Assembly: GCF_963664075.1 (NCBI RefSeq)
Contig: NZ_OY760916.1
Location: 2,048,001-2,112,000, forward strand
Origin: an uncultured Desulfobulbus sp.
GTDB taxonomy: Bacteria; Desulfobacterota; Desulfobulbia; Desulfobulbales; Desulfobulbaceae
DNA length: 64,000 nucleotides
Direction of reading: 5' to 3'
Below, piece after piece: positions 1 through 64,000 of the stretch (its first letter is position 1; each line of letters begins with the position of its first letter). A program made the translations under genes and the position numbers. A model generated the notes under the pieces. It saw only the letters and a list, made by a program, of their open reading frames with translations, did not search any database and was not told where the DNA came from.

Positions 1-1234
1 AGCCGAGCACCAATTGCCACTTGTCACTCAATGCGCGCTGGTACTCAAGCGCCAGGGAGTAGGTGGAAAGATCCTCATCACTATTAATTGCGTTTGTCCC
101 TGATTTTGAAATCTCAAAGCCATCTGCCTGCCAGGATTCTTGCTCCCCGGTCAGACCAAATGTGAGCTTTGAGGAATCAGCAAAGGTATATCCCGCCTGG
201 GCATGGGCTCCTGCAAGCTGTACTTCAGAATCCTGATGAAAAGCTCCGCTTTTCGTTTGGCTGGCATAGCTGCTATCGTCATAGCCGTTTTCTTCGGTAT
301 CGGTCTTACTGAAATAGACCCAGGCCCGATAATCCCAGGGGCCAGCCCCATCATGGGCAAAGGCCGCCTGGACCAAGGTTGAACTCAAATCATCGATGCG
401 TTCGTATTTGGGCTTTTTAGAAAAAGAATCATTTTTATCATAATTGGTCGTCGGCGGTTTTCCATTATCACCAGTCACTCGACTCAGGGTCAGGCCTACG
501 GTGTTCTCATCGGTGAGGGCGTAACTCATGTTACCGAAAAAATTGACCCGCTGGCGATCAGAGTTCTCTCGCTCATCGCCGTCTTCATACCCAGTCGCAG
601 TAAAATTATCACTGAGCGGAAAATAATCGCGGGTCTGCATGCCCACATTGCCATAAAAACTGAATTTATCGCTGGCACCATAGAGTCCGCCATTGACCTC
701 ATACAAATCGCCGGTACCGATTTTTCCATCAATACGACCATGTACCCCCGGTACACCGGCTTTGGTTTTAATATCGATCACCGCACCATTGCCACCGGCC
801 CCATAGAGGACGGAACTGCCGCCTGTAAGCACTTTAATTTCAGAAATAATCTCGGCGGGAATCACTGTAGGATCAAACTGGCCGTCATTAGTATTGCGAA
901 TTGGAATACCATTTAAAAAAAGATGGACGTGGCGAGTACGAAAACCGCGAACATCGATGCGTGGCGTACCTTCAGCTCCTTCACGAACGTTGAGCCCTGG
1001 AACAAGTTCCAGAGCCTGATCAAGCGTTGAAGCTCCACTGGCTTCAATATCTGCCTGGATAACTCGATAGAGCGTCCCCGCCTGCTCGCTGGTTGCTGGT
1101 TTTTCGGCGCTGACAACAACTTCGCCTAAAGTGTAGGCCCCTTGATTCTGTTTTCCATCCTCAAGTGCGAACGCACTCTGCTGACCGCTCAAAAGAATAA
1201 AAAGGCTCAAACTAGCGCCAATGGTTTTCTTCAC
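1..1234 (-). CDS. TonB-dependent outer membrane receptor, N-terminal part (cut by window edge)
   Basis: The first 411 codons of a TonB-dependent receptor are open on the minus strand and run off the left edge. I place the start at a GTG (1234) because an AGGAGAGAG ribosome site lies just upstream and the first residues (MKKTIGASLSLFILLSG..., cleavage after AFA) form a signal peptide. It is followed by a TonB-box-like LGEVVVSAEK and a plug domain with VPGLNVREG, IDVRGFRTRH, FLNGIPI and GGSSVLYGAGGNGAVIDIKT, after which beta-barrel strands begin. Such receptors import iron complexes, cobalamin or other scarce ligands in a TonB-driven way; the substrate cannot be read from this part. It diverges from the storage/tungsten cluster to its right, so a metal role is possible but only inferred. 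Confidence 0.9.
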   Translation of the reverse strand, partial: MKKTIGASLSLFILLSGQQSAFALEDGKQNQGAYTLGEVVVSAEKPATSEQAGTLYRVIQADIEASGASTLDQALELVPGLNVREGAEGTPRIDVRGFRTRHVHLFLNGIPIRNTNDGQFDPTVIPAEIISEIKVLTGGSSVLYGAGGNGAVIDIKTKAGVPGVHGRIDGKIGTGDLYEVNGGLYGASDKFSFYGNVGMQTRDYFPLSDNFTATGYEDGDERENSDRQRVNFFGNMSYALTDENTVGLTLSRVTGDNGKPPTTNYDKNDSFSKKPKYERIDDLSSTLVQAAFAHDGAGPWDYRAWVYFSKTDTEENGYDDSSYASQTKSGAFHQDSEVQLAGAHAQAGYTFADSSKLTFGLTGEQESWQADGFEISKSGTNAINSDEDLSTYSLALEYQRALSDKWQLVLG

Positions 1235-2105
1235 AACTCTCTCCTGTTCTCTCGACTCTTCGTGCATCGCAAAAGGTTTTACATGAATGAAACAAACAAT
1301 CATTTCATTTGCTATGGGGTCTTCTCTCACCCGCCTGTACTGATTCCACAGCCACTTAAGGCAATTGGTTCCCTGCCCCTTCTGTATCCTCAGGTGGACC
1401 TGAAATCCGCTGGTAAGTTATCGTAGTTACGCGCATACAAGCATATATTTAAGCAATTAACATGCCACAGCAAAACAACGAAATAACATAGACTTAGAAA
1501 AATACGGCGGAGTCACCACCTGTCTGGTCAGTTTCTTAATTCAATTCTAATAGCGGCTAATAAGGAGAAAAACTGACCGAATCTAACTGATTTTACGAGC
1601 ACATACCAGTCAAAGTGTCAATCTGACCCACAATTAAAGCTCAAGGGGACATTTTATCCCGCTTGGAGGTATTGGAAGGCACATTTAGATCGAAGATTCG
1701 AAAAAGAAAATGAAGGATTTATAGATTTTATTTGGCATTCATAAATACCCTTTTCCATCAAAACCAGTGTTTGTATCCCCCAGTATCTGTAATTTCGATA
1801 TTTTTACTTAGGAGACAAAATGAAAGGAGTAGCGTAGGCAAACAAGAGAAACGAATCTTTCACCACAGTTTCATCAAAGAATAATACCAACCAATCCCTA
1901 CCAGGGACTACCAGGCTGAGGCCATTGCCTTTATTGAATTCTCAGCCTATATTAAAGGTAAATTGGCGCAACTCCCACTGGTAGGGTTATTAATACGATC
2001 TCGTTCCCAGTGAAAAACGCCCCTTGGAGATAAACAGTTTTTTCTTTGTTTGGGCCAAAAAATAGTTCTTGCCCTTTACAAAATCCTTAGCTCAGGAGGT
2101 ATACT
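1235..2105. other. Intergenic stretch with divergent leaders
   Basis: No convincing gene lies between the receptor and the small gene at 2106. On the minus strand, the receptor leader (about 1240-1430) can form small hairpins, including a 7-bp AATGAAA/TTTCATT stem near the gene and CAGG/CCTG farther up; no known riboswitch was recognised. Around 1618-1665 the text (gtcaatctgacccacaatta, then ggggacattttatccc) resembles the ends of some insertion sequences, but no transposase remains. The segment 1896-1986 is listed separately as a nested inverted repeat. Confidence 0.5.
1896..1986 (+). promoter_or_regulatory. Nested inverted repeat upstream of the storage-protein operon
   Basis: CCCTACCAG (1896-1904) is perfectly complementary to CTGGTAGGG (1978-1986). 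Inside it GGCTGAG (1914-1920) pairs with CTCAGCC (1941-1947). Read as RNA on the plus strand this gives a long stem enclosing a second stem, 120 bases before the first start codon of the mosB operon. It could be a structured leader, an operator region or a remnant of a mobile repeat; function is unknown. Confidence 0.45.
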
Positions 2106-2330
2106 ATGGCTGGACAGATCTTTTATCGTGAACGACTCAAATCTCGGGATGGATCAAAATCACCCCGATATCGCATTGTCGCCATCAGTGGTGTTGATCT
2201 CAAGGTTTATGCAGACCATCTGCGCATGTCTGAACTCAAGCAGATGGCCTTGGCAACCAAGTCAGATCTTATCGCGCTCGAGCGTGGTCCCAAGCATCAG
2301 GCGGCACAACCTGAAACAGCAACAGCGTAA
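2106..2330 (+). CDS. Small unknown protein preceding the Mo/W storage subunit
   Basis: A 74-aa protein with a perfect AGGAGG ribosome site (2094-2099) seven bases before the ATG. It is basic and polar in the first half (FYRERLKSRDGSKSPRYRI), has a short hydrophobic stretch (IVAISGVDLKVYA) and ends in a Gln/Ala/Thr-rich tail. No signal peptide, membrane segment or metal-binding Cys/His motif is visible. I do not recognise the family. It lies only 20 bases before the MosB-like gene and is surely co-transcribed with it. It occupies the place where other bacteria have the second storage subunit, so a partner or chaperone role is possible, but this is inference. Confidence 0.75.
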   Translation: MAGQIFYRERLKSRDGSKSPRYRIVAISGVDLKVYADHLRMSELKQMALATKSDLIALERGPKHQAAQPETATA

Positions 2331-2350
2331 GAGGATCATAAGGGGCATAT

Positions 2351-3181
2351 ATGGCACTGGTACGGGAACAGGATGGCAAGCGGCTTCATGTTGAAAGTGC
2401 ACTCATGGGCGAAAGCCTGGTGAGTAAAGAATTTATCGAACAACTCGATATAGCTCCCCAGGAACGGTTGTATCCGGATATCGCCATCGTCAAGATAGGC
2501 GGACAATCTATCTGTGATCGCGGCGTGAAAGCCTTACCAGGTATTCTCAAAGAAATTGTGCGTAACCGAAAGGATCACAAAATCCTGATCACCACCGGTG
2601 GTGGTACCCGCAGCCGCCACATTTATACCATTGGCCTGGAAATGGGTATGCCCACCGGTGTAATTGCCAAGTTTGGAAGCATGATCTCCGAACAGAACGC
2701 CCTCATGGTCGCAACCTTGCTCTCCCCCTGGGGTGGTGTAAAGATATCGCATTCAGATATTGTAAAACTACCGACTTTTTTTGCGGAAAGTATTATTCCG
2801 GTCATGCATGGCATGCCACCCTATGATTACTTTGCCATCAAACCTAAGGTTGGCCGTATTCCGATCCACCGCACGGATGTTGGCCTGGTTATTCTCGCCG
2901 ATTTGATTGGCTCAAAGAATATCCTCTTCATCAAAGATGAGAACGGCCTTTACTCAGATGATCCAAAAAAGAATCCGGATGCCAGCTTTATTCCTGAAAT
3001 TGGCGCCCAGGATCTTCTGAACATGGACCAGGATGATCTGGTTATAGAGCGGCCATGTCTTGAAATTATCCAAAACTCTGAAGTCATCGAGAAGGTACAG
3101 ATCATTAATGGCATGGTTGAAGGAAATATCACTCGGGCACTTAACGGAGAACATGTAGGGACCTACATCTATAAGCAGTAA
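2351..3181 (+). CDS. mosB: MosB-like molybdenum/tungsten storage protein subunit
   Basis: A 276-aa protein of the amino-acid-kinase/UMP-kinase fold, the length of the Azotobacter MoSto subunits. It matches the beta (MosB) subunit at many sites: VKIGGQS with the phosphate-binding Lys48, an ITTGGGTRSRHIYTIG loop, HGMPPYD, IPIHRTD, FIKDENGLY and the C-terminal ALNGEHVGT. MoSto is a cytoplasmic cage that uses ATP to pack molybdate or tungstate as polyoxometalate clusters. Azotobacter has separate A and B subunits; only one is present here, so the cage may be a homomer or use a partner encoded elsewhere. Its position beside tungstate import and tungsten enzyme genes suggests tungsten storage. An alternative would be another member of the kinase family, but the MosB-specific motifs make this unlikely. 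Confidence 0.88.
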   Translation: MALVREQDGKRLHVESALMGESLVSKEFIEQLDIAPQERLYPDIAIVKIGGQSICDRGVKALPGILKEIVRNRKDHKILITTGGGTRSRHIYTIGLEMGMPTGVIAKFGSMISEQNALMVATLLSPWGGVKISHSDIVKLPTFFAESIIPVMHGMPPYDYFAIKPKVGRIPIHRTDVGLVILADLIGSKNILFIKDENGLYSDDPKKNPDASFIPEIGAQDLLNMDQDDLVIERPCLEIIQNSEVIEKVQIINGMVEGNITRALNGEHVGTYIYKQ

Positions 3182-3392
3182 ATTCTCAGCCAATTGTTTA
3201 AGCGTTCAAAGTACCAATGTGCTGGTTTTCGTCTTCACCTCACTGGAGAAAGATGGTAAACACAGTACATTGGTAATTTTTTATTAACGTAACCAGAATA
3301 TGTGAGTGTTCAACAGCGTGTTTATAAAAAGAATACCTTGAACAGCAATCCCTCCCTTCTCACGTATTCAGGCGCAACCCAAAGTTCAAACT

Positions 3393-3983
3393 ATGCCAAC
3401 TGCCACCACCTGCCCTTGCCTTGAACTTAAAATTTCCCCAGAAATGCTCACAGGCTTTGCTTCCCTGCTGCAGCACGGAGTGCTCTACCCCATAGAACGG
3501 CCAATCCCCCTGCTCTCTTTCCTGCTCAGCTTGCCTGGTTTTTCTGCTGAATATATTGAGAAGAACCTGCAGACCATCTTTATTAATGGTGTGGCGGCTG
3601 ACTCACTGACTCAAGAAATGATCGACGGAACAACCGTAGCCCTCTCTGCCGCCATGCCAGGACTTGCTGGCGCCATTTTTCGCCGCCAAGGCATCCATGG
3701 CAGCCTGCGCTCCAAACAGCTCAGTGATGAGGTTCACGAGACAACAGAGGGGGGATTTCTGACTCTGAAGTTTTTCAACTCCATCGCCCTGGATCGGGTG
3801 GAAGATCTATTGATGGGAGGCGTCCAGATTTCAGGAAAGGCACTGAGAAATTTTGCAAGCACGCGGGCTCATCTCTTTGAACCGCCAGTTGAACTGTTTT
3901 TAGATAGCGAAAAAATGAGTTACCCTGACGTATTGGACAAGGTAGAAGAACTCGAACTGCTGGAAGTTCGGCTGAAGAAGTGA
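3393..3983 (+). CDS. Unknown 196-aa protein of the metal island
   Basis: I do not recognise this family. The soluble protein has no signal peptide or membrane segment and no clear metal site beyond CPC near the N terminus. The centre (IFINGVAADSL, then DGTTVALSAAMPGLAGA) loosely resembles the closing strands of beta-grasp proteins such as MoaD/ThiS, but the chain continues about 100 residues beyond and has no terminal GlyGly. The C-terminal part is charged and possibly helical. It lies 211 bases after mosB on the same strand and converges on tupC, so it could belong to tungsten/molybdenum metabolism. No good ribosome site precedes the chosen ATG. Confidence 0.65.
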   Translation: MPTATTCPCLELKISPEMLTGFASLLQHGVLYPIERPIPLLSFLLSLPGFSAEYIEKNLQTIFINGVAADSLTQEMIDGTTVALSAAMPGLAGAIFRRQGIHGSLRSKQLSDEVHETTEGGFLTLKFFNSIALDRVEDLLMGGVQISGKALRNFASTRAHLFEPPVELFLDSEKMSYPDVLDKVEELELLEVRLKK

Positions 3984-4030
3984 AATGCAGGGGTGAAAGA
4001 GGACTCGGTGCCCCCAGCTAAGAACATTAG

Positions 4031-4076
4031 AAAGATGTGTTGTTCAGTGCCCACCCATCGTCACGGATTCAGGTTG
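4031..4076 (+). repeat. Partial copy of the dispersed GGATCCGTGA repeat
   Basis: The stretch beginning AAAGATGTGTTGTTCAGTG and ending near TCACGGATTCAGG matches the right half of the 225-bp element at 34606-34830 with only a few changes. It lies between the convergent ends of the 196-aa gene and tupC. No left half was seen. Confidence 0.65.
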
Positions 4077-4078
4077 AT

Positions 4079-5116
4079 TTAAGCTGATTTGGTCCAGGTG
4101 CAGGCCGTATCAGGAATGGACACGCAAACCTGGCTGCCAATTAAGGGGCGTTTCTGCGCGTACTCTTTTGTCTGCATAAGCACGACCATCAGCACACCGA
4201 CATCAACCACCACCCGTATATTCTTTCCCTCTTCCATCACCATAACCACTCTCCCCTCAAGAAGGTGACCTTTCTCTGATTGCTCATTCAAATCCGGGAC
4301 AATGACTATAGATTCTGGGTCGAGGGTCAGCCTACCACGACCTGCCTGCTTTCTTCCTCTAATTTTCTCTGAAAAACACAGCTCAACGACTCCGTGCAAA
4401 AGGAAACGATCTTTTCCGCTGGCCGTGGGCTCCAGGATAGAGGCATAAGAGTTTTCATAGGTTGTGTTTACCCGTCGTCCATTCTCCAGGACCAGGGTGT
4501 GTTGAGCCAGGGTAGCGGCCTGCAATCGATCGTGGGTTGTGAACACTATCGTGGTTTTCTGCTCCCGGTTAATAGCGCGTAACAGCTCCGTGATAACAGC
4601 CTGATTTTCCGCATCAACACTGGCTGTCGGCTCATCACAGAGCAGGACTTTGGGTTCAAGTGCCAGGGCCCGGGCAAGCGCCAGACGCTGGGTCTCTCCT
4701 CCAGAGAGGGCATCGGCACGGTCCTGTTTATAACGCGTGAGCCCCACAATTTCTAAGACTTCGTCAACTCTTCTCTCGCGGCTCGCCCCATCAATCTTTC
4801 TGATTTTTAGTCCAAATTCAATATTTGAGCGCACTGATGTGGAAAACATGATGGGGTGTTGATCTACCAGGACGACCTGCCTGCGCAGATGGAGAATATT
4901 CTTCTTGGTATAATCGATTAGCTCGCCCTGAAAATAAAGGGTTCCTGAGACCGGTGTTTCAAGAAAGGCGAGAATGTTCAAGAGGGTTGTTTTTCCCGCG
5001 CCATTAGGGCCGAGCAAAGCGTGAATAGCCCCTTGCTCAATACTGAGCTCATCAATATCAAGAACTGTCTTTTGAGAGAATCGTTGCTGGAGGCGTTGCA
5101 GCTGGTAGAGACTCAT
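4079..5116 (-). CDS. tupC: Tungstate ABC transporter, ATP-binding subunit
   Basis: 345-aa ATPase of an oxyanion importer. Visible are Walker A GPNGAGKTT (36-44), a Q-loop (VLVDQHP), signature LSGGETQRLALARALA, Walker B KVLLCDEPTA and the switch His (FTTHD). After about residue 225 an extra C-terminal region of some 110 residues, rich in beta-strand patterns (TLDPESIVIVPDL...), resembles the TOBE/MOP oxyanion-binding domain of ModC-type ATPases, which could give feedback inhibition by bound tungstate or molybdate. It overlaps tupB by four bases and is the last gene of the regulator-tupA-tupB-tupC order. Assignment to tungstate rests mainly on the tupA neighbour. Confidence 0.88.
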   Translation of the reverse strand: MSLYQLQRLQQRFSQKTVLDIDELSIEQGAIHALLGPNGAGKTTLLNILAFLETPVSGTLYFQGELIDYTKKNILHLRRQVVLVDQHPIMFSTSVRSNIEFGLKIRKIDGASRERRVDEVLEIVGLTRYKQDRADALSGGETQRLALARALALEPKVLLCDEPTASVDAENQAVITELLRAINREQKTTIVFTTHDRLQAATLAQHTLVLENGRRVNTTYENSYASILEPTASGKDRFLLHGVVELCFSEKIRGRKQAGRGRLTLDPESIVIVPDLNEQSEKGHLLEGRVVMVMEEGKNIRVVVDVGVLMVVLMQTKEYAQKRPLIGSQVCVSIPDTACTWTKSA

Positions 5117-5808
5117 CGGCTGCTCTTTCCTTGAATCAGGTTAAAGATAATATTTATTCCAAGACTCAGCGTCATAAGGACCACCCCAAGGGCAACGGCA
5201 AGAGTGAAAGATCCTTTATCATACTCCAGGGCCATGGCTGTGGTCATGGTGCGAGTAAAGCCCTTAATATTTCCACCGAGCATCATAGAGATGCCGATTT
5301 CAGAAATCACCCGGCCAAAAGCGGAGATAACAGCAGCACTTATGGCAAACCTTGCCTCACGCAGAATAACAAGCGCTGTCTGCCACCCATTCGCCCCCAA
5401 GGTCCGAGCTGTCTTCTGGTAACGGTCATCTACCCGGCTCACGGCCGCAATGGTCAACGCGGCAATAAGCGGCACAATCAAGATAAATTGGCCGATAACC
5501 ATGGCCTCCTGTGAATAGAGCAGGTCAAGGGGCCCCAAAATACCTCTGCGGGAAATAAAGACATAGACGAATAGACCGATGACGACCGTAGGCAGGGCCA
5601 AAAGCGTATTAAGGAGAGTGATAACCGCACGTTTTCCTGGCATCTGCGAGTGGGCTATCAAAAACCCTGTGGGAATTCCCACGAAAGAGGCCAGGACAGC
5701 GGCCATACTGCTCACCGAAAGGGTCACCTCAACAATCTTGAGCAGTTCCGCATCTCCGGAACCAATCAGGCGAAAGGCCGCAAAAAAGCTATCAACGAAA
5801 AAATTCAT
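5113..5808 (-). CDS. tupB: Tungstate ABC transporter, permease subunit
   Basis: 231-aa inner-membrane permease with about five or six hydrophobic segments and the permease coupling loop (EISEIGISMMLGGNIKGFTR) typical of TupB. I start at MNFFVDSFF (5808) instead of an upstream ATG at 5853, because that ATG sits inside the stem of an apparent transcription terminator (5822-5858). No strong ribosome site precedes either. It pairs with tupC (four-base overlap) and receives substrate from TupA. The terminator in front suggests that the permease and ATPase are made in smaller amounts than the binding protein. Confidence 0.88.
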   Translation of the reverse strand: MNFFVDSFFAAFRLIGSGDAELLKIVEVTLSVSSMAAVLASFVGIPTGFLIAHSQMPGKRAVITLLNTLLALPTVVIGLFVYVFISRRGILGPLDLLYSQEAMVIGQFILIVPLIAALTIAAVSRVDDRYQKTARTLGANGWQTALVILREARFAISAAVISAFGRVISEIGISMMLGGNIKGFTRTMTTAMALEYDKGSFTLAVALGVVLMTLSLGINIIFNLIQGKSSR

Positions 5809-5821
5809 GCAGTGTCTGGGC

Positions 5822-5858
5822 AAGAGAAAAAGGCGGATGCCAAAACCGGTCATCCGCC
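5822..5858 (-). terminator. Terminator/attenuator between tupA and tupB
   Basis: On the minus strand GGCGGATG (5858-5851) pairs with CATCCGCC (5839-5832), 11-base loop, directly followed by TTTTTCTCTT. This is a classical intrinsic terminator shape placed inside the tup operon, so it probably works as a partial stop that favours tupA over tupBC. Confidence 0.75.
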
Positions 5859-5927
5859 CTGATAAACAGCTCCTAAAAGCTCATGTCCCACTTGAAGGAT
5901 TACCTCGAGGGAGAGCACAGATGCATA

Positions 5928-6818
5928 TCACATCGCATCAGGAAAGAACAACTGGTTCCCCAGCAGTTTATAATCGGCGATGACCTTCTGCCCTTTGGGA
6001 GAAACCAGCCACTGGGCCATTTCCTCGCCAATGGCCTGTTTCACATGGGGATGTTTTTTCGCACTGACAGGAATGAATCCGTAGGGATTGGCAAGATTTT
6101 CACCGCCTTCGCAGAGGATATCAAGGCTGATCGGCACATCCCGACCGTGTTTGTACTTGATATAGGTACCACGATCAGTCATGGTGTAGGCCTGTTTTTC
6201 ATCGGCAATAGTCAAAGTTTTCCCCATCCCCTGGCCAACAGAGAGGTACCAGCTGGCACTGTCTTTGGGTTGAACAGACTTCACTTCACGTTGTTTGCCT
6301 TTTTTTGTAATAACAGCAACATTCTCTTCCAGAGCAACGCCGGAATCTTTCCACAGGGACTGTTCCTTTGAATGGGTACCCGAGTCATCACCACGTGAAA
6401 TAAAGGTGGCTTTGGCAGTGGCGATTTTTTTCATCGCTTCAGCACCACTCGTCGTTCCCTTGACACCAGCTTTGTCCGCTTCAGGTCCAATAATGACAAA
6501 ATCGTTATGCATGATTGCGTACCGTTTGGTGCCATACCCATCGGCAACGAACTTGGCTTCACGGTTTTTGTCATGGACGAAGATGACATCCACGTTGCCA
6601 TCAATGCCATCACGAATTGCCGCGCCGGTCCCCTTGGCAACCACCTTCACCTCAATGCCGGTATCCTTTTTCAAAGCGGGCAAAAGGACATCCAAAAGAC
6701 CAGAGGCCTGGGTTGAGGTGGTTGTAGACATCTTCAGCACCTTATCTTGGGCAAAACCGCTGCCAGCAATAAAGGGGGCCAAAAGCAAGCCGCAAACCAA
6801 CAGATTTTTCAACTTCAT
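5928..6818 (-). CDS. tupA: Tungstate-binding periplasmic protein
   Basis: 296-aa precursor with a clear signal peptide (MKLKNLLVCGLLLAPFIAGSG, cleavage about FA|QDK). The mature chain starts with the TupA hallmark STTTSTQASGLLDVLLPAL, followed by VVAKGTGAAIRDG, DVIFVHDKNREAKFV and MHNDFVIIGP, all typical of the TupA/WtpA-like group that binds tungstate with very high affinity. Start at 6818 is fixed by an AGGAGG site 8 bases upstream; a longer reading from 6848 would spoil the signal peptide. It is preceded by the regulator gene (48-base gap) and followed by a terminator-like hairpin. Tungstate over molybdate is the expected preference of the family, not something the sequence proves. Confidence 0.93.
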   Translation of the reverse strand: MKLKNLLVCGLLLAPFIAGSGFAQDKVLKMSTTTSTQASGLLDVLLPALKKDTGIEVKVVAKGTGAAIRDGIDGNVDVIFVHDKNREAKFVADGYGTKRYAIMHNDFVIIGPEADKAGVKGTTSGAEAMKKIATAKATFISRGDDSGTHSKEQSLWKDSGVALEENVAVITKKGKQREVKSVQPKDSASWYLSVGQGMGKTLTIADEKQAYTMTDRGTYIKYKHGRDVPISLDILCEGGENLANPYGFIPVSAKKHPHVKQAIGEEMAQWLVSPKGQKVIADYKLLGNQLFFPDAM

Positions 6819-6866
6819 ACAACGTTCCTCCTTTATGAATTCGGGCAAGACCTACTCCCTGCCCAG

Positions 6867-7784
6867 TTACTCCTCATTTCCTTCCTGGAAGACTATCTTG
6901 CCGGCAATGGATAAATCATATCCGGTCAGATCAGCGGCAGCTTCCTTAAAATCCTCGGATTGCAGTATACCAAAAAGGCTCTGGATGGATTTTTCAAAAA
7001 ATACTTTTTTGGAGACCAACAGGTCAAAACGTTCCCAACGAAGAGGCAAAAAGCCAAGATCTAAGGTGCGGGCTACAGTTTGAATACCTGGCCCAACATC
7101 AGCTCGCCCGGCAAGGATTTCAAGCCCCACATCCATATGCCGGGGTACTTCATGGGCATAGCCTTCGATTTTGTCCCCGCGAATACCTGCCTTCTGCAGC
7201 TCATGATCAATTAAGAGCCTTGTTCCTGTGCCCAGTGAACGGTTGACCATACGCAATCCGGGGGTACTTAAATCAGCGATAGTGGCAATATTATGGGGAT
7301 TATGCTTACGATAGAGCAACCCTTGCATGCGTCGACAGAAGTTGACGACAACGGGCATGTGTTCAAATTCCTGGGAGGCGTATTGGAAGTTATAATCGGC
7401 CTCGTCATCCTGAATGAGATGGCTGGCGGCTATATGGCAAAGATCGTTACGTAGCGCCTGAACCCCGCCCATGGAGCCGACATTGCCAAAAACAGCCAGA
7501 TGACCGCTATATGAACGATTGAACAAAGTAATTGTTTTGTCAAGTAAAGGATCATTGCTACCGGCCAAGACAATGAGCCGTTGATTTGAAGTAAGCGGGC
7601 GCACATTGCTTGGGAAGTTAATCGTGTTATTTTCTACCCACTGCTCAATCAAATATTGGGGAAACAGCCATTTTCCTGCAATCTTGGTCGCGGGCATCGA
7701 TTTTTCAGAAACCAGCGTGTACACCATCTTCTCATGGATATTGAGAAATTCGGCGACATCCTTCGTGGTCATCATGCGTTTCAT
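6867..7784 (-). CDS. Excisionase-type HTH regulator with PBP-like sensor domain
   Basis: 305-aa cytoplasmic protein. Residues 1-55 form an excisionase/MerR-like DNA-binding helix-turn-helix (TTKDVAEFLNIHEKMVYTLV... KWLFPQYLIEQWV). The rest is a PBP-like oxyanion-binding domain without signal peptide (GSMGGVQAL, HIAASHL, NRSLGTGTRLLIDHEL, DVGLEILAGRADVGPGIQ), the same domain type as at the end of the MoeA at 9183. I choose ATG 7784 because AAGGA lies upstream and the HTH starts at once. It is first in the tupABC gene order, so it likely senses tungstate or molybdate in the cytoplasm and controls the importer. It is not a ModE or the XerC-like TunR type. Direction of control is unknown. Confidence 0.85.
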   Translation of the reverse strand: MKRMMTTKDVAEFLNIHEKMVYTLVSEKSMPATKIAGKWLFPQYLIEQWVENNTINFPSNVRPLTSNQRLIVLAGSNDPLLDKTITLFNRSYSGHLAVFGNVGSMGGVQALRNDLCHIAASHLIQDDEADYNFQYASQEFEHMPVVVNFCRRMQGLLYRKHNPHNIATIADLSTPGLRMVNRSLGTGTRLLIDHELQKAGIRGDKIEGYAHEVPRHMDVGLEILAGRADVGPGIQTVARTLDLGFLPLRWERFDLLVSKKVFFEKSIQSLFGILQSEDFKEAAADLTGYDLSIAGKIVFQEGNEE

Positions 7785-7957
7785 GGTCAATCCTTGGAAA
7801 TTTGTTAAATCTTTATTTGGCATGACTACATGGTCACTGAAGTAGGTATTCGTCAATATAATTCATTTGATCGCAATCAATTTCCTACAAACCAACCAAA
7901 AACAACTATTATCTACACTTAGCTACCAAAAAAATACAAGCCTGAACCTTCATTTTT

Positions 7958-8395
7958 TTATTTCCACTCTCGTTTTTCCGGCCCTTCTAGAATCGACCAA
8001 TGACGATAACGCCGTGTCATGTGACTGCCAACACAACCGGAGATGAGAATAAGCCATAACAACGGTTTAATCATGGGCGTCAGCACATGAATTAGCAGGC
8101 AGAGTCCGACATGGACAAAAATACAGAGCCCCTTCCCCCGATGCCACCAACGATCATCGTGCATCCACTCAAAGAACATGAGCAGCAGCCCTGAAAAAAT
8201 GGTCAACCAGTGCCAGAGACCGAGCCTGCCATAGGGAACATCCAAAATACAACCGCCAAAGAGGATGGCCATGACAGCAATATGCACAGTTCGAGTGCTG
8301 ATATTCAACCAACGCATGGTGGATTGAGAACCAAAGACGATCGAATGCTCAGACTGTTGTTTTTGATTATCTGAGAGAGGGTTTGCCTTGTCCAT
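7958..8395 (-). CDS. Small four-helix membrane protein, unknown function
   Basis: 145-aa protein with a polar N-terminal 30 residues and about four membrane helices (STRTVHIAVMAILFGGCILD, LWHWLTIFSGLLLMFFEW, GLCIFVHVGLCLLIHVLTP, PLLWLILISGCVG). Several His residues in or near the helices (VHIAV, LWHWL, FVHVG, LIHVL) are the pattern seen in small b-type cytochrome or DUF4405-like proteins, but I cannot assign a family. It lies between the tup regulator and the divergent E1-like gene. A link to aldehyde or cofactor redox chemistry is only a guess. Confidence 0.65.
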   Translation of the reverse strand: MDKANPLSDNQKQQSEHSIVFGSQSTMRWLNISTRTVHIAVMAILFGGCILDVPYGRLGLWHWLTIFSGLLLMFFEWMHDDRWWHRGKGLCIFVHVGLCLLIHVLTPMIKPLLWLILISGCVGSHMTRRYRHWSILEGPEKREWK

Positions 8396-8458
8396 ATGCC
8401 ATTGGGATGGTTATAAGAAGGAACATCCAACTTCACCTATTCAATTGTTTTGTTCACT

Positions 8459-9148
8459 ATGCTCAATTTTGACGACTATTTTTCAAGAAACCTGGAGAGT
8501 ATTTCTCAAGACCAACTTGACCTACTCCAGCAAAAACGAGTGGCAGTAATCGGATGCGGTGGTTTAGGAGGATATGTGATTGAAGAGTTGGCCCGTATCG
8601 GTCTTGGCCAGTTCCACCTCTTTGACCCGGACACCTTTTCAGCGAGCAACTGCAACCGCCAACTCAATGCGCTCCTGGCGACCATGGGGGCGAAAAAAGC
8701 TGAGGTTGCGGCAAACCGTATCGCCTCCATCCATCCCTATTGCCGGGCCAGATCCTTTTGCGCTGACTTTCGAGATATCGATGAACAAATTGGATTTACC
8801 GTTGATTTGGTGGTGGACTGTCTGGATGATATTCCGGCCAGGCGCGATCTCTCACAACTCTGCAAGCGGCGCAACCTTCCCCTGGTCCACGGGTCCGTGA
8901 ATGGCTGGTACGGTCAGGTTGGGGTACAACTCCCTGAAGACAATCTGATAGATCAGCTCTACCCCGAACGAGGGAAACAAGCTCAACAACGCCCCGCCCC
9001 CTCTGTTCTCTCCTTTACAGTCGCCCTGGTCGCCTCTCTGCAGGCTGCCGAAGCCGTAAAAACCTTGCTCGGGATCGATTCGCCGTTGTACAGTGGCTGG
9101 CTCTATATCGATCTCAGGGAAAACGACTTTCTCTTCCATGAACTCTGA
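8459..9148 (+). CDS. MoeB/ThiF/HesA-family adenylyltransferase (E1-like)
   Basis: 229-aa E1-like enzyme expected to adenylate the C-terminal glycine of a MoaD/ThiS sulfur carrier. Seen: nucleotide-binding VAVIGCGGLGGYVIEELAR, the conserved FDPDTFSASNCNRQ arginine loop, MGAKKAEVAANRI and DCLDDIPAR. The CxxC zinc sites and the catalytic-Cys loop of classical MoeB/ThiF are missing: in their place is PERGKQAQQRPAPSVLSF. ATG 8459 is preferred to the in-frame TTG at 8450; no clear ribosome site is present. The natural partner is the MoaD encoded at 12785. It converges on the MoeA-PBP gene and diverges from the membrane protein gene. Confidence 0.85.
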   Translation: MLNFDDYFSRNLESISQDQLDLLQQKRVAVIGCGGLGGYVIEELARIGLGQFHLFDPDTFSASNCNRQLNALLATMGAKKAEVAANRIASIHPYCRARSFCADFRDIDEQIGFTVDLVVDCLDDIPARRDLSQLCKRRNLPLVHGSVNGWYGQVGVQLPEDNLIDQLYPERGKQAQQRPAPSVLSFTVALVASLQAAEAVKTLLGIDSPLYSGWLYIDLRENDFLFHEL

Positions 9149-9182
9149 AACCCACCCACCAGGGGCTACCCGCAGAGTCAGC

Positions 9183-11111
9183 TTATAGAGATGAAACGAG
9201 CTTACCAGTTTCTCTGGTCGAATAACCTCCCAGTGCTTCAACCCTCTCTTGAAACCTCCTGCTTGTGATGACCTCAAGCGCAGCTTGAATCATAGGGGAT
9301 TCAAAGAATTGGCCCGGAATCAGCAAGTCATAGCGTTCCTCCAAAAGGGGGACAAAATCAAGCCCCAAGGCTTTGGCCGCACTCTTAATCCCCAGGCCCA
9401 CATCAACTTTATTTGCCAGCACCGCTACGGCAACGGCCATGTGGGTGTATTCATCATTTTCATATCCGAGGATATCATCGGGATCGAGCCCCTGACGGTC
9501 CAACTCATAGTCCAGAAGGACCCGGGTTCCTGAGCCGGCCTGGCGGTTTATAAACTGAACATCTTTATTAAAGAGGTCATGAATGGTCTTGATGCCTTTG
9601 GGGTTGCCTGGACGGACCATGAACCCCTGCTCCCTATGCACCAGGGTGACGACACGGATATCTTTATCTGCAAGGTGTTTCTGCACATAACTGGTGTTAT
9701 ACGACCCATCTTTGGGGTCGAGCAGATGGGACCCGGCCATGTGACACATCCCCTGCTTGAGCGCCATGATACCCCCCAGACTGCCCACATGGGTAGAGGC
9801 CAGAGTAAACGAAGGTTTCCGCTGGCGCAGGAGATCATTCAACAAATCAAGACAGAGATCATGGCTGCCCGTCGAAAGAATGGTGCGCTCTATCTGGGGC
9901 AAGGGGTGCAGCAGGTCTATTTCCATAAGCTGCCCGGCCTTCTCCCCCTCAGAGGCGGCATCTATGCGGAGAATGCTGTTGGCCCGGGTCAGGGTGGTAA
10001 TTGTACCGGACCCCTGCTTCAGAGGGACGGCGACAAAACCAACGCCAATACGCCCAACTATCATCCGCCTAAACTCTTCGATTCCTGCCCGCGAGGGGAG
10101 ATCCTTGGCAAGAGTCGCCTTGATCATAACAGGTGGTTCCAAATATATGCCTTGGATCTGGGCCAAAAGGGGCATAACCAGCTGCTCCATAGCGATAATA
10201 GCGGAGACAGGGTACCCAGGGAGACCAACCACGGGCTTGTTGTTGATCACAGCGAGAATAGTTGGTTTCCCGGGCATGATGGTGACTCCATGGACCAGCA
10301 CCTCACCGAGTTCTTCAACGATGCGGACGGTATAGTCAGCACTGCCAGCTGAGGACCCCGCGTTGATAATCACCATATCGGCATCAGAATTGACCATTTC
10401 AAGTAGGTGCGCCTTAATCCCCTCATAGTCATCCTTGAGAATAGGGCTAATCTGGGCAACCCCACCTGCCTTTTTCACGAGTCCGTTGAGCACGCCGGAA
10501 TTCGATTCGACGGTCTTGCCTGAGGGAATAGTATCAGGGTAATCCCCCAGGTTCACCAGCTCGTTTCCTGTGGGAATAATGCGTACCTGAGGTTTTTTGC
10601 GCACTTCTACAGTGGGGATACCGGCAGCGAGCAAGGCGCCGATATCCGGAGCGCGAAAGCGATGTCCTGTGGTAAAAAGAAGTTCTGTGGCAACGATATC
10701 TTCTCCAACCTTACGTACATGCTGCCAGGGGTAAACCGGGGCGCGAATAATACCCTCCTTACCATCACTGCTCAAAAGAACGTTTTCAATCATGATGACC
10801 GCATTTTTGTCCTCAGGGAGAGGAAATCCGGTATTGATCAGCTGTGCCTGCCCACTTTCGACATTGAGGGTTTTGGGCGATTCATCACTGGCGCCAAAGG
10901 TTTCCTCAGCCTGTACGGCAAGACCATCCATAGCGGCAGAATGAAAGGAAGGGGCAGAAAAACGCGCAAAAATCGGAGCTGCTGAAACGCGCTCAAAGGC
11001 GTCTCGCGAAGTAATGGTCTCTGTGCCGAGAGTATAGGAGGCAAACCTGGACCAGAAAACCCGTTGCGCCTCCTCCCGTGTCTGCATGTTCAAATACATT
11101 TTACGCTGCAT
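9183..11111 (-). CDS. moeA: MoeA molybdenum/tungsten insertase fused to PBP-like domain
   Basis: 642 residues against about 400 for MoeA. Residues 1-410 hold the insertase: FSAPSFHSAAMDGLAV, IPTGNELV, INAGSSAGSADYT, VLVHGVTIMPGKPTILAVI and GLPGYPVSAIIAM. From about 425 to 640 follows a PBP-like domain (HVGSLGGIMALKQGMCHMAG, NRQAGSGTRVLLDYEL, VLANKVDVGLGIKSAAKALG) closely like that of the regulator at 6867. MoeA inserts molybdate or tungstate into adenylated molybdopterin; the extra domain could present or sense the oxyanion. AAGGAG precedes the ATG. It is 18 bases behind the second moeA and ends the aor-moaD-moeA-moeA order. SAGSADYT replaces the more common SVGDYD/SVGxxD-type loop. Confidence 0.92.
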   Translation of the reverse strand: MQRKMYLNMQTREEAQRVFWSRFASYTLGTETITSRDAFERVSAAPIFARFSAPSFHSAAMDGLAVQAEETFGASDESPKTLNVESGQAQLINTGFPLPEDKNAVIMIENVLLSSDGKEGIIRAPVYPWQHVRKVGEDIVATELLFTTGHRFRAPDIGALLAAGIPTVEVRKKPQVRIIPTGNELVNLGDYPDTIPSGKTVESNSGVLNGLVKKAGGVAQISPILKDDYEGIKAHLLEMVNSDADMVIINAGSSAGSADYTVRIVEELGEVLVHGVTIMPGKPTILAVINNKPVVGLPGYPVSAIIAMEQLVMPLLAQIQGIYLEPPVMIKATLAKDLPSRAGIEEFRRMIVGRIGVGFVAVPLKQGSGTITTLTRANSILRIDAASEGEKAGQLMEIDLLHPLPQIERTILSTGSHDLCLDLLNDLLRQRKPSFTLASTHVGSLGGIMALKQGMCHMAGSHLLDPKDGSYNTSYVQKHLADKDIRVVTLVHREQGFMVRPGNPKGIKTIHDLFNKDVQFINRQAGSGTRVLLDYELDRQGLDPDDILGYENDEYTHMAVAVAVLANKVDVGLGIKSAAKALGLDFVPLLEERYDLLIPGQFFESPMIQAALEVITSRRFQERVEALGGYSTRETGKLVSSL

Positions 11112-11129
11112 ACTCGACTCCTTTACAGC

Positions 11130-12371
11130 TCAGGCTGCGGGAAAAAGAAGAACTGTACAGGGGGTTCCATGATCAAGGCCCTCAACATCACGACCAATGG
11201 GTAAAAGACCGTCAGCTCGAACGAGTGGGCTGAGGAGCCCTGATTTCCCGTAAACGGGCACAGCTTGCAGAGGTTTACCTTCTTCCTGCAGCAGGCGAAC
11301 GCGTACATATTCCTGACGTCCGATGGCTGAAGGAATGGGTTGCGCAGTTATGGCCTCAACCGACTGCAGACCAAGGGTGGCCCCCAGACCAGAAAAACGA
11401 CGAATAAGCGGGCGAACAAAACAGGTAAAAATAACCAGTGCCGAGGCAACGTGGCCAGGTAGCCCGAGCATGGCCTTATTTCCTTGCCGGGCAAGAATGG
11501 TCGGTTTTCCAGGACGTACCGAAACCCCGTGCACCAGTAACTCACTTTCAGGAATAGCTTCAAAGACCCGTTTGGTAAAATCACGTTTGCCCACTGAACT
11601 GCCCCCTGAAAGCAGGAGCATGTCAGCTTCTGCAAGGGCCTTGCTGCAACGGGCCAGCATTTCGTCAAAATCATCACCACAAATACCAAGCGGCACGGGA
11701 ATGCCACCAGCCTCTTCGACCATGGCCATCAACGTGGCTGAGTTGATATCGCGAATCTTTCCCGGAGGGGGAATCTGATCCGTGGGGACCAATTCATCAC
11801 CGGTGGAGAGAATGGCTACCTTGGGTTTGCGATACACCGGTACTTGATTCATGCCAAGACCAGAGAGCACACCAAGGTCCTGAGGACGGAGCGAACGTCC
11901 CTGATCGAGAATGACACTCCCTGGCTGATAGTCTTCACCGGCCTGGGTAACATTCTCCCCCGGGGCAACAGGGCGAAAGACCGCAACCGTTTCTTCATCA
12001 AAGGCTTGGGTATATTCAACCATGACCACGGCATCGGCTTTCTGTGGCAGCTCGCCTCCGGTCCAGATGCGTACCGCCTGGCCAGCCTTGAGTGTATAGG
12101 TCTGGCCCGTGGTCCCCATGGCGATTTCACCAACAATGGTCAAAAGAGCGGTCTCGGAATCTGAGCAGCCAAAGGTATCAGCTGCGCGAACAGCAAAACC
12201 ATCCATGGTGGATCTGGAAAAAGGGGGAAGGAGCTCCTTGCTGACCTGCTGCTCAGCAAGAATGCGTCCACGGGCCTCAGCAATCGGGATTATTTGCTGA
12301 TCAAGGGGGGAGAATTCATCAAAAAGGGCAATGAATTCTGCGGGACTCATCAGTTTAAAAAAATCGTTCAT
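11130..12371 (-). CDS. moeA: MoeA molybdopterin molybdenum/tungsten insertase
   Basis: 413-aa stand-alone MoeA. Motifs include PPFSRSTMDGFAVRAADTFG, AILSTGDELV, LLSGGSSVGKRDFT, LVHGVSVRPGKPTILAR and LGLPGHVASALVIF, so all four domains are complete. It catalyses the last step of the cofactor pathway, ligating the oxyanion to the pterin dithiolene. Start is supported by AAAGGAAC upstream. A second MoeA, fused to a sensor domain, follows at 18 bases. Organisms that use both metals often keep two MoeA copies with different metal preference; which one serves tungsten here cannot be told. A structured RNA and a sigma54-like promoter lie upstream. Confidence 0.93.
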   Translation of the reverse strand: MNDFFKLMSPAEFIALFDEFSPLDQQIIPIAEARGRILAEQQVSKELLPPFSRSTMDGFAVRAADTFGCSDSETALLTIVGEIAMGTTGQTYTLKAGQAVRIWTGGELPQKADAVVMVEYTQAFDEETVAVFRPVAPGENVTQAGEDYQPGSVILDQGRSLRPQDLGVLSGLGMNQVPVYRKPKVAILSTGDELVPTDQIPPPGKIRDINSATLMAMVEEAGGIPVPLGICGDDFDEMLARCSKALAEADMLLLSGGSSVGKRDFTKRVFEAIPESELLVHGVSVRPGKPTILARQGNKAMLGLPGHVASALVIFTCFVRPLIRRFSGLGATLGLQSVEAITAQPIPSAIGRQEYVRVRLLQEEGKPLQAVPVYGKSGLLSPLVRADGLLPIGRDVEGLDHGTPCTVLLFPAA

Positions 12372-12500
12372 AGTTCCTTTCCAGAGCTAAACCTTGGACA
12401 AACGATAGAGACAATAGGAATTGAATGCTTTACCGTACTGTCTGGCATCAGTTTTCTTTAAAGTCAAAAAAAGAGGACTGAAAGCAAATATATAAATTAC

Positions 12501-12634
12501 CTGAGTCAGGCAAACAGCCGAGACTGCACTCGAGGCTTCCCAGACGGACAGCCTTGAGGGAGTGAGCAGGGTGGCTGAGAGAAACGCAACACTTTCCGAG
12601 GAAAGTTCGGCGGCGTTGCCGCGACAGACACTGT
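12501..12634 (-). ncRNA. Structured leader RNA upstream of moeA (candidate Moco/Tuco-type riboswitch)
   Basis: Read on the minus strand, the segment contains several stable stems: GCGGC-AAC-GCCGC, ACTTTCC-TC-GGAAAGT, a closing GCAAC/GTTGC pair around that hairpin, CAGCC/GGCTG, and a 3' stem with CGAG/CTCG. It also has unpaired-looking CTCCC and GGGAAGCC blocks. It ends about 130 bases before the moeA start. Position between moaD and moeA in a cofactor operon is what is known for molybdenum-cofactor (and tungsten-cofactor variant) RNAs, but I cannot align it with the family consensus from memory, so the class is inference. That it is structured is far safer. Confidence 0.5.
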
Positions 12635-12667
12635 GAACTTTTGGTCTATTTATTACAGAACCCAATC

Positions 12668-12686
12668 GAGCAGGCCTGTAGCCAAA
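12668..12686 (-). promoter_or_regulatory. Sigma54-like promoter upstream of moeA
   Basis: The minus strand reads TTGGCTACAGGCCTGCTC, with GG and GC separated by exactly ten bases as in -24/-12 promoters (consensus TTGGCAC...TTGCW). Transcription would start just before the structured RNA. The match at -24 and -12 is imperfect. Confidence 0.35.
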
Positions 12687-12784
12687 ATCCACTTTGCTGT
12701 CATGGTGCAACTATACCACGGAAAGCAGGTTTCAGAGGAGAGGAAAGTCTCTGGCAGGGAGTGGTTGTAACAGAGGACGGTTAA

Positions 12785-13009
12785 TCAACCGCCACCAATG
12801 TTGGGAAAGATGGCGACCTGGTCGCCTTCCACCGGCACCTGCTTCAAGGCACAGTGCCGTGAATTGATCATGAGCACACCAAGCTCATCTAGAGGTATCC
12901 CTAGGGAAACAATGATATCTTCAACAGTGGTGTCGTTGGGAAACTCCATCTGCTGTACCTTAAAGCGGTTATCCCGAAAATAAGCAAAGAGTTTGACCGT
13001 CAGTTGCAT
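12785..13009 (-). CDS. moaD: MoaD/ThiS-family sulfur carrier protein
   Basis: 74-aa beta-grasp protein (MQLTVKLFAYFRDNRF ... VEGDQVAIFPNIGGG) ending in glycines, the hallmark of MoaD, whose C-terminal GlyGly is adenylated by a MoeB-type E1 and then carries the thiocarboxylate sulfur that builds the dithiolene. It lies between aor and the moeA pair on the same strand, about 130 bases after aor. The E1 is probably the protein at 8459. No MoaE is present in the window, so the pair may serve tungstopterin synthesis together with a MoaE encoded elsewhere. No strong ribosome site is visible. Confidence 0.85.
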   Translation of the reverse strand: MQLTVKLFAYFRDNRFKVQQMEFPNDTTVEDIIVSLGIPLDELGVLMINSRHCALKQVPVEGDQVAIFPNIGGG

Positions 13010-13082
13010 AGGAGCCTGTCTATGAAAAAGTGAAAAAATATTTCCACGAAAAAACGTGGCGCAAAGCTCTCATCCTAAAATA

Positions 13083-13114
13083 CAGCCCCTCATCGAATAC
13101 TCGATGAGGGGCTG
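13083..13114 (-). terminator. Hairpin after aor
   Basis: CAGCCCCTCATCGA and TCGATGAGGGGCTG form a perfect 14-bp stem with a four-base loop, 29 bases after the aor stop. On the minus strand it is followed by TATTTTAGG, a weak T-run, so it may only partly terminate, letting some transcripts reach moaD and moeA. It may also protect the aor mRNA end. Confidence 0.7.
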
Positions 13115-13142
13115 GAGATAAAGCAAAAAGACCGCGTAGGGC

Positions 13143-14873
13143 TTAGAAATCCCAGAAGGAATCGATAGCCTCGTCTGTAATATCCCAGACAACATTGTGC
13201 GGTGCAATGGGCTCTTTAGCAAAGAACTCAGGCAGACGGTCATCTTTATTGGTGAAACCGGCAGCCAGGTTGAATGCATGCTCGGTTTTGAGGATATATT
13301 GTCCAAGGCTGACAACATCATCACCTGTCAGGCCGATACCGAAGCGAGCGTTGATCAGATCGATCAATGCAGGCAGGCAGGTGGCATCGTCAAGAGCAGC
13401 AAAGGCGATGAACAGACACATACCGGTGGAGTCGATCGCGGCGGTCGCAATCTGCAGGTTACGGGAAAGCTCGACCTGACCTTCTTTGGACAGCGGATCA
13501 AGGGAACCACCGACACCAAGGATGTTGGTGGCAATGGTGTAACCCATGGTATGATCTGCCCCCTGGGTGGATGTCGCGTAGGTGATACCAATACCTTTGA
13601 TCGCACGCGGGTCGTAGGCAGGAATCGCCTGATTTTTAACGACAGGTACACGGGTTACGCCGTAGGCCCTACCGACAGAACCGGCACCGTTACCGATGAT
13701 GCGTCCCAGAGGGGTGCCTTTGGCAACTTCCTCGTTCAGGGTGCGAATAACGCCTTCACCGTCACCAAACTCAAGCACACCGGCTTCCATTGCCACTGCA
13801 AAGGCTACAGGAATCTCGATGGAGTCAAGGCCGAGGTCATCGAGGATGTTGTCTGCTTCGGCGATGTGATCAAGGTTCTCGATGCAGCAGTCTGCACCAA
13901 AGGCCCAGATGGTCTCATACTCGAAACCAGAGGTTTTGTAGCCACCTTTAGCATCTGCGTAGACCTGAGAGCATTGAATAACACAACCGGCATGGCAGTT
14001 ATGTTTAGGTTTTCCACCACGGGCAACGATGGTGTCGTACATGGTTTCACCGGAGATAGACTCATGGCCTTCGAACTGACCGGTGGTGAAGTTTTTGGTG
14101 GGGATACCACCAGACTCGTTGATAATATTAACGAGAACGTTTGTTCCGTACTGACCGAGTGCCTGGCTGATGGGGTTATCGACAAGTGCTTTGGCGAAAG
14201 CGCGGTTGGCTGCTTTAAATGCCTCGGGATCAGCGATCTCAACCTTGTTGGTGGTGGGCTCGATGGAAATAAATTTGATTTTTTTGGAGCCCATAACCGC
14301 ACCCAGACCACCACGGCCACTGGAGCGCATATGACTGTCAGGGTCTTTGACAGAGATGTTAGCTGCAGTCATCAGCATCTCACCGGCAGGCCCGATGGTA
14401 ATCACACCAACTTTAGCCCCAAGACGCTCGTTGAGTTTCTGTACTGTCTCAAAGTTACCCAACCCGATAACTTCGGTCTCTTCTTTGACGGTGGCACCAT
14501 TTTCATCAACATGGATGCTGTACCATTTAGAGGCATCCGCAGGCTTGCCTTCTAAAATCATGGCTTTTACACCAAGTTTAGCCAACATCTGAGCAGACGT
14601 ACCACCGGCATTTGCCTCTTTAATGGTGCCGGTGAGCGGGCTTTTTGCACCACAGGAAAGACGCCCGGAGTTTGCTGCCGGTGTACCGGAAAGCAAACCA
14701 GGTGCAATCACCAGTTTATTATCTTCTCCAAGCGGGTGACAGGTCGGAACCACTTCTGCCGCAACGATGGTGGAAGTAAGACCGCGACCGCCGTGCCCCA
14801 TCCAGGCTTCAGGAACATCTTCGACCTTGGTACTGAGGTCCGACATGTTAATGCGTAAAATTTTATCAGCCAT
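13143..14873 (-). CDS. aor: Tungsten-containing aldehyde ferredoxin oxidoreductase
   Basis: 576-aa enzyme of the AOR family, cytoplasmic, oxidising aldehydes to acids with reduction of ferredoxin through a tungsten bis-pterin and one [4Fe-4S] cluster. The N-terminal domain has GGRGLTSTIVAAEVVPTCHP and SGRLSCGAKSPLTG; the pterin-binding loop SSGRGGLGAVMGSKKIKF is at 185-202. Cluster ligands are Cys293, Cys297, Cys301 and a late Cys486. The first gap is CxxxC, not the CxxC of the Pyrococcus enzyme. Neighbours are adh upstream and moaD/moeA downstream, fitting ethanol > acetaldehyde > acetate. It has its own sigma70-like promoter and a trailing hairpin. Exact aldehyde substrate is unknown. Confidence 0.94.
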   Translation of the reverse strand: MADKILRINMSDLSTKVEDVPEAWMGHGGRGLTSTIVAAEVVPTCHPLGEDNKLVIAPGLLSGTPAANSGRLSCGAKSPLTGTIKEANAGGTSAQMLAKLGVKAMILEGKPADASKWYSIHVDENGATVKEETEVIGLGNFETVQKLNERLGAKVGVITIGPAGEMLMTAANISVKDPDSHMRSSGRGGLGAVMGSKKIKFISIEPTTNKVEIADPEAFKAANRAFAKALVDNPISQALGQYGTNVLVNIINESGGIPTKNFTTGQFEGHESISGETMYDTIVARGGKPKHNCHAGCVIQCSQVYADAKGGYKTSGFEYETIWAFGADCCIENLDHIAEADNILDDLGLDSIEIPVAFAVAMEAGVLEFGDGEGVIRTLNEEVAKGTPLGRIIGNGAGSVGRAYGVTRVPVVKNQAIPAYDPRAIKGIGITYATSTQGADHTMGYTIATNILGVGGSLDPLSKEGQVELSRNLQIATAAIDSTGMCLFIAFAALDDATCLPALIDLINARFGIGLTGDDVVSLGQYILKTEHAFNLAAGFTNKDDRLPEFFAKEPIAPHNVVWDITDEAIDSFWDF

Positions 14874-14992
14874 TCTCGTAAACTCCTATCTTAATAAAAA
14901 GAGGAACCGGGCATTTAGGGCCCCGTACCCGTAATTGTCGACGGTATGGGTCTTGAAACAAAATCAGCAGTAATTCAACGAGTTGTCGGGAC

Positions 14993-15021
14993 AGAGTAGC
15001 GCGAGTTCATCGCCTTGTCAA
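14993..15021 (-). promoter_or_regulatory. Sigma70-like promoter of aor
   Basis: Minus strand TTGACA (15021-15016), 17-base spacer, TACTCT (14998-14993). The -35 box is perfect and the spacing ideal. The leader of about 110 bases contains a GC-rich hairpin-forming stretch (GGTACGGGGCCC). Confidence 0.6.
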
Positions 15022-15350
15022 CACTTGTAGGTATTGGTAATTACAGGTAAGTTTTAGGAATCAAGGCACAGGAACACAAGGAGTAAAGCCCCTGCGCCTC
15101 TCATCCAATTGCTTCGCTGTCAAAACGCGGGACGCGTTCTCGCGTCCCGCAACGCCAACCACAGCGTAACTCGTACAAAGGCCGGTGAAGCCCGCACAGG
15201 CCAAGTTCAGGGATAACAGGGGCAGGCTCCACCAGCATTTCTTAGGTCAATACTTGTATGAACCAGTCGTATCGGAGAGGGGTAGAATGACTGGTAGCAC
15301 AAAAAACTAACCTGAAAATTTTCAACGGTAAGTGAATGAGCAGGGCATAT

Positions 15351-15384
15351 CAGGGGGATGGTGAAGGGCGTCTCCATCCCCCTG
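15351..15384 (-). terminator. Hairpin after adh
   Basis: CAGGGGGATGG (15351-15361) pairs perfectly with CCATCCCCCTG (15374-15384), 12-base loop, 34 bases after the adh stop. No T-run follows on the minus strand, so termination may be weak or the hairpin may protect mRNA. Confidence 0.5.
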
Positions 15385-15418
15385 ATTGTCCATTATAGCA
15401 GGTAATTCAAACTACTGA

Positions 15419-16600
15419 TTACAGAGCAGAGGTGTAGATAGCTGCTACATCTGCATCTTTCGGGCGACGCGGATTGGTCAGACCACAAGCGTCTTTCTGA
15501 GCATTGGCCACCATGGTGTCGATATCGGAAGCCTTAACCTCTTTACCGTAGCGTTTACCCAGCTCGATAAGACCGGCAGGAATACCGATGTCGGAGGAAA
15601 GTTTTTTGATGGCTTCCAGAGCGAGCTCAGCAGCATCACGCGGAGACAGACCTTCAGTGTTCTCCCCCATGAGCTGAGCGATTTTGACGAAACGGTCGAT
15701 CTTAGCGATCAGGTTGAACTTCTCTACATGGGGCAGGAGAATGGCGTTGCACTCACCGTGGGGCAGGTCATAGAAACCACCCAGCTGATGTGCCATGGCA
15801 TGTACGTGACCGAGGCTGGCGTTGTTGAATGCCATACCAGCAAGATACTGAGCGTAGCACATACCCTCACGAGCAACGATGTCTGCGCCATTGGCAACGG
15901 CAGGACGCAGGTGCTCAGCGATCAGCTCGATGGCTTTCTCGGCAGCAGAGTCGGTCATCGGGGTAGCAGCGGTGGAAACAAAAGCCTCAACAGCGTGGGT
16001 CAGTGCGTCCATACCGGTAGCAGCGGTCAGTGCCGGCGGCATACCAACCATCAACTCAGGATCATCTACTGCGATACCCGGGGTTACACGCCAGTCAACG
16101 ATGGCCATCTTCACGTGACGAGCCAGGTCGGTGATAATACAGAAGCGTGTCATCTCAGAAGCTGTACCAGCGGTGGTGTTCACTGCCAGGTAAGGAGGCA
16201 TGGGATTGGAAGATTTGTCCACACCCTCGAAATCCTGGATTTTACCGCCGTTAGCAACAACAAGGCCAACACCTTTACCACAGTCATGGGAGGAACCGCC
16301 GCCCAGGGTGATCAGAGAGTCGCAACCTTCTTTTTTGTAGATATCAACGCCGTCGTGAACGTTTTTATCGGTGGGATTGGGGATTGTTTCGTCATAGACA
16401 ACATAACCCATGCCGGCTGCATCCAGCAGATCGGTTATAACTTTGGTGATGCCAGCGCCGGTGATTCCTTTATCAGTAACGATCAACGGTTTGGAACCGC
16501 CAAGCGCTTTGATTTTAGCAGGAATCTGTTTGGATGCACCAATACCGATCAGGGTTACTGAAGGAATAAAATAACCGTATACTTCTTCACGAACTGCCAT
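15419..16600 (-). CDS. adh: Iron-containing (type III) alcohol dehydrogenase
   Basis: 393-aa NAD-dependent Fe-alcohol dehydrogenase. The N-terminal nucleotide-binding half shows LIVTDKGITGAG, NPTDKNVHDGVD and ITLGGGSSHDCGKG; the C-terminal metal-binding half shows the family signature NNASLGHVHAMAHQLGG and LPHGECNAILLPHV with the His ligands. It likely oxidises ethanol or another primary alcohol to the aldehyde used by the neighbouring AOR, a pairing known from ethanol-oxidising sulfate reducers and Pelobacter. The start follows AAAAAGGATGG. It is transcribed alone from a sigma54-like promoter and separated from aor by 545 bases, so the two can be controlled differently. Confidence 0.94.
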   Translation of the reverse strand: MAVREEVYGYFIPSVTLIGIGASKQIPAKIKALGGSKPLIVTDKGITGAGITKVITDLLDAAGMGYVVYDETIPNPTDKNVHDGVDIYKKEGCDSLITLGGGSSHDCGKGVGLVVANGGKIQDFEGVDKSSNPMPPYLAVNTTAGTASEMTRFCIITDLARHVKMAIVDWRVTPGIAVDDPELMVGMPPALTAATGMDALTHAVEAFVSTAATPMTDSAAEKAIELIAEHLRPAVANGADIVAREGMCYAQYLAGMAFNNASLGHVHAMAHQLGGFYDLPHGECNAILLPHVEKFNLIAKIDRFVKIAQLMGENTEGLSPRDAAELALEAIKKLSSDIGIPAGLIELGKRYGKEVKASDIDTMVANAQKDACGLTNPRRPKDADVAAIYTSAL

Positions 16601-17227
16601 AATGAAACCATCCTTTTTAATTAAGTTTCTTCTACGTTCTGCAAAAAGTTATCGTCACTTTGGATCCAAAATTGCGCGCACCCTTACATAGCACGTATCG
16701 TGCCAAATAAAAAAACTCAGAATTACGGCGAGTTGTCAGATAGGCGACAAAGAGGTGGTGAAAATATGCCCCAATTTCCTCAAAAACAAATATTTCAGAG
16801 AGCTATGAACCGCTCTATCCAGAAGCAAAATTCCAAAAAATGACCAGAAATAACGAGCTCAGAGAGGGGCGGGTCAGAAAGGGCCGGATTTTTTCAACAT
16901 TGAGTAACAATGACCCAGCAGGGGTGATTAAACGAAGGAGAGGAAAGATTTCATCAACATTTTAAGGAAAATAGCGCAGTCATTCGTTTAAAAAAGTCAC
17001 TGCCTGAATCAAGGGAATCAACGGTGGGAATGAAATTGGGACAATTGATTTCTTGCCGATCTTTGGAGAGCGTCAGCAGATCAGGCAACATTGAATAAGG
17101 TCGTTTTTACGATATGATAGCTATTTTATAATTAAAAACTCAGAAAAAAAAACATAGATACTCAACGGTGCTTCTGAAACAAATAATTCCCAGCTTCACC
17201 AGTAAAAGCACCTTCACTTTGCTCAAA
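16601..17227. other. Intergenic region upstream of adh
   Basis: 627 bases without a recognised gene. It contains the sigma54-like site at 16689-16706. The remainder is AT-rich with no clear hairpins or repeats that I can name. Confidence 0.6.
16689..16706 (-). promoter_or_regulatory. Sigma54-like promoter of adh
   Basis: Minus strand TTGGCACGATACGTGCTA, with GG and GC exactly ten bases apart and a full TTGGCACG -24 box; -12 is GTGCT instead of TTGCA/T. The same bases form a GCACG-ATA-CGTGC palindrome, so a repressor operator is an alternative. The start codon lies about 78 bases after the expected start of transcription. Confidence 0.55.
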
Positions 17228-18233
17228 TCAAACGAATACCACCTCATTCGAACCAGGAGTTAAGATTTCTCCTCCCTGCTCTGTCACCCGGAAGGTATTT
17301 TCAATCCCGATCATCCCAATTCCAGGAAGTGCTTTTTTCGGCTCAAGGGCGATAACCATGTCTTGAGCAAGCGGGGATTCAATTTTTGCGGCGATCACCG
17401 GCCATTCATCTATAAATTGGCTCGTTTGTTTGTATCTTTTTCCGGGAACCAACATAGGGGATCGTCGGGCTCAGCCCTTTTGCCCCTCCAGGACCGGAAA
17501 ACCCTGTGGGGTAATTTGCCGAGATTCCTGCGCTGACATAGCCAAGAAAAATCTCCATATTTTCCCCGGATAACTTTGGCATTCCTGTGTAGCCAAGTTC
17601 CATCATGGCAGTTTGTATCTTACAACCCAGCTCCCACTCACTCATGTTCTCCTGGATCATCGCAGGAATCTGATCATACACCCGCCGGTGACGCTCCCCA
17701 GCCCTGCGAATGAGCGAAATCTCATACGGGGACTTCACCGCCCGCACCGCGGCAAGTTCTTTATTAATACTGACAAAGGTGGTAGACGGAAGAGCCTTTT
17801 TCAATGCTTCATGGGAATCCATAGTGACTTGTGCCGTGGCCAGCCCCATTATTCTGGTGGCTATACCTTCTTCCCGCAGAGCCTTAGCCAATTGACTGAG
17901 CCCGGCCAACGGTCGAATATCAGAAAGAGAGGATTCCATACGGGCTCGTTCAATATTTCTACGAACGAAAAACATCAAATTCTTCTCGACTGGGATAACC
18001 ACAATCCCCTGCTGCAACGTTCCGGTGAAATAGTACATGGTAAGTGGATCAAGGAGGAGAGCCCCATCCAATGAAAGCGCGCGTAAGTGCTGCCTAAGCT
18101 TCTCAGCACGAGAATGGAGTTCATCTCTCGGGACTATCTCTGTGCTTTCGTTTTTTTGGTCGTTCACGGCATTTCCATAATATAGAGAGAAGGTGGGGTT
18201 CTTCCACGTTGCATTCAAATCAGCGTTTTTCAT
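17228..18233 (-). pseudogene. M24-family (Xaa-Pro aminopeptidase-like) gene broken by an internal deletion
   Basis: Two reading frames together make most of an M24 peptidase. The first (start MKNADLNATWKN at 18233) has the creatinase-like N domain, then the start of the catalytic domain up to [14 protein letters not shown], and hits a stop at about 17406. The second frame resumes with [35 protein letters not shown]..., the C-terminal end. About 90 residues that normally lie between them, including the metal-binding Asp pair and the GHGxGLE His, are absent, and the frame changes at the junction (about 17412-17430). The product cannot be an active peptidase. Its start overlaps the end of the LysR gene by 14 bases, suggesting former co-transcription. 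Confidence 0.82.
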
Positions 18234-19110
18234 AAAGTTGAATCTGTTCCATGAGAAAATCGACAAAGGCCCGGTTAGCCTTTGAGAGATACGCCCCTTT
18301 TTTCCAGGCAAGCATGAGGTCAAGATAGAGTGGAGGATCAAAAGAAACCGCTGCGATTTCCTGGTCATCTTCAGCGACCATGCGCAGGAGAGTCGACACC
18401 CCCTGCCCCTGTTTAATCAATGATTTTACGAGAGAAAAAAGATTGGTTTCAAAGACAACCTTTGGAGTCACTTGAGGGAGAGCCTCAAAGAGTTCCAGGA
18501 GCATCTCACGTTGATAGTAGCCCTTTTGAAACATGATCAGAGATTCCTGGGCAAATTTGCGTATGGTCACCGCAGTTTGATCTACAAAGGGATGATCCAA
18601 CGGTACGCAGGCAACAACCTCCTCCCTGAGTATATGCAGCGTCTCCACTGATTCCGGTGCATGACCGCCGGCAATGACCCCCATATCCAGGCTCCCTTGC
18701 AAAATTTTCTGCTGAATTGAACCGGCACCTTCGCCGGAAATGACCAACCGTAAGTTTGGGTATACGCTGGTAAAGGTGTGTATAAGGGTCGGGAAAAAAT
18801 AGGTGCTCATCATGGGGGGAATACCCAATCGAACCTCCCCCCGATTGAGCCCTTTGATATCTGCCATCTCTACACTGGCCGTTTGGACATTTTTGAGAAT
18901 GCGCTGTGCATGCCCAAGAAACACTTCGCCTTCCGGTGTCAGAGTGACGCTTTTGTTTGAGCGGTTAAAGAGCTTGCACTCCAGCTCATCCTCGAGCCTC
19001 TGAATCGAGACGCTTATCGCAGGTTGTGCGACATTCAGCATCCGAGCAGCCTTAGTAAAATTCTGCTGTTTAGCTATTTCAGAAAAATATTGTAGTTGTC
19101 GTATATCCAC
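18220..19110 (-). CDS. LysR-family transcriptional regulator
   Basis: 296 residues, the family's normal length. The N-terminal winged HTH is complete (MDIRQLQYFSEIAKQQNFTK, AQPAISVSIQRLEDELECKL), followed by an effector-binding domain (RLGIPPMMSTYFFPTLI..., GSLDMGVIAGG). It is divergent to an MFS transporter gene and upstream of the broken peptidase gene, so it likely controls one or both in response to a small molecule. An inverted repeat 18 bases upstream (19129-19145) may be its operator. Confidence 0.92.
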   Translation of the reverse strand: MDIRQLQYFSEIAKQQNFTKAARMLNVAQPAISVSIQRLEDELECKLFNRSNKSVTLTPEGEVFLGHAQRILKNVQTASVEMADIKGLNRGEVRLGIPPMMSTYFFPTLIHTFTSVYPNLRLVISGEGAGSIQQKILQGSLDMGVIAGGHAPESVETLHILREEVVACVPLDHPFVDQTAVTIRKFAQESLIMFQKGYYQREMLLELFEALPQVTPKVVFETNLFSLVKSLIKQGQGVSTLLRMVAEDDQEIAAVSFDPPLYLDLMLAWKKGAYLSKANRAFVDFLMEQIQLYEKR

Positions 19111-19128
19111 GGCTTGTAATAATAATTC

Positions 19129-19145
19129 ATTATTGAACCAATAAT
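19129..19145. promoter_or_regulatory. Candidate LysR operator
   Basis: Perfect inverted repeat ATTATTG-AAC-CAATAAT in the LysR/MFS divergent intergenic region. Size and position fit a LysR box, but it is AT-rich and could arise by chance. Confidence 0.35.
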
Positions 19146-19198
19146 TTTAATATATTTTATTTATAGCAACACGGTGTGTATGGTCAAGTTTATCTACA

Positions 19199-19251
19199 AC
19201 CTGGATCCGTGAGTATTCATCAGTACGCACCCGCCGTCACGGATCTGGGCA
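19199..19251. repeat. Short copy of the dispersed GGATCCGTGA repeat
   Basis: ACCTGGATCCGTGAGTATTC at the left and CCGTCACGGATCTGGG at the right face each other as inverted ends, with only about 20 bases between them. It looks like an internally deleted version of the element at 34606. It sits in the LysR/MFS promoter region and would form a hairpin in the MFS leader. Confidence 0.7.
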
Positions 19252-19278
19252 TAACTTCAAGCTCAAGAGACCAGCCCC

Positions 19279-20493
19279 ATGAACACACCCCGCATTCAAA
19301 GTGGCACGCTCGCCTTCCGCCGCGTCAACATTGCCCTTTTCGCAGCAGGCTTTGTCACCTTTATCACCCTCTATGACATGCAACCCCTGCTACCTGAATT
19401 CGCCAGGGAGTTTGATATACCGCCCGCGCTGGCAAGCCTGCCCCTCTCGGCGGCCTGCTTTACTCTGGCTGTGGGAATGCTTTTGGCGGGTACGATTTCA
19501 GAGACCTTTGGCCGTAAATCAGTGATGGTCGCCTCGCTTTTTCTCACCTCCCTGCTTGCCCTTTGTACCGCATGGAGTGAAACCCTGCTCTCCCTGGTGC
19601 TACTGCGTTTTCTGCAAGGGATAGTCCTGGCCGGATTACCCCCGGTGGCCATGGCCTACCTGGGCGAAGAAATTGAACCGGCTACCATGGGAACAGCCAT
19701 GGGCTTATATATCAGTGGCAACGCGATTGGCGGCATGTCTGGTCGACTGTTTACCGCCACGGTTACCGATTTTTTTTCCTGGAATGTGGCCTTGGTTCTG
19801 GTCGGGCTTATTTCACTTGGCTTAAGCATGTACTTTCTTGTACATCTGCCACCATCGCAACAGTTCACTCGAAGAAATTTTGAATACCGCTATCTGTTCA
19901 CCTCGTTACAGCAGAAATTGCAGGACTCCACCCTGCTCTGCCTCTATGGCATCTCTTTTTGCGTTATGGGCAGTTTCGTCACATTGTTTAACTACATCAC
20001 CTTTCGCCTGATCGCGCCAACCTATGGTTTAAGCCAGTCCATGGTCAGTCTCATTTTTCTGACCTACCTGCTTGGGGCCTACTGTTCCTCAGCAGTCAAC
20101 AAAATGGCCACAAAGTTTGGCAGATTCTGGACCCTTCGCTTCTGCCTGTCGATCATGCTGCTGGGGCTCTTTATTACCCTGAGCAACCATCTCATACCTA
20201 TAATTTTAGGGATTGCCCTTTTTACCTGCGGATTTTTTGGGGCACATACCAGTTGCTCAACCTGGGTGGGGCAACATGCGCAGACAGCCAAGGCTCAGGC
20301 GGCAGCACTCTATCTCTTCTTTTATTATCTGGGATCAAGTGTCTCTGGGACGCTTGGAGGATTTTTCTGGACTGAAGACGGTTGGCTGGGAGTAAGTGCC
20401 TTTATTGGCGTACTTCTCCTGATAGCATATGGATGCACAACTGTACTTGCACGTTTAACACAGAAAAAGGAAGTCCCCCTCTTGGTTATCTAA
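19279..20493 (+). CDS. MFS transporter (drug/metabolite efflux type)
   Basis: 404-aa inner-membrane protein with about 12 hydrophobic segments in two halves. The start (FVTFITLYDMQPLLPEFARE) and GTISETFGRKSVMVASLFLT, the MFS signature loop between helices 2 and 3, resemble the YnfM/AraJ branch of 12-helix exporters. The central hydrophilic loop is around residue 200. A divergent LysR gene probably regulates it. Substrate unknown. The start is preceded by only a weak AAGAGA site. Confidence 0.9.
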   Translation: MNTPRIQSGTLAFRRVNIALFAAGFVTFITLYDMQPLLPEFAREFDIPPALASLPLSAACFTLAVGMLLAGTISETFGRKSVMVASLFLTSLLALCTAWSETLLSLVLLRFLQGIVLAGLPPVAMAYLGEEIEPATMGTAMGLYISGNAIGGMSGRLFTATVTDFFSWNVALVLVGLISLGLSMYFLVHLPPSQQFTRRNFEYRYLFTSLQQKLQDSTLLCLYGISFCVMGSFVTLFNYITFRLIAPTYGLSQSMVSLIFLTYLLGAYCSSAVNKMATKFGRFWTLRFCLSIMLLGLFITLSNHLIPIILGIALFTCGFFGAHTSCSTWVGQHAQTAKAQAAALYLFFYYLGSSVSGTLGGFFWTEDGWLGVSAFIGVLLLIAYGCTTVLARLTQKKEVPLLVI

Positions 20494-20970
20494 ATTCCTC
20501 CTTTTTCTTCAAGAGGCACTAAACATACAAATCTCTTTAAAATGTACCAAATCAAACCCAATAGGGATGCAAAGAACTTTCGCTGTTTCTTGCATCCCTT
20601 GGCTCAAACATCTTTGCCAAGGACATCTCAGCTTGGAATGCAACGCAAAAACAACAACTATTTCAAAAAAAATTAAACTTCCTTAAATGGGAAGGAAGCT
20701 TGTTTCTTACATTTCTCAAACGCATAATTCGATGAGGAAATTCCCAGCAAATAAGAAGTGCAACATATGCATCGCACAGACCACATCTCAGTGGAATTTC
20801 ACCAATTGAATACCTTGATTTTTCAAAAAATTCTCTCTCTTTCCCTCCTCCCCCCACCTCTGCCTGCTTGTGTCAGCCCAAGCATCTAAACTCCAATACA
20901 GATCCACTACTTAAGATAGGCTCTTTCTATTCACACCCCAGTCAAACAATTGCTTGGCATACCTGTTATT

Positions 20971-21004
20971 ATGCCTCCAGAAGGAGGCATTCCTATTTTT
21001 TTTT
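20971..21004 (+). terminator. Orphan intrinsic terminator
   Basis: ATGCCTCC-AGAA-GGAGGCAT, a perfect 8-bp stem with a four-base loop, followed by TCCTATTTTTTTTT. The nearest upstream plus-strand gene ends 478 bases earlier and has another hairpin of its own, so this may end a small RNA. Confidence 0.7.
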
Positions 21005-21291
21005 GGATTTCAACGTATAAAACTGGTAAATTTACCTAGACAAAACATGATAACATCACCTATATTGCTCGACTTATTTTCAGAGGGAAGCAATATTCTT
21101 TCAATACAATGAAAGGACCATGCTGACTCTTTGAGCAAATGCAGCAGCTTATATATCACAGCATCTCCTCAGGACAACCTGGGTGGGATCTGTTTCAACT
21201 AATCCCAAAGAAATATCGCCTTTGGGATAGAGACGTCTGCTCTGTAGGCATGATAGATGCCCTGGAGCCCACCTAAGGACTCCACCCATGA

Positions 21292-21323
21292 GTAATGCAT
21301 AACGATGGTAATGCATAACGATG
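21292..21323. repeat. Tandem 16-bp repeat in the mucR leader
   Basis: GTAATGCATAACGATG occurs twice head to tail, 44 bases before the mucR start. Either a duplication or a paired binding site, for instance for MucR itself, which is autoregulated in other bacteria. Confidence 0.6.
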
Positions 21324-21366
21324 GCCTCTTAAGCCATCTCATCTTCAACTGTAAAGGATTAAATTA

Positions 21367-21810
21367 ATGGAAAAGACTCTTGTTCAAATGACTGCAGAAA
21401 TCATTCAGTCTCAAATCACCAGTAAACAAATGTCCACTGATGAGATAAAAGCTTCACTGAATGAGACCTTCCGTACCCTGCAGGCCCTGCAGAACGCAGA
21501 GACTCTTGAACCCACTGATGCTGAAAACGATGCAGCAGCTGGCGCGCCGGTTCTCGACCCGAAGAAATCTATTCAGAAAAACAAAGTTGTTTGCCTGGAG
21601 TGTGGTCAGGAATTTAAAATGCTTTCTCCCAAGCATCTGCGTTCGCATGGCCTAACCGCAAAAGAGTACCGCAAAAAATACGGTTTTTCCGCACGTCAAC
21701 CGCTCTGTGCCAAAGCGCTATCGGAGAAACGTTCTCAATCAGGTAAAGAACGTGGGATTCCTGAGAATCTGCGCATTGCCATTGAAGCACGTAAGAAAAA
21801 AACTGCCTGA
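21367..21810 (+). CDS. MucR/Ros-family transcriptional regulator
   Basis: 147-aa DNA-binding protein. The N-terminal half (up to about residue 70) is helical and likely oligomerises; the C-terminal half carries the zinc-finger-like core CLECGQEFKMLSPKHLRSH followed by GLTAKEYRKKYGF, the hallmark of MucR/Ros proteins. These are H-NS-like silencers or regulators of surface, motility or symbiosis genes. AAAGGATT precedes the start. The gene stands alone and ends in a strong terminator. Confidence 0.93.
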   Translation: MEKTLVQMTAEIIQSQITSKQMSTDEIKASLNETFRTLQALQNAETLEPTDAENDAAAGAPVLDPKKSIQKNKVVCLECGQEFKMLSPKHLRSHGLTAKEYRKKYGFSARQPLCAKALSEKRSQSGKERGIPENLRIAIEARKKKTA

Positions 21811-21840
21811 TAGAACTTCATTGCTCATATGAAGTGTGGA

Positions 21841-21877
21841 CGGGGTGATCAGAGTACTGATCACCCCGTTTTTTTTT
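21841..21877 (+). terminator. Terminator of mucR
   Basis: CGGGGTGATCAG (21841-21852) and CTGATCACCCCG (21857-21868) form a perfect 12-bp stem with AGTA loop followed by nine T. Confidence 0.92.
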
Positions 21878-21987
21878 GATTCTCCCTGAATCTGAGCCAA
21901 AAATGGTGAACTTTTAACGATTCTGGGCATCTTATGCGCTCACAACACTTTGTTGCCTACTGCTGTCATCCATGGGCACCAATGGGG

Positions 21988-22766
<779 letters not shown>

Positions 22767-25499
22767 CTAGAAGAAGCGCTTTCGAAGCCATTTTTCCATA
22801 GAAATAAGGGGAAAAATAGCAGCTGCGACTAAAAATGCGGTTGCAAGAGGTTTGAGGGTGAGAGGAACGGTGTGAAAAATGTTCTGCAGCAGGGGAAGAT
22901 AAAGAAACAACGCCTGAAGAACAAGGACAATACCGACTCCAGGGAAGACGGTTCTATTACTCCAGTAACCTATGGACCTGATGGGCTCTGTTAATGAGCG
23001 ACAGTGCATCATATAAAAAATCTGAAAAAAGATGACAAAACTGACAGCAGAACTCTGTGCCTGGGCCAGCAAACTGGCTTCCTGGTCAAATGCCCCACCC
23101 CTTCCTGCATAGGTCAGATAAAAGACCCCTATGGCGCCTGCGGTCATCAATATTGAGACCAGAACAACCCGAAAGAGAATAAAAGGACCCAAAAGTGGTG
23201 TTTGCGGATCCCTGGGCGGTCTGTGCATGATATCAGGTTCCTGCACCTCAAAGGCCAGGGGTAAGGCGAGCGCCACGGCAGCGACCAGGTTAATCCAGAG
23301 CAACTGCGTCGGCAACATGGGAAGAAGCAGAACACCTGTTTCCGGATCAAAAGGGAAAAAGATGATCCCGTAAATAAGGATGAAGGCCAATCCCAGGTTA
23401 GTAGGCAAAAGAAAAGCAAGGGATTTGACAAGATTATCATACACTCTCCGCCCCTCTTCAACCGCTGCACCGATTGAGGCGAAGTTATCGTCTGTCAGGA
23501 CAATGTCGGCCGACTCTTTGGAGACAGCCGTTCCAGTTATCCCCATGGCCACCCCAATATTGGCCTGTTTCAGTGAGGGGGCATCATTTACCCCGTCTCC
23601 GGTCATGGCGACGATGTCATTTTCCTGCTGCAATGCCCGCACCAGGCGAAGCTTATGTTCCGGGGCCACTCGGGCAAAAATATTGGTTTCGTGAACGGTA
23701 ACACGTAGTTCTTCTTCACTGAGTTCTGACAATGCAGCCCCGGTCACTGTTTTTTCCACTCCAGCAAGTTGTAATTTTTTGCCAATGGCCGCAGCAGTGA
23801 GTTGGTGATCCCCAGTGATCATTTTGACCTGAATACCTGCCCGGTAGCAGACTTTAATCGCTTCAATAGCCTCGGGGCGGGGTGGATCGATCATGCCAAC
23901 CAGCCCAAGACAAGAAAACCCTGAGGAAGGAATCTGTTCAGGAAGATCTTCATCCTGATCCCATTCCATCTGAGCCAGGGCCAATACCCGCATCCCCTGC
24001 CCGCTCATTATTTCAACGGTCTCACGCCAAAACTGAAGAGTTTCAGGATCAGATGTTTCCTGACAGCGCTGAAGCACCTTTTCAGGAGCCCCTTTCAACA
24101 CCGCAAAACAGGGGCGTCCTCCATGGAGAGTCAACATCAGTTGCGCCTCCGAGGCAAAGGGGATGACATCCTTTCGAGGAGCCTCTTCAAGGAGTGCTTC
24201 ACGATTCAGCCCTGCTTTTTGCGCAACGACCAGTAAGGCCGCTTCGGTCGGATCACCGCCAATCTGCCATTGTCCGTCACGGGTGAACAGTGAGGCATCA
24301 TTACAGAGTACGCCGCCTCGCAGCAGGGTTAGAATCTCCGAGGGAAGTTCTTTCAGCCGCTGACCATCAGCGCTAAAATTACCTTCAGGCACATACCCTT
24401 CTCCGCTGACCTCGATCTGGTTATGGGGGCTTATCACTTGGGTAACAGTCATCTCATTGCAGGTGAGTGTGCCGGTTTTATCCGAACAGATGACCGTTGT
24501 CGCTCCCAGCGTCTCAACTGCAGGTAAATGCCGTATAATCGCGTTACGTCTTGCCATTCGCTGCACTCCAATGGCAAGGGCGATGGTTACAACCGCGGGC
24601 AGACCTTCAGGAATAGCTCCGACAGCCAGGGCAATGGCAAAGAGCAGGGTCTCCTGGAGCGCAGTAAAGAGTGGCATCCCCATCTTTACTGCTCGCAGTA
24701 CCCCCACCAGCAAAATAACGGCAGAAAGCAGACCAATCCCCACAGTAATCCACAGACTGATTTGGGTCAGTTTCTGGGTCAGAGGTGTCTCCAGGTCGAC
24801 TGTAGTTGCCAGCATACCCGAGATTTTCCCGAGCTCGGTGCGCATCCCCGTCCGTACAACAATGGCTCGAGCTGTCCCCGCGGTAACCAGTGTACCGCTG
24901 TGTACCATGCAACGTCTGTCCGCAACCACGGTATCCTCAGGAACTGGGGCCGTATCTTTCTCAACCGGGACGGATTCCCCGGTGAGAGCAGCTTCGTCAA
25001 CCTGGAGATTTTTCACCTCAATAAGCCGCATATCCGCTGGAACACTGTCCCCAGCTGCAAGCAGGACAACATCACCGACCACGAGCTCGGCTGTATCGAC
25101 GTTACCGCCTCGGCCGTCACGCTCAACCAGGGCAGTTTGAGGAACCATCTCCGTCAACGCCTCAATGGCACGACCTGCCTTAAATTCCTGTACAAAACCA
25201 ATCAACCCATTGATGATGACAACGGCTAAAACCACAGCACCATCGGTCAATTTACCCAGGAACATGGCAAGCCCGCCAGCACCAAGCAATACCCAGATCA
25301 GTGGATTATTGATCTGGCGCCACAAAAGTTGCAGCGGACTGTTTGTTTGTTTGCGCGTAATGGTGTTCTTGCCATAGCGCGCAAGGCGCTCTTGTGCTTC
25401 TTTGGAGCTTAGCCCATCGTCTGTAGATTGGACCGCATCGTAGAGCTCATTGAGGGAAAGGCTGTGAAACGTTTGAAATATTTTTTTTTCTGCTGGCAT
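22767..25499 (-). CDS. P-type cation-transporting ATPase (P2-like, ion uncertain)
   Basis: About 910 aa from MPAEKKIFQTF (25499); a longer form from 25541 is possible, and neither start has a good ribosome site. Complete P-type machinery: actuator ALTGESVPVEK, M4 GAIPEGLPAVVT, phosphorylation SDKTGTLTCNEMTVTQ, hinge MTGDGVNDAPSLKQANIGVA and about ten membrane helices. Overall layout is that of Ca2+/Mn2+ (PMR1/SERCA-like) pumps. However, M6 reads LLWINLVAAVALALPLAF, lacking the Asp that helps bind Ca2+ in SERCA, so the transported ion is open. Inner membrane, monocistronic. Confidence 0.9.
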   Translation of the reverse strand: MPAEKKIFQTFHSLSLNELYDAVQSTDDGLSSKEAQERLARYGKNTITRKQTNSPLQLLWRQINNPLIWVLLGAGGLAMFLGKLTDGAVVLAVVIINGLIGFVQEFKAGRAIEALTEMVPQTALVERDGRGGNVDTAELVVGDVVLLAAGDSVPADMRLIEVKNLQVDEAALTGESVPVEKDTAPVPEDTVVADRRCMVHSGTLVTAGTARAIVVRTGMRTELGKISGMLATTVDLETPLTQKLTQISLWITVGIGLLSAVILLVGVLRAVKMGMPLFTALQETLLFAIALAVGAIPEGLPAVVTIALAIGVQRMARRNAIIRHLPAVETLGATTVICSDKTGTLTCNEMTVTQVISPHNQIEVSGEGYVPEGNFSADGQRLKELPSEILTLLRGGVLCNDASLFTRDGQWQIGGDPTEAALLVVAQKAGLNREALLEEAPRKDVIPFASEAQLMLTLHGGRPCFAVLKGAPEKVLQRCQETSDPETLQFWRETVEIMSGQGMRVLALAQMEWDQDEDLPEQIPSSGFSCLGLVGMIDPPRPEAIEAIKVCYRAGIQVKMITGDHQLTAAAIGKKLQLAGVEKTVTGAALSELSEEELRVTVHETNIFARVAPEHKLRLVRALQQENDIVAMTGDGVNDAPSLKQANIGVAMGITGTAVSKESADIVLTDDNFASIGAAVEEGRRVYDNLVKSLAFLLPTNLGLAFILIYGIIFFPFDPETGVLLLPMLPTQLLWINLVAAVALALPLAFEVQEPDIMHRPPRDPQTPLLGPFILFRVVLVSILMTAGAIGVFYLTYAGRGGAFDQEASLLAQAQSSAVSFVIFFQIFYMMHCRSLTEPIRSIGYWSNRTVFPGVGIVLVLQALFLYLPLLQNIFHTVPLTLKPLATAFLVAAAIFPLISMEKWLRKRFF

Positions 25500-25912
25500 G
25501 GTCAACGTGGATGAATGGATGAATGGAAACTCGATGAACACACTGGGATTTAAAAGGAAGACTGTGCCGTCACGCCTTGAAATTGTAAAAATTTACGAAT
25601 TGTATGCGCGTTCCTCCCCTAGGCTGTTTGTCGTGACTTCCACATTTTGAATGAAACACCTCTTCGCATCGTGCAAGCCTAATTGAGTCTAGTTTCTCGA
25701 CCATTTCTAAGTATTGGCACTTTTTTCCCCTACCACTTTGAAGAACATAAATGATAAAAATACTCAAGTGTTCCACAAAAAATTGAGCCTGCATGGGGTA
25801 AACAGCATGAACCTCGCATACACTCTAAAGCTCCATCACACTCAGCCCTGTACCCCTCCACAAACTATTTTACACAGCGCCCCTCTACGAATACGGAGTC
25901 AAAAGATATCTT
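25500..25912. other. Divergent intergenic region, nothing recognised
   Basis: 413 bases between the divergent ATPase and hybrid kinase genes. It must contain their promoters but no convincing box, repeat or RNA structure stands out. Confidence 0.5.
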
Positions 25913-28900
25913 ATGGACCGCGTCATCTCGAGAGACAAAACTGCTCAGCTCGCCGCATTACTCCACAGCTCTCTTGAACAACTCGCCAACACAACGGGGA
26001 TGGGGGTCACCCTATTGCGATGTGATGGATCAATGATTGATGCCCTTGACTGGCCTCAATCGTGCGCGCCATCTTTTGCCCCCGAAATGACAAGCCGTTG
26101 TTTTACCGAGCCACCAAGGACTCAGATAACCACCGAACCTACTGTAACCCATTTGTCTTGCCAGGCAGACTGTTTGTTTCTCTCTACCCCTATTCTCACC
26201 GATCCCCATCAATGCGCTACTTTGCTTGTTGGCCCCTACACTCACACTCCTGCAAGTCACGTTACTCAACTTGAAATCCCCTCCTCTTTAAACTGCCCTC
26301 CCCCTTCTTCCCTTACTTATATTGCCCCTAAGGAACTTCCATGGCTCTCTGCCCTTTTAAAAACATCCGCCGAACTTATCGCTCTTAAAATTGATAGTCA
26401 TACCCACCGTACCGCAGAAAAGAAAATTCGAGAAAGTCATGAATACCTTCAAAGTTTTTTTCATGCTGCCCCACTTGGCCTGGTAGTGTCTCATCAAAGA
26501 ACATTGATCAAAGTAAATAAAAAATTCTGTGAAATAACGGGTTACAGTGAAAAGGAACTCGTCAATCAGAGTCAGCGTCCTTTTTATGAAACAGAGGAGG
26601 AATACGAACGAGTTTACAAAGAACTTTCACATGCCATGTGGGGGGAAAAACAAATCGGCCATGTCGAATCCACCTGTATCCGTAAAGACGGTTCGATCAT
26701 CGACACAGCACTCTATGCTGCCCCCATTAACCCCAAAGACCCCAGTGCCGGTGCGGCTGTAGTCATTCAAGATATCACCGAACAGAAGCGCAACAACGCT
26801 TTGCTTAGGCTAAGTAACGATAAACTTCAAAGCCTGTTTCGCGCCGCACCAGTAGGGCTTGCTATTATTCGGGATCGTAATTTTTATTCAGTCAATGAAC
26901 AAATGGCACACATCAGTGGCTATGAGATCGATGAACTCACCCTGATGAACGTCCGCCAGCTGTATACATCTGAGGAAGCTTACCAGGCTGTAGGAAATGC
27001 GCTTTACTCTCCCCTTTGGGTTGAAGGGAGAACGGACACTGAAGCCACTCTTGTACGAAAAGATGGAACCTACAGAGAATTGTACCTTTCCATGGCCCCC
27101 GTAGACATGAACAACCCTAATGCCGGTGTAGCGGTTTCCTGCCTCGACCTCACAACGCTTAAAAAAACAGAACAGGATCTGCAGCACCACAGAGCCATGG
27201 TACAAAGTCTCTTTGATGCCGTTCCTGTTGGTCTGGCCATAATAAAAAACCGGACCTTTATCTCCGTGAACAAAGCTTTAGAGCAACTACTCGGTCGCTC
27301 TATCGATGATCTGAAAGGATTGCCCACTCGCAAATTATACCCAAATCATGAAGAATTTTTCCGCGTCCGCGATCTTCTCTACAACAAACTTTGGCGCACA
27401 GGTACGCACAATTACGTAGAAACTCAGCTGATGTCTGCAGATGGTTCCTTTCGGGATGTATCACTCTCGGCTGCAGCGATTAACCCTGACAACCCTCAGG
27501 AAGGGGCGGCAGTTGCCATTTACGACCAGACCCAACAGAAACACACTCAAAAAATGCTCCAACTGAGTGAAGATCGCTTTCGCACTATTGCCCACTTCAG
27601 CGGTCATATACTTTATGATTACGATATTCAAAGCGGCAACATTACCTGGACCGGCGAAACAGAAAATATGACAGGATATCCCCTGACCGCTCTTAATGAA
27701 CTCGGTATTGCAGGTTGGTTTGATCAAGTTCACCCAGCGGATCTTGAAAGAGTTAAAAAAGAACTGGAAAGAACAACCGCAGAACACAATCTTTTCCAAA
27801 CTTCATACCGATTCAAAAAAGCCGATGGTACCTATATTCATGTCGAGGAAGAGGGCGTACCTTTTTATGACGAAAACAGCTTGGCTACCCAGATGGTCGG
27901 CATTGTCCGAGATATCACTAGCCGAGTTAAAACTGAACAGGAACTTATCGACAGCGAATACCGCTACCGCACCTTATTTGAATCAGCTGGTAATGCACAG
28001 TTTCTCCTTCATAACGGGATCATCATCAATTGCAACCAGCAAGCGCTTAAACTTTTTTGTTGCTCTCGGGAAGATCTGATCGGACTCACGCCCTTAGCCA
28101 TTTCTCCAGAAAAACAATCGGACGGACGCTCAAGTCAGGAAAAAATCCTTGAGAACAAAAAGCTCCTTAGGCAAGGGCTACCTCTTCGGTTTGAATGGAC
28201 GCATCAAACTTTTGACGGCAGACTATTCGAGGCAGAAATCTACCTAAATTCCATGCTTATCTCCGGGATCGAATGTGTCCATGCCAACATGCGGGACATT
28301 ACCGATCGCAAAAAGGCGGAAAGGGATCTACGGGAGAGTGAATTTCGTTTTCGCTCCTTTTATAACACCAACCCGGAAGGCATTGCCCTCTTGAATTTTG
28401 AAGGAATAGTGCTGGACACCAACAAGTCTTTTCTTCGAGAAAGCGGCTATGAACTTGAGCAATGCGTTGGCTATCATTTTCGAGAATTTGTCCAGAACGA
28501 ACAGGAACAGGCTAAGCTTGTCGAAGCCATTGCTGCTCTCAAATCGGGTATTGCCAATACCGTTCCCCTTGAAGTTTCGTATGTCAACGCCCAGGGAATA
28601 ACAGTTCCCGTGTCCGTCAAAGGGTGGTTGGTAGTCGATAACACAAGTCAACCTATGTATATAGGCGTATTCATTAGAAACCTCTCTGTTGAAAAAGCCT
28701 TGAGCCTTGAAAAGGCAGCTTTGGAAAAACAAATCATTCAAGCGCAAAAATCAGAAGCCATAGGTACGTTGGCAGGTGGCATTGCCCATGATTTCAACAA
28801 TATCCTGGGAGGCCTGATTGGCTACACTGAATTGGCACTTCTAAAAATGCCACCAAAACATGAAAGCTCTGTTCGTGACTACCTGCAACGGGTTTTGGAG

Positions 28901-29896
28901 ATCGGCCAACGGGCGAAGGATCTGGTACAGCAGATACTTCGCTTTTCACGCCACTCAAATGCAAAGGTCGAACCCATCACTGTAGTGCCCATAGTCAAAG
29001 AATCTCTACGACTCCTGCGTTCCACTATTCCCAGCACCATCTCCATACACCCTCAAATAGACCTCAAAGACGAGCAGATCTTAGGCGACGCCACCCAGTT
29101 GCACCAGATCATCATGAACCTGGCCACGAACAGCTACCATGCTATGCGGAGGACAGGCGGCACCCTGACAATCAGTGTTGAAAAAGTGAATTTTGAACTC
29201 TGTAGACGTTTTTTGACCATGGAAATCCCCCCAGGGGAGTACATCAAACTTTCAGTCAAAGATACGGGGACCGGAATATCTCCCACAGTCCTGGATCGCA
29301 TGTTCGAGCCCTACTTCACCACCAAGGAAGTGAACGAGGGAACCGGGCTGGGCCTCGCAGTGACCATGGGGCTTGTCAAAAGCCACAAAGGGCTTATTGA
29401 AGTGGACACTGAAATCGGTATAGGATCGTGTTTTTCCATCTATCTACCACTGGTTAACGCTGCTGCACTTCCAGCTTTAGCGGCTGAAACACGGCTTTCT
29501 CTTGGACATGGAGAACGTATTTTGGTGGTCGACGATGAAGACTATTTTCGGGAAGTCATTCGGGAGGGCTTGAGTCTCTTAGGCTATAGTGTTGAGGTAC
29601 ATGCCAGCAGCATGCAAACGTTGCAACAGTTCAAGCAAACTCCCATGGACTATGATCTGCTCATATCCGACCTGACCATGCCGGAAATGACGGGGACCGA
29701 TCTAGCTCAGCGAATATTGGCGATTCGCCCTTCACTGCCTATTATCCTTTGCACGGGATTCAGCGAAACGATCACAGAAGAAAATGCTTCTCACTTCGGC
29801 ATTGCACAGTTACTATTAAAACCTATAAATATTGAAGATATGGCCTCAGCAGTACACAGAGTGCTTGCACAGAACGATGCATCATCACAAAGCTGA
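25913..29896 (+). CDS. Hybrid histidine kinase with PocR-like domain, six PAS domains and receiver
   Basis: 1327-aa soluble kinase without membrane segments. Order: an N-terminal PocR-like ligand domain (about 8-150, with several Cys such as CQADC), six PAS domains (about 170-290, 300-415, 425-540, 545-670, 680-800, 805-930; the first three start with near-identical LQS(F/L)FHAAP-type text, suggesting duplication), HisKA with GGIAHDFNN (His959), HATPase (GTGLGLAVTMG) and a C-terminal receiver (VVDDED; phospho-acceptor Asp1253 in ISDLTMPEMTG). It senses some cytoplasmic small molecule or redox state and passes phosphate to its own receiver; the output partner is not adjacent. The start lacks a clear ribosome site. 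Confidence 0.92.
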   Translation: MDRVISRDKTAQLAALLHSSLEQLANTTGMGVTLLRCDGSMIDALDWPQSCAPSFAPEMTSRCFTEPPRTQITTEPTVTHLSCQADCLFLSTPILTDPHQCATLLVGPYTHTPASHVTQLEIPSSLNCPPPSSLTYIAPKELPWLSALLKTSAELIALKIDSHTHRTAEKKIRESHEYLQSFFHAAPLGLVVSHQRTLIKVNKKFCEITGYSEKELVNQSQRPFYETEEEYERVYKELSHAMWGEKQIGHVESTCIRKDGSIIDTALYAAPINPKDPSAGAAVVIQDITEQKRNNALLRLSNDKLQSLFRAAPVGLAIIRDRNFYSVNEQMAHISGYEIDELTLMNVRQLYTSEEAYQAVGNALYSPLWVEGRTDTEATLVRKDGTYRELYLSMAPVDMNNPNAGVAVSCLDLTTLKKTEQDLQHHRAMVQSLFDAVPVGLAIIKNRTFISVNKALEQLLGRSIDDLKGLPTRKLYPNHEEFFRVRDLLYNKLWRTGTHNYVETQLMSADGSFRDVSLSAAAINPDNPQEGAAVAIYDQTQQKHTQKMLQLSEDRFRTIAHFSGHILYDYDIQSGNITWTGETENMTGYPLTALNELGIAGWFDQVHPADLERVKKELERTTAEHNLFQTSYRFKKADGTYIHVEEEGVPFYDENSLATQMVGIVRDITSRVKTEQELIDSEYRYRTLFESAGNAQFLLHNGIIINCNQQALKLFCCSREDLIGLTPLAISPEKQSDGRSSQEKILENKKLLRQGLPLRFEWTHQTFDGRLFEAEIYLNSMLISGIECVHANMRDITDRKKAERDLRESEFRFRSFYNTNPEGIALLNFEGIVLDTNKSFLRESGYELEQCVGYHFREFVQNEQEQAKLVEAIAALKSGIANTVPLEVSYVNAQGITVPVSVKGWLVVDNTSQPMYIGVFIRNLSVEKALSLEKAALEKQIIQAQKSEAIGTLAGGIAHDFNNILGGLIGYTELALLKMPPKHESSVRDYLQRVLEIGQRAKDLVQQILRFSRHSNAKVEPITVVPIVKESLRLLRSTIPSTISIHPQIDLKDEQILGDATQLHQIIMNLATNSYHAMRRTGGTLTISVEKVNFELCRRFLTMEIPPGEYIKLSVKDTGTGISPTVLDRMFEPYFTTKEVNEGTGLGLAVTMGLVKSHKGLIEVDTEIGIGSCFSIYLPLVNAAALPALAAETRLSLGHGERILVVDDEDYFREVIREGLSLLGYSVEVHASSMQTLQQFKQTPMDYDLLISDLTMPEMTGTDLAQRILAIRPSLPIILCTGFSETITEENASHFGIAQLLLKPINIEDMASAVHRVLAQNDASSQS

Positions 29897-30009
29897 TGCG
29901 TACGACAGCATAACCAAAACAAGTGCAACCGAGCCAGGAGATTCTCTTCCTGCTTTCCGGTTAAACGCACGACTGCCCCCTTGCCAACCAACCCTCACAA
30001 CATGACCAC

Positions 30010-31056
30010 ATGCCTCAGCCACGCGATACCGTTTACTACAAAATCTTACCTCTGGCACAAGACCCCGCCTTACGACGACGCTACATGGTGGTGGATGAAC
30101 CTTTACCCGGAAACATGCGATTTGGCCTGTTGCTGGAAATCCTGGACAAGGTTGCGGAAGAAGCGGCCCTTGCCTATGTCAACCAGCATCACCCCACCGC
30201 TCGGGTAGTGACCGCAGCCATTGATACTATCGTGATCAGACAGGCAGTGGATATTAACCGTGATCTCACCTTTGCAGCCACCATCAACCACATAGGCCGC
30301 AGCTCCCTTGAAATTGGCATTCGGGTCGAACAGCCCGGATCCCCCAATGATCATATTGCTTCCTGCTATTTCACCATGGTGGCCCGTTCCGGATATGGCG
30401 AAAATGTCAGCTCAGTCGCCCTCCCCCCCATTGATTATGTCAGCCCCCTTGAACGAAGGCGTGCAGGTAAGGCGCTGGCCAGACGCGAGGAATACCGTTA
30501 TCAGCAGGCCGCATTACACGAACCGCCAAGCCGGGAAGAGTGGGAACAGCTCAATCGGCTCCATGACAGCCAGGATGCAGCCGGCTTTTGCGGATTGCTC
30601 TGCGCCAATCTGGTAACAGATGCCTGGGAACGCACCTACCCGGACCAGGAAAACGTCCCCTTTACCATTTTTGGTGGGTATCTCATTCGCCGAGCCTTTG
30701 AACTCAGTTCTATCTGCTCAGAGCTTGTTGCCCCTGACCGTTCGATCATCGCGGGCGTCAATCGTATCAACTTTTTTCACCCGGTTCGCATGGGGGACAA
30801 ACTTCACTTTACCTCACGGGTAGTCTACACCAGCGATTCCTACATCTGTGTCGAAGCCGGAATTGAACGTATCAGCCGAGACCGAAAGGCCAAGGCGCTT
30901 TCCAATACCTGCCTTTTTACCTTTGCCAATATTGACGGCAACCTCAAGCATCACCAGGTCCCGGAAGTCTACCCCACGACCTATGCCGAAGATGCACGCT
31001 ATCTTGCGGCACATCGCAGCCTGCAAATGCTGCTGCGTTATGAGCAACTCATCTAA
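30010..31056 (+). CDS. Double-hotdog acyl-CoA thioesterase
   Basis: 348-aa cytoplasmic protein with two hotdog domains in tandem, as in ACOT9/BFIT-type thioesterases. Domain 1 (about 25-145): MVVDEPLPGNMRFGLLLEIL, DTIVIRQAVDINRDL; domain 2 (about 210-330): FTIFGGYLIRRAFELSS, VNRINFFHPVRMGDKLHF. It should hydrolyse acyl-CoA to free acid and CoA; chain length is unknown. There is no obvious ribosome site at 30010, and ATG 30085 (MVVDEPL) is an alternative start. Stands alone after the hybrid kinase. Confidence 0.85.
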   Translation: MPQPRDTVYYKILPLAQDPALRRRYMVVDEPLPGNMRFGLLLEILDKVAEEAALAYVNQHHPTARVVTAAIDTIVIRQAVDINRDLTFAATINHIGRSSLEIGIRVEQPGSPNDHIASCYFTMVARSGYGENVSSVALPPIDYVSPLERRRAGKALARREEYRYQQAALHEPPSREEWEQLNRLHDSQDAAGFCGLLCANLVTDAWERTYPDQENVPFTIFGGYLIRRAFELSSICSELVAPDRSIIAGVNRINFFHPVRMGDKLHFTSRVVYTSDSYICVEAGIERISRDRKAKALSNTCLFTFANIDGNLKHHQVPEVYPTTYAEDARYLAAHRSLQMLLRYEQLI

Positions 31057-31338
31057 TGTCGTCCACTGTTTGCAAAGAGATATCGACGGATACTCCTCTT
31101 CCACCTTGCTCCCCAGGTGCTGGCATTTATTTTTTTAGGACCACCTTGAAGACTAAGGGCCCACTGGACCACACCTCGTCTTTCTTGGCGCAATTTCGAT
31201 ATTTTTTTCTTCATCACCTGTTAAGATGCCAATAAATCACAAAAAATTGCAAAAAAAAATGAGAAGAATCTCCTTGCTCTTTTTTTATGATGCACTACTA
31301 TTTGTCTGTTGTGAGCCATGCGTGAGAGGTTACGTCAC

Positions 31339-31953
31339 ATGAACACGCATCTCCTCAGGGACAAGGAAATAATCGACGGTCTGCAGGCGCAGGCCCGTTC
31401 CTTAGGCGCATCCGCGACCGGACTTCTTTTGCCTGGACAAGTTATCGTCAAGGCCCGATTCGCCCAGATGTGCGCTGGTCCTCCTTCCTGCCCCAGCTAC
31501 GGCCTCGCTCCGGGTTGCCCGCCCCATGCGCCCGCTCCCGAGGATTTCCAACGGTTGTTGCAGTCTTTCCACACCGTGCTTGTCTTTAAGATCGATGCAC
31601 CTGTGACAGACCTGATGGGAGAGAGGCGGTTATCTCTTGCCCGCACCATTCACCGCATTGCTGCTACCTTGGAGAGATCTGCGCTCAGCCGTGGCATCAA
31701 TAAGGCCAAGGCCTGGGCGGCGGGTTCCTGCAAGGAACTTTTTTGCGGGGAATACGAGGCCTGCGTAGTCCTGGCAACAAGTGCTCCCTGTCGCTTTCCT
31801 GATTTGGCCCGTCCATCTCTATCAGCGGTTGGTGTGGACTTTGCTGCAATGGCTCACCAGCTCAGCTGGCCTTTTGGCCAACTGACCAAAACAGTTACGC
31901 CAGAGGAGGAACCAGCAATGGGTCTTCTGGCGGGTTTGGTCCTCCTGGGCTGA
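31339..31953 (+). CDS. DUF2284 Cys-rich putative metal-binding protein
   Basis: 204 aa. Two cysteine groups are characteristic of DUF2284: CAGPPSCPSYGLAPGCPPHA (a C-x5-C-x8-C set) and CKELFCGEYEAC, with a further Cys in APCRFPD. The family is thought to bind an iron-sulfur cluster or other metal and is common in anaerobes, but its role is unknown. ATG 31339 is preferred over an ATG at 31318 because GAGAGGT precedes it. Monocistronic. Confidence 0.85.
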   Translation: MNTHLLRDKEIIDGLQAQARSLGASATGLLLPGQVIVKARFAQMCAGPPSCPSYGLAPGCPPHAPAPEDFQRLLQSFHTVLVFKIDAPVTDLMGERRLSLARTIHRIAATLERSALSRGINKAKAWAAGSCKELFCGEYEACVVLATSAPCRFPDLARPSLSAVGVDFAAMAHQLSWPFGQLTKTVTPEEEPAMGLLAGLVLLG

Positions 31954-31956
31954 TGC

Positions 31957-32271
31957 CTGTGTTCCGTGCCGTCATTCAAAGGTGGTTTATGACAGTACGG
32001 CAGTAAGGTGAAACAGGTCGCTTACTCACCTGTTTCATGCACAAACTCTGTGCAGACGTTCACTTTTTTTCAGAAGTGGGGGCAACCATGAACTTCTGAA
32101 ACAAGGGAGCGGCTCCCAAGGCGACTTGGAGTCAATCTATCCCTGAACAACATGCCCTGATCGAAGCAAAGGGTAACTATTTATCCATATATTTGCACCA
32201 CCTGCATAATTGATGCGGCACCCATTCAGGCTGTTTTGATTATAACAGTTTTTATTGAAGGATTTCCAATT
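31957..32271. other. Intergenic region with hairpins
   Basis: About 315 bases. Apart from the hairpin at 32009-32037 there is a second small stem TGCACA/TGTGCA followed by a T-run (about 32038-32070), and nothing else that I can name. Confidence 0.5.
32009..32037 (+). terminator. Hairpin after the DUF2284 gene
   Basis: TGAAACAGGT and ACCTGTTTCA form a perfect 10-bp stem with a 9-base loop; a second small stem and CACTTTTTTT follow within 35 bases. Likely the end of the DUF2284 transcript. Confidence 0.5.
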
Positions 32272-32532
32272 ATGCATACAGAAGTACTTGAAAATACAGT
32301 AGACCGTGAACTCACCCGCTGCATTCATGTGGTGGAACAGACCCGTTTAAGCTTAAGCAAATGGCAACGAAAATACGGGATGGAATTTGAGCAGGCGGTT
32401 ATAGCAGCCGGTGAAAACCGACTGTATATTCCTGACAGTGAACTGGCCCAATGGCAGGATGATGTGGCCACACTTCCCCAATGGGAACAACGACTGCAAC
32501 AGTATCGGGTCGCTTCAACCGCGGCCTCATAA
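32272..32532 (+). CDS. Small acidic unknown protein
   Basis: 86-aa soluble protein; start at 32272 chosen for GAAGGA nine bases upstream. Content is mostly helical and polar (ENTVDRELTRCIHVVEQTRL, LSLSKWQRKYGMEFEQAV, ELAQWQDDVATLPQWEQRLQ) with four Trp. I do not recognise it; the pattern hints at a small helical, perhaps coiled, adaptor or DNA-binding protein, without proof. A terminator follows, so it is a complete single-gene unit. Confidence 0.7.
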   Translation: MHTEVLENTVDRELTRCIHVVEQTRLSLSKWQRKYGMEFEQAVIAAGENRLYIPDSELAQWQDDVATLPQWEQRLQQYRVASTAAS

Positions 32533-32550
32533 CTTCAGTTTTCTTCTTTC

Positions 32551-32590
32551 AGCCCCCCCAGGGTGGTTGTATCACCGCCCTGGGGCTTTC
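32551..32590 (+). terminator. Terminator of the small gene
   Basis: AGCCCC..CAGGG at 32551-32562 pairs with CCCTGGGGCT at 32577-32586 (two-base bulge), followed by TTTCC. A GC-rich terminator of moderate strength. Confidence 0.65.
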
Positions 32591-32677
32591 CTTCCCCGAT
32601 ACTGCTTTTCTCCCCTCACGCACGCATCTCTTTTGCCACCGACGTCCCCTGAAACAATCCCATTGTGCTAACTCCGG

Positions 32678-32694
32678 TGGTCAATCAAGTGCAT
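32678..32694 (+). promoter_or_regulatory. Sigma54-like promoter of the YeiH-type exporter
   Basis: TGGTCAATCAAGTGCAT has GG and GC ten bases apart; -24 TGGTCA and -12 GTGCA are partial matches to TGGCAC and TTGCA. An NtrC-type activator gene lies 5 kb downstream. Tentative. Confidence 0.35.
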
Positions 32695-32862
32695 ACTTTC
32701 CTTTTCACCTGGAAACTAAAATTTACACATCGTTATTCTCAAAACTGCACAACCATCTGAAATATCACTCTTTTAATTTTGGAAGCTGAGAGTGCACATC
32801 AATTGCAATGATACAAACAATCTAATCTTGCCATTGATACCAACAAAAGGAGGAATATACCT

Positions 32863-34602
32863 ATGGCGCAGGATGAAAACACGGTTATTGACCACGGAAA
32901 AAGTCAGTGGTCGGATCTCTGGACCAAGGAGGACTTTCTGGCTATATGGCTTGGTTTTGCCATTATAGCGGTTTGCCTTTTTGCCTATTTTAATTTTGGT
33001 CCAAAAGCAGATTTCGCAGCTAAAATTACGGCTGCAAACGAGGTGCAGCAGGCTGAAATGGCCCAGGCTCCCTTCAAAACCATCGCCTGGCATCAGGCTC
33101 AAGACGAAAAAGGCAAACTTAAAGCATCCAAGTCTTCCTTTGGCCAATTTGTTTCCCACTGGACGAAAAAACCGGGAAAATGGAAAGACAACCCCATGGA
33201 CGCCTTCTATATGGATGAGGCGGGGGCAAACGCCTTAAACGAAAAGGGACGCCCAACCTATGAGGCGGCAAAAGCCAAGGAATCCGCTTCTCTGAGTGCA
33301 GCGCAACAGGCGCAAGACGCAGCACAGCAGGCGGATTACTCCAACAATGACTTGAATACGCAGGCAGAAGCTCAGATTGCAGCCTGGCGTGCCGACCACA
33401 AGAAAATGGCCAAGGCCAAAAAGAAAACCCAACATAAAGCCTACAACTACATCCCCACTCTGATTGGCTTATGCATCTTCATGATTTTGATCTTTGGAAG
33501 CGGCATTCGCCTCATGGGGATGAGCTTTGGCGCCTTTGCCAAGGGCTTTGGTGTGGTTTTCTTTGTCGCCGTTCTTGCCTATACTCTTGGTGGTCAGGCC
33601 ATTTCCAAGCAGTACGGATTTGGTGCCGAGGCCTGGGCCGTCCTTCTTGGTATGGTCTTAGCGAACACTATCGGGACACCTCGCTGGGTTCTCCCTGCCT
33701 GTCAGGTAGAATTTTTCATCAAAACGGGTCTGGTTCTTCTCGGTGCGGAAGTTCTTTTCAGCAAGATTCTGGCCATCGGTGTTCCAGGAATTTTTGTCGC
33801 CTGGGTCGTGACTCCCATTGTTTTGATCAGCACCTACATATTCGGACAAAAAGTCCTCAAAATTCCTTCTAAAACCCTCAATATCGTTATTTCTGCCGAT
33901 ATGTCGGTCTGCGGTACCTCTGCCGCCATTGCCACGGCAGCAGCCTGTCGGGCTAAAAAAGAGGAGTTGACTCTTTCCATCGGGTTATCTCTGGTGTTTA
34001 CCGCCATTATGATGATTGTCATGCCGGCTGTGATCAAAGCCATTGGGCTGCCTGAAATTCTTGGTGGAGCCTGGATGGGTGGAACCATTGACTCGACCGG
34101 TGCGGTTGCCGCAGCCGGTGCCTTCCTCGGCGAAAAAGCGATGTATGTCGCGGCAACCATCAAGATGATTCAGAACGTCATGATCGGTGTCACCGCGTTC
34201 TGTGTCGCCATGTACTGGTGCTTTAAAGTGGAGACCAACGCTGGTCGAACTGTTGGCGCAGGTGAAATCTGGCACCGTTTTCCCAAATTTGTCCTGGGCT
34301 TCATGGCAGCATCTGTGATCTTTTCTCTGATCGATGCCAACCTCGGCCATGATTTAAGTGGTGCCATGGTGGATCAGGGGGTTGTTCGCGGCGGTACCCG
34401 CCTGCTCCGTGGATGGTTCTTTGCCCTCTCTTTTGCGGCGATCGGCCTCTCAACCAACTTTCGTGAGCTCGCTAAATACTTTAAAGGCGGCAAACCGTTG
34501 ATCCTGTATGTCTGCGGTCAGAGCCTCAATCTGGTCTTGACACTGGCCATGGCCTATATCATGTTCTATTTGGTCTTTCCGGAGATTACCGCTAAGATCT
34601 GA
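32863..34602 (+). CDS. YeiH-family putative sulfate/anion exporter with long N-terminal extension
   Basis: 579 aa, against about 340 for YeiH/UPF0324. From about residue 195 the usual ten-helix transporter is seen ([79 protein letters not shown]). In front are one extra membrane helix (24-46) and about 145 polar residues rich in Ala, Gln and Lys ([31 protein letters not shown]), possibly a coiled coil. The family is annotated as sulfate or sulfite exporter and is frequent in sulfate reducers; real substrate unproven. Strong AAAGGAGG site. A sensor kinase/activator pair follows. Confidence 0.87.
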
Positions 34603-34605
34603 TGT

Positions 34606-34830
34606 AACCCTGGATCCGTGAGCATTCATCAGTGCGTCAGTTTCGTTGTTTGCAATCTGCCGATTAAAGTAAACTTTATCGGCAGGTTGCAGGCAATGAA
34701 GGTGGCGTGCTGATGTATGCCCCAAAGGGCGGCGGGTGAAACTGAACAATACATGAATTTATAAAAAAAACGTTGTCTCATTAAAAAGATGCGTTGTTCA
34801 GTGCCCACCCACCGTCACGGATCCGGGGTA
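34606..34830. repeat. Full copy of a dispersed MITE-like repeat with inverted ends
   Basis: About 225 bp bounded by AACCCTGGATCCGTGAG at the left and its near-complement TCACGGATCCGGGGT at the right (14 of 15 ends match). Inside are CAGTTTC/GAAACTG and an 18-bp hairpin around 34661-34698 (AATCTGCCGAT...ATCGGCAGGTT). No protein gene is inside. Shorter copies occur at 19199 and 4031. The structure resembles a miniature inverted-repeat transposable element or a REP/BIME-like element. Confidence 0.75.
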
Positions 34831-34881
34831 ACCTTATCCTTCGGCCGGGAGCACAACTCCCGGCCGTTTTTGGAGTACACC

Positions 34882-35115
34882 ATGCCGCAAAAACACTTCT
34901 TTATTCGCCTGCGCAACTTTGTTCTAACCCTGGGCACCCTTCTCTGTATTATCTACGTGGGCCTCCCCCTGCTCACCCAGCACATCCCCATTCTCCATAA
35001 AATGTCTGTCTACCTTGACAATAACGGCATCGATCCAACCCGCTACTATTATACAGATGTCGAGCAGGTAAAAGAATCGGAGAGCTATATCTACGCGGCC
35101 ATCAAAGAGAATTGA
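34882..35115 (+). CDS. Small single-helix membrane protein
   Basis: 77 aa. The start at 34882 is preceded by TTTGGAG. It has an N-terminal basic stretch (MPQKHFFIRLRN), one membrane helix (FVLTLGTLLCIIYVGLPLL) and a 40-residue outward domain (LDNNGIDPTRYYYTDVEQVK). I do not recognise it. It lies just before the heme-sensor kinase on the same strand (58-base gap) and may be a membrane accessory of that two-component pair or of the upstream exporter. Confidence 0.75.
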   Translation: MPQKHFFIRLRNFVLTLGTLLCIIYVGLPLLTQHIPILHKMSVYLDNNGIDPTRYYYTDVEQVKESESYIYAAIKEN

Positions 35116-35173
35116 CCTCTGCATCTCCCACCTTCCTCTGCGCAAGAGAAAGGCTACGAAGAATGTTTTCGCT

Positions 35174-37606
35174 ATGCACCTGCCTAAACCGCACACTCTG
35201 CAAACCAAATTTATCTCAGGACTGATCGGAGCCATTCTTGGCTTGGGTATTCTCTTCTCCTGTGGTTTTTATCTTCATCTGCGCGCTGTTCTGGAAGAGG
35301 AGGTGCAGGATAAAGCGCGGCGTATTTTCAGCTATGTTGACTCCATCCAGCATTATGTACGTGGAGTTCTGCGCCCAAAAATGTATGCGAGTTACCCTGA
35401 GAGTTTTATTCTTGAGGCGATGTCCTCCTCCTATATCTCTCGAAATATCATGACCCGGATTAATGCCCCCGGAGACGGCACCCTCTATCGCCGTGTTGCC
35501 GAAGACGCCCGTAATCCTGACTTTGAAGCAAACAGCAGAGAACGCGAACTGATCGACTATTTTCGCAACAGACAAAACACACCTCTCTGGCAGGGATACC
35601 AATATATTCAGGGCGAAAAATACTACGTCATGTCCAGGCCGGTACGTTTTACCAAGGAGTGTATGTACTGTCATGGCAAGGCCGAAGATGCACCCCAGGC
35701 CCTGGTTGCAAGTTACGGCATGCGTGGTTTTGGCAAAACACTTGGCGCTATAGCTGGGGTTGATGTGGTTGGAATTTCAGTCAACAGCAGCGTAGGCCGG
35801 GTTGAGCGAACCATCCTCACCTATTTTGGCTGTTTTGGACTGGGAACGGTACTGTTCTTTTTTGCCACCAACGTGCTTTTCAAAGTCCTGGTCGTCAATA
35901 ACCTCAAACGACTGCAGCAGGCTTTTACCACTGAGCTTGATTCTGATCGACTTCCCGCTCCCCATGAAACTGACGATGAAGTAGAAGGACTTGTTGACTC
36001 CATTGAAAAGATGAGCCAGCATCTCTTTCAGGCTAAGATGCAACTGCAGCACTATGCAGATAACCTGCGCCAGATGGTTGACGATCGTACCAGGGCACTG
36101 AGTAACGAGGTAGAAGCACGCCGTGATGATGTGCAACTCTTTGTGCAGATTCTTGAAAACATGAGCCTCAGCACAACAAGGGCCGAGCTCTGGCGCTCTT
36201 CCCTGCCCCAAATCTGTCAACGATTTGATGCCCAGAGTATTTTTTATCTCTGCACCATGGGCTCGCAGGATTCTTTCGTCTGGCCCGAAGATGCCCCTCC
36301 ACCCGCGCTCCCTGAAAATCTCATTGATCTGCTCACCGGAAGCCGTTGTATTATTCAAGACAGCAATGCCTACATTCCGGTTGAGTCCAGTAGCGGCAAC
36401 GCCGAAGGGTTGCTGGGATTACGCTGGGCAACCACGACAGAAGCCAACATGCACGACCCAAACATTCTGTTGGCCCTCGGGCGACAACTGGGGTCTTCTG
36501 CTGACAATATCACCGCTATTGACAGTCTTCTTCGTCAGATGGATATCCTCCAGACCATCGTCGATGGTATCTCAGATCCACTGGTCCTTCTGGATGGGGA
36601 CTGCACAGTGCTCACCGTCAACAAGGCCGCACGCCAACTGCATGCAGTCCTTTCCTCCGGAAAACACAGTGATGGCAATATATTGCCCTATTTTTTTGAT
36701 GAGAAGAATCTCTGCCTGCCCCTCAAAGCCTCTCTTGCCAAAGGGCTGCCCTCCACCGGTGAATACAGGGTTGGCCCAAATCGTTCATTTTCCCTGAGTC
36801 TTTACCCGGTCAACGCATTCAACGGAAAGTCCGGGCAAATCGTTTTATACGCACGCGAAACAACCAGCGAAAAGCAGATGCAGGCCCAGGTTTGGCAGGC
36901 AGAGAAGATGGCCACTGTTGGCAAACTCTCAGCCGGTCTAGCCCATGAGATTAACAACCCCCTGGGAGTTATCCTCTGTTACGCTGGACTCTTAAAGCAG
37001 GGAGTCACAGACCAGCAGCATCTTGCCGACCTGGAAATCATCGAGCGACATACTCGCCAGGCTCAGCGGGTACTTAAAGATCTGCTCGGATTTGCCCGCC
37101 CCAAAACAGCCGATTCGGGCTCGGCTGATATCTGTGCAGTTTTGAGGCGAATGCAAGAGGTATTCAAGGTTCAGGCGATCAAAAAAGGAGTAGAAATTCA
37201 GCTCGATGTACCAAAAGAACCACTTATGGTAACCATGGGAATGGGCCAACTCGAACAGGTCCTGACCAATCTCCTCCTCAACAGCCTGGACGCCATCACA
37301 ACTTCACAAGGGGTCATTCGACTCCATCTTGTTCCCCTTGGCGACAGTAAGATCCAGCTGATCGTCGAGGACTCCGGTATGGGGATAGCCCATGACGTGG
37401 CCTCCCATGTCTTTGATCCATTTTACTCGACCAAAGAGACCGGTGCGGGAACAGGTCTTGGGCTGACCGTGGTCTACGGCATGATCAACGATATTGGCGG
37501 GACTATCGAGGTAGGTTCTTCAGCTGATCTGGTGGGAGCCTGCTTTACTCTTACACTCCCCCGAACTATGCCACCAATGCAAACACAGGGTAATGATGTT
37601 GTCTAA
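35174..37606 (+). CDS. DUF3365 heme-type membrane sensor histidine kinase
   Basis: 810 aa. TM1 (about 13-35), an outward DUF3365/Tll0287-like domain with a c-type heme motif C163-MY-C-H167 (ECMYCHGKAED), TM2 (about 215-238), HAMP-like linker, a GAF/PAS-like region (about 320-560), then HisKA with LAHEINNPLG (His591) and HATPase ending with GTGLGLTVVYGM. The periplasmic heme likely senses redox state, NO, CO or a sulfur compound. Stop overlaps the response-regulator start by 14 bases, so the pair is translationally coupled. Start ATG 35174 lacks a strong ribosome site; an alternative start may exist nearby. Confidence 0.92.
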   Translation: MHLPKPHTLQTKFISGLIGAILGLGILFSCGFYLHLRAVLEEEVQDKARRIFSYVDSIQHYVRGVLRPKMYASYPESFILEAMSSSYISRNIMTRINAPGDGTLYRRVAEDARNPDFEANSRERELIDYFRNRQNTPLWQGYQYIQGEKYYVMSRPVRFTKECMYCHGKAEDAPQALVASYGMRGFGKTLGAIAGVDVVGISVNSSVGRVERTILTYFGCFGLGTVLFFFATNVLFKVLVVNNLKRLQQAFTTELDSDRLPAPHETDDEVEGLVDSIEKMSQHLFQAKMQLQHYADNLRQMVDDRTRALSNEVEARRDDVQLFVQILENMSLSTTRAELWRSSLPQICQRFDAQSIFYLCTMGSQDSFVWPEDAPPPALPENLIDLLTGSRCIIQDSNAYIPVESSSGNAEGLLGLRWATTTEANMHDPNILLALGRQLGSSADNITAIDSLLRQMDILQTIVDGISDPLVLLDGDCTVLTVNKAARQLHAVLSSGKHSDGNILPYFFDEKNLCLPLKASLAKGLPSTGEYRVGPNRSFSLSLYPVNAFNGKSGQIVLYARETTSEKQMQAQVWQAEKMATVGKLSAGLAHEINNPLGVILCYAGLLKQGVTDQQHLADLEIIERHTRQAQRVLKDLLGFARPKTADSGSADICAVLRRMQEVFKVQAIKKGVEIQLDVPKEPLMVTMGMGQLEQVLTNLLLNSLDAITTSQGVIRLHLVPLGDSKIQLIVEDSGMGIAHDVASHVFDPFYSTKETGAGTGLGLTVVYGMINDIGGTIEVGSSADLVGACFTLTLPRTMPPMQTQGNDVV

Positions 37607-39074
37607 GCACGATTTTTCTGCACCAGTTCCTGGTGTTCATGTCCTCCTGGTGGATGATGAACCGGACTTTGTCCAGGGTATTGCTCGTTTACTGGGCGGC
37701 CGCTTTCCAGAGCTTACAATCACCCCTGTCAACAGTGGAAGAGCTGCCCTTGAAGTGCTGAAACAGGCGTCTGTGCAAATCATGATCACCGATCTGCGTA
37801 TGCCCGAGATGAGCGGTATGGAGCTTGTACGTCTGGCCGTCAAAAAACACAAAGAACTCTCCATAGTCGTCCTGAGTGCTTATGGTTCCATCGAAACTGC
37901 GGTGGAGGCGCTGCGGGCGGGAGCTTATGATTTTTTAACCAAACCCATCGAGCCCGACCAGTTATATCGCGTCGTCGAAAAAGGAATTGAACGCACCCGT
38001 CTGCTCGCTGAGAATCTCCGTCTGCGACACATTCTTTCCCAGCAGGATGCCCAGCAGGAATTGGTCGGGGAATCAAAGGCAATGCAGCAACTGCGCAGCT
38101 CAATTGCGGCTGTGGCCCAGGCTGATTACACCGTGCTGATTCGCGGTGAATCTGGAACCGGAAAAGAACTGGCGACTCGACTGGTCCATCGCCTGGGGCT
38201 GCGTGCTCGAGATCCATTCCTTGCTATCAACTGCCCTTCAATTCCAGAAAACCTGCTTGAGAGTGAACTCTTTGGCTATGTTCGGGGTGCCTTTACCGGA
38301 GCGAACCAGGATCACATAGGCCTGTTGACCGCAGCCGATGGCGGAACACTGCACCTCGATGAAATTGGTGACATCAGCCCTTCGTTACAGACAAAACTGC
38401 TTCGCTTTCTCCAAAACGGCGAAGTACGCCCTGTCGGTGCCCACACGACCAAGGCGGTCAATGTCCGGGTTCTTGCCTCCACCAATCAGGATCTGGAGGC
38501 ACGTATGCAGGAAGGTAAATTTCGTGAAGATCTTTTCTATCGACTGAACGTCCTTTCCCTCACCCTGCCTCCTCTACGTGAACGGGTCGAAGATATACCT
38601 CTTTTAGCCACGACTTTTCTTCGTCATACCTGCCAGGAACTTGGAGTGGCTGACAAAGAGATGAGCATTGAGGTGTTTGAGTGGATGGCAACCCAGCCCT
38701 GGCCAGGGAATGTCCGTGAATTACAGAACCTGGTTCGCCGTCTCACCGTATTTGCCCCTTCAGATCGTATTGACCTGGCTCTGGTCCACCAGGTTGCAGA
38801 ACAAGCCGGGATGAGCAGGGCCAAAAATTTATCCAAACCGTCTCTTTCAGCTCCACTCCCTCTCTATAAAGAAGCAAAGGCAGAAGTTGTTGACGCCTTT
38901 TCCCGCAATTACCTGCAACTCTTACTCAAACAAACAGGGGGCAATATATCCGAGGCCGCTCGGCTCTCAGGCCTTTCTCGGGTTGCTCTCCAAAAAATCA
39001 TGAACCGGCTGGGCGAACAGGCAGCCACTTTCCGCCAGTCCTCCAAAAAATCCTCCTTTGCAGCAGAGCAATAG
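37593..39074 (+). CDS. NtrC-family sigma54-dependent response regulator
   Basis: 493 aa: receiver (LLVDDEPDFVQG; phospho-acceptor Asp67 in ITDLRMPEMSG), AAA+ sigma54-interaction domain (Walker A GESGTGKE, GAFTGA loop intact, Walker B GGTLHLDEIGD, WPGNVRELQNLVRRL) and a C-terminal Fis-type HTH (GGNISEAARLSGLSRVALQK). It is the partner of the overlapping heme-type kinase. Intact GAFTGA means it can open sigma54 promoters; the sigma54-like sites at 32678, 12668 and 16689 are possible targets, only the first being near. It converges on the CheB-CheR gene with a 14-base gap. Confidence 0.95.
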   Translation: MMLSKHDFSAPVPGVHVLLVDDEPDFVQGIARLLGGRFPELTITPVNSGRAALEVLKQASVQIMITDLRMPEMSGMELVRLAVKKHKELSIVVLSAYGSIETAVEALRAGAYDFLTKPIEPDQLYRVVEKGIERTRLLAENLRLRHILSQQDAQQELVGESKAMQQLRSSIAAVAQADYTVLIRGESGTGKELATRLVHRLGLRARDPFLAINCPSIPENLLESELFGYVRGAFTGANQDHIGLLTAADGGTLHLDEIGDISPSLQTKLLRFLQNGEVRPVGAHTTKAVNVRVLASTNQDLEARMQEGKFREDLFYRLNVLSLTLPPLRERVEDIPLLATTFLRHTCQELGVADKEMSIEVFEWMATQPWPGNVRELQNLVRRLTVFAPSDRIDLALVHQVAEQAGMSRAKNLSKPSLSAPLPLYKEAKAEVVDAFSRNYLQLLLKQTGGNISEAARLSGLSRVALQKIMNRLGEQAATFRQSSKKSSFAAEQ

Positions 39075-39088
39075 AAGCGGCTGAAGAA

Positions 39089-42000
39089 TCACCCCAGTAA
39101 TTTGCCGACACAATTCAACAATTCAACTTTGCGGTATGGTTTATTCAAAATTCCCTGGAAGCCGTACTGCTCATAATGAGCCACGACATCATTATCTCCA
39201 TAACCACTGGATACTATAGCGACGACATTGGGATCTATGTTCACAAGTTCTTTTATGGTCTCCTCTCCTCCCATACCACCTTTGATCGTCAGATCAAGTA
39301 TGACCAGATCATAGGGAGCGCCTGATTCATGGGCAATTATATACTGTTGAATCGTTTCCTCGCCATTGGTTGTACAAACAACTTCATGCCCCGCAACTGT
39401 TAACATGCGTGAGGCAATATCGCAGACCATCTCTTCATCATCCATAAACAAAATTCGAGCATTTTTATCTGAAACCGCTTGGGGTAATGCAACCTGCTTT
39501 TGCTCCTCCTCTGCCGCAACTGCAGGAAAGTAGAGCGTAAATGTTGTGCCCATTTTTTCCATCGAATCGGCAAGAATAGCTCCACCGTGTCGTTTGACGA
39601 TGGAAAAAACAATGGCCAACCCTAGACCAATGCCTGTCGATTTTGTTGTGAAATATGGATCATAAATTTGCGTAAGAATATTTTCAGGAATCCCGGATCC
39701 GAAATCCTGAATCACAACGCGTAAGAATCTCCCTCCTTCAGAAAGCCCCGGTATGGCGCCTGGCTCTAACGTATCGTTTTCAATGGATATACGGATATTC
39801 CCGACCTCATTTATTGCTTCCCGGGCATTGAGAATAAGATTTTGAAAAACCTGGACTAATTGTCCCTTGTCTCCATTCACCATCCAAAGTTCAGGGGCTG
39901 TCTCAAGCTGATAATCAACACCTGATCCACTGAGCGCAAACTGGGCACCTTCCTCAATGGCCGAAACCAGAGACAAGTTCCTCTTAACAGGGTCTCCTCC
40001 CTTGGAGAACGTATGGAGTTGCCGCGTGAGTGACACCGCTTGCTCCATGGCCCCTTCAGCCTTGTGCAAATAGGAAAGCGCCGTTTCTTTTTCATCAAAA
40101 GATTCTTTGGCAAAGTTAATATAACCAAATATCATCTGAAGTAAATTATTGAAATCATGGGAAATCCCCCCAGCTAAGGTCCCAATTGAATGGAGCTTTT
40201 GATTTTTCAGACGCTCATCTTCAATAAATCGTTTTTCTGTAACATCCCGTATGGCCTCAATAACAGCATAGACAGTACCATCCTCTTTTTTCAGTGGATA
40301 GGCTTTAATCTCTATATACAGTTTCTTGCCATCTGCATTGAGTCGAGTATGGGACGAGTATTGAGGGGAACCCGTCTTGAAAACTGTCTGGGTCGTACAC
40401 TCCTGATTATTTGTAAAACAGGGCGTATCGAGCCCACGAATAATCTGATGACAGGTTTGCCCAATCACCTTGTCTTTAGCTAAACCAACTTGATGGCAAA
40501 ACGGTTTGTTTGCTGTAACAATCTGATAGTGCGGGTCGATGACGATAAATCCATCATCCACCGAATCGATAATGGTTCGCACCATATTTTCATTTTCGAC
40601 TAAAGCCTTCTCCGCAGCCAAGCGATCGGAAATGTTTATGCCAATACCGGCAACATATTGACGCTGCGCAGCGTCTGTGAAAGGAAATTTAAATGTCCAC
40701 CAGGATTGTACTTGACCATCTGCAGCAGGGACTTCTTCGATCCTTTCGCAGGGGGTTCCTGTTTCCAGAACAGCGAGATCATCTCTACGAAATTGTTCTG
40801 CGGTTTGCTTTGGCCATAATTCAGCATCCGTTTTTCCTTCCCAGTCTTGAAACTTAACATTGAATTCCTGTTCATAGCTTTTGTTAAGATATATGACATG
40901 ACCTTGTGCATCTTTCATCCAGGCGATCGCGGGGTTATTATCCATAAAGGCCCGAAAACGATCCTCACTCTCCCGCAGCGCTTGCTCCATAAGCTTATAC
41001 TGGGTCGTTTCACGAAGAGAGAACACCAGTCCCACAGTTGTATCCCCGCTTCCCTGGACAGGGGAAAGGCTCCAGTCCCAATACGTTGTGCCTCGGTCGG
41101 GTTGGTCAGGAAAGGTAAAGGCTTTGTCCTTATAAAAAACAGCCTCACCAGTATCCCGAACCTGTTTGAAAATTGCTTCATTTTCGGGATTAGGATACAG
41201 GGCGAAATGATTTTTCCCAACCATGGCTTCCGGTTCCATACCGCAGGTATCTGCATAGGCTTGGTTCACCATAATAAAATTGAAATTCGCATCAAGGTAG
41301 ACCAGCATCACATCGGTTGTCTGCATGATGGTTTTGAGAAGGTTACGTTCTCGTTGCCGTTCGGCCTCCCACCGCTTACTATTCGTAATATCGACAAACG
41401 TAACAACCACACCATCGATAACATCTTCCAAACTCCGATAAGGAAGGATGCGTACTAAAAAGAACGTATCCTGCTGGGGATCGGAAATTTCGCGTTCTAC
41501 AGGGGTAAGATTCTGCAAAACCTGCTCTGCATCCTCCTGAAGTTGGGCATAATTCACAGCCCCCTTAAAATGCTGCAGCGGCCGCCCAATGTCGCTGATC
41601 AACAAATTAAATAATTTGGCCATGGCAGGAGAGAAGCGTTTTACACGAAACTGGCGGTCAAGAAATATTGTCGCTATATCAGAGCTTGCAAGAAAGTTTT
41701 GGAGATCGCTGTTGGCCTGTCCGAGTTCATCTACCTTATTTTGTAATTCGGCGTTAACGGTAACCAGTTCCTCATTGAGTGCTTGCAGTTCTTCTTTGGA
41801 AGTTTCCAACTCCTCGTTTGTGGACTGAAACTCTTCGTTCATGGACATCAGCTCTTCATTTGAAGATTTTAATTCTTCGTTTGCTGTTTCCATGCGCTCA
41901 ACAGTGGTTTGCAACTGCTCGTTAGTAATTCTCAACTGTTCTTCAAGCTGCTTAACCAGGATATCTTTATCTACACCGTCATTTTTATCAAAAACAGTGA

Positions 42001-44032
42001 TCTCTCCACCTACTTCTGCAGAAGGAGCTGCTTCCTGGGAAGAAGGTTCAAAAATTACCAGAGCCAAACCTTTTGCAGAGGGGGGAGAGGTGATAGGTTC
42101 AACCTGAAGATTAAGGCGCTCCTCGCCAGAATCTGTACGTATGCGCAGCCCCTGATAGCTAGCCATCTCTTGTTCGGTGAGGGCTTTATGAATTGCCGCT
42201 CGCAGAGCTGGCCGCAAATCCGGCTTCGCCATTTTTAAAATATTTTGCGTTGGCTCCCCCACTGGCGGTTCAAGATAACGACTGGTCCGTGTGGAGAAAT
42301 AGACAATTTCAAACTTCACGTTCACGACAACACAGGGAGGGGAATAGCGCTGTATCAGTGTCTTTTCCGCCAGCATCCCTGGGCTACTGCCCCTAGCCTC
42401 TGGGTAGATCCTCACTGGCTCAGTTACCGGGAGATGCGGTGCAAGCTTGGCCAAAGGAAATTCAACACCTATTTTGCCACTTGTTACCCGACGTTGAAAT
42501 ATTTTCCACTTCTTATCCACTGTTGAAAACAGATCTGTGAATCCACCCACAGTTTCTGAGGTACCAAGGAATAAAAAGCCGTTAGGTTTCAGAGCCTGGG
42601 CAAAGAGAGGAAGCACACGTTTTTGCAGATCTGGATTCAGGTAAATGAGCAAATTGCGACAAACCAATACATCCAGACGAGAAAAAGGTGGATCTTTAAT
42701 GACATTATGCTGGGCAAAAACGATCATTTCCCGCAAAGAACTAGCGATTTGATAGGAATTGTCCGTTTTTTGAAAAAAAGTACGCAAGCGCTCCGGTGTC
42801 ACGTCGGCTCCGATACAATCGGGATAGATGCCATTGCGGGCAATATTCATTGCCTCGCAATCAATATCCGAAGCAAAAATCTGCACCTTCACATCGAGCC
42901 GGGTTGCTCGTAAATACTCCTGAATCAACATGGTTAGAGAGTAGGCCTCCTCACCGGTGGCGCAGCCCGCCAGCCACACCCGCAGGGGCTCATTTGGATC
43001 ACGATCCTTGCAGATCAGCGGCAGCACCTGTCGTTTTATCGCTTCAAAGGCTTCAGGATCACGAAAGAAACTGGTAACCCCGATTAAAAACTCTTTGAAT
43101 AACGCCTTGCTCTCCTCGGGCTTTTCTTTTAACAGTTGAATATAATTAGGAATATCAAGAATCTCGTTAACAGCCATCCTTCGTTCAATACGTCGCATGA
43201 TCGTACTGACTTTGTAGGCACTAAAATCATGGCTGGTCTGAGCATTAACGATCTGAAAAATGGTTCTGAGGTGATCTGTAAGTCTTTGACCCGGTTCAGT
43301 TGCCTTACGACTGGCAAGAAAGGTTGAATGGCGAGTAATCTCGAGGATTTTTTCAGGAATTTTCGATGTTGGCAGTACCAGGTCAGCGACACCCGTTGCT
43401 CTTGCACTCTGCGGCATTCCGGGATATTTGGCTGTAGTCTCGTCCTGGACTGCAACGATCCCTCCGGCCTCTTTAATTGCTTTAACCCCCTGGGTGCCAT
43501 CTGTGCCAGTTCCGGAAAGTATGATAGCTACAGCATTCTCCTGCATATCGACGGACAGCGACCGAAGAAAAACATCAATGGTGTGCCGCATCCCTCTGGG
43601 GGCCTGCGGCTCTTCGAGATGCAGCTGGCAACCGCAAATAGTCATATCACGGTTGGAGGGGATGACATAGACGGTATTAGGTTCAACAGTCATTCCTTCT
43701 TCGGCCGAATAGACGCCCATTTGCGTGTAGCGAGCAAGGAGCTCAGGCAACAGGGTTTTATGGGTAGGATCTAGATGAACGACAACCACAAAGGCCATGC
43801 CACTGTCTGGTTGCATGTTTGCAAAAAATTGTTCTAAAGTCTCAAGCCCCCCAGCTGAAGCACCTAAGCAGGTAACATAAAAGGGTTGAGAGGTTCTATC
43901 GGCATCAAGCTGTTCCCGCTCGCTGGCTGATGCAGGCAATAGCTTTATGTCATCAATTTTCAGCCCTTCTTGAATATCAACTGGAGTTTCCCCGCTTTTT
44001 TCAGCCTTATCCAAAGCATTTTTTTGTGTCAT
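39089..44032 (-). CDS. CheB-CheR-PAS hybrid histidine kinase with receiver
   Basis: 1647 aa fusion. A CheB methylesterase domain (50-235; triad Ser59 in GASAGG, His86 in VVHLDPTHKT, Asp178 in GTGTDG) is followed by a CheR methyltransferase (about 255-525; GVTSFFRDP, AGCATGEEAYS, CRNLLIYL). Next come a long Asn/Glu coiled coil (ETANEELKSSNEELMSMNEE...), four or so PAS domains, HisKA with GGISHDFNNLL, HATPase (STGIGLGLAIVFS) and a C-terminal receiver (LFMDDEEMVCD; acceptor Asp in VILDLTIKGGMGG). No chemoreceptor genes are near, so it may modify a distant receptor or act through its own kinase. Its start overlaps the upstream kinase stop (ATGA). Confidence 0.94.
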   Translation of the reverse strand: MTQKNALDKAEKSGETPVDIQEGLKIDDIKLLPASASEREQLDADRTSQPFYVTCLGASAGGLETLEQFFANMQPDSGMAFVVVVHLDPTHKTLLPELLARYTQMGVYSAEEGMTVEPNTVYVIPSNRDMTICGCQLHLEEPQAPRGMRHTIDVFLRSLSVDMQENAVAIILSGTGTDGTQGVKAIKEAGGIVAVQDETTAKYPGMPQSARATGVADLVLPTSKIPEKILEITRHSTFLASRKATEPGQRLTDHLRTIFQIVNAQTSHDFSAYKVSTIMRRIERRMAVNEILDIPNYIQLLKEKPEESKALFKEFLIGVTSFFRDPEAFEAIKRQVLPLICKDRDPNEPLRVWLAGCATGEEAYSLTMLIQEYLRATRLDVKVQIFASDIDCEAMNIARNGIYPDCIGADVTPERLRTFFQKTDNSYQIASSLREMIVFAQHNVIKDPPFSRLDVLVCRNLLIYLNPDLQKRVLPLFAQALKPNGFLFLGTSETVGGFTDLFSTVDKKWKIFQRRVTSGKIGVEFPLAKLAPHLPVTEPVRIYPEARGSSPGMLAEKTLIQRYSPPCVVVNVKFEIVYFSTRTSRYLEPPVGEPTQNILKMAKPDLRPALRAAIHKALTEQEMASYQGLRIRTDSGEERLNLQVEPITSPPSAKGLALVIFEPSSQEAAPSAEVGGEITVFDKNDGVDKDILVKQLEEQLRITNEQLQTTVERMETANEELKSSNEELMSMNEEFQSTNEELETSKEELQALNEELVTVNAELQNKVDELGQANSDLQNFLASSDIATIFLDRQFRVKRFSPAMAKLFNLLISDIGRPLQHFKGAVNYAQLQEDAEQVLQNLTPVEREISDPQQDTFFLVRILPYRSLEDVIDGVVVTFVDITNSKRWEAERQRERNLLKTIMQTTDVMLVYLDANFNFIMVNQAYADTCGMEPEAMVGKNHFALYPNPENEAIFKQVRDTGEAVFYKDKAFTFPDQPDRGTTYWDWSLSPVQGSGDTTVGLVFSLRETTQYKLMEQALRESEDRFRAFMDNNPAIAWMKDAQGHVIYLNKSYEQEFNVKFQDWEGKTDAELWPKQTAEQFRRDDLAVLETGTPCERIEEVPAADGQVQSWWTFKFPFTDAAQRQYVAGIGINISDRLAAEKALVENENMVRTIIDSVDDGFIVIDPHYQIVTANKPFCHQVGLAKDKVIGQTCHQIIRGLDTPCFTNNQECTTQTVFKTGSPQYSSHTRLNADGKKLYIEIKAYPLKKEDGTVYAVIEAIRDVTEKRFIEDERLKNQKLHSIGTLAGGISHDFNNLLQMIFGYINFAKESFDEKETALSYLHKAEGAMEQAVSLTRQLHTFSKGGDPVKRNLSLVSAIEEGAQFALSGSGVDYQLETAPELWMVNGDKGQLVQVFQNLILNAREAINEVGNIRISIENDTLEPGAIPGLSEGGRFLRVVIQDFGSGIPENILTQIYDPYFTTKSTGIGLGLAIVFSIVKRHGGAILADSMEKMGTTFTLYFPAVAAEEEQKQVALPQAVSDKNARILFMDDEEMVCDIASRMLTVAGHEVVCTTNGEETIQQYIIAHESGAPYDLVILDLTIKGGMGGEETIKELVNIDPNVVAIVSSGYGDNDVVAHYEQYGFQGILNKPYRKVELLNCVGKLLG

Positions 44033-46971
44033 TGCGGTTTCTCTCCAGCGGTTGAATGATAAGATAATTGATCAAAAGCCCTTCGTAAGGCTGTGGCAAG
44101 ATCTCCTTTTCGCACAGGCTTTAAGATAAAGCTGTGAATACCGTTTTCCAGGGCCCGCTCCTCATTGACGCTGCTGCTGAAACCAGTACAGAGAATAATG
44201 GGTATGCCAGGGCGGAACTGGAGTATTTTGCGAGCCAACTCCATGCCGGTCATACCCGGCATGGTCTGGTCCGTCACCACAGCATCAAAGCGATCTGGTT
44301 CTTTCTGGAAAATCTCCAATGCCTCCTGACTTGAACAGCAGGTCGTAATCTGATACCCCAACCGTTCCAGCATGGCTTTTCCCATTTCCGCCAGGATTTC
44401 TTCATCATCAACCAACAAGATATGTTCGCTCCCAACTAATTTTGCATCATCTGCTCCGGGAGAGGTGCTTTCCTCGGCCCTGGTTGAAGGGATATACACA
44501 TGAAATGCAGTTCCAGCCTCTGGAGAACTATCAAAAGTCACGACCCCACCTAAAGAAGTGACAATTCCATGGACAAGAGAGAGTCCTAGTCCCGTACCCT
44601 TTCCAACTCCTTTGGTGGTGAAATAGGGTTCAAAAATACGACCGATAACCTCCTGGGGTATACCAGGACCTGAATCGCTAATGACAAGATGAATAAAACT
44701 TCCGGCCTTTACTCCTGGATTTCGTGCAAGATCTTCTTGTAAAAAGGTACTGTTATCCAATGTGATCTCAAGGACACCACCTGTGTTTTCCATGGCATGA
44801 AAGGCATTGGTGCAAAGATTCATAACAACCTGATGAATTTGCGTCGGATCGGCTTGAATATTGTCTGTGGCGGGGTTAAGTCGCTGCTTAATTTCAATCG
44901 TCGACGGTAAGGCTGAACGAAGAAGTTTGATAGTCTCTTTAACCATGGAGACGGGAGCCAGTATTTGCTGATCAACTTTTGCCTGGCGACTGAAAGCCAA
45001 AATTTGTTTGACAAGATCAGCCGCCCGCTGCCCTGCCACCAATATTTTTTCAATATCACGTGCAACTTCTGAATTTGTCGGACTGACGTCTAGGGCCATC
45101 TCCGCATATCCTATAATTGCCCCAAGGATATTGTTAAAATCATGAGCAATCCCGCCAGCCAACGTACCTATGGCCTCCATTTTCTGCGCTTGCAGCAATT
45201 GTGCGGAAAGTAGCTCTTTTTCTTGCTGCGCTTCCTTAAACTCGGTTATGTCAGTAACATAAACAAAAAATCCCTGCACTTCTTGCTGGATGATGTCTGG
45301 TATGTACTGCACCCAGGCTATTACACGTTCTCCAGTCGCTTTCTCCATTACTCGTTCAAAGGATTGTTCTCTACCTTGAAGAGCCTGCTCAATATTGTTC
45401 TTCGATGCAGCATATATGCTTTCACCGAGAAGAGTTTCAACTCGCACGCCCTCTACATGCTCTGGACGTACGTCAAACCACTCCAGATATTTGACGTTAG
45501 CAAACTGACAAGTACGATCCTTTGACCAATACCCCACCAACCCCGGAAGATTATCAGCAAGACTCTGTAAAAATTGTCTATTTTGCAGTAACTCTTTTTC
45601 GTATTTAATGCGCTTGGATATATCTGTAGAAATCCCACATAAGGCATAAATAGTGCCATCGTCATGACGCAGAGGAAGCTTCACTGTAAAAAATGTACTC
45701 ATATTTCCGGAAGGAAGTGCGTTGTAGATCTCCTCATAGCGAAGCACTTCTCCATTTTGAAATACACGATGATCTTTCTTTTCTACTGAAGCAGCAGTAT
45801 CACAATCACAAAATTGTTGATCCCTGAATCCAATGATTTCATGACGTTCAAGTCCCAAAAGTGTACATATTGCATTGTTTACATAGATATAGCGACCTGA
45901 GGTATCCTTTAAGTAAACACATGATTCCAATGAATTCAGGATAATGGAAAGTCGTTTTTCTCCTTCCCGAAGCTGTTTTTCAGCCTTTTCTTTTTCCTGG
46001 ATACGCTGTTGAAGATTTTGTTTTTGGGACGACAAACGTTTTGCGCCCCAAAAAAGGATGACTGTCAAGGTCAGAGAGAGAACGGTCATTACTGTTGCTG
46101 TTTGCCACACCGAATACGTAACGTCCTCAGTAGCGCGGCCAACAGTCATCCAGAATGGGGAGTGAGAGAATTTTTTATAGGCGTAGACCCGCTCTGTGCC
46201 ATCGATGGGAGCGACCGTGGTGTAGACATACGAATCACGGTTGGGTGTATTCCGCATTAATTGTTGAATCGTCTGGGAAACATTGCGATTGCCAATATCA
46301 GCATCTGCGCCGGACAGGGCAGGATACCGTATCACTTGAGAAAAATCGGTGGTGCGTAAGTTGATAATGCCTTGAGGTCCCAAATCGACACGCGAAAACC
46401 CCTGTCCGATGTATTCAACAGGAACAACTCCGTAAACAATACCTTGAAAAGTATTTTGATGATCAACAATCCTATGAGCCAGAATGAGTACCCATACCTC
46501 CTGAGGCGTAATCTGGAGAGGCCCTTCGAAAATGAGTCGATCATCTCCAGCCTTCGCTTGCTTAAAAAAATTGCTTTGAGCAATATTTTGATAAAAATCG
46601 CTTTGTGTTGATTTTTCAGTGGTTAATACGACTTCACCAGAGGCATTGGTGATCCCAACAGAAGACAACACACTATAATCTGAAAGCTCTAAGGAAATAC
46701 TCGCTGCAAGCCGTTGCACAGCGACAGGTCCGAGGGAGAGATTTCGTTGGTACCTGGTGGTGATAGATTCAAGAAACTCGTTGGTGGTATCGAAGGAATA
46801 TTCAACTTGCTGGGCAACAATCTCAGCCGTATTGAGGACTGAAACGCCAGCCATGGCATAATTATTATTATGTTCTTTCCAAACAAGCGAAAAAGACAGA
46901 GCTATAATGACGGCAGCGGTGAGAGAAGCAATGAGATAATGGATATTTTTGGGTTGTGCTGATTCGTTCAT
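44029..46971 (-). CDS. dCache hybrid histidine kinase with PAS domains and receiver
   Basis: 980 aa. TM1 (12-32), periplasmic double-Cache ligand domain (about 40-285; ESITTRYQRNLSLGP, GVVPVEYIGQGFSRVD, DSYVYTTVAPIDGTERVYAY), TM2 (288-310), a coiled linker, two PAS domains (about 335-450, 460-580), HisKA with GGIAHDFNNILGA, HATPase (KGTGLGLSLVHG) and a receiver (LLVDDEEILAEMG; acceptor in VVTDQTMPGMTG). dCache domains usually bind small organic acids, amino acids or purines. GGAGAG precedes the start. First of a two-gene unit with the CheB-CheR kinase (4-base overlap). Confidence 0.93.
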   Translation of the reverse strand: MNESAQPKNIHYLIASLTAAVIIALSFSLVWKEHNNNYAMAGVSVLNTAEIVAQQVEYSFDTTNEFLESITTRYQRNLSLGPVAVQRLAASISLELSDYSVLSSVGITNASGEVVLTTEKSTQSDFYQNIAQSNFFKQAKAGDDRLIFEGPLQITPQEVWVLILAHRIVDHQNTFQGIVYGVVPVEYIGQGFSRVDLGPQGIINLRTTDFSQVIRYPALSGADADIGNRNVSQTIQQLMRNTPNRDSYVYTTVAPIDGTERVYAYKKFSHSPFWMTVGRATEDVTYSVWQTATVMTVLSLTLTVILFWGAKRLSSQKQNLQQRIQEKEKAEKQLREGEKRLSIILNSLESCVYLKDTSGRYIYVNNAICTLLGLERHEIIGFRDQQFCDCDTAASVEKKDHRVFQNGEVLRYEEIYNALPSGNMSTFFTVKLPLRHDDGTIYALCGISTDISKRIKYEKELLQNRQFLQSLADNLPGLVGYWSKDRTCQFANVKYLEWFDVRPEHVEGVRVETLLGESIYAASKNNIEQALQGREQSFERVMEKATGERVIAWVQYIPDIIQQEVQGFFVYVTDITEFKEAQQEKELLSAQLLQAQKMEAIGTLAGGIAHDFNNILGAIIGYAEMALDVSPTNSEVARDIEKILVAGQRAADLVKQILAFSRQAKVDQQILAPVSMVKETIKLLRSALPSTIEIKQRLNPATDNIQADPTQIHQVVMNLCTNAFHAMENTGGVLEITLDNSTFLQEDLARNPGVKAGSFIHLVISDSGPGIPQEVIGRIFEPYFTTKGVGKGTGLGLSLVHGIVTSLGGVVTFDSSPEAGTAFHVYIPSTRAEESTSPGADDAKLVGSEHILLVDDEEILAEMGKAMLERLGYQITTCCSSQEALEIFQKEPDRFDAVVTDQTMPGMTGMELARKILQFRPGIPIILCTGFSSSVNEERALENGIHSFILKPVRKGDLATALRRAFDQLSYHSTAGEKPQ

Positions 46972-47275
46972 ATCTCTCCAGGGAGTGAGTAAACGATTAT
47001 TGGTTCGAATTCTCCTTTTTATACACCGTTTTCTGGCGAGGATAAAACCTCAGGATAATATACCTGCATACATGCAGGGCAAACAGTATGACTGAATCCA
47101 ATTCACGAATGTTTATGAATATAGGATTCTATCTGCTCGTAGGTGCCTTCATCATTTCGTATTCTCTTTCATATTGAGCAAATTGGCAAGATGCAACGAA
47201 GAACCTTTATTTCCGCAATACTTTTTTAAAGTTTTCTTGTAGTATGGGCGGCTATCTCCATCAAAATTTGACACT
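46972..47275. other. Intergenic region, nothing recognised
   Basis: About 300 bases upstream of the dCache kinase. Promoters are expected but I see no clear box or hairpin. Confidence 0.5.
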
Positions 47276-47929
47276 TTAAAAAAGACTGAAACGCACCTTC
47301 CAACCATTATTAATAATAGTACCTATAACTGGAGCTTTTATCTCGGCAGGAAGAAAATCATAGCCATGTGGCTCCAACGTATTGTACTGGTCGGTACTTT
47401 TCAGATACGAACTGCTGGTTCGCAATAATGGCAGGCAGATGCGGGCGAAACCTGTTTTGACCCGATCCGGACAGACGAGAAAATCGATATATCGATACCG
47501 ATCGACAAGATACACCGTGCGGGTGGTCGCATCGAAACGACAGCGAAGTTCATAAAGCCGTTTCATCCCCATTCGGCTGATCATGCCGCACCAGGCAATA
47601 TCGTTATAACGCCAGCTGAAGAGTATTTTTTTCCGCTTTTCAACCGCCCTGACAGGACATGCTATCGTATTGACTTCAAGAAGTCTGTGACGAAGTTGTG
47701 CTTCGGAGGTGAGGACCTCCTTCCCAGCTAAACACCAGATACGCTTAAGCAGCCCGTTGGCAACCCAGACAAGAAACACAAGCATGCAGGATATCCAGGC
47801 ACAGACCAACTGCTCAAAATGGGGCGAAGTGAGCCGCTGGTGCAGGGGCAGCAGGGGAAGAAATAAAAGGACGCAGAGGAGGAGAAGTGCTAGCACCCCG
47901 AAGATTGTGAACAGAAATCTTTTAACCAT
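47276..47929 (-). CDS. Unknown membrane-anchored protein
   Basis: 217 aa. Two N-terminal membrane helices (FLFTIFGVLALLLLCVLLFL; VCAWISCMLVFLVWVANGLL) are followed by a soluble, basic, aromatic-rich domain on the cytoplasmic side (KRKKILFSWRYNDIAWCG, TRTVYLVDRYRYIDFLVCPD, NNGWKVRFSLF). I do not recognise the family. It is 25 bases downstream of the LD-carboxypeptidase gene on the same strand and probably shares its transcript, so a cell-envelope role is possible. Confidence 0.75.
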   Translation of the reverse strand: MVKRFLFTIFGVLALLLLCVLLFLPLLPLHQRLTSPHFEQLVCAWISCMLVFLVWVANGLLKRIWCLAGKEVLTSEAQLRHRLLEVNTIACPVRAVEKRKKILFSWRYNDIAWCGMISRMGMKRLYELRCRFDATTRTVYLVDRYRYIDFLVCPDRVKTGFARICLPLLRTSSSYLKSTDQYNTLEPHGYDFLPAEIKAPVIGTIINNGWKVRFSLF

Positions 47930-47954
47930 ATCGTAACTCTCTTCCGTTCCAAGA

Positions 47955-48890
47955 TTACATCAGGCGAGCGGAAGCAGGCACCAGGTCCAAGGCCCCTGCC
48001 GAAGAATCCATTTTCACTTCCAGCCCCACAGGCAAGGATATATTTTTTTGCTTATGCCCCAGGGGGAATCCACCCCAGACTGGAAAAGCAGGCCCAACCA
48101 ACTCCATCACCCGCTGCCAGAGCGCTTCCTGAAGGCGAAGATTTTGCAAAGAATCATCCCCCTGATCAAATTCACCAAGGATAAGCCCTTCGAGTTGGCT
48201 GAGTTTGCCACTTAAAGCCAGTTGGGTCAGCAGGCGATCCAGGCGATAGAGTGGTTCATTGGTATCCTCCAGAAAAAGAATTTTTCCTGTCCAATCCATG
48301 TCATAGGGGGTTGCCAGGAGATGTACCAGTGTGGTCAGGTTGCCCCCTATAAGCCTTCCCTGCCCGAGCCCACCACGCAAGACCTCTACTCCTTTGGGTT
48401 TGATCCGTTCTTCAAAACGCCCCGTAAGCAGGGCAAAGAGGGAATGAATGCTCGCCTCATCGGATTGCGCCAAAGAGGTTGCAACAGGTCCATGAAGGGA
48501 GATCAGGTTGGATTGGCTCAAGAGCCCCTGCAGCAAAGCACTCACATCACTGAATCCAACCAGCCATTTGGGGGATCGACGAAACAGATCCCAGTCGAGC
48601 TGCGATAAAAGACGCATGCAGCCAAAACCTCCACGGATTGCCACAATGGCTTTGACTTCATCATCATTCCACAGCCTGTGAAGATGGGTTGCCCGCATGG
48701 TATCATCAGCGGCCAGGTACCCTTCCACCGGGGAGGCGGGGCCACAGATTTTAGTGGCAAAGCCCAAATCATGTATTTTCTGGATACCGGCCTGCAGCCG
48801 TGCGGGATCACGAACCGGTCCGGCCGGACAGACTAACCCTATGGTCTGGCCACGCTTGATCCAGGGAGGGCAAATGGGGGTATCAACCAT
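47955..48890 (-). CDS. ldcA: LD-carboxypeptidase, S66 family
   Basis: 311-aa cytoplasmic serine peptidase. The Ser-Glu-His set is visible: Ser114 in VGFSDVSALL, Glu in LEDTNEPLYRLDR and His in FPLGHKQKN; the early GLVCPAGPV is also typical. LdcA removes the terminal D-Ala from murein tetrapeptides in peptidoglycan recycling; the related MccF branch cleaves microcin-type acyl-adenylates, so that is the alternative. Lies between coaX (27-base gap) and the unknown membrane protein. Confidence 0.9.
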   Translation of the reverse strand: MVDTPICPPWIKRGQTIGLVCPAGPVRDPARLQAGIQKIHDLGFATKICGPASPVEGYLAADDTMRATHLHRLWNDDEVKAIVAIRGGFGCMRLLSQLDWDLFRRSPKWLVGFSDVSALLQGLLSQSNLISLHGPVATSLAQSDEASIHSLFALLTGRFEERIKPKGVEVLRGGLGQGRLIGGNLTTLVHLLATPYDMDWTGKILFLEDTNEPLYRLDRLLTQLALSGKLSQLEGLILGEFDQGDDSLQNLRLQEALWQRVMELVGPAFPVWGGFPLGHKQKNISLPVGLEVKMDSSAGALDLVPASARLM

Positions 48891-48917
48891 GACAGTGCTC
48901 CTTGTCCTTGAAAGAGC

Positions 48918-49739
48918 TCATTGCTCTCCTTCCCCGCCAGCTCCTTTTTTTCCCGTACAGTTCAAGCGGTAAATGAGCTGCAACCCGGTCAGAGTCAATT
49001 GCTGATCAATGCGGTCAATGGTCGTGGTATAAGGGCTGATGAGATTTGCCATCCCACCGGTGGCAATGGTTTTTGCCCGTTTTTGATCAGGGGTCAGCTG
49101 TTTACTGAGCACCTCCACCATGCGATCAACCAGACCGCCAAAACCATAGAGCGCCCCGGAATGAATGGCCTTGACGGTAGAGGTGCCGATGGGCTGCTCC
49201 GGGGTTACATCGATATCAAGCCGGGGTAATTTTGCCGTACGGGAAGCAAGCGCGTCCAGGGAGATACCGATACCAGGATGAATAGTGCCGCCAATATACG
49301 CAGGTTCACCATTGACACAATCAAAGGTGATGGCGGTGCCAAAATCGATCACGATCAGGGGCTCCTCAAATAAATCCCAGGCAGCCACTGCATTGACAAT
49401 ACGATCAGCCCCAACTTCAGCGGGGTTTTCGGTTCCAACTCGCATCCCCAGTTTCAGTTCGTTGGTGACAGCCAGGGGAGGCTGGCGTAATTTTTTAAGA
49501 TAGTTACGGGCAAAATGCAACCAGCTGGTTTCCAGTGTCGGCACAACAGAAGCGACGACAAAACCTGTGATTTTTTGAGGATCGATTCCTGCCATTTGAA
49601 ACAAACCATGGTAGCGAATCGCCAGTTCATCGGCGGTTCGATCTTGTCGCGACTGAAGCCGCCAACTCCCGACCAATTCGCCTTTCTCAAAAATACCACT
49701 CACTGTATGAGAGTTACCGACGTCGACTGCAAAGAGCAT
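48918..49739 (-). CDS. coaX: Type III pantothenate kinase
   Basis: 273 aa starting MLFAVDVGNSHTVSGIF, the ATP-binding P-loop-like motif of CoaX at the very N terminus, which is why I take 49739 and not an upstream ATG at 49847. Further motifs: GADRIVNAVAAWDL, VIDFGTAITFDCV and GGTIHPGIGISLDAL, all ASKHA-fold signatures. It phosphorylates pantothenate, the first step of CoA biosynthesis, and is insensitive to CoA feedback. In many genomes coaX follows birA; birA is not here. Confidence 0.94.
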   Translation of the reverse strand: MLFAVDVGNSHTVSGIFEKGELVGSWRLQSRQDRTADELAIRYHGLFQMAGIDPQKITGFVVASVVPTLETSWLHFARNYLKKLRQPPLAVTNELKLGMRVGTENPAEVGADRIVNAVAAWDLFEEPLIVIDFGTAITFDCVNGEPAYIGGTIHPGIGISLDALASRTAKLPRLDIDVTPEQPIGTSTVKAIHSGALYGFGGLVDRMVEVLSKQLTPDQKRAKTIATGGMANLISPYTTTIDRIDQQLTLTGLQLIYRLNCTGKKGAGGEGEQ

Positions 49740-49884
49740 AAATTCACCTGTTTTGAATTCCCCACCATCACGGGCATACATGGCCCTTGAGAGTGAGAGT
49801 GTACGCTGTGGTTTGTTTTTTTGAAAAGCGCTGGTAAGATAGTCCACTTTATAAAATTATTCCAGTTCGAGAAGAGGTACTCTC

Positions 49885-50217
49885 ATGCTCCCTTTTATTC
49901 AAGTGGTCACGACCCTGCCCGATCAACAAACAGCTCAGGCGCTGGCAGCCACGCTGCTGGAACAACGGCTCGTTGCCTGTGTCCAACTCAGCCCCTGCAC
50001 CTCCAGTTTTCACTGGCAGGGCAAAATTGAAAATGAAAATGAAATTGTTTGCACTATGAAAACGCACCTCGATCTCTTTGCAGAATTGGAAACAGTCATT
50101 ACAAAAAAACATCCCTACGATGTTCCGGAGATTTTGGCTACGCCGATTGTAGCTGGATCAGCTGCGTACCTAGATTGGCTCCAGCAGGAACTCGAGGTGG
50201 TTCAGGAGAATAACTGA
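49885..50217 (+). CDS. cutA: CutA divalent-cation tolerance protein
   Basis: 110-aa CutA, normal size: VVTTLPDQQTAQALAATLL, LVACVQLSPCTSSFHWQGKI, YDVPEILATPIVAGSAAYLDWL. CutA forms a P-II-like trimer and is linked to copper tolerance, though its real function is unclear. AGAGGT upstream supports the start. Its stop shares one base with the start of the next small gene (TGATG), so the two are coupled. Confidence 0.95.
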   Translation: MLPFIQVVTTLPDQQTAQALAATLLEQRLVACVQLSPCTSSFHWQGKIENENEIVCTMKTHLDLFAELETVITKKHPYDVPEILATPIVAGSAAYLDWLQQELEVVQENN

Positions 50218-50420
50218 TGGAAAACAAACAAGTAAAACCACGGCGAAGACGGCGGAAAGAATTTCGTTGCCACTGCTGTAAGCAGGAAAAACCCTTTTGC
50301 TGGAACTGCACCTGCGGCTTTCAGATCTGTCCGGAGTGCTTTGAGGAAAATAAATGGGGCATGAGCAATGGCCCCACCTGGATCTGCCCGGATTGCGAAC
50401 GGGTACATTTAATGGAATAA
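50217..50420 (+). CDS. Small Cys-rich zinc-ribbon-like protein
   Basis: 67 aa with a basic N terminus (KQVKPRRRRRKEFR) and ten Cys, mostly in CxxC-type pairs: CHCC, CWNCTC, CPEC and CPDC, probably binding two zinc ions or an iron-sulfur cluster. No known family named. Start overlaps the cutA stop, so it is made with CutA; a metal-related or nucleic-acid-binding role is possible. Confidence 0.8.
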   Translation: MENKQVKPRRRRRKEFRCHCCKQEKPFCWNCTCGFQICPECFEENKWGMSNGPTWICPDCERVHLME

Positions 50421-50539
50421 GGCAAAGCCCCTGAATCATTTGCTGCAAACCAATCCCATTAAAAAGACTCATTTACCTTTGTTGTTTTACCTGCTAGTAC
50501 ATCGTACATCCCTCTATTCTTCTTCCCCCTCACATACCT

Positions 50540-52372
50540 ATGACCGAACACCAGTACGACGAATCCAAGATCAAAACCCTGAGCTCGCTGGAACACATCC
50601 GCAAACGGCCAGGTATGTACATCGGCCGCCTGGGCAATGGTTCCCATCCGGATGATGGCATTTATATTTTGTTAAAAGAAGTCCTGGATAACGCGGTGGA
50701 CGAATTCATCATGGGCCACGGCAAACAGGTTGAGGTCTCTGTCAGTGAAGAAGGCTGTTGTAGGGTTCGTGACTACGGCCGCGGCATTCCTTTGGGCAAG
50801 GTGGTGGAGTGTGTATCCATCATCAATACCGGCGCGAAATACAACACCGAAGTTTTTCAATTTTCTGTCGGCCTCAACGGTGTGGGTACCAAAGCGGTAA
50901 ACGCCCTCTCCTCCCATTTCACGGTAACGGCCTTTCGAGACGGCAAATACAAAACAGCTAAATTTATCAAAGGTGAGCTTGCCGGGGAAGAAGAAGGCGA
51001 TACAGACGAAAAAAACGGCACCCAGGTTACCTTTCTCCCAGATGCAGACAGCTTTCCTGGGTTTAAATTTGACCCCGACTATGTCGATCAGCGCCTCTGG
51101 CGCTACGCCTATCTCAATGCCGGGCTGACCCTTAATCTTGACGGTACTCTGTTCCTCTCCAAAAATGGATTACTGGATCTGTTGGACCGTGAGGTCAGTA
51201 GCAATTCCATGTACCCACCGATCCATTTTAAGGATACGGCCCTGGAATTTGCCTTCAGCCACACCGACGATTACGGAGAGTCCTACTTCTCCTTTGTTAA
51301 TGGTACCTACACTTCCGAAGGTGGCACCCACCTCTCTGCCTTTCGTGAAGGTATCCTTAAAGGAGTCAATGAATTCACCGGGAAAAAATTCACCGGCCAG
51401 GATGTCCGCGACGGCATCGTGGGAATATTAGCGGTCAAAGTCCAGGAACCGGTGTTTGAGTCACAGACCAAAAACAAACTGGGCAATACCGATGTCCGCG
51501 GCCCAATCGTCAATGCGGTCAAAGATGCGGTGGCAACCCACCTCTACAAATATCCGGAATCTGCGGAGATCCTGGTCGACAAAGTCCAGCGCAACGAACG
51601 AGTTCGGCGTGAGCTTCAGTCTGTTCGCCGAGACGCCAAGGCCAAGGCAAAAAAAATCGCCTTCAAGATCCCTCAACTCAAAGACTGCAAGTACCACCCC
51701 TCCCGTGGCCAGGCATCCAAACCAGGCCGCGAGAATATGCTCTTTATCACCGAGGGGCAGTCAGCAGCTGGTTCGATAGTCAGTGCCCGCGATCCCATGA
51801 CCCAGGCCGTCTTCAGCCTCAAGGGCAAGCCGATGAATGTCTTTGGTCAACGCCTGGATGTGCTCTACAAAAACGAAGAGATGTACTCGCTGATGCAGGC
51901 GCTTAATATTGAAGAATCCATTGCTGATCTGCGCTTTGATAAGGTCATCATCGCAACCGATGCCGATGTGGATGGACTGCATATCAGAAACCTGTTGCTG
52001 ACCTTTTTTCTCCACTACTTTGAGTCGCTCTTAAAAAAGGAACATATTTACATACTCGAAACCCCTATCTTTCGCGTACGCAACAAACAGCAGACCATTT
52101 ACTGCTACTCGGATGAAGACATGGATAGAGCCTTTAAAACCCTCAAGGCCAAGAGTAAGTCTGATCGCTCCGTGGAAACCACCCGGTTTAAAGGATTGGG
52201 CGAAATATCTCCAGCTGAATTCAAGCAATTCATTGGCGATGATATGCGCATCAAACAGGTACGTCTCGATTCGTTAAGCGAGGTCAGCCGCGTGCTCAGA
52301 TTTTACATGGGCAAAAACACTCCGGAGCGGAAACAATATATCATGGATCATCTTATTGTGAGTCCCGAATGA
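50540..52372 (+). CDS. parE: Type II topoisomerase ATPase subunit (ParE-type)
   Basis: 610 aa. GHKL ATPase (HIRKRPGMYIGRLGNGS, LKEVLDNAVDEF, VRDYGRGIPLG, VGLNGVGTKAVNALS), transducer and TOPRIM domain (ITEGQSAAGS near 405, DADVDG at 474-479). Sequence is closest in style to the ParE of Bacteroidota-type topoisomerase IV, not to E. coli ParE. With the ParC-type subunit (overlapping by four bases) it decatenates and relaxes DNA. A normal gyrase is presumably elsewhere in the genome. Confidence 0.92.
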   Translation: MTEHQYDESKIKTLSSLEHIRKRPGMYIGRLGNGSHPDDGIYILLKEVLDNAVDEFIMGHGKQVEVSVSEEGCCRVRDYGRGIPLGKVVECVSIINTGAKYNTEVFQFSVGLNGVGTKAVNALSSHFTVTAFRDGKYKTAKFIKGELAGEEEGDTDEKNGTQVTFLPDADSFPGFKFDPDYVDQRLWRYAYLNAGLTLNLDGTLFLSKNGLLDLLDREVSSNSMYPPIHFKDTALEFAFSHTDDYGESYFSFVNGTYTSEGGTHLSAFREGILKGVNEFTGKKFTGQDVRDGIVGILAVKVQEPVFESQTKNKLGNTDVRGPIVNAVKDAVATHLYKYPESAEILVDKVQRNERVRRELQSVRRDAKAKAKKIAFKIPQLKDCKYHPSRGQASKPGRENMLFITEGQSAAGSIVSARDPMTQAVFSLKGKPMNVFGQRLDVLYKNEEMYSLMQALNIEESIADLRFDKVIIATDADVDGLHIRNLLLTFFLHYFESLLKKEHIYILETPIFRVRNKQQTIYCYSDEDMDRAFKTLKAKSKSDRSVETTRFKGLGEISPAEFKQFIGDDMRIKQVRLDSLSEVSRVLRFYMGKNTPERKQYIMDHLIVSPE

Positions 52373-54381
52373 GCGAAACAACCGAACGCGGCAAACTGCA
52401 CCAGCTTTTTGACGCCAACTTTCTTGATTATACTTCCTACGTTGTCCGTGAACGCGCCATCCCAGATGTGGATGACGGGCTCAAGCCTGTACAGCGGCGC
52501 ATACTGCAAACCCTGCACAACATGGATGATGGTCGTTTTCATAAGGTCGCCAACGTGGTTGGTGAAACCATGAAGCTGCATCCCCATGGTGACCAATCTA
52601 TTTTTGACGCACTGGTCAATCTCGCCAATAAGGGCTACCTGATCGACCGTCAGGGGAACTTTGGTAACATCTTTACCGGTGATTCTGCCTCGGCTCCCCG
52701 CTATATCGAATGTCGCCTCTCACCACTTGCTCGCACAACACTCTTTAACAAGGATCTGACGGAATTTGTTGAATCCTATGACGGCCGCATGCTGGAGCCA
52801 GTGCGTTTACCCGCCAAGATACCGCTGCTGCTTTTAAGTGGTGCCGAAGGTATCGCGGTGGGTATGGCAACCAAAATCATGCCCCATAATCTCATTGAAC
52901 TGTTACAGGCGCAAATAGATCATCTCCATGGCAAAGAAATAACCCTGTACCCCGATTTTCCCCGGGGTGGCATCATCGATGTCTCTGATTACGATCACGG
53001 AAACGGAAGGCTGCGTTGCCGGGTGAAGATGGAGCAGCCCGACAACAAAACCATCGTTATCACCGAGCTTCCCTACAACATCACCACCCAGGGCCTGATT
53101 GATTCGGTGGAAAAGGCGGCCAAGGCGGGAAAACTCAAAATCTCTTCGATCAACGATTACACTGCTGAAAAAGTTGAAGTCGAGATTAAACTTGCCCGCG
53201 GCATTATGGCCGAGGAAACCATTGACGCCCTCTACGCCTTTACTGATTGCGAGCTCTCGGTCTCCCCCAACCTGGTCACCATTGCCGATAACATGCCCCG
53301 GCAGATGGAGGTTGAGGAGGTTCTTATACGCAACACCGACCGGTTGGTAGCCAACCTTGAAAAAGAGCTGCGGATAGAACTTGGCCGCCTGGAAGACAAG
53401 TGGCATGCTCGCAAACTCGAACAGATCTTCATTGAAGAGCGGCTCTATAAACAGATCGAGGAAAAAACCGATTATCAGGAGGTTCAGCAGACAGTGATCA
53501 CCGCCCTTGAGCCTTTTGCCGGTGAGTTCAAGCGTGAGGTAAGCCTTGAAGATGTGGAACGGTTACTGGAGATAAAAATTCGCCGTATTTCTCGTTACGA
53601 CATCAACCGCCAAGAAAAAGAATTACGCGATATTGAGAAGAACATTCGCGCAATTAAGAAACACCTCAAAGATATGATCGCTTTTACGGTGAACTATCTG
53701 GACGGTCTTCTTGAAAAGTATCGAGATGATTTTCCCCGAAAATCTCAACTCAAGGCCTTTGATGAGGTAGATGCGCGAGCAGCGGCCGCTGCCAACCTGA
53801 CTCTCGGGTACCACCAGGACAGTGGATTTATAGGTCATAAGATCAAAGCCGAAGATAACAAAAAAGACATGGAGCTTCAGTGCTCAGAATATGACCGAAT
53901 CCTGCTGATCTTCAAGGATGGACTCTATAAAGTCATTCCGGTGACGGATAAACTCTTTGTCGGTAAAGAACTCTACTGGATGGGTGTGGTGGACAACAAA
54001 CTCACCTTTAATCTGATCTACCGTCATGGTTTAGAAAATCTGGCGTATATTAAGCGTTTTACCACGCCCAAGTTCATTTTAAACCGTGAATACCGCCTCT
54101 TTGATCAGCACAAGCGGTCCGCTATTTTACTCCTGATTACAGGGGAGAAAGAAATTCGGGCGCGTGTGAGTCTGGCCCCCTCATCTCGGGCAAAGTACAA
54201 TGCCATTGAAGTGGAGTTTGACGACTGTCTGGTTAAAGGAGTGGGGGCCAAGGGAAAGCGGGTGGCAAATCGAAGTGTGCGCCGGGTAACCGATATCACC
54301 GGCACCCCAAGAAAAGAACCGATAAGCCCGATGGGACTGCCGGGTTTTTCAGATGCAGGTGGGGATCAAAAAGAGGAATAA
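52369..54381 (+). CDS. parC: Type II topoisomerase DNA-cleavage subunit (ParC-type)
   Basis: 670 aa, shorter than E. coli ParC (752). Motifs: SYVVRERAIPDVDDGLKPVQ, HPHGDQSIFDALVNLA, GNFGNIFTGDSASAPRYIE with catalytic Tyr112, and FKREVSLEDVERLLEIK. The C-terminal beta-pinwheel is reduced, with YDRILLIFKDGLYKVIPV and a basic end (GKRVANRSVRRVTD). Overlap with parE shows a coupled pair. A bidirectional terminator follows. Confidence 0.92.
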   Translation: MSETTERGKLHQLFDANFLDYTSYVVRERAIPDVDDGLKPVQRRILQTLHNMDDGRFHKVANVVGETMKLHPHGDQSIFDALVNLANKGYLIDRQGNFGNIFTGDSASAPRYIECRLSPLARTTLFNKDLTEFVESYDGRMLEPVRLPAKIPLLLLSGAEGIAVGMATKIMPHNLIELLQAQIDHLHGKEITLYPDFPRGGIIDVSDYDHGNGRLRCRVKMEQPDNKTIVITELPYNITTQGLIDSVEKAAKAGKLKISSINDYTAEKVEVEIKLARGIMAEETIDALYAFTDCELSVSPNLVTIADNMPRQMEVEEVLIRNTDRLVANLEKELRIELGRLEDKWHARKLEQIFIEERLYKQIEEKTDYQEVQQTVITALEPFAGEFKREVSLEDVERLLEIKIRRISRYDINRQEKELRDIEKNIRAIKKHLKDMIAFTVNYLDGLLEKYRDDFPRKSQLKAFDEVDARAAAAANLTLGYHQDSGFIGHKIKAEDNKKDMELQCSEYDRILLIFKDGLYKVIPVTDKLFVGKELYWMGVVDNKLTFNLIYRHGLENLAYIKRFTTPKFILNREYRLFDQHKRSAILLLITGEKEIRARVSLAPSSRAKYNAIEVEFDDCLVKGVGAKGKRVANRSVRRVTDITGTPRKEPISPMGLPGFSDAGGDQKEE

Positions 54382-54423
54382 CCTGGTGGATTACGAGAGA
54401 ACCTCTATTGAAGTGGGTTTTAG

Positions 54424-54468
54424 GTGAAAAAAATCCGGTATACACGCTGTGTATACCGGATTTTTTTT
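54424..54468. terminator. Bidirectional terminator between parC and nuoN
   Basis: AATCCGGTATACAC (54432-54445), GCT loop, GTGTATACCGGATT, with an A-run before and a T-run after; it can stop transcripts from both convergent sides. The nuoN stop lies 60 bases away. Confidence 0.9.
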
Positions 54469-54527
54469 GAGCAAAACGATCTCAAAAGCTACAAGGTGCC
54501 CTACACTGCTCTGCAGCTTGCCCTATT

Positions 54528-55970
54528 TTACATCCCACTTAAAGCTGACAGAGTCCATTGCAACAATGAACCGGGGAAAAAGCCAAGCCCGAGCACACCA
54601 AGTACACAGAGGTAGAGGGCGGCTTTCATTCCTGATGCCAGCACAAGAGGAGTCGCCTCCTGCGGATCCTCCATGTACATGAAGCGGACAACTCGCAGGT
54701 AAAAATAGGCGGAAATAGCAGAAAAAATGACAGCAGCCACAACAGTGAAACTATAGCCCGCCATGAAGGCTGATTTCAGCAAATAAAATTTACCGATAAA
54801 CCCAGCGGTTGGCGGGATTCCTGTGAGGCTGAAAAGAAAGACCAGCATCAAGGCGGCGGCAAGTGGACTTCGAGAAGCCAACCCCTTACAATCCTCAAGC
54901 GACTCGCAGCATCGGCCTGGTTGTGCCAGGGCCATGAGAATGGCAAAGGCTCCCAGGTTCATAAACAGATAGACCACAAGGTAGGTCATGGTTGCAGCCA
55001 TACCTTCGGCTGTTCCCGCAAGGAGCCCTAGCAGGGCATAGCCTGCGTGAGCAACAGAAGAGTATGCCAGCATTCGTTTCAGGCTGGTTTGACTCAGGGC
55101 GGTTATATTTCCAATACCCATCGTCAATATGGCCATAAATGCAATAACTGGTGCCCAATGCGGTTGGAGATGAGCAAAACCTAAAAAGACAATACGACCG
55201 AAGATGGCAAAACCAGCGGCCTTTGGCCCAACCGACATAAAAGCGGTGATTAGGGTTGGAGCGCCTTCATAGACATCAGGAGTCCAGAGATGAAATGGAG
55301 CGGCAGCAACCTTAAACGATAAGCCCGCAAGAATAAGTCCCAATGCAGCCAGCAGTGCCGGACTGACCAAGAGATCGCCAGAAGTAAGAAGTTCAGCAAG
55401 AGCAGCAATGTTGGTCGTACCCGAAAGCCCGTAAAACAGAGAAAGGCCAAAGAGCAGAAGTGCTGAAGCAAAGCCACCCATGAGGAAATATTTGATGGCA
55501 GCCTCACTGGTTCTGCCATCTTTTTTATGCAAACCAACCAGGGCATAGATGGGAAGGGCCATCAATTCAAGTCCGAGATAGAGCACCATCAAATCACCGG
55601 CTGAAGCCATAAGGAGCATACCAACCAATGAAAGCACCAAGAGGGAGTAATATTCTCCCTGCCTGAGGTCGATGATACGGAGGAAATGCTCACTCATCAA
55701 GGTGGTGATAATAACTGCCCCAAGACAAATTGTTTTGAAGATGGTCGCGTAGCTGTCGATGATAAACATGCCGCCAAACCCTTCTCCAGGTTGTGCCCCC
55801 AAGACCATGCCCAGGGCTGCCAGAGCTCCAACCACAGTCAGCCAGGGCAGCAGTTGCCGTTGCCTGGGCAAAAAAAGATCAAACCCGATCAGCAGGACCG
55901 CGACACCAACCAGAAGCAACTCCGGGAGGATGGGTGCCATTGCGGACCATTGAATAGCCGCTGTTGTCAT
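54528..55970 (-). CDS. nuoN: NADH-quinone oxidoreductase-like complex, subunit N
   Basis: 480-aa antiporter-like membrane subunit with about 14 helices. Family signatures: TPDVYEGAPTLITAFM and LAYSSVAHAGYALLGL. It forms one of the proton channels of complex I. AAGGAGC precedes the ATG. Last gene of the leftward nuo operon; the shared terminator lies downstream. Confidence 0.95.
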   Translation of the reverse strand: MTTAAIQWSAMAPILPELLLVGVAVLLIGFDLFLPRQRQLLPWLTVVGALAALGMVLGAQPGEGFGGMFIIDSYATIFKTICLGAVIITTLMSEHFLRIIDLRQGEYYSLLVLSLVGMLLMASAGDLMVLYLGLELMALPIYALVGLHKKDGRTSEAAIKYFLMGGFASALLLFGLSLFYGLSGTTNIAALAELLTSGDLLVSPALLAALGLILAGLSFKVAAAPFHLWTPDVYEGAPTLITAFMSVGPKAAGFAIFGRIVFLGFAHLQPHWAPVIAFMAILTMGIGNITALSQTSLKRMLAYSSVAHAGYALLGLLAGTAEGMAATMTYLVVYLFMNLGAFAILMALAQPGRCCESLEDCKGLASRSPLAAALMLVFLFSLTGIPPTAGFIGKFYLLKSAFMAGYSFTVVAAVIFSAISAYFYLRVVRFMYMEDPQEATPLVLASGMKAALYLCVLGVLGLGFFPGSLLQWTLSALSGM

Positions 55971-56026
55971 TATAATTGCTCCTTATTCACAGTGATGCAG
56001 AGATCTAGATTGGCGTGTTTAACCGT

Positions 56027-57550
56027 TTAAGGAATAAGCGTGAGGCCAGATGAGAGAACCGGACCAGCCAGGGTTGCGTTCCCCTGCACCTGCTCAATTA
56101 GATGCGTCACCGAGGTGTGCATGAAGCTCAGTAACGCATTGGGATAGAGCCCAATCCAGAAAATCAGAACAACCATGGGAATCAACGTACAGATTTCACG
56201 CAGGTTGAGTTGAGTCAAACCTCGCATGGACTCTTTAACCTCATTGAAAAAGATGCGTTGATAGAGCCAGAGCATGTACCAGGCACCGAGGATGAGACCA
56301 GAGGCAGAGATCACGCTTACCCAAGGCTGACGCTCAAACCCACCAAGGAGGATGAGAAATTCACCAATGAATCCGTTGGTCCCTGGAAGGCCAACTGCAG
56401 CCAAGGTAAAGAGGAGAAAGAATCCAGCAAAGACGGGCATGGTTGAGGCCAAGCCGCTGTAATCTGATATTTTACGCGTATGGGTCCGCTCGTAAATCAT
56501 GCCGATGGCTAGAAAGAGCGCTCCGGTGACAACACCATGGTTGATCATCTGGAGAATTGCGCCCTCAAGACCACGCTGATTCAGGGCAAAGAGCCCCAGG
56601 GTAACAAAGCCCATATGACTTACAGACGAATAGGCAATCAGTCGTTTCAGATCAGTTTGGGCCAGACAGATGATAGCGCCGTAGACAATGGCAATCACTG
56701 AAATGACTAGCATGGGCATCATCATCTGCTGGGTGGCCTGGGGCAGAATGGGCAGAGAAAAGCGCAAAAAGCCGTAGGCCCCCATCTTAATCAAAACACC
56801 GGCAAGAATGACCGATCCAGCAGCTGGGGCCTCGGTATGGGCATCGGGCAACCAGGTATGGACAGGCCACATGGGCACCTTCACCGCAAAAGCTGCAAAG
56901 AAGGCCCAGAATAGGATTAACTGCAATTTCAAAGAGTACTGCTGCCCGGCAAGCTGAACCAGATCAAAGGTATGGCCGCCGTTTTGATACAAAAGGATGA
57001 TCCCAACCAGCATCAACAGACTGCCCACCAGTGTGTAAAGAAAAAACTTGATGGTGGCATAGATCCGGTTCGGCCCGCCCCAGATACCGATGATCAGAAA
57101 CATCGGTATGAGCATGGCCTCCCAGAAGATATAGAACAAAAAGAGATCTGTGGCACAGAAGACCCCCATCATGGCGCCTTCCAAAAGCAACATGGCCACA
57201 AAAAATTCCTGCACCTTAGTGGTGATCGATTCCCAGGAAACCAGAATTGAAAGGACGATAATCACCCCGGTCAAGAGCAGAAAGAGCACAGAAATGCCAT
57301 CAATCCCGAGGGAATAGTTAATGTTCAAGGAACCAATCCAGGGATGGCTTTCAACGAACTGGAGGCTGGCGGTATTCTTGTCAAATAGAAGAGCCACAGG
57401 CAGGCTGAGACAGAGTTCTATCAGACTGATCAACAACGCCATGGTTCGAATGGTGCCGGTCTGTTGCCGGGGCACGGCCAGTAACGACAAACCGCCCAGG
57501 ATCGGAAAGAAAATCAGAGTGCTGAGTAAAGGTATGGACATCGTTAACAT
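56027..57550 (-). CDS. nuoM: NADH-quinone oxidoreductase-like complex, subunit M
   Basis: 507-aa antiporter-like subunit, about 14 helices. TWLPDAHTEAPAAGSVILAG and LIAYSSVSHMGFVTLGLFAL are the conserved lumen and proton-path motifs. ATG 57550 or the next in-frame ATG 57541 could be the start; the ribosome site is weak, as expected inside an operon. Gap to nuoL 50 bases. Confidence 0.95.
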   Translation of the reverse strand: MLTMSIPLLSTLIFFPILGGLSLLAVPRQQTGTIRTMALLISLIELCLSLPVALLFDKNTASLQFVESHPWIGSLNINYSLGIDGISVLFLLLTGVIIVLSILVSWESITTKVQEFFVAMLLLEGAMMGVFCATDLFLFYIFWEAMLIPMFLIIGIWGGPNRIYATIKFFLYTLVGSLLMLVGIILLYQNGGHTFDLVQLAGQQYSLKLQLILFWAFFAAFAVKVPMWPVHTWLPDAHTEAPAAGSVILAGVLIKMGAYGFLRFSLPILPQATQQMMMPMLVISVIAIVYGAIICLAQTDLKRLIAYSSVSHMGFVTLGLFALNQRGLEGAILQMINHGVVTGALFLAIGMIYERTHTRKISDYSGLASTMPVFAGFFLLFTLAAVGLPGTNGFIGEFLILLGGFERQPWVSVISASGLILGAWYMLWLYQRIFFNEVKESMRGLTQLNLREICTLIPMVVLIFWIGLYPNALLSFMHTSVTHLIEQVQGNATLAGPVLSSGLTLIP

Positions 57551-57600
57551 TTCCGCATGGTTAAATGAGTATCTGCTAGCATGATCTTTCTGGTGACCTT

Positions 57601-59523
57601 TTAGTTGCCTACCAGTAAAACGACCAACACCACGAGGGCACCGCCTCCCATCCAGGCGAGGTAATGGGAAACCTGACCATCCTGAATTTTTCGCAGTTGT
57701 TGTGAACCTTTGCCGATAGCCCGCGGCAGACCGTTGACCACTCCTTCGATGATGGAGGTGTCAATAATTTTGAGAATGATCGCGCGGCTGAATGCAAGCG
57801 TCGGCTCAACAATGGTTTTGATGTAGAACTCGTCCACGTAGTACTTATTTAAGAGCAGCTGATAGAGACCGGAAAAGCGAGAAGCTATTGCAGCTGGAAT
57901 CTGTGGTTGCAGGCGGTACATGAAAAAGGCCAGCGCTATACCAAAGATACCTGCCAGGATAGAGGTCCCCATGAGTATGGCTTCGGTGCTATGGCTCACA
58001 TGAACATGCGGATGCCCGAGGACAGGCGCAAGGAAATGGGCCCAGTGGTTTTCTCCACCCAGGATAGCGGGAATACCAAACCAACCGGCAGTAACTGCGC
58101 CAATGGCAAGGAGGACCAGCGGGATGGTGACCACGGCTGGAGACTCGTGCAGGTGCGCACGTTGATGTTCGGTTCCGCGAAAATCTCCATGGAAGATGAG
58201 AAAAAAAAGACGAAACGAATAAAACGCCGTCATAAAGGCGACCAGGGTGCCGATAAACCAGGCGAATTTACCTGAGGCCAGCTCCGAGTTGAAGGCCATG
58301 AGCAGGATCTCGTCCTTGCTGAAAAAACCAGCCAGCCCGGGGATACCGGAGATGGAGAGGGATGCCAGCAGAAAGGTCCAGTAGGTAATGGGCATTTTTG
58401 ATTTCAACCCACCCATGGAGCGCACATCCTGCTCGTGGTGCATCCCCAGAATAACTGAACCACAGCCCAAAAAGAGCAGGGCTTTGAAGTAGGCATGGGT
58501 AAAGAGATGAAAGACCCCGGCTGAGTAGGCTCCCACACCGCAACCAATGAACATATAGGCCAGCTGACTCACGGTTGAGTAGGCAACCACCCGCTTGATA
58601 TCGGTCTGCACAAGGGCAATGGTTGCAGCAAAGAGCGTGGTGATGGCAGCTAGAATGGTAATCAGATTAAGGACCGCGTGGGAAAGCTCAAAGATCGGGT
58701 GACAACGGGCAATGAGAAAGACACCGGCAGTTACCATGGTGGCTGCATGGATCAGGGCAGAGACCGGAGTCGGTCCTTCCATGGCATCGGGTAACCAGAC
58801 ATGGAGCGGTAACTGCGCCGACTTGCCAATAGCTCCGCAGAAGAGCAGCAAGGCGATTATGGTGGGCATGGCCACATGCAACCCAAGCAGCGAGACGGAT
58901 TGACCTTCCAGCAGGTTGACCTGGGAAAAGACCTCGGCATAATGGAGGCTGCCAAACTGGGTGAAGATGAGAAAGAGCCCCAGAATAAAGCCAAAATCGC
59001 CAAACCGGTTGACGATAAAGGCCTTCTTTCCGGCATCCGAGGCTGATTTCTTGTTGTAGTAAAAGCCAATGAGCAGGTAGGAAGAAAGCCCGACAGCTTC
59101 CCAGCCAAAGAACAGCTGAAGAAAGTTGTTGCCCAGCACCAGCATGAGCATGGAAAAGGTGAACAGGCTCAGGTAGGCGAAAAACCGGTAATAGCCCTCC
59201 TCCCCTTTCATGTAGCCCACAGAGTAGATGTGCACCAGAGAGCTGATGCTGGTGACCACGATCAGCATCACCGAGGTCAATTGGTCGACGAGAAAACCAA
59301 ACGAAACCGAAAGGCTCCCGGAGCTGATCCAGGTGTAGATATCCTGATTGATAATTTCGCCGTGATGGACGCGATTAAAGGCCATGATGGCACAGATAAA
59401 AGAAAGCACCACCGTGATAATCGGCAGCCAGTGCGCCCTGGTGCCCATACGTTTTCCCAAGAGCAGGGTCAGAACGAAGGAAAACAGCGGCAGAAGCGGT
59501 ATGGCAAGCAGTGAGACCGGCAT
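57601..59523 (-). CDS. nuoL: NADH-quinone oxidoreductase-like complex, subunit L
   Basis: 640-aa distal proton-pumping subunit. VWLPDAMEGPTPVSALIHAA and VVAYSTVSQLAYMFIGCGVG are visible, and the C-terminal part carries the long lateral helix region (FALAFFMYRLQ..., VDEFYIKTIVEP) typical of NuoL. AAAGGAT precedes the ATG. Three bases separate it from nuoK. Confidence 0.95.
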   Translation of the reverse strand: MPVSLLAIPLLPLFSFVLTLLLGKRMGTRAHWLPIITVVLSFICAIMAFNRVHHGEIINQDIYTWISSGSLSVSFGFLVDQLTSVMLIVVTSISSLVHIYSVGYMKGEEGYYRFFAYLSLFTFSMLMLVLGNNFLQLFFGWEAVGLSSYLLIGFYYNKKSASDAGKKAFIVNRFGDFGFILGLFLIFTQFGSLHYAEVFSQVNLLEGQSVSLLGLHVAMPTIIALLLFCGAIGKSAQLPLHVWLPDAMEGPTPVSALIHAATMVTAGVFLIARCHPIFELSHAVLNLITILAAITTLFAATIALVQTDIKRVVAYSTVSQLAYMFIGCGVGAYSAGVFHLFTHAYFKALLFLGCGSVILGMHHEQDVRSMGGLKSKMPITYWTFLLASLSISGIPGLAGFFSKDEILLMAFNSELASGKFAWFIGTLVAFMTAFYSFRLFFLIFHGDFRGTEHQRAHLHESPAVVTIPLVLLAIGAVTAGWFGIPAILGGENHWAHFLAPVLGHPHVHVSHSTEAILMGTSILAGIFGIALAFFMYRLQPQIPAAIASRFSGLYQLLLNKYYVDEFYIKTIVEPTLAFSRAIILKIIDTSIIEGVVNGLPRAIGKGSQQLRKIQDGQVSHYLAWMGGGALVVLVVLLVGN

Positions 59524-59526
59524 AGT

Positions 59527-59829
59527 TTATCCTTTGAGTTGGTTCAGAGAATCGACATGGACCGAGCGACGAGAGCGATAGAGGCTGATGGCAATACCAA
59601 GCCCTATGGCAGCCTCAGCAGCGGCAACCGTGATGATGAAAAAGGTAAAAGCCTGACCTCGAACGGAGTCCATAAAATGGCTCAGGGCCACCAGATTCAA
59701 GTTCACTCCGTTGAGCATCAGTTCAAGGGAGAGAAACATGATGATGACGTTACGCCGGGTGAGAAAGCCGCAGACGCCAATACAAAAAAGCAGGGCGGCC
59801 AATGCCATATACCAGGATAAAGGGATCAT
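59527..59829 (-). CDS. nuoK: NADH-quinone oxidoreductase-like complex, subunit K
   Basis: 100 aa, exactly the E. coli length when started at MIPLSWYMAL (59829). This start has AAGGAGGTG upstream, overlaps the nuoJ stop as ATGA, and puts the essential Glu36 (SLELMLNGVNL) and Glu72 (AAAEAAIGL) at their usual numbers. Three membrane helices. Confidence 0.95.
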   Translation of the reverse strand: MIPLSWYMALAALLFCIGVCGFLTRRNVIIMFLSLELMLNGVNLNLVALSHFMDSVRGQAFTFFIITVAAAEAAIGLGIAISLYRSRRSVHVDSLNQLKG

Positions 59830-60407
59830 CGAGACACCTCCTTGCTTTTTGTGCAAGCACAGCCAGAGGCTATGGATTCTTTGGTTATATCGGCAAAACT
59901 CTTTGGTTCTCGGCGGGCAAGAACCAGTCCACCCAAAAGAGCGACCAGCAGGATCAATCCAGCGATCTCAAAGGGTAAGAGATAGGTGGAATACATTTCC
60001 TGCCCCATGACCACAGTATGGGTCAGTTCACGGACGGCCTCAACACTCCACTCGCCCTTGGCACCCGGGGTAAAACTCGGCAGAACAGCCAACAGTGCCA
60101 GCGCCAGTCCCGAGGCAATAGCCCGTCCCAGCCAGGGATTGGGAATAAAGGCATCGATATGCAGCTCTTCACGCAGATTGACCAGAAAAAGCACAAAAAG
60201 ATACAGCACCAAAACTGCGCCCGCGTAGACAATGATCTGCACCGCTGCCAGAAATTCAGCGTTGAGGGTCAGGTAAAGTCCGGCCATATGAAAAAACAGC
60301 ACCAGCACCATGAGTACGCTGTGCACCGGGTTGCGCAGGCTGATGGCAAGCACACCACTGGCGAGGATCATGAGGGCGCAATATATGAAAAACAATTGAA
60401 CAAACAT
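59826..60407 (-). CDS. nuoJ: NADH-quinone oxidoreductase-like complex, subunit J
   Basis: 193-aa membrane subunit with five hydrophobic segments (FFIYCALMILASGVLAI, VQIIVYAGAVLVLYLFVLFL among them, the latter holding the pi-bulge helix region). A Cys-containing polar tail (SGCACTKSKEVSR) is longer than usual. GAGAGGAAA precedes the ATG. Confidence 0.94.
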   Translation of the reverse strand: MFVQLFFIYCALMILASGVLAISLRNPVHSVLMVLVLFFHMAGLYLTLNAEFLAAVQIIVYAGAVLVLYLFVLFLVNLREELHIDAFIPNPWLGRAIASGLALALLAVLPSFTPGAKGEWSVEAVRELTHTVVMGQEMYSTYLLPFEIAGLILLVALLGGLVLARREPKSFADITKESIASGCACTKSKEVSR

Positions 60408-60422
60408 TGATTTCCTCTCCGC

Positions 60423-61061
60423 TCAGTCTTGTTGAGCAGCCTGTTGCTGCTGCCATTTGCGTCCAACAACCTGCTCCTCCCCCCGCCATTCGGCTGAAAC
60501 AGCCAATCGCTTGGGTGCGGGCAGATCCGCTTCAGCCACACCGCGCGGTCGCCAGAACAGATTGACGTAGTCATCCATCTCCTCACCCTTTTCGGCAACA
60601 AAACGATCCCAGTTGGCCAGCAACTGTTCCCGGGTGAAGTAGAGTGACGGACGATCATACGAACCGTACTCGTAGACCTCGGTCAGGACAATGGCATTGA
60701 CCGGGCAGACCTCTTCACAGTAACCGCAGTAGACGCAACGGAGCGCCTCGATTCGGTAACAGTCGATCTGGCGTTTGGCACCGGGTTCCTTATCTTTGTG
60801 GGAGCGAATGCGAATACAGCGTGAGGGGCAGGCCATGGCGCAGCGCATACAGCCAATGCACTTACAATCTCCTGTCTCCGGATCACGCACCAGGGCGTGC
60901 TGACCACGGAAACCAGGGCGAATAACCGGCCTCACATCCGGATACTGGCGGGTGATGGGTTTGGAAAAAAGCCGCTTGAACGTCAGCGCCATCCCTTGGA
61001 GGATCTCAAACTGAAAGATGGTCTTCAGAAAGCCGCGCTTTGGTTTGTATTGAACATACAT
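60423..61061 (-). CDS. nuoI: NADH-quinone oxidoreductase-like complex, subunit I (two [4Fe-4S])
   Basis: 212-aa ferredoxin-like subunit of the peripheral arm. Two cluster motifs: CIGCMRCAMACP (Cys68, 71, 74, 78) and CVYCGYCEEVCP (Cys109, 112, 115, 119). The C terminus has a Gln/Arg-rich extension beyond the core (GRKWQQQQAAQQD). GGGGGA precedes the start. Confidence 0.95.
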   Translation of the reverse strand: MYVQYKPKRGFLKTIFQFEILQGMALTFKRLFSKPITRQYPDVRPVIRPGFRGQHALVRDPETGDCKCIGCMRCAMACPSRCIRIRSHKDKEPGAKRQIDCYRIEALRCVYCGYCEEVCPVNAIVLTEVYEYGSYDRPSLYFTREQLLANWDRFVAEKGEEMDDYVNLFWRPRGVAEADLPAPKRLAVSAEWRGEEQVVGRKWQQQQAAQQD

Positions 61062-61080
61062 TAGTAATTATCCCCCTTGG

Positions 61081-62049
61081 TTACGCCAGCAGAGCCCGAA
61101 AACAGGCTGTGAGGACAATATTTGCTAGTGCCAGAGGAATCAGCAGCTTCCAGCCCAGATCCATCAACTGATCGTAGCGATACCGGGGTAAGGTGGCGCG
61201 AATCCAGATAAAGAGGAACATGAACAGATAGACCTTGACCACGAACCAGAACGGAGGAAAAAGGGCAACCTCAAAGGGGCCATTCCAGCCACCGAGATAA
61301 CAGATGGTGCCCATGGAGGCCATAACCATCATGCCGATATACTCCGCCATGAAAAAGATGGCGTAGCGCATACCGCTGTACTCAGTGCAGTAACCAGAGA
61401 CCAGTTCGGTTTCCGCCTCGGGTAGATCAAAGGGCACGCGGTTGGTTTCAGCTAGCATACTGATGAAGAAGACGAAGAAGCCGATGCACTGCGGCATGAG
61501 AAACATACCGAGGAAAGAATCTCCCTGGGCCTCGACGATCTTGGTCAGATTCAACGAGCCTGCCATGAGCATAACACCAACCAGACTGAGTCCCATGGCG
61601 ATCTCGTAACTGATGACCTGGGCCATGGAGCGAAGCCCACCAAGAAACGAGTATTTTGAGTTGGAGGCCCAACCCGCTAAGACAACGCCGTAACTGGAAA
61701 GCGAGCTCATGGCAAAGATAAACAGCAGACCAATGTCGATATCAGCAAGCACCCAGCCCTTGGCAAAGGGCAACACCGCAAGCGAGGTCATCATCGCCAC
61801 CAGGCAAATGATGGGGGCCGCAAGAAAGGTGGGCTTATCGGCATTTGCGGGGATGATATCTTCCTTGAAAAAGGATTTCACCCCATCGGCAATGGGTTGT
61901 AAGAGCCCATGCCAGCCTACCCGCATCGGACCGACCCTGACCTGCATATGCCCGATAATTTTACGCTCAAAATAGGTTGCATAGGCAACATGGAGCATGA
62001 CCACGGCAAACAGGATCAGGATCCAGACCAGCAACATAATGATATTCAT
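61081..62049 (-). CDS. nuoH: NADH-quinone oxidoreductase-like complex, subunit H
   Basis: 322-aa membrane subunit forming the quinone entry site with NuoB and NuoD. Visible: YATYFERKIIGHMQVRVGPM and the acidic loop NRVPFDLPEAETELVSG. Start 62049 (MNIIMLLVWI) is chosen over an ATG at 62112 because of AGAGGAAG upstream and the usual NuoH length. Directly follows nuoD: no nuoE, nuoF or nuoG lies between. Confidence 0.95.
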   Translation of the reverse strand: MNIIMLLVWILILFAVVMLHVAYATYFERKIIGHMQVRVGPMRVGWHGLLQPIADGVKSFFKEDIIPANADKPTFLAAPIICLVAMMTSLAVLPFAKGWVLADIDIGLLFIFAMSSLSSYGVVLAGWASNSKYSFLGGLRSMAQVISYEIAMGLSLVGVMLMAGSLNLTKIVEAQGDSFLGMFLMPQCIGFFVFFISMLAETNRVPFDLPEAETELVSGYCTEYSGMRYAIFFMAEYIGMMVMASMGTICYLGGWNGPFEVALFPPFWFVVKVYLFMFLFIWIRATLPRYRYDQLMDLGWKLLIPLALANIVLTACFRALLA

Positions 62050-62164
62050 TCTGTTCGCTTCCTCTTGTAATAAACCAAGCACAGTGGATTGTGCAAAGAC
62101 ACCCGTGCCCAACTATAACGTTTGGGTTCAGGACTTAATCGCGACCTGAGCCAACAAAGACGGC

Positions 62165-63391
62165 TTAACGATCGGATTCTCCCAAAACCACATCAAGGCT
62201 GCCGATATTGGCGATCAGATCAGCAATCAACTCTCCCTTGCACAGGGCCTTGAGGGAGCTGATATGGATAAAAGATGGGGAGCGGATATGCATGCGGTAG
62301 GGGCGATTGTTGCCATCGGAGATGAAGTAGAATCCCAGCTCACCTTTGGGAACCTCGGTGGCCACATAGACATCGCCTTCGAGATAGAGCTTTTTATCGC
62401 GCACCAGCTTAACCAGACCACCACCATAGTTACCGGCCTGAGGTACAACCCGGGCGGGTGCCTTAAAGGGCATGACCAGATCTGGAGCATCCGGCCCGAA
62501 AATAGGTCCGGGAGGCAGCTGGTCGATGCACTGTTGAATAATGCGCACCGACTGGAGCATCTCTTCCATACGACAACGATAACGGGCGTAGATATCCCCC
62601 TCGGTCGCCAGAGGTACTTCAAAGTCGACCTTGTCGTAGGCGTCGTAGGGCTGATGTTTACGGATATCGTAATCCACCCCAGAGCCGCGCAGGCAGGCAC
62701 CGGTGAGCCCTAAACCAAGGGCCTCTTCTCCGCTGAGTTTGCCCACACCAACGGTACGTTTAAGCCAGATACGGTTGGTGTCGATCAGGGTTTCGTATTC
62801 CTCCATTTTGGAGGGGAACATGTCGAGAAACCGTTGAAGCTCATCAATGAAATAGCGGCTGACATCCTGGCGCACCCCACCAATGCGGGGATAGGAAAAG
62901 GTCAGTCGTGCCCCGCAGAGCTCCTCAAAGAGATCAAGGAGAATTTCTCGCTCACGGAAGCAGTAGAGAAAGACGGTCATGGCCCCGATATCAAGGGCAT
63001 GGGTCGCCAACCAGAGGAGGTGGGAACAGAGCCTGGACATCTCGCCCACGATGGTGCGGATATACTGGGCCCGCTCGGGAACGGAGATGGCAAGCAATTT
63101 TTCAACCGCCACACAGTAACCAATGTTATTGGACATGGCGGCGATATAATCAAGCCGATCCGTCAAGATGAGTGCCTGGGCGTAGGTTTTACTTTCGGCG
63201 AGTTTTTCAAATCCACGATGGAGGTACCCAACCTGTGGATTGCACTCCATAATGGTTTCACCATCAAGCTCTAGGTCAACCCGCAAAACACCGTGGGTCG
63301 CAGGATGCTGAGGCCCCATACGCAGAGAGTAGCGTTCGCTCTCTCCGTCAACCACAGGCACCTCGATGGTTTTGGACGTTGTCTGACTCAT
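62165..63391 (-). CDS. nuoD: NADH-quinone oxidoreductase-like complex, subunit D
   Basis: 408-aa 49-kDa-type subunit, separate from NuoC (not fused as in E. coli). [40 protein letters not shown] and the C-terminal DVVLGESDR are family signatures; the hydrogenase-like fold lines the quinone site. Its ATG shares one base with the nuoC stop. Confidence 0.95.
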
Positions 63392-63972
63392 CAGTCCTCC
63401 TCCCTGGGATCATACTGCCCGTGGGCATGGCCTTCAGGGTCAAAGCCGTGTTTATCGAGTTCTTTGACCTTTTCCAGCAACTCGGTCATCCCCTTCCATT
63501 CCACCTTGCCTTTAAGGGGATAACTTTTCTGCAGGGGATGTCCCTCCCAGTCCTCGGGCATGAGTACACGCCGCAAATCAGGATGCCCGGTAAAGCTGAT
63601 GCCCATGAGATCGTAGGTCTCTCGTTCCAGCCAATCAGCCCCTGGCCAGAGCTCAACCACGGAGTCAATGGCGGGATCTGTATCCCCCACTTCCGCCCGG
63701 AGACGGATTTCATGACCAAGGGTAATGGAATAGAGGTTATAGACCACCTCGAACTTGGAGAGTTTGGGATCTTTTCGCCTGGAGTTATCGACCCCACAGA
63801 GCGCTCGCAGATGATTCATCTGCAAAGAGGGGTCATCGCGCAGATAGGTGACCATCTCTTTGATGCGACCAGCACGGACGATCACTGCGCCCTGCCCCTG
63901 GTTGAGGTAGCTGTCGATGACTTCCTCGGGAAACCTGGCCCTGATTTGCTCGATTATCGCCACTGGCTCCAT
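63391..63972 (-). CDS. nuoC: NADH-quinone oxidoreductase-like complex, subunit C
   Basis: 193-aa 30-kDa-type subunit. [20 protein letters not shown] and [18 protein letters not shown] are the NuoC signature. AGGAGC precedes ATG 63972. The operon must continue to the right of the window, where nuoB and nuoA are expected; the last 28 bases are too short to show them. Confidence 0.95.
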
Positions 63973-64000
63973 CGGAACTGCTCCTGTTGAATTTTTTCCT

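Follow-up and report, generated by a model that had tools for sequence, protein, structure and literature searches.

Background

The molybdenum storage protein (MoSto) of Azotobacter vinelandii consists of two homologous subunits, MosA and MosB (PDB 2OGX), and according to an account from 2019 the protein databases held no homologues of it that were known (PMC6448029). As regards tungsten, the closest described systems are the gene clusters of Class I WOR oxidoreductases (PMC13328260), the Tub/Mop/TOBE oxyanion stores, and the TaoR-type regulators, whose architecture combines an HTH_17 domain with a PBP-like one (PMC11980592).

Here we analyse a locus of an uncultured Desulfobulbus sp. (Desulfobacterota) in which relatives of several of these components lie together. 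The window, i.e. the whole stretch of DNA that was analysed, comprises 64,000 nucleotides (positions 2,048,001 to 2,112,000 of contig NZ_OY760916.1). A preliminary description had placed a complete system for import, storage, sensing, insertion and use of tungsten (molybdenum) between positions 2106 and 16600. All the genes it named are indeed present, but its start is too late, since the system reaches upstream into an operon of TonB receptor, ECF and TiaS-like genes. The core of the island (TupABC, a TaoR-type regulator, ThiF, two MoeA proteins, MoaD/WorX, the tungsten aldehyde oxidoreductase (AOR) and Fe-ADH) is of an already known kind, and it is the storage end that is new.

Genome-level counts of orf74, ddtd and MoSto refer to 395 genomes of the phylum (22 with a single MoSto gene, 4 with paired mosAB and 369 others), and those of nifD and WOR to 80 hand-chosen genomes (26 with MosB, 9 with ddtd only, and 45 others including 6 close relatives). 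The relatives' loci amount to 92 distinct ones (101 minus nine in which the mosB DNA is identical to that of another locus); of these, the named loci represent the best 80 of 520 relatives and hence lean to close relatives.

The MoSto homologue

The product of mosB (2351..3181, forward strand), an AA_kinase protein, matches the beta chain of MoSto (2ogx_B, E 2e-65, residues 13-273) better than the alpha chain (E 5e-44). It is the only MoSto match in the genome at E 1e-20, so that in place of the two homologous subunit genes that form an alpha3beta3 assembly we find a single gene, the second (alpha) subunit gene being absent. This arrangement prevails in the phylum: 22 of the 26 genomes with MoSto have the single gene and 4 the pair. 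In the phylogenetic tree, the loci with a single gene cluster together on the beta side, away from the paired alpha subunits; the support for joining the single types is moderate (SH-aLRT 84), and the program flagged the meeting of long branches. MosB thus appears, with moderate support, to represent a single-subunit MoSto lineage that branches on the beta side and has no alpha partner. The motif GMPPY, which aligns with Met149 of the A. vinelandii MosB, a residue reportedly acting as a gate, is kept by the window-type MosB in 16/16 cases.

Could such a protein be a kinase or a regulator that uses the same fold, rather than a store? MosB does belong to the amino acid kinase superfamily, and in the literature searched, as far as its accessible parts go, we found no storage assay of the single-subunit type. 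However, its best match to UMP or isopentenyl phosphate kinases reaches only E 1e-7, which is far from its similarity to MoSto, and the neighbours of mosB include genes of molybdenum and tungsten metabolism. We therefore regard this interpretation as highly improbable, and propose that the homomeric MoSto would fill a protein cage with tungstate and/or molybdate, pumped in at the expense of ATP, with one beta-side subunit doing the job shared by alpha and beta in Azotobacter.

The preliminary description characterized the storage protein as one normally known from nitrogen fixers. This agrees with the presence of nifD in the genome under study, but not with the sample of the phylum, in which nifD occurs in only 2/22 single-MoSto genomes compared to 15/58 others (p 0.13), and a general tie of MoSto to nitrogen fixation was rejected for that sample.

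The small companion gene

Directly before mosB lies orf74 (2106..2330, forward strand), which encodes 74 residues and defines a new family. It had been suspected to be a new part of the system, and comparative analysis bears this out by tying it to the storage gene: orf74 is found in 22/22 single-MoSto genomes, in 0/4 of those with paired mosAB and in 2/369 others (Fisher 4e-34), as well as in all 16 MosB genomes of the order, and among the relatives' loci listed, 89 of the 92 distinct single-MoSto loci have a homologue no more than 2 kb away from mosB. Because of this adjacency, and because dN/dS values of 0.08 and 0.02 with respect to two relatives reveal purifying selection, orf74 is a genuine conserved gene. 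There is one clear exception, a locus with MosB and no adjoining orf74 (L136); orf74 also occurs without a MosB match in two genomes (G273 and G167), and a distant homologue is found directly upstream of a moaA-moaC-MOSC-MoCF_biosynth run (L168) in a genome lacking any MoSto match. Among the carriers of orf74 and mosB is a cultured relative, Sporomusa ovata (L141).

The predicted structure of orf74 is beta-beta-alpha-beta, with moderate confidence, and the conserved residues are R8, E9, R10, R21, H38, R40 and E43. Comparison with PDB folds returned nothing at E 0.001 or better, and profile searches gave only chance matches, the best of them (0.54) to a TiaS chain. Neither orf74 nor orf196 (see below) has a match in Pfam (up to E 10), NCBIfam or PHROGs; the idea that orf74 is itself a store of the TOBE/Mop (Tub) type was rejected, as the same Pfam search did not detect a TOBE domain. 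We propose that orf74 may be a dedicated partner of MosB that most likely binds the oxyanion or polynuclear clusters via its conserved residues and could aid loading, nucleation or the hand-over to MoeA.

The upstream operon and its TiaS-like protein

On the opposite strand upstream of orf74 begins an apparent operon with the order TonB receptor, fused ECF A-A-T, ECF S, ddtd. The window contains the 5' part of the receptor gene (1..1330, reverse strand), which continues beyond it, preceded by a sigma-54-type -24/-12 element (1452..1467, reverse strand) with a similar counterpart in the congener G521. The last gene, ddtd, lies outside the window (genome coordinates C1:2043903-2044625), 5.7 kb upstream of mosB. 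The predicted model of its relative from locus L114, rather than of the copy in this genome, resembles the catalytic fold of TiaS (PDB 5xob, E 1e-9), and orf74 and ddtd represent two families without a Pfam model.

The distribution of ddtd resembles that of orf74 (21/22 single-MoSto genomes, 0/4 paired, 9/369 others). A WOR-family match accompanies ddtd in 30/30 genomes compared to 38/50 of the remaining ones (p 0.003); this enrichment is weak, because it falls to p 0.02 (36/44) when the six hand-picked relatives are left out and because kinship is ignored. We suggest that ddtd, probably an ATP-using protein of TiaS fold, may be a looser third partner of the store, with a TonB receptor and an ECF importer as further companions.

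The latter association invites a different interpretation, namely that orf74 and ddtd belong to TonB-ECF uptake of another compound and are merely neighbours of MoSto. Among the nine genomes with ddtd and no MosB match, six have it surrounded by genes for a TonB receptor, ECF and ECF S, and in one more the receptor is present; G273 has orf74 among TonB-ECF genes; and the best family matches of the receptor, under cut-off, are B12 (BtuB) and heme receptors. On the other hand, the nearly constant proximity of orf74 to mosB contrasts with the occurrence of TonB receptor matches in only 3/105 mapped loci around the relatives' MoSto genes (L051, L084, L089), the distant orf74 homologue sits in a moa run, and ddtd immediately follows a tup gene in several relatives (L037, L049, L102, L103, L140). 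Taken together, these data render the alternative unlikely.

The probable tungsten-use cluster

Downstream of mosB, a terminator-like stem-loop followed by a T run (3207..3282, forward strand; sequence conserved in D. rhabdoformis) precedes orf196 (3393..3983, forward strand), an uncharacterised conserved protein. The preliminary description listed the latter among possible new parts; it travels with the oxidoreductase rather than with the store: it recurs with aor, moaD and thiF in the order, in 7/20 AOR loci, and 6 of these 7 have no mosB in the locus, which places it in the oxidoreductase cluster. Its best PDB match (E 0.03) was taken as chance. The second candidate, mem145 (7958..8395, reverse strand), is a membrane protein indeed, but was seen only within the genus (2/20 AOR loci examined), and its Pfam matches are weak and under cut-off (best 0.053).

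The tupC (4079..5116), tupB (5113..5853) and tupA (5928..6848) genes, all on the reverse strand, encode the ATPase, the permease and the binding protein of an ABC importer. TupA, which matches the solved tungstate-binding protein 3lr1 with E 3e-68, scores 242 of the 400 bits required by the NCBIfam TupA equivalog, and TupABC as a whole stay under the equivalog cut-offs; nonetheless, the three genes occur together and TupA is homologous to solved tungstate binders, so the importer would carry tungstate. The adjacent regulator (6867..7856, reverse strand) has the HTH_17 plus PBP-like architecture and is a candidate tungstate sensor. In 19 upstream sequences from two genomes, a simple search for k-mers and palindromes found no operator shared by the island promoters, and riboswitch control was rejected, as no Rfam match reached the gathering score within the window.

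The ThiF/MoeB-like E1 enzyme (8450..9148, forward strand) and the MoaD/ThiS-like protein of WorX/AorD type, which ends in GG (12785..13009, reverse strand), would serve the cofactor, while metal insertion may be performed by two MoeA proteins, one fused to a PBP-like oxyanion-binding domain (9183..11111, NF011068, 723 bits) and the other not (11130..12371), both on the reverse strand. The AOR homologue (13143..14873, reverse strand), the genome's sole PF01314 match, is a large subunit with both AFOR domains (PF02730 and PF01314), no adjoining small-subunit gene, and WorX/ThiF nearby, i.e. a WOR Class I layout. Together with the iron-containing alcohol dehydrogenase (15419..16600, reverse strand), preceded by a sigma-54-type element (16690..16705, reverse strand) that also has a similar counterpart in G521, it could convert alcohol to acid with production of reduced ferredoxin; these roles are suggested by family membership.

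The combination of families in one place is real. The core tup-regulator-thiF-moeA-moeA-moaD-aor-adh is encountered again in further genera of the order, and the whole island has an identical order in G521, which argues that it is more than chance. However, this genome and one congener are the only ones in which the store was found inside it: MosB and the window-type AOR occur together in 15 genomes of the order, and in the other 13 the listed places of the two are separated by at least 44 kb or fall on different contigs, a count in which contig breaks could hide links. Therefore, to call the system complete, as the preliminary description did, is too strong.

The identity of the stored metal

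The stored metal may be tungsten or molybdenum. In favour of molybdenum, the genome has, apart from nifD, three ModA-type matches and six PF00384 molybdopterin-enzyme matches, and in seven of the relatives' loci listed mosB has a MOT1-type molybdate transporter at a distance of 37 to 1404 bases. It is thus conceivable that the store serves nitrogenase and molybdoenzymes, as in Azotobacter, and that its place by the tungsten genes, a link confined to two genomes of the order, is incidental. Against this stand the rarity of nifD in single-MoSto genomes and the presence of TupA within 10 kb of mosB in 21/92 of the loci listed, where about 0.5 would be expected assuming 1.5 TupA per 3.7 Mb. Moreover, MosB tracks the window-type AOR genome-wide in the order (15/16 genomes with MosB versus 52/177 without, p 5e-7, kinship ignored), and a WOR-family match is present in every one of the 22 single-MoSto genomes, although also in 46 of the 58 others in the 80-genome sample. 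We consider the molybdenum reading a possibility to be taken seriously, if a rather doubtful one.

Conclusions

The locus is probably best explained as a tungsten-use cluster to which an ATP-driven, homomeric store for tungsten or molybdenum, with orf74 as its dedicated small partner, has been attached; that store and tungsten core were seen linked in no more than two congeners of the order speaks against this. More tentatively, as a reading somewhat less likely than not, one may envisage an undescribed oxyanion-storage system distributed across several bacterial phyla, in which a homomeric MoSto cage depends on two further proteins, a near-universal partner of 70 residues with a new fold and an ATP enzyme resembling TiaS, and is fed by alternative importers, of which the TonB receptor with the ECF transporter may be the first such for tungsten or molybdenum. 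The single-subunit lineage, present in many bacteria and in the phylum mostly without nitrogenase (20/22), offers a simpler system for studying the pumping of metal oxyanions into a protein cage and their release from it; it also bears on how anaerobes hold scarce tungsten for their oxidoreductases, and gives the orf74 and ddtd families a testable role.

With respect to the known systems, MosB is a member of the same family as the A. vinelandii MoSto, with a full-length match nearer to beta, the amino acid kinase fold and the GMPPY position retained. It differs from that system by having one gene instead of two homologous ones, by the small partner gene beside nearly every single-type copy, and by the lack of nifD in most genomes concerned. 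With the WOR Class I clusters (PMC13328260) the locus shares the single large AOR subunit, the nearby ThiS-like WorX and ThiF, TupABC, and two MoeA proteins, as in the genome of Cetobacterium somerae, but here Fe-ADH, the TaoR-type regulator, orf196 and the MoSto gene adjoin as well. The regulator resembles the TaoR family (Rajeev et al. 2019, as cited in PMC11980592) both in domain architecture and in its location beside tup and aor. The Tub/Mop/TOBE proteins, which store tungstate for WOR enzymes (PMC11980592), would be functional analogues of the store, yet they are unrelated to it, and orf74 has no TOBE match. Finally, ddtd resembles TiaS (tRNA-Ile2 agmatinylcytidine synthetase) in the catalytic fold predicted for its relative, but with about 240 residues compared to 417 in 5xob, and a score of 31 of 600 bits, it falls far under the TiaS cut-off.

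A putative single-subunit storage protein

We regard the storage module, which comprises a single-subunit MoSto, a new and near-universal small partner and a TiaS-fold associate, as the valuable part of the cluster; all of its biochemistry is inferred. The storage gene mosB (2351-3181, + strand) encodes a protein that matches MoSto beta (2e-65) and MoSto alpha (5e-44) in the PDB, with UMP and isopentenyl phosphate kinases far behind. Its closest named relative among the loci listed (the best 80 of 520) is that of Desulfobulbus rhabdoformis DSM 8777, with a MosB 98% identical and a DNA identity of 85% over the shared 1.3 kb, which makes a Desulfobulbus-like host probable. At a threshold of E 1e-20, MoSto occurs in 26 of 395 genomes of the phylum, as a single gene in 22 and as a mosAB pair in 4. 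The single proteins are of two types, with 62-72% and 47-49% identity to the window protein. In a quick tree, for which the tree tool gave a long-branch warning, the singles cluster together (SH-aLRT 84), beside the paired beta chains (91) and away from the paired alpha chains (97). At the position of AvMosB Met149, numbered from the alignment of the window protein with the MoSto PDB chains, Met is found in 16/16 window-type singles and 4/4 paired beta chains, and Ile or Val in 6/6 singles of the other type; this Met is reported to be the gate (Bruenle et al. 2019). Among the papers searched, only one, on the unrelated store Tub, dealt with molybdenum storage together with Desulfo-, and PMC6448029 (2019) describes MoSto as being without known homologues in protein databases.

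The putative small partner and the TiaS-like associate

The 74-residue ORF preceding mosB (orf74, 2106-2330, + strand) had been listed in the preliminary description as an unknown gene and a possible new part. Throughout the phylum sample, each single MoSto gene has a homologue of this ORF alongside. According to a profile search, orf74 is present in 24 of the 395 genomes, namely in 22/22 with a single MoSto, in 0/4 with a pair and in 2 others (Fisher 4e-34 for the co-occurrence with single MoSto). Among 92 distinct single-MoSto loci (80 from named genomes, the best 80 of 520, plus 21 others from the phylum, with 9 duplicates removed), it lies at most 2 kb from mosB in 89: upstream on the same strand in 83, where a median of 67 bases separates the two matches, and downstream in 6, there on the opposite strand. 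Two of the misses (L108 and L137) are on contigs that end 290 and 5 bases before mosB, and the third (L136) is a true exception, with mosB and without orf74. In the order, orf74 stands beside MosB in 16/16 loci. According to the record labels, which may be wrong for MAGs, the orf74-mosB loci come from sulfate reducers and other Deltaproteobacteria, Synergistota, Coriobacteriia, a Spirochaetes MAG and Sporomusa ovata. One contig carries both single MoSto types, with orf74 beside each (L087:7184-10241).

The dN/dS values of orf74 are 0.08 and 0.02. Invariant residues in 71 sequences are M1, F6, R8, P20, H38 and A48; nearly invariant are G3, I5, Y7, E9, R10, R21, A26, R40, E43, L44, A53, L55 and L58, with Ser instead of A53 in the window copy. 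The predicted structure is beta-beta-alpha-beta, of moderate confidence (pLDDT 72), and the model found no match in the PDB at E 0.001. Two genomes possess orf74 without a MoSto match: in G167 a distant homologue (L168:1720-1968) is directly 5' of genes with MoaA-, MoaC-, MOSC- and MoCF_biosynth-type domains, and in G273 orf74 is located between the TiaS-like gene ddtd and an ECF transporter. Because of these two cases, a role with the oxyanion itself is likelier for orf74 than one that would need the cage.

The ddtd product is about 240 residues long and carries a DDTD motif that is invariant among its relatives; it has nothing better than chance in Pfam and a weak match to TiaS. The predicted structure of a relative from L114, a locus outside the source genome, is confident (pLDDT 89) and matches TiaS structures (5xob, 1e-9), the best match being 4rvz (6e-10), titled a tRNA labelling enzyme. 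In the source genome ddtd lies 5.7 kb upstream of mosB, where it closes a gene run divergent from orf74-mosB; the genes before it encode a TonB receptor, a fused ECF ATPase-ATPase-T and a membrane protein of 184 residues, the putative ECF S component. It is found within 2.5 kb of orf74-mosB in 43 of the 74 loci with at least 2.5 kb upstream, and in 30/395 phylum genomes: 21/22 with single MoSto, 0/4 with paired MoSto and 9 others (p 8e-27). TonB-ECF genes surround ddtd in 6 of these nine MosB-less genomes and a TonB receptor is beside it in a seventh; in the remaining 2 it is near a contig end, with neither TonB receptor nor ECF seen. This arrangement, in which a TonB receptor, ECF and ECF S genes accompany the one for the TiaS-like protein, is conserved in MoSto-less genomes (L167, L200, L201, L203, L204, L205). 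Among the papers searched, none joined energy-coupling factor, TonB and tungsten.

Tungsten or molybdenum

In favor of tungsten, 21 of the 92 loci (drawn in part from the best 80 of 520) have tupA at most 10 kb away from mosB, versus about 0.5 expected, and in the order MosB co-occurs with the window-type AOR (15/16 versus 52/177). However, WOR genes are common regardless (68/80 genomes), and in 13 of the 15 order genomes with both, the listed MosB and AOR places are either separated by 44 kb or more or found on two different contigs. Also against tungsten, the source genome has nifD, three ModA-type matches and six PF00384 matches, and in seven loci (L064, L066, L069, L072, L073, L077, L090) a gene for a MOT1-type molybdate transporter is 37 to 1404 bases from mosB. 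Nitrogenase is not a general client of single MoSto, since nifD occurs in only 2/22 of the genomes that possess it. The metal may vary between lineages.

The tungsten-use cluster

The window corresponds to bases 2048001-2112000 of a genome of 4.78 Mb assembled as one contig. The preliminary description had proposed a compact tungsten (molybdenum) island in 2106-16600, and every gene that it named is present, with matches to the expected families. The minus strand carries adh (Fe-alcohol dehydrogenase, 15419-16600), aor-moaD (aor, 13143-14873), moeA-moeA/PBP and mem145-regulator-tupABC (mem145, a membrane protein, 7958-8395), and these groups are interrupted by thiF, which is encoded on the plus strand. 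In 19 genomes of the order, 20 stretches surrounding a window-type AOR gene were searched for the window genes, several of these stretches being cut short by contig ends: moaD is found in 15, thiF in 12, a close ADH (at least 77% identity) in 11, the MoeA fusion in 10, tupA in 5, the regulator in 4, mem145 in 2 (both of the genus) and mosB in 1. The congener G521 keeps the entire island in identical order, including orf74-mosB-orf196.

The ORF directly after mosB (orf196, 3393-3983, + strand) has this position in the window, D. rhabdoformis and G521, and a terminator-like stem-loop, conserved in sequence in D. rhabdoformis, lies between the two genes in the window. orf196 is present in 7/20 AOR loci. 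In the six besides G521 it occurs without mosB: five have it near aor, moaD or thiF, and L255 has it on the tup side of the tup-aor cluster. Judging by these neighbors, orf196 is more likely to act for the oxidoreductase or for its cofactor.

Sigma-54-type -24/-12 elements precede the TonB receptor operon (1452-1467, - strand) and adh (16690-16705, - strand), both with counterparts in G521, and a third match is at 22418-22433; three in 64 kb compare with 0.44 expected, and 2/100 shuffles reached as many. At 17228-18368 (- strand), two reading frames overlap, a creatinase/M24 peptidase-like one (17406-18368) and a short one (17228-17455); they may be a single frameshifted gene.

At E 1e-20, the source genome has no PF01314 match other than this AOR. 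AOR occurs in 7/16 sampled genomes of the genus, one of the seven being just 40% identical. Of five congeners examined for TupA, one has TupA as well as WOR and the other four have neither. The pairing of ADH with AOR suggests a role of the island in alcohol oxidation. AOR has C-x3-C-x3-C where Pyrococcus AOR (1aor) has C-x2-C-x3-C at the aligned place.

Published work describes a Class I WOR with WorX together with ThiF, TupABC and two MoeA (PMC13328260), putative MoaD-like maturation genes adjoining an AOR (PMC6365974), the linkage of moeA with tup (PMC13197769), and a TaoR regulator that combines an HTH domain with a PBP-like one (PMC11980592, after Rajeev et al. 2019). Because its genes recur both in such clusters and in the AOR loci of the order, the core of the island, judged by its gene content, is a known kind of tungsten-use cluster; the cluster as a whole is real and mostly of known kind.
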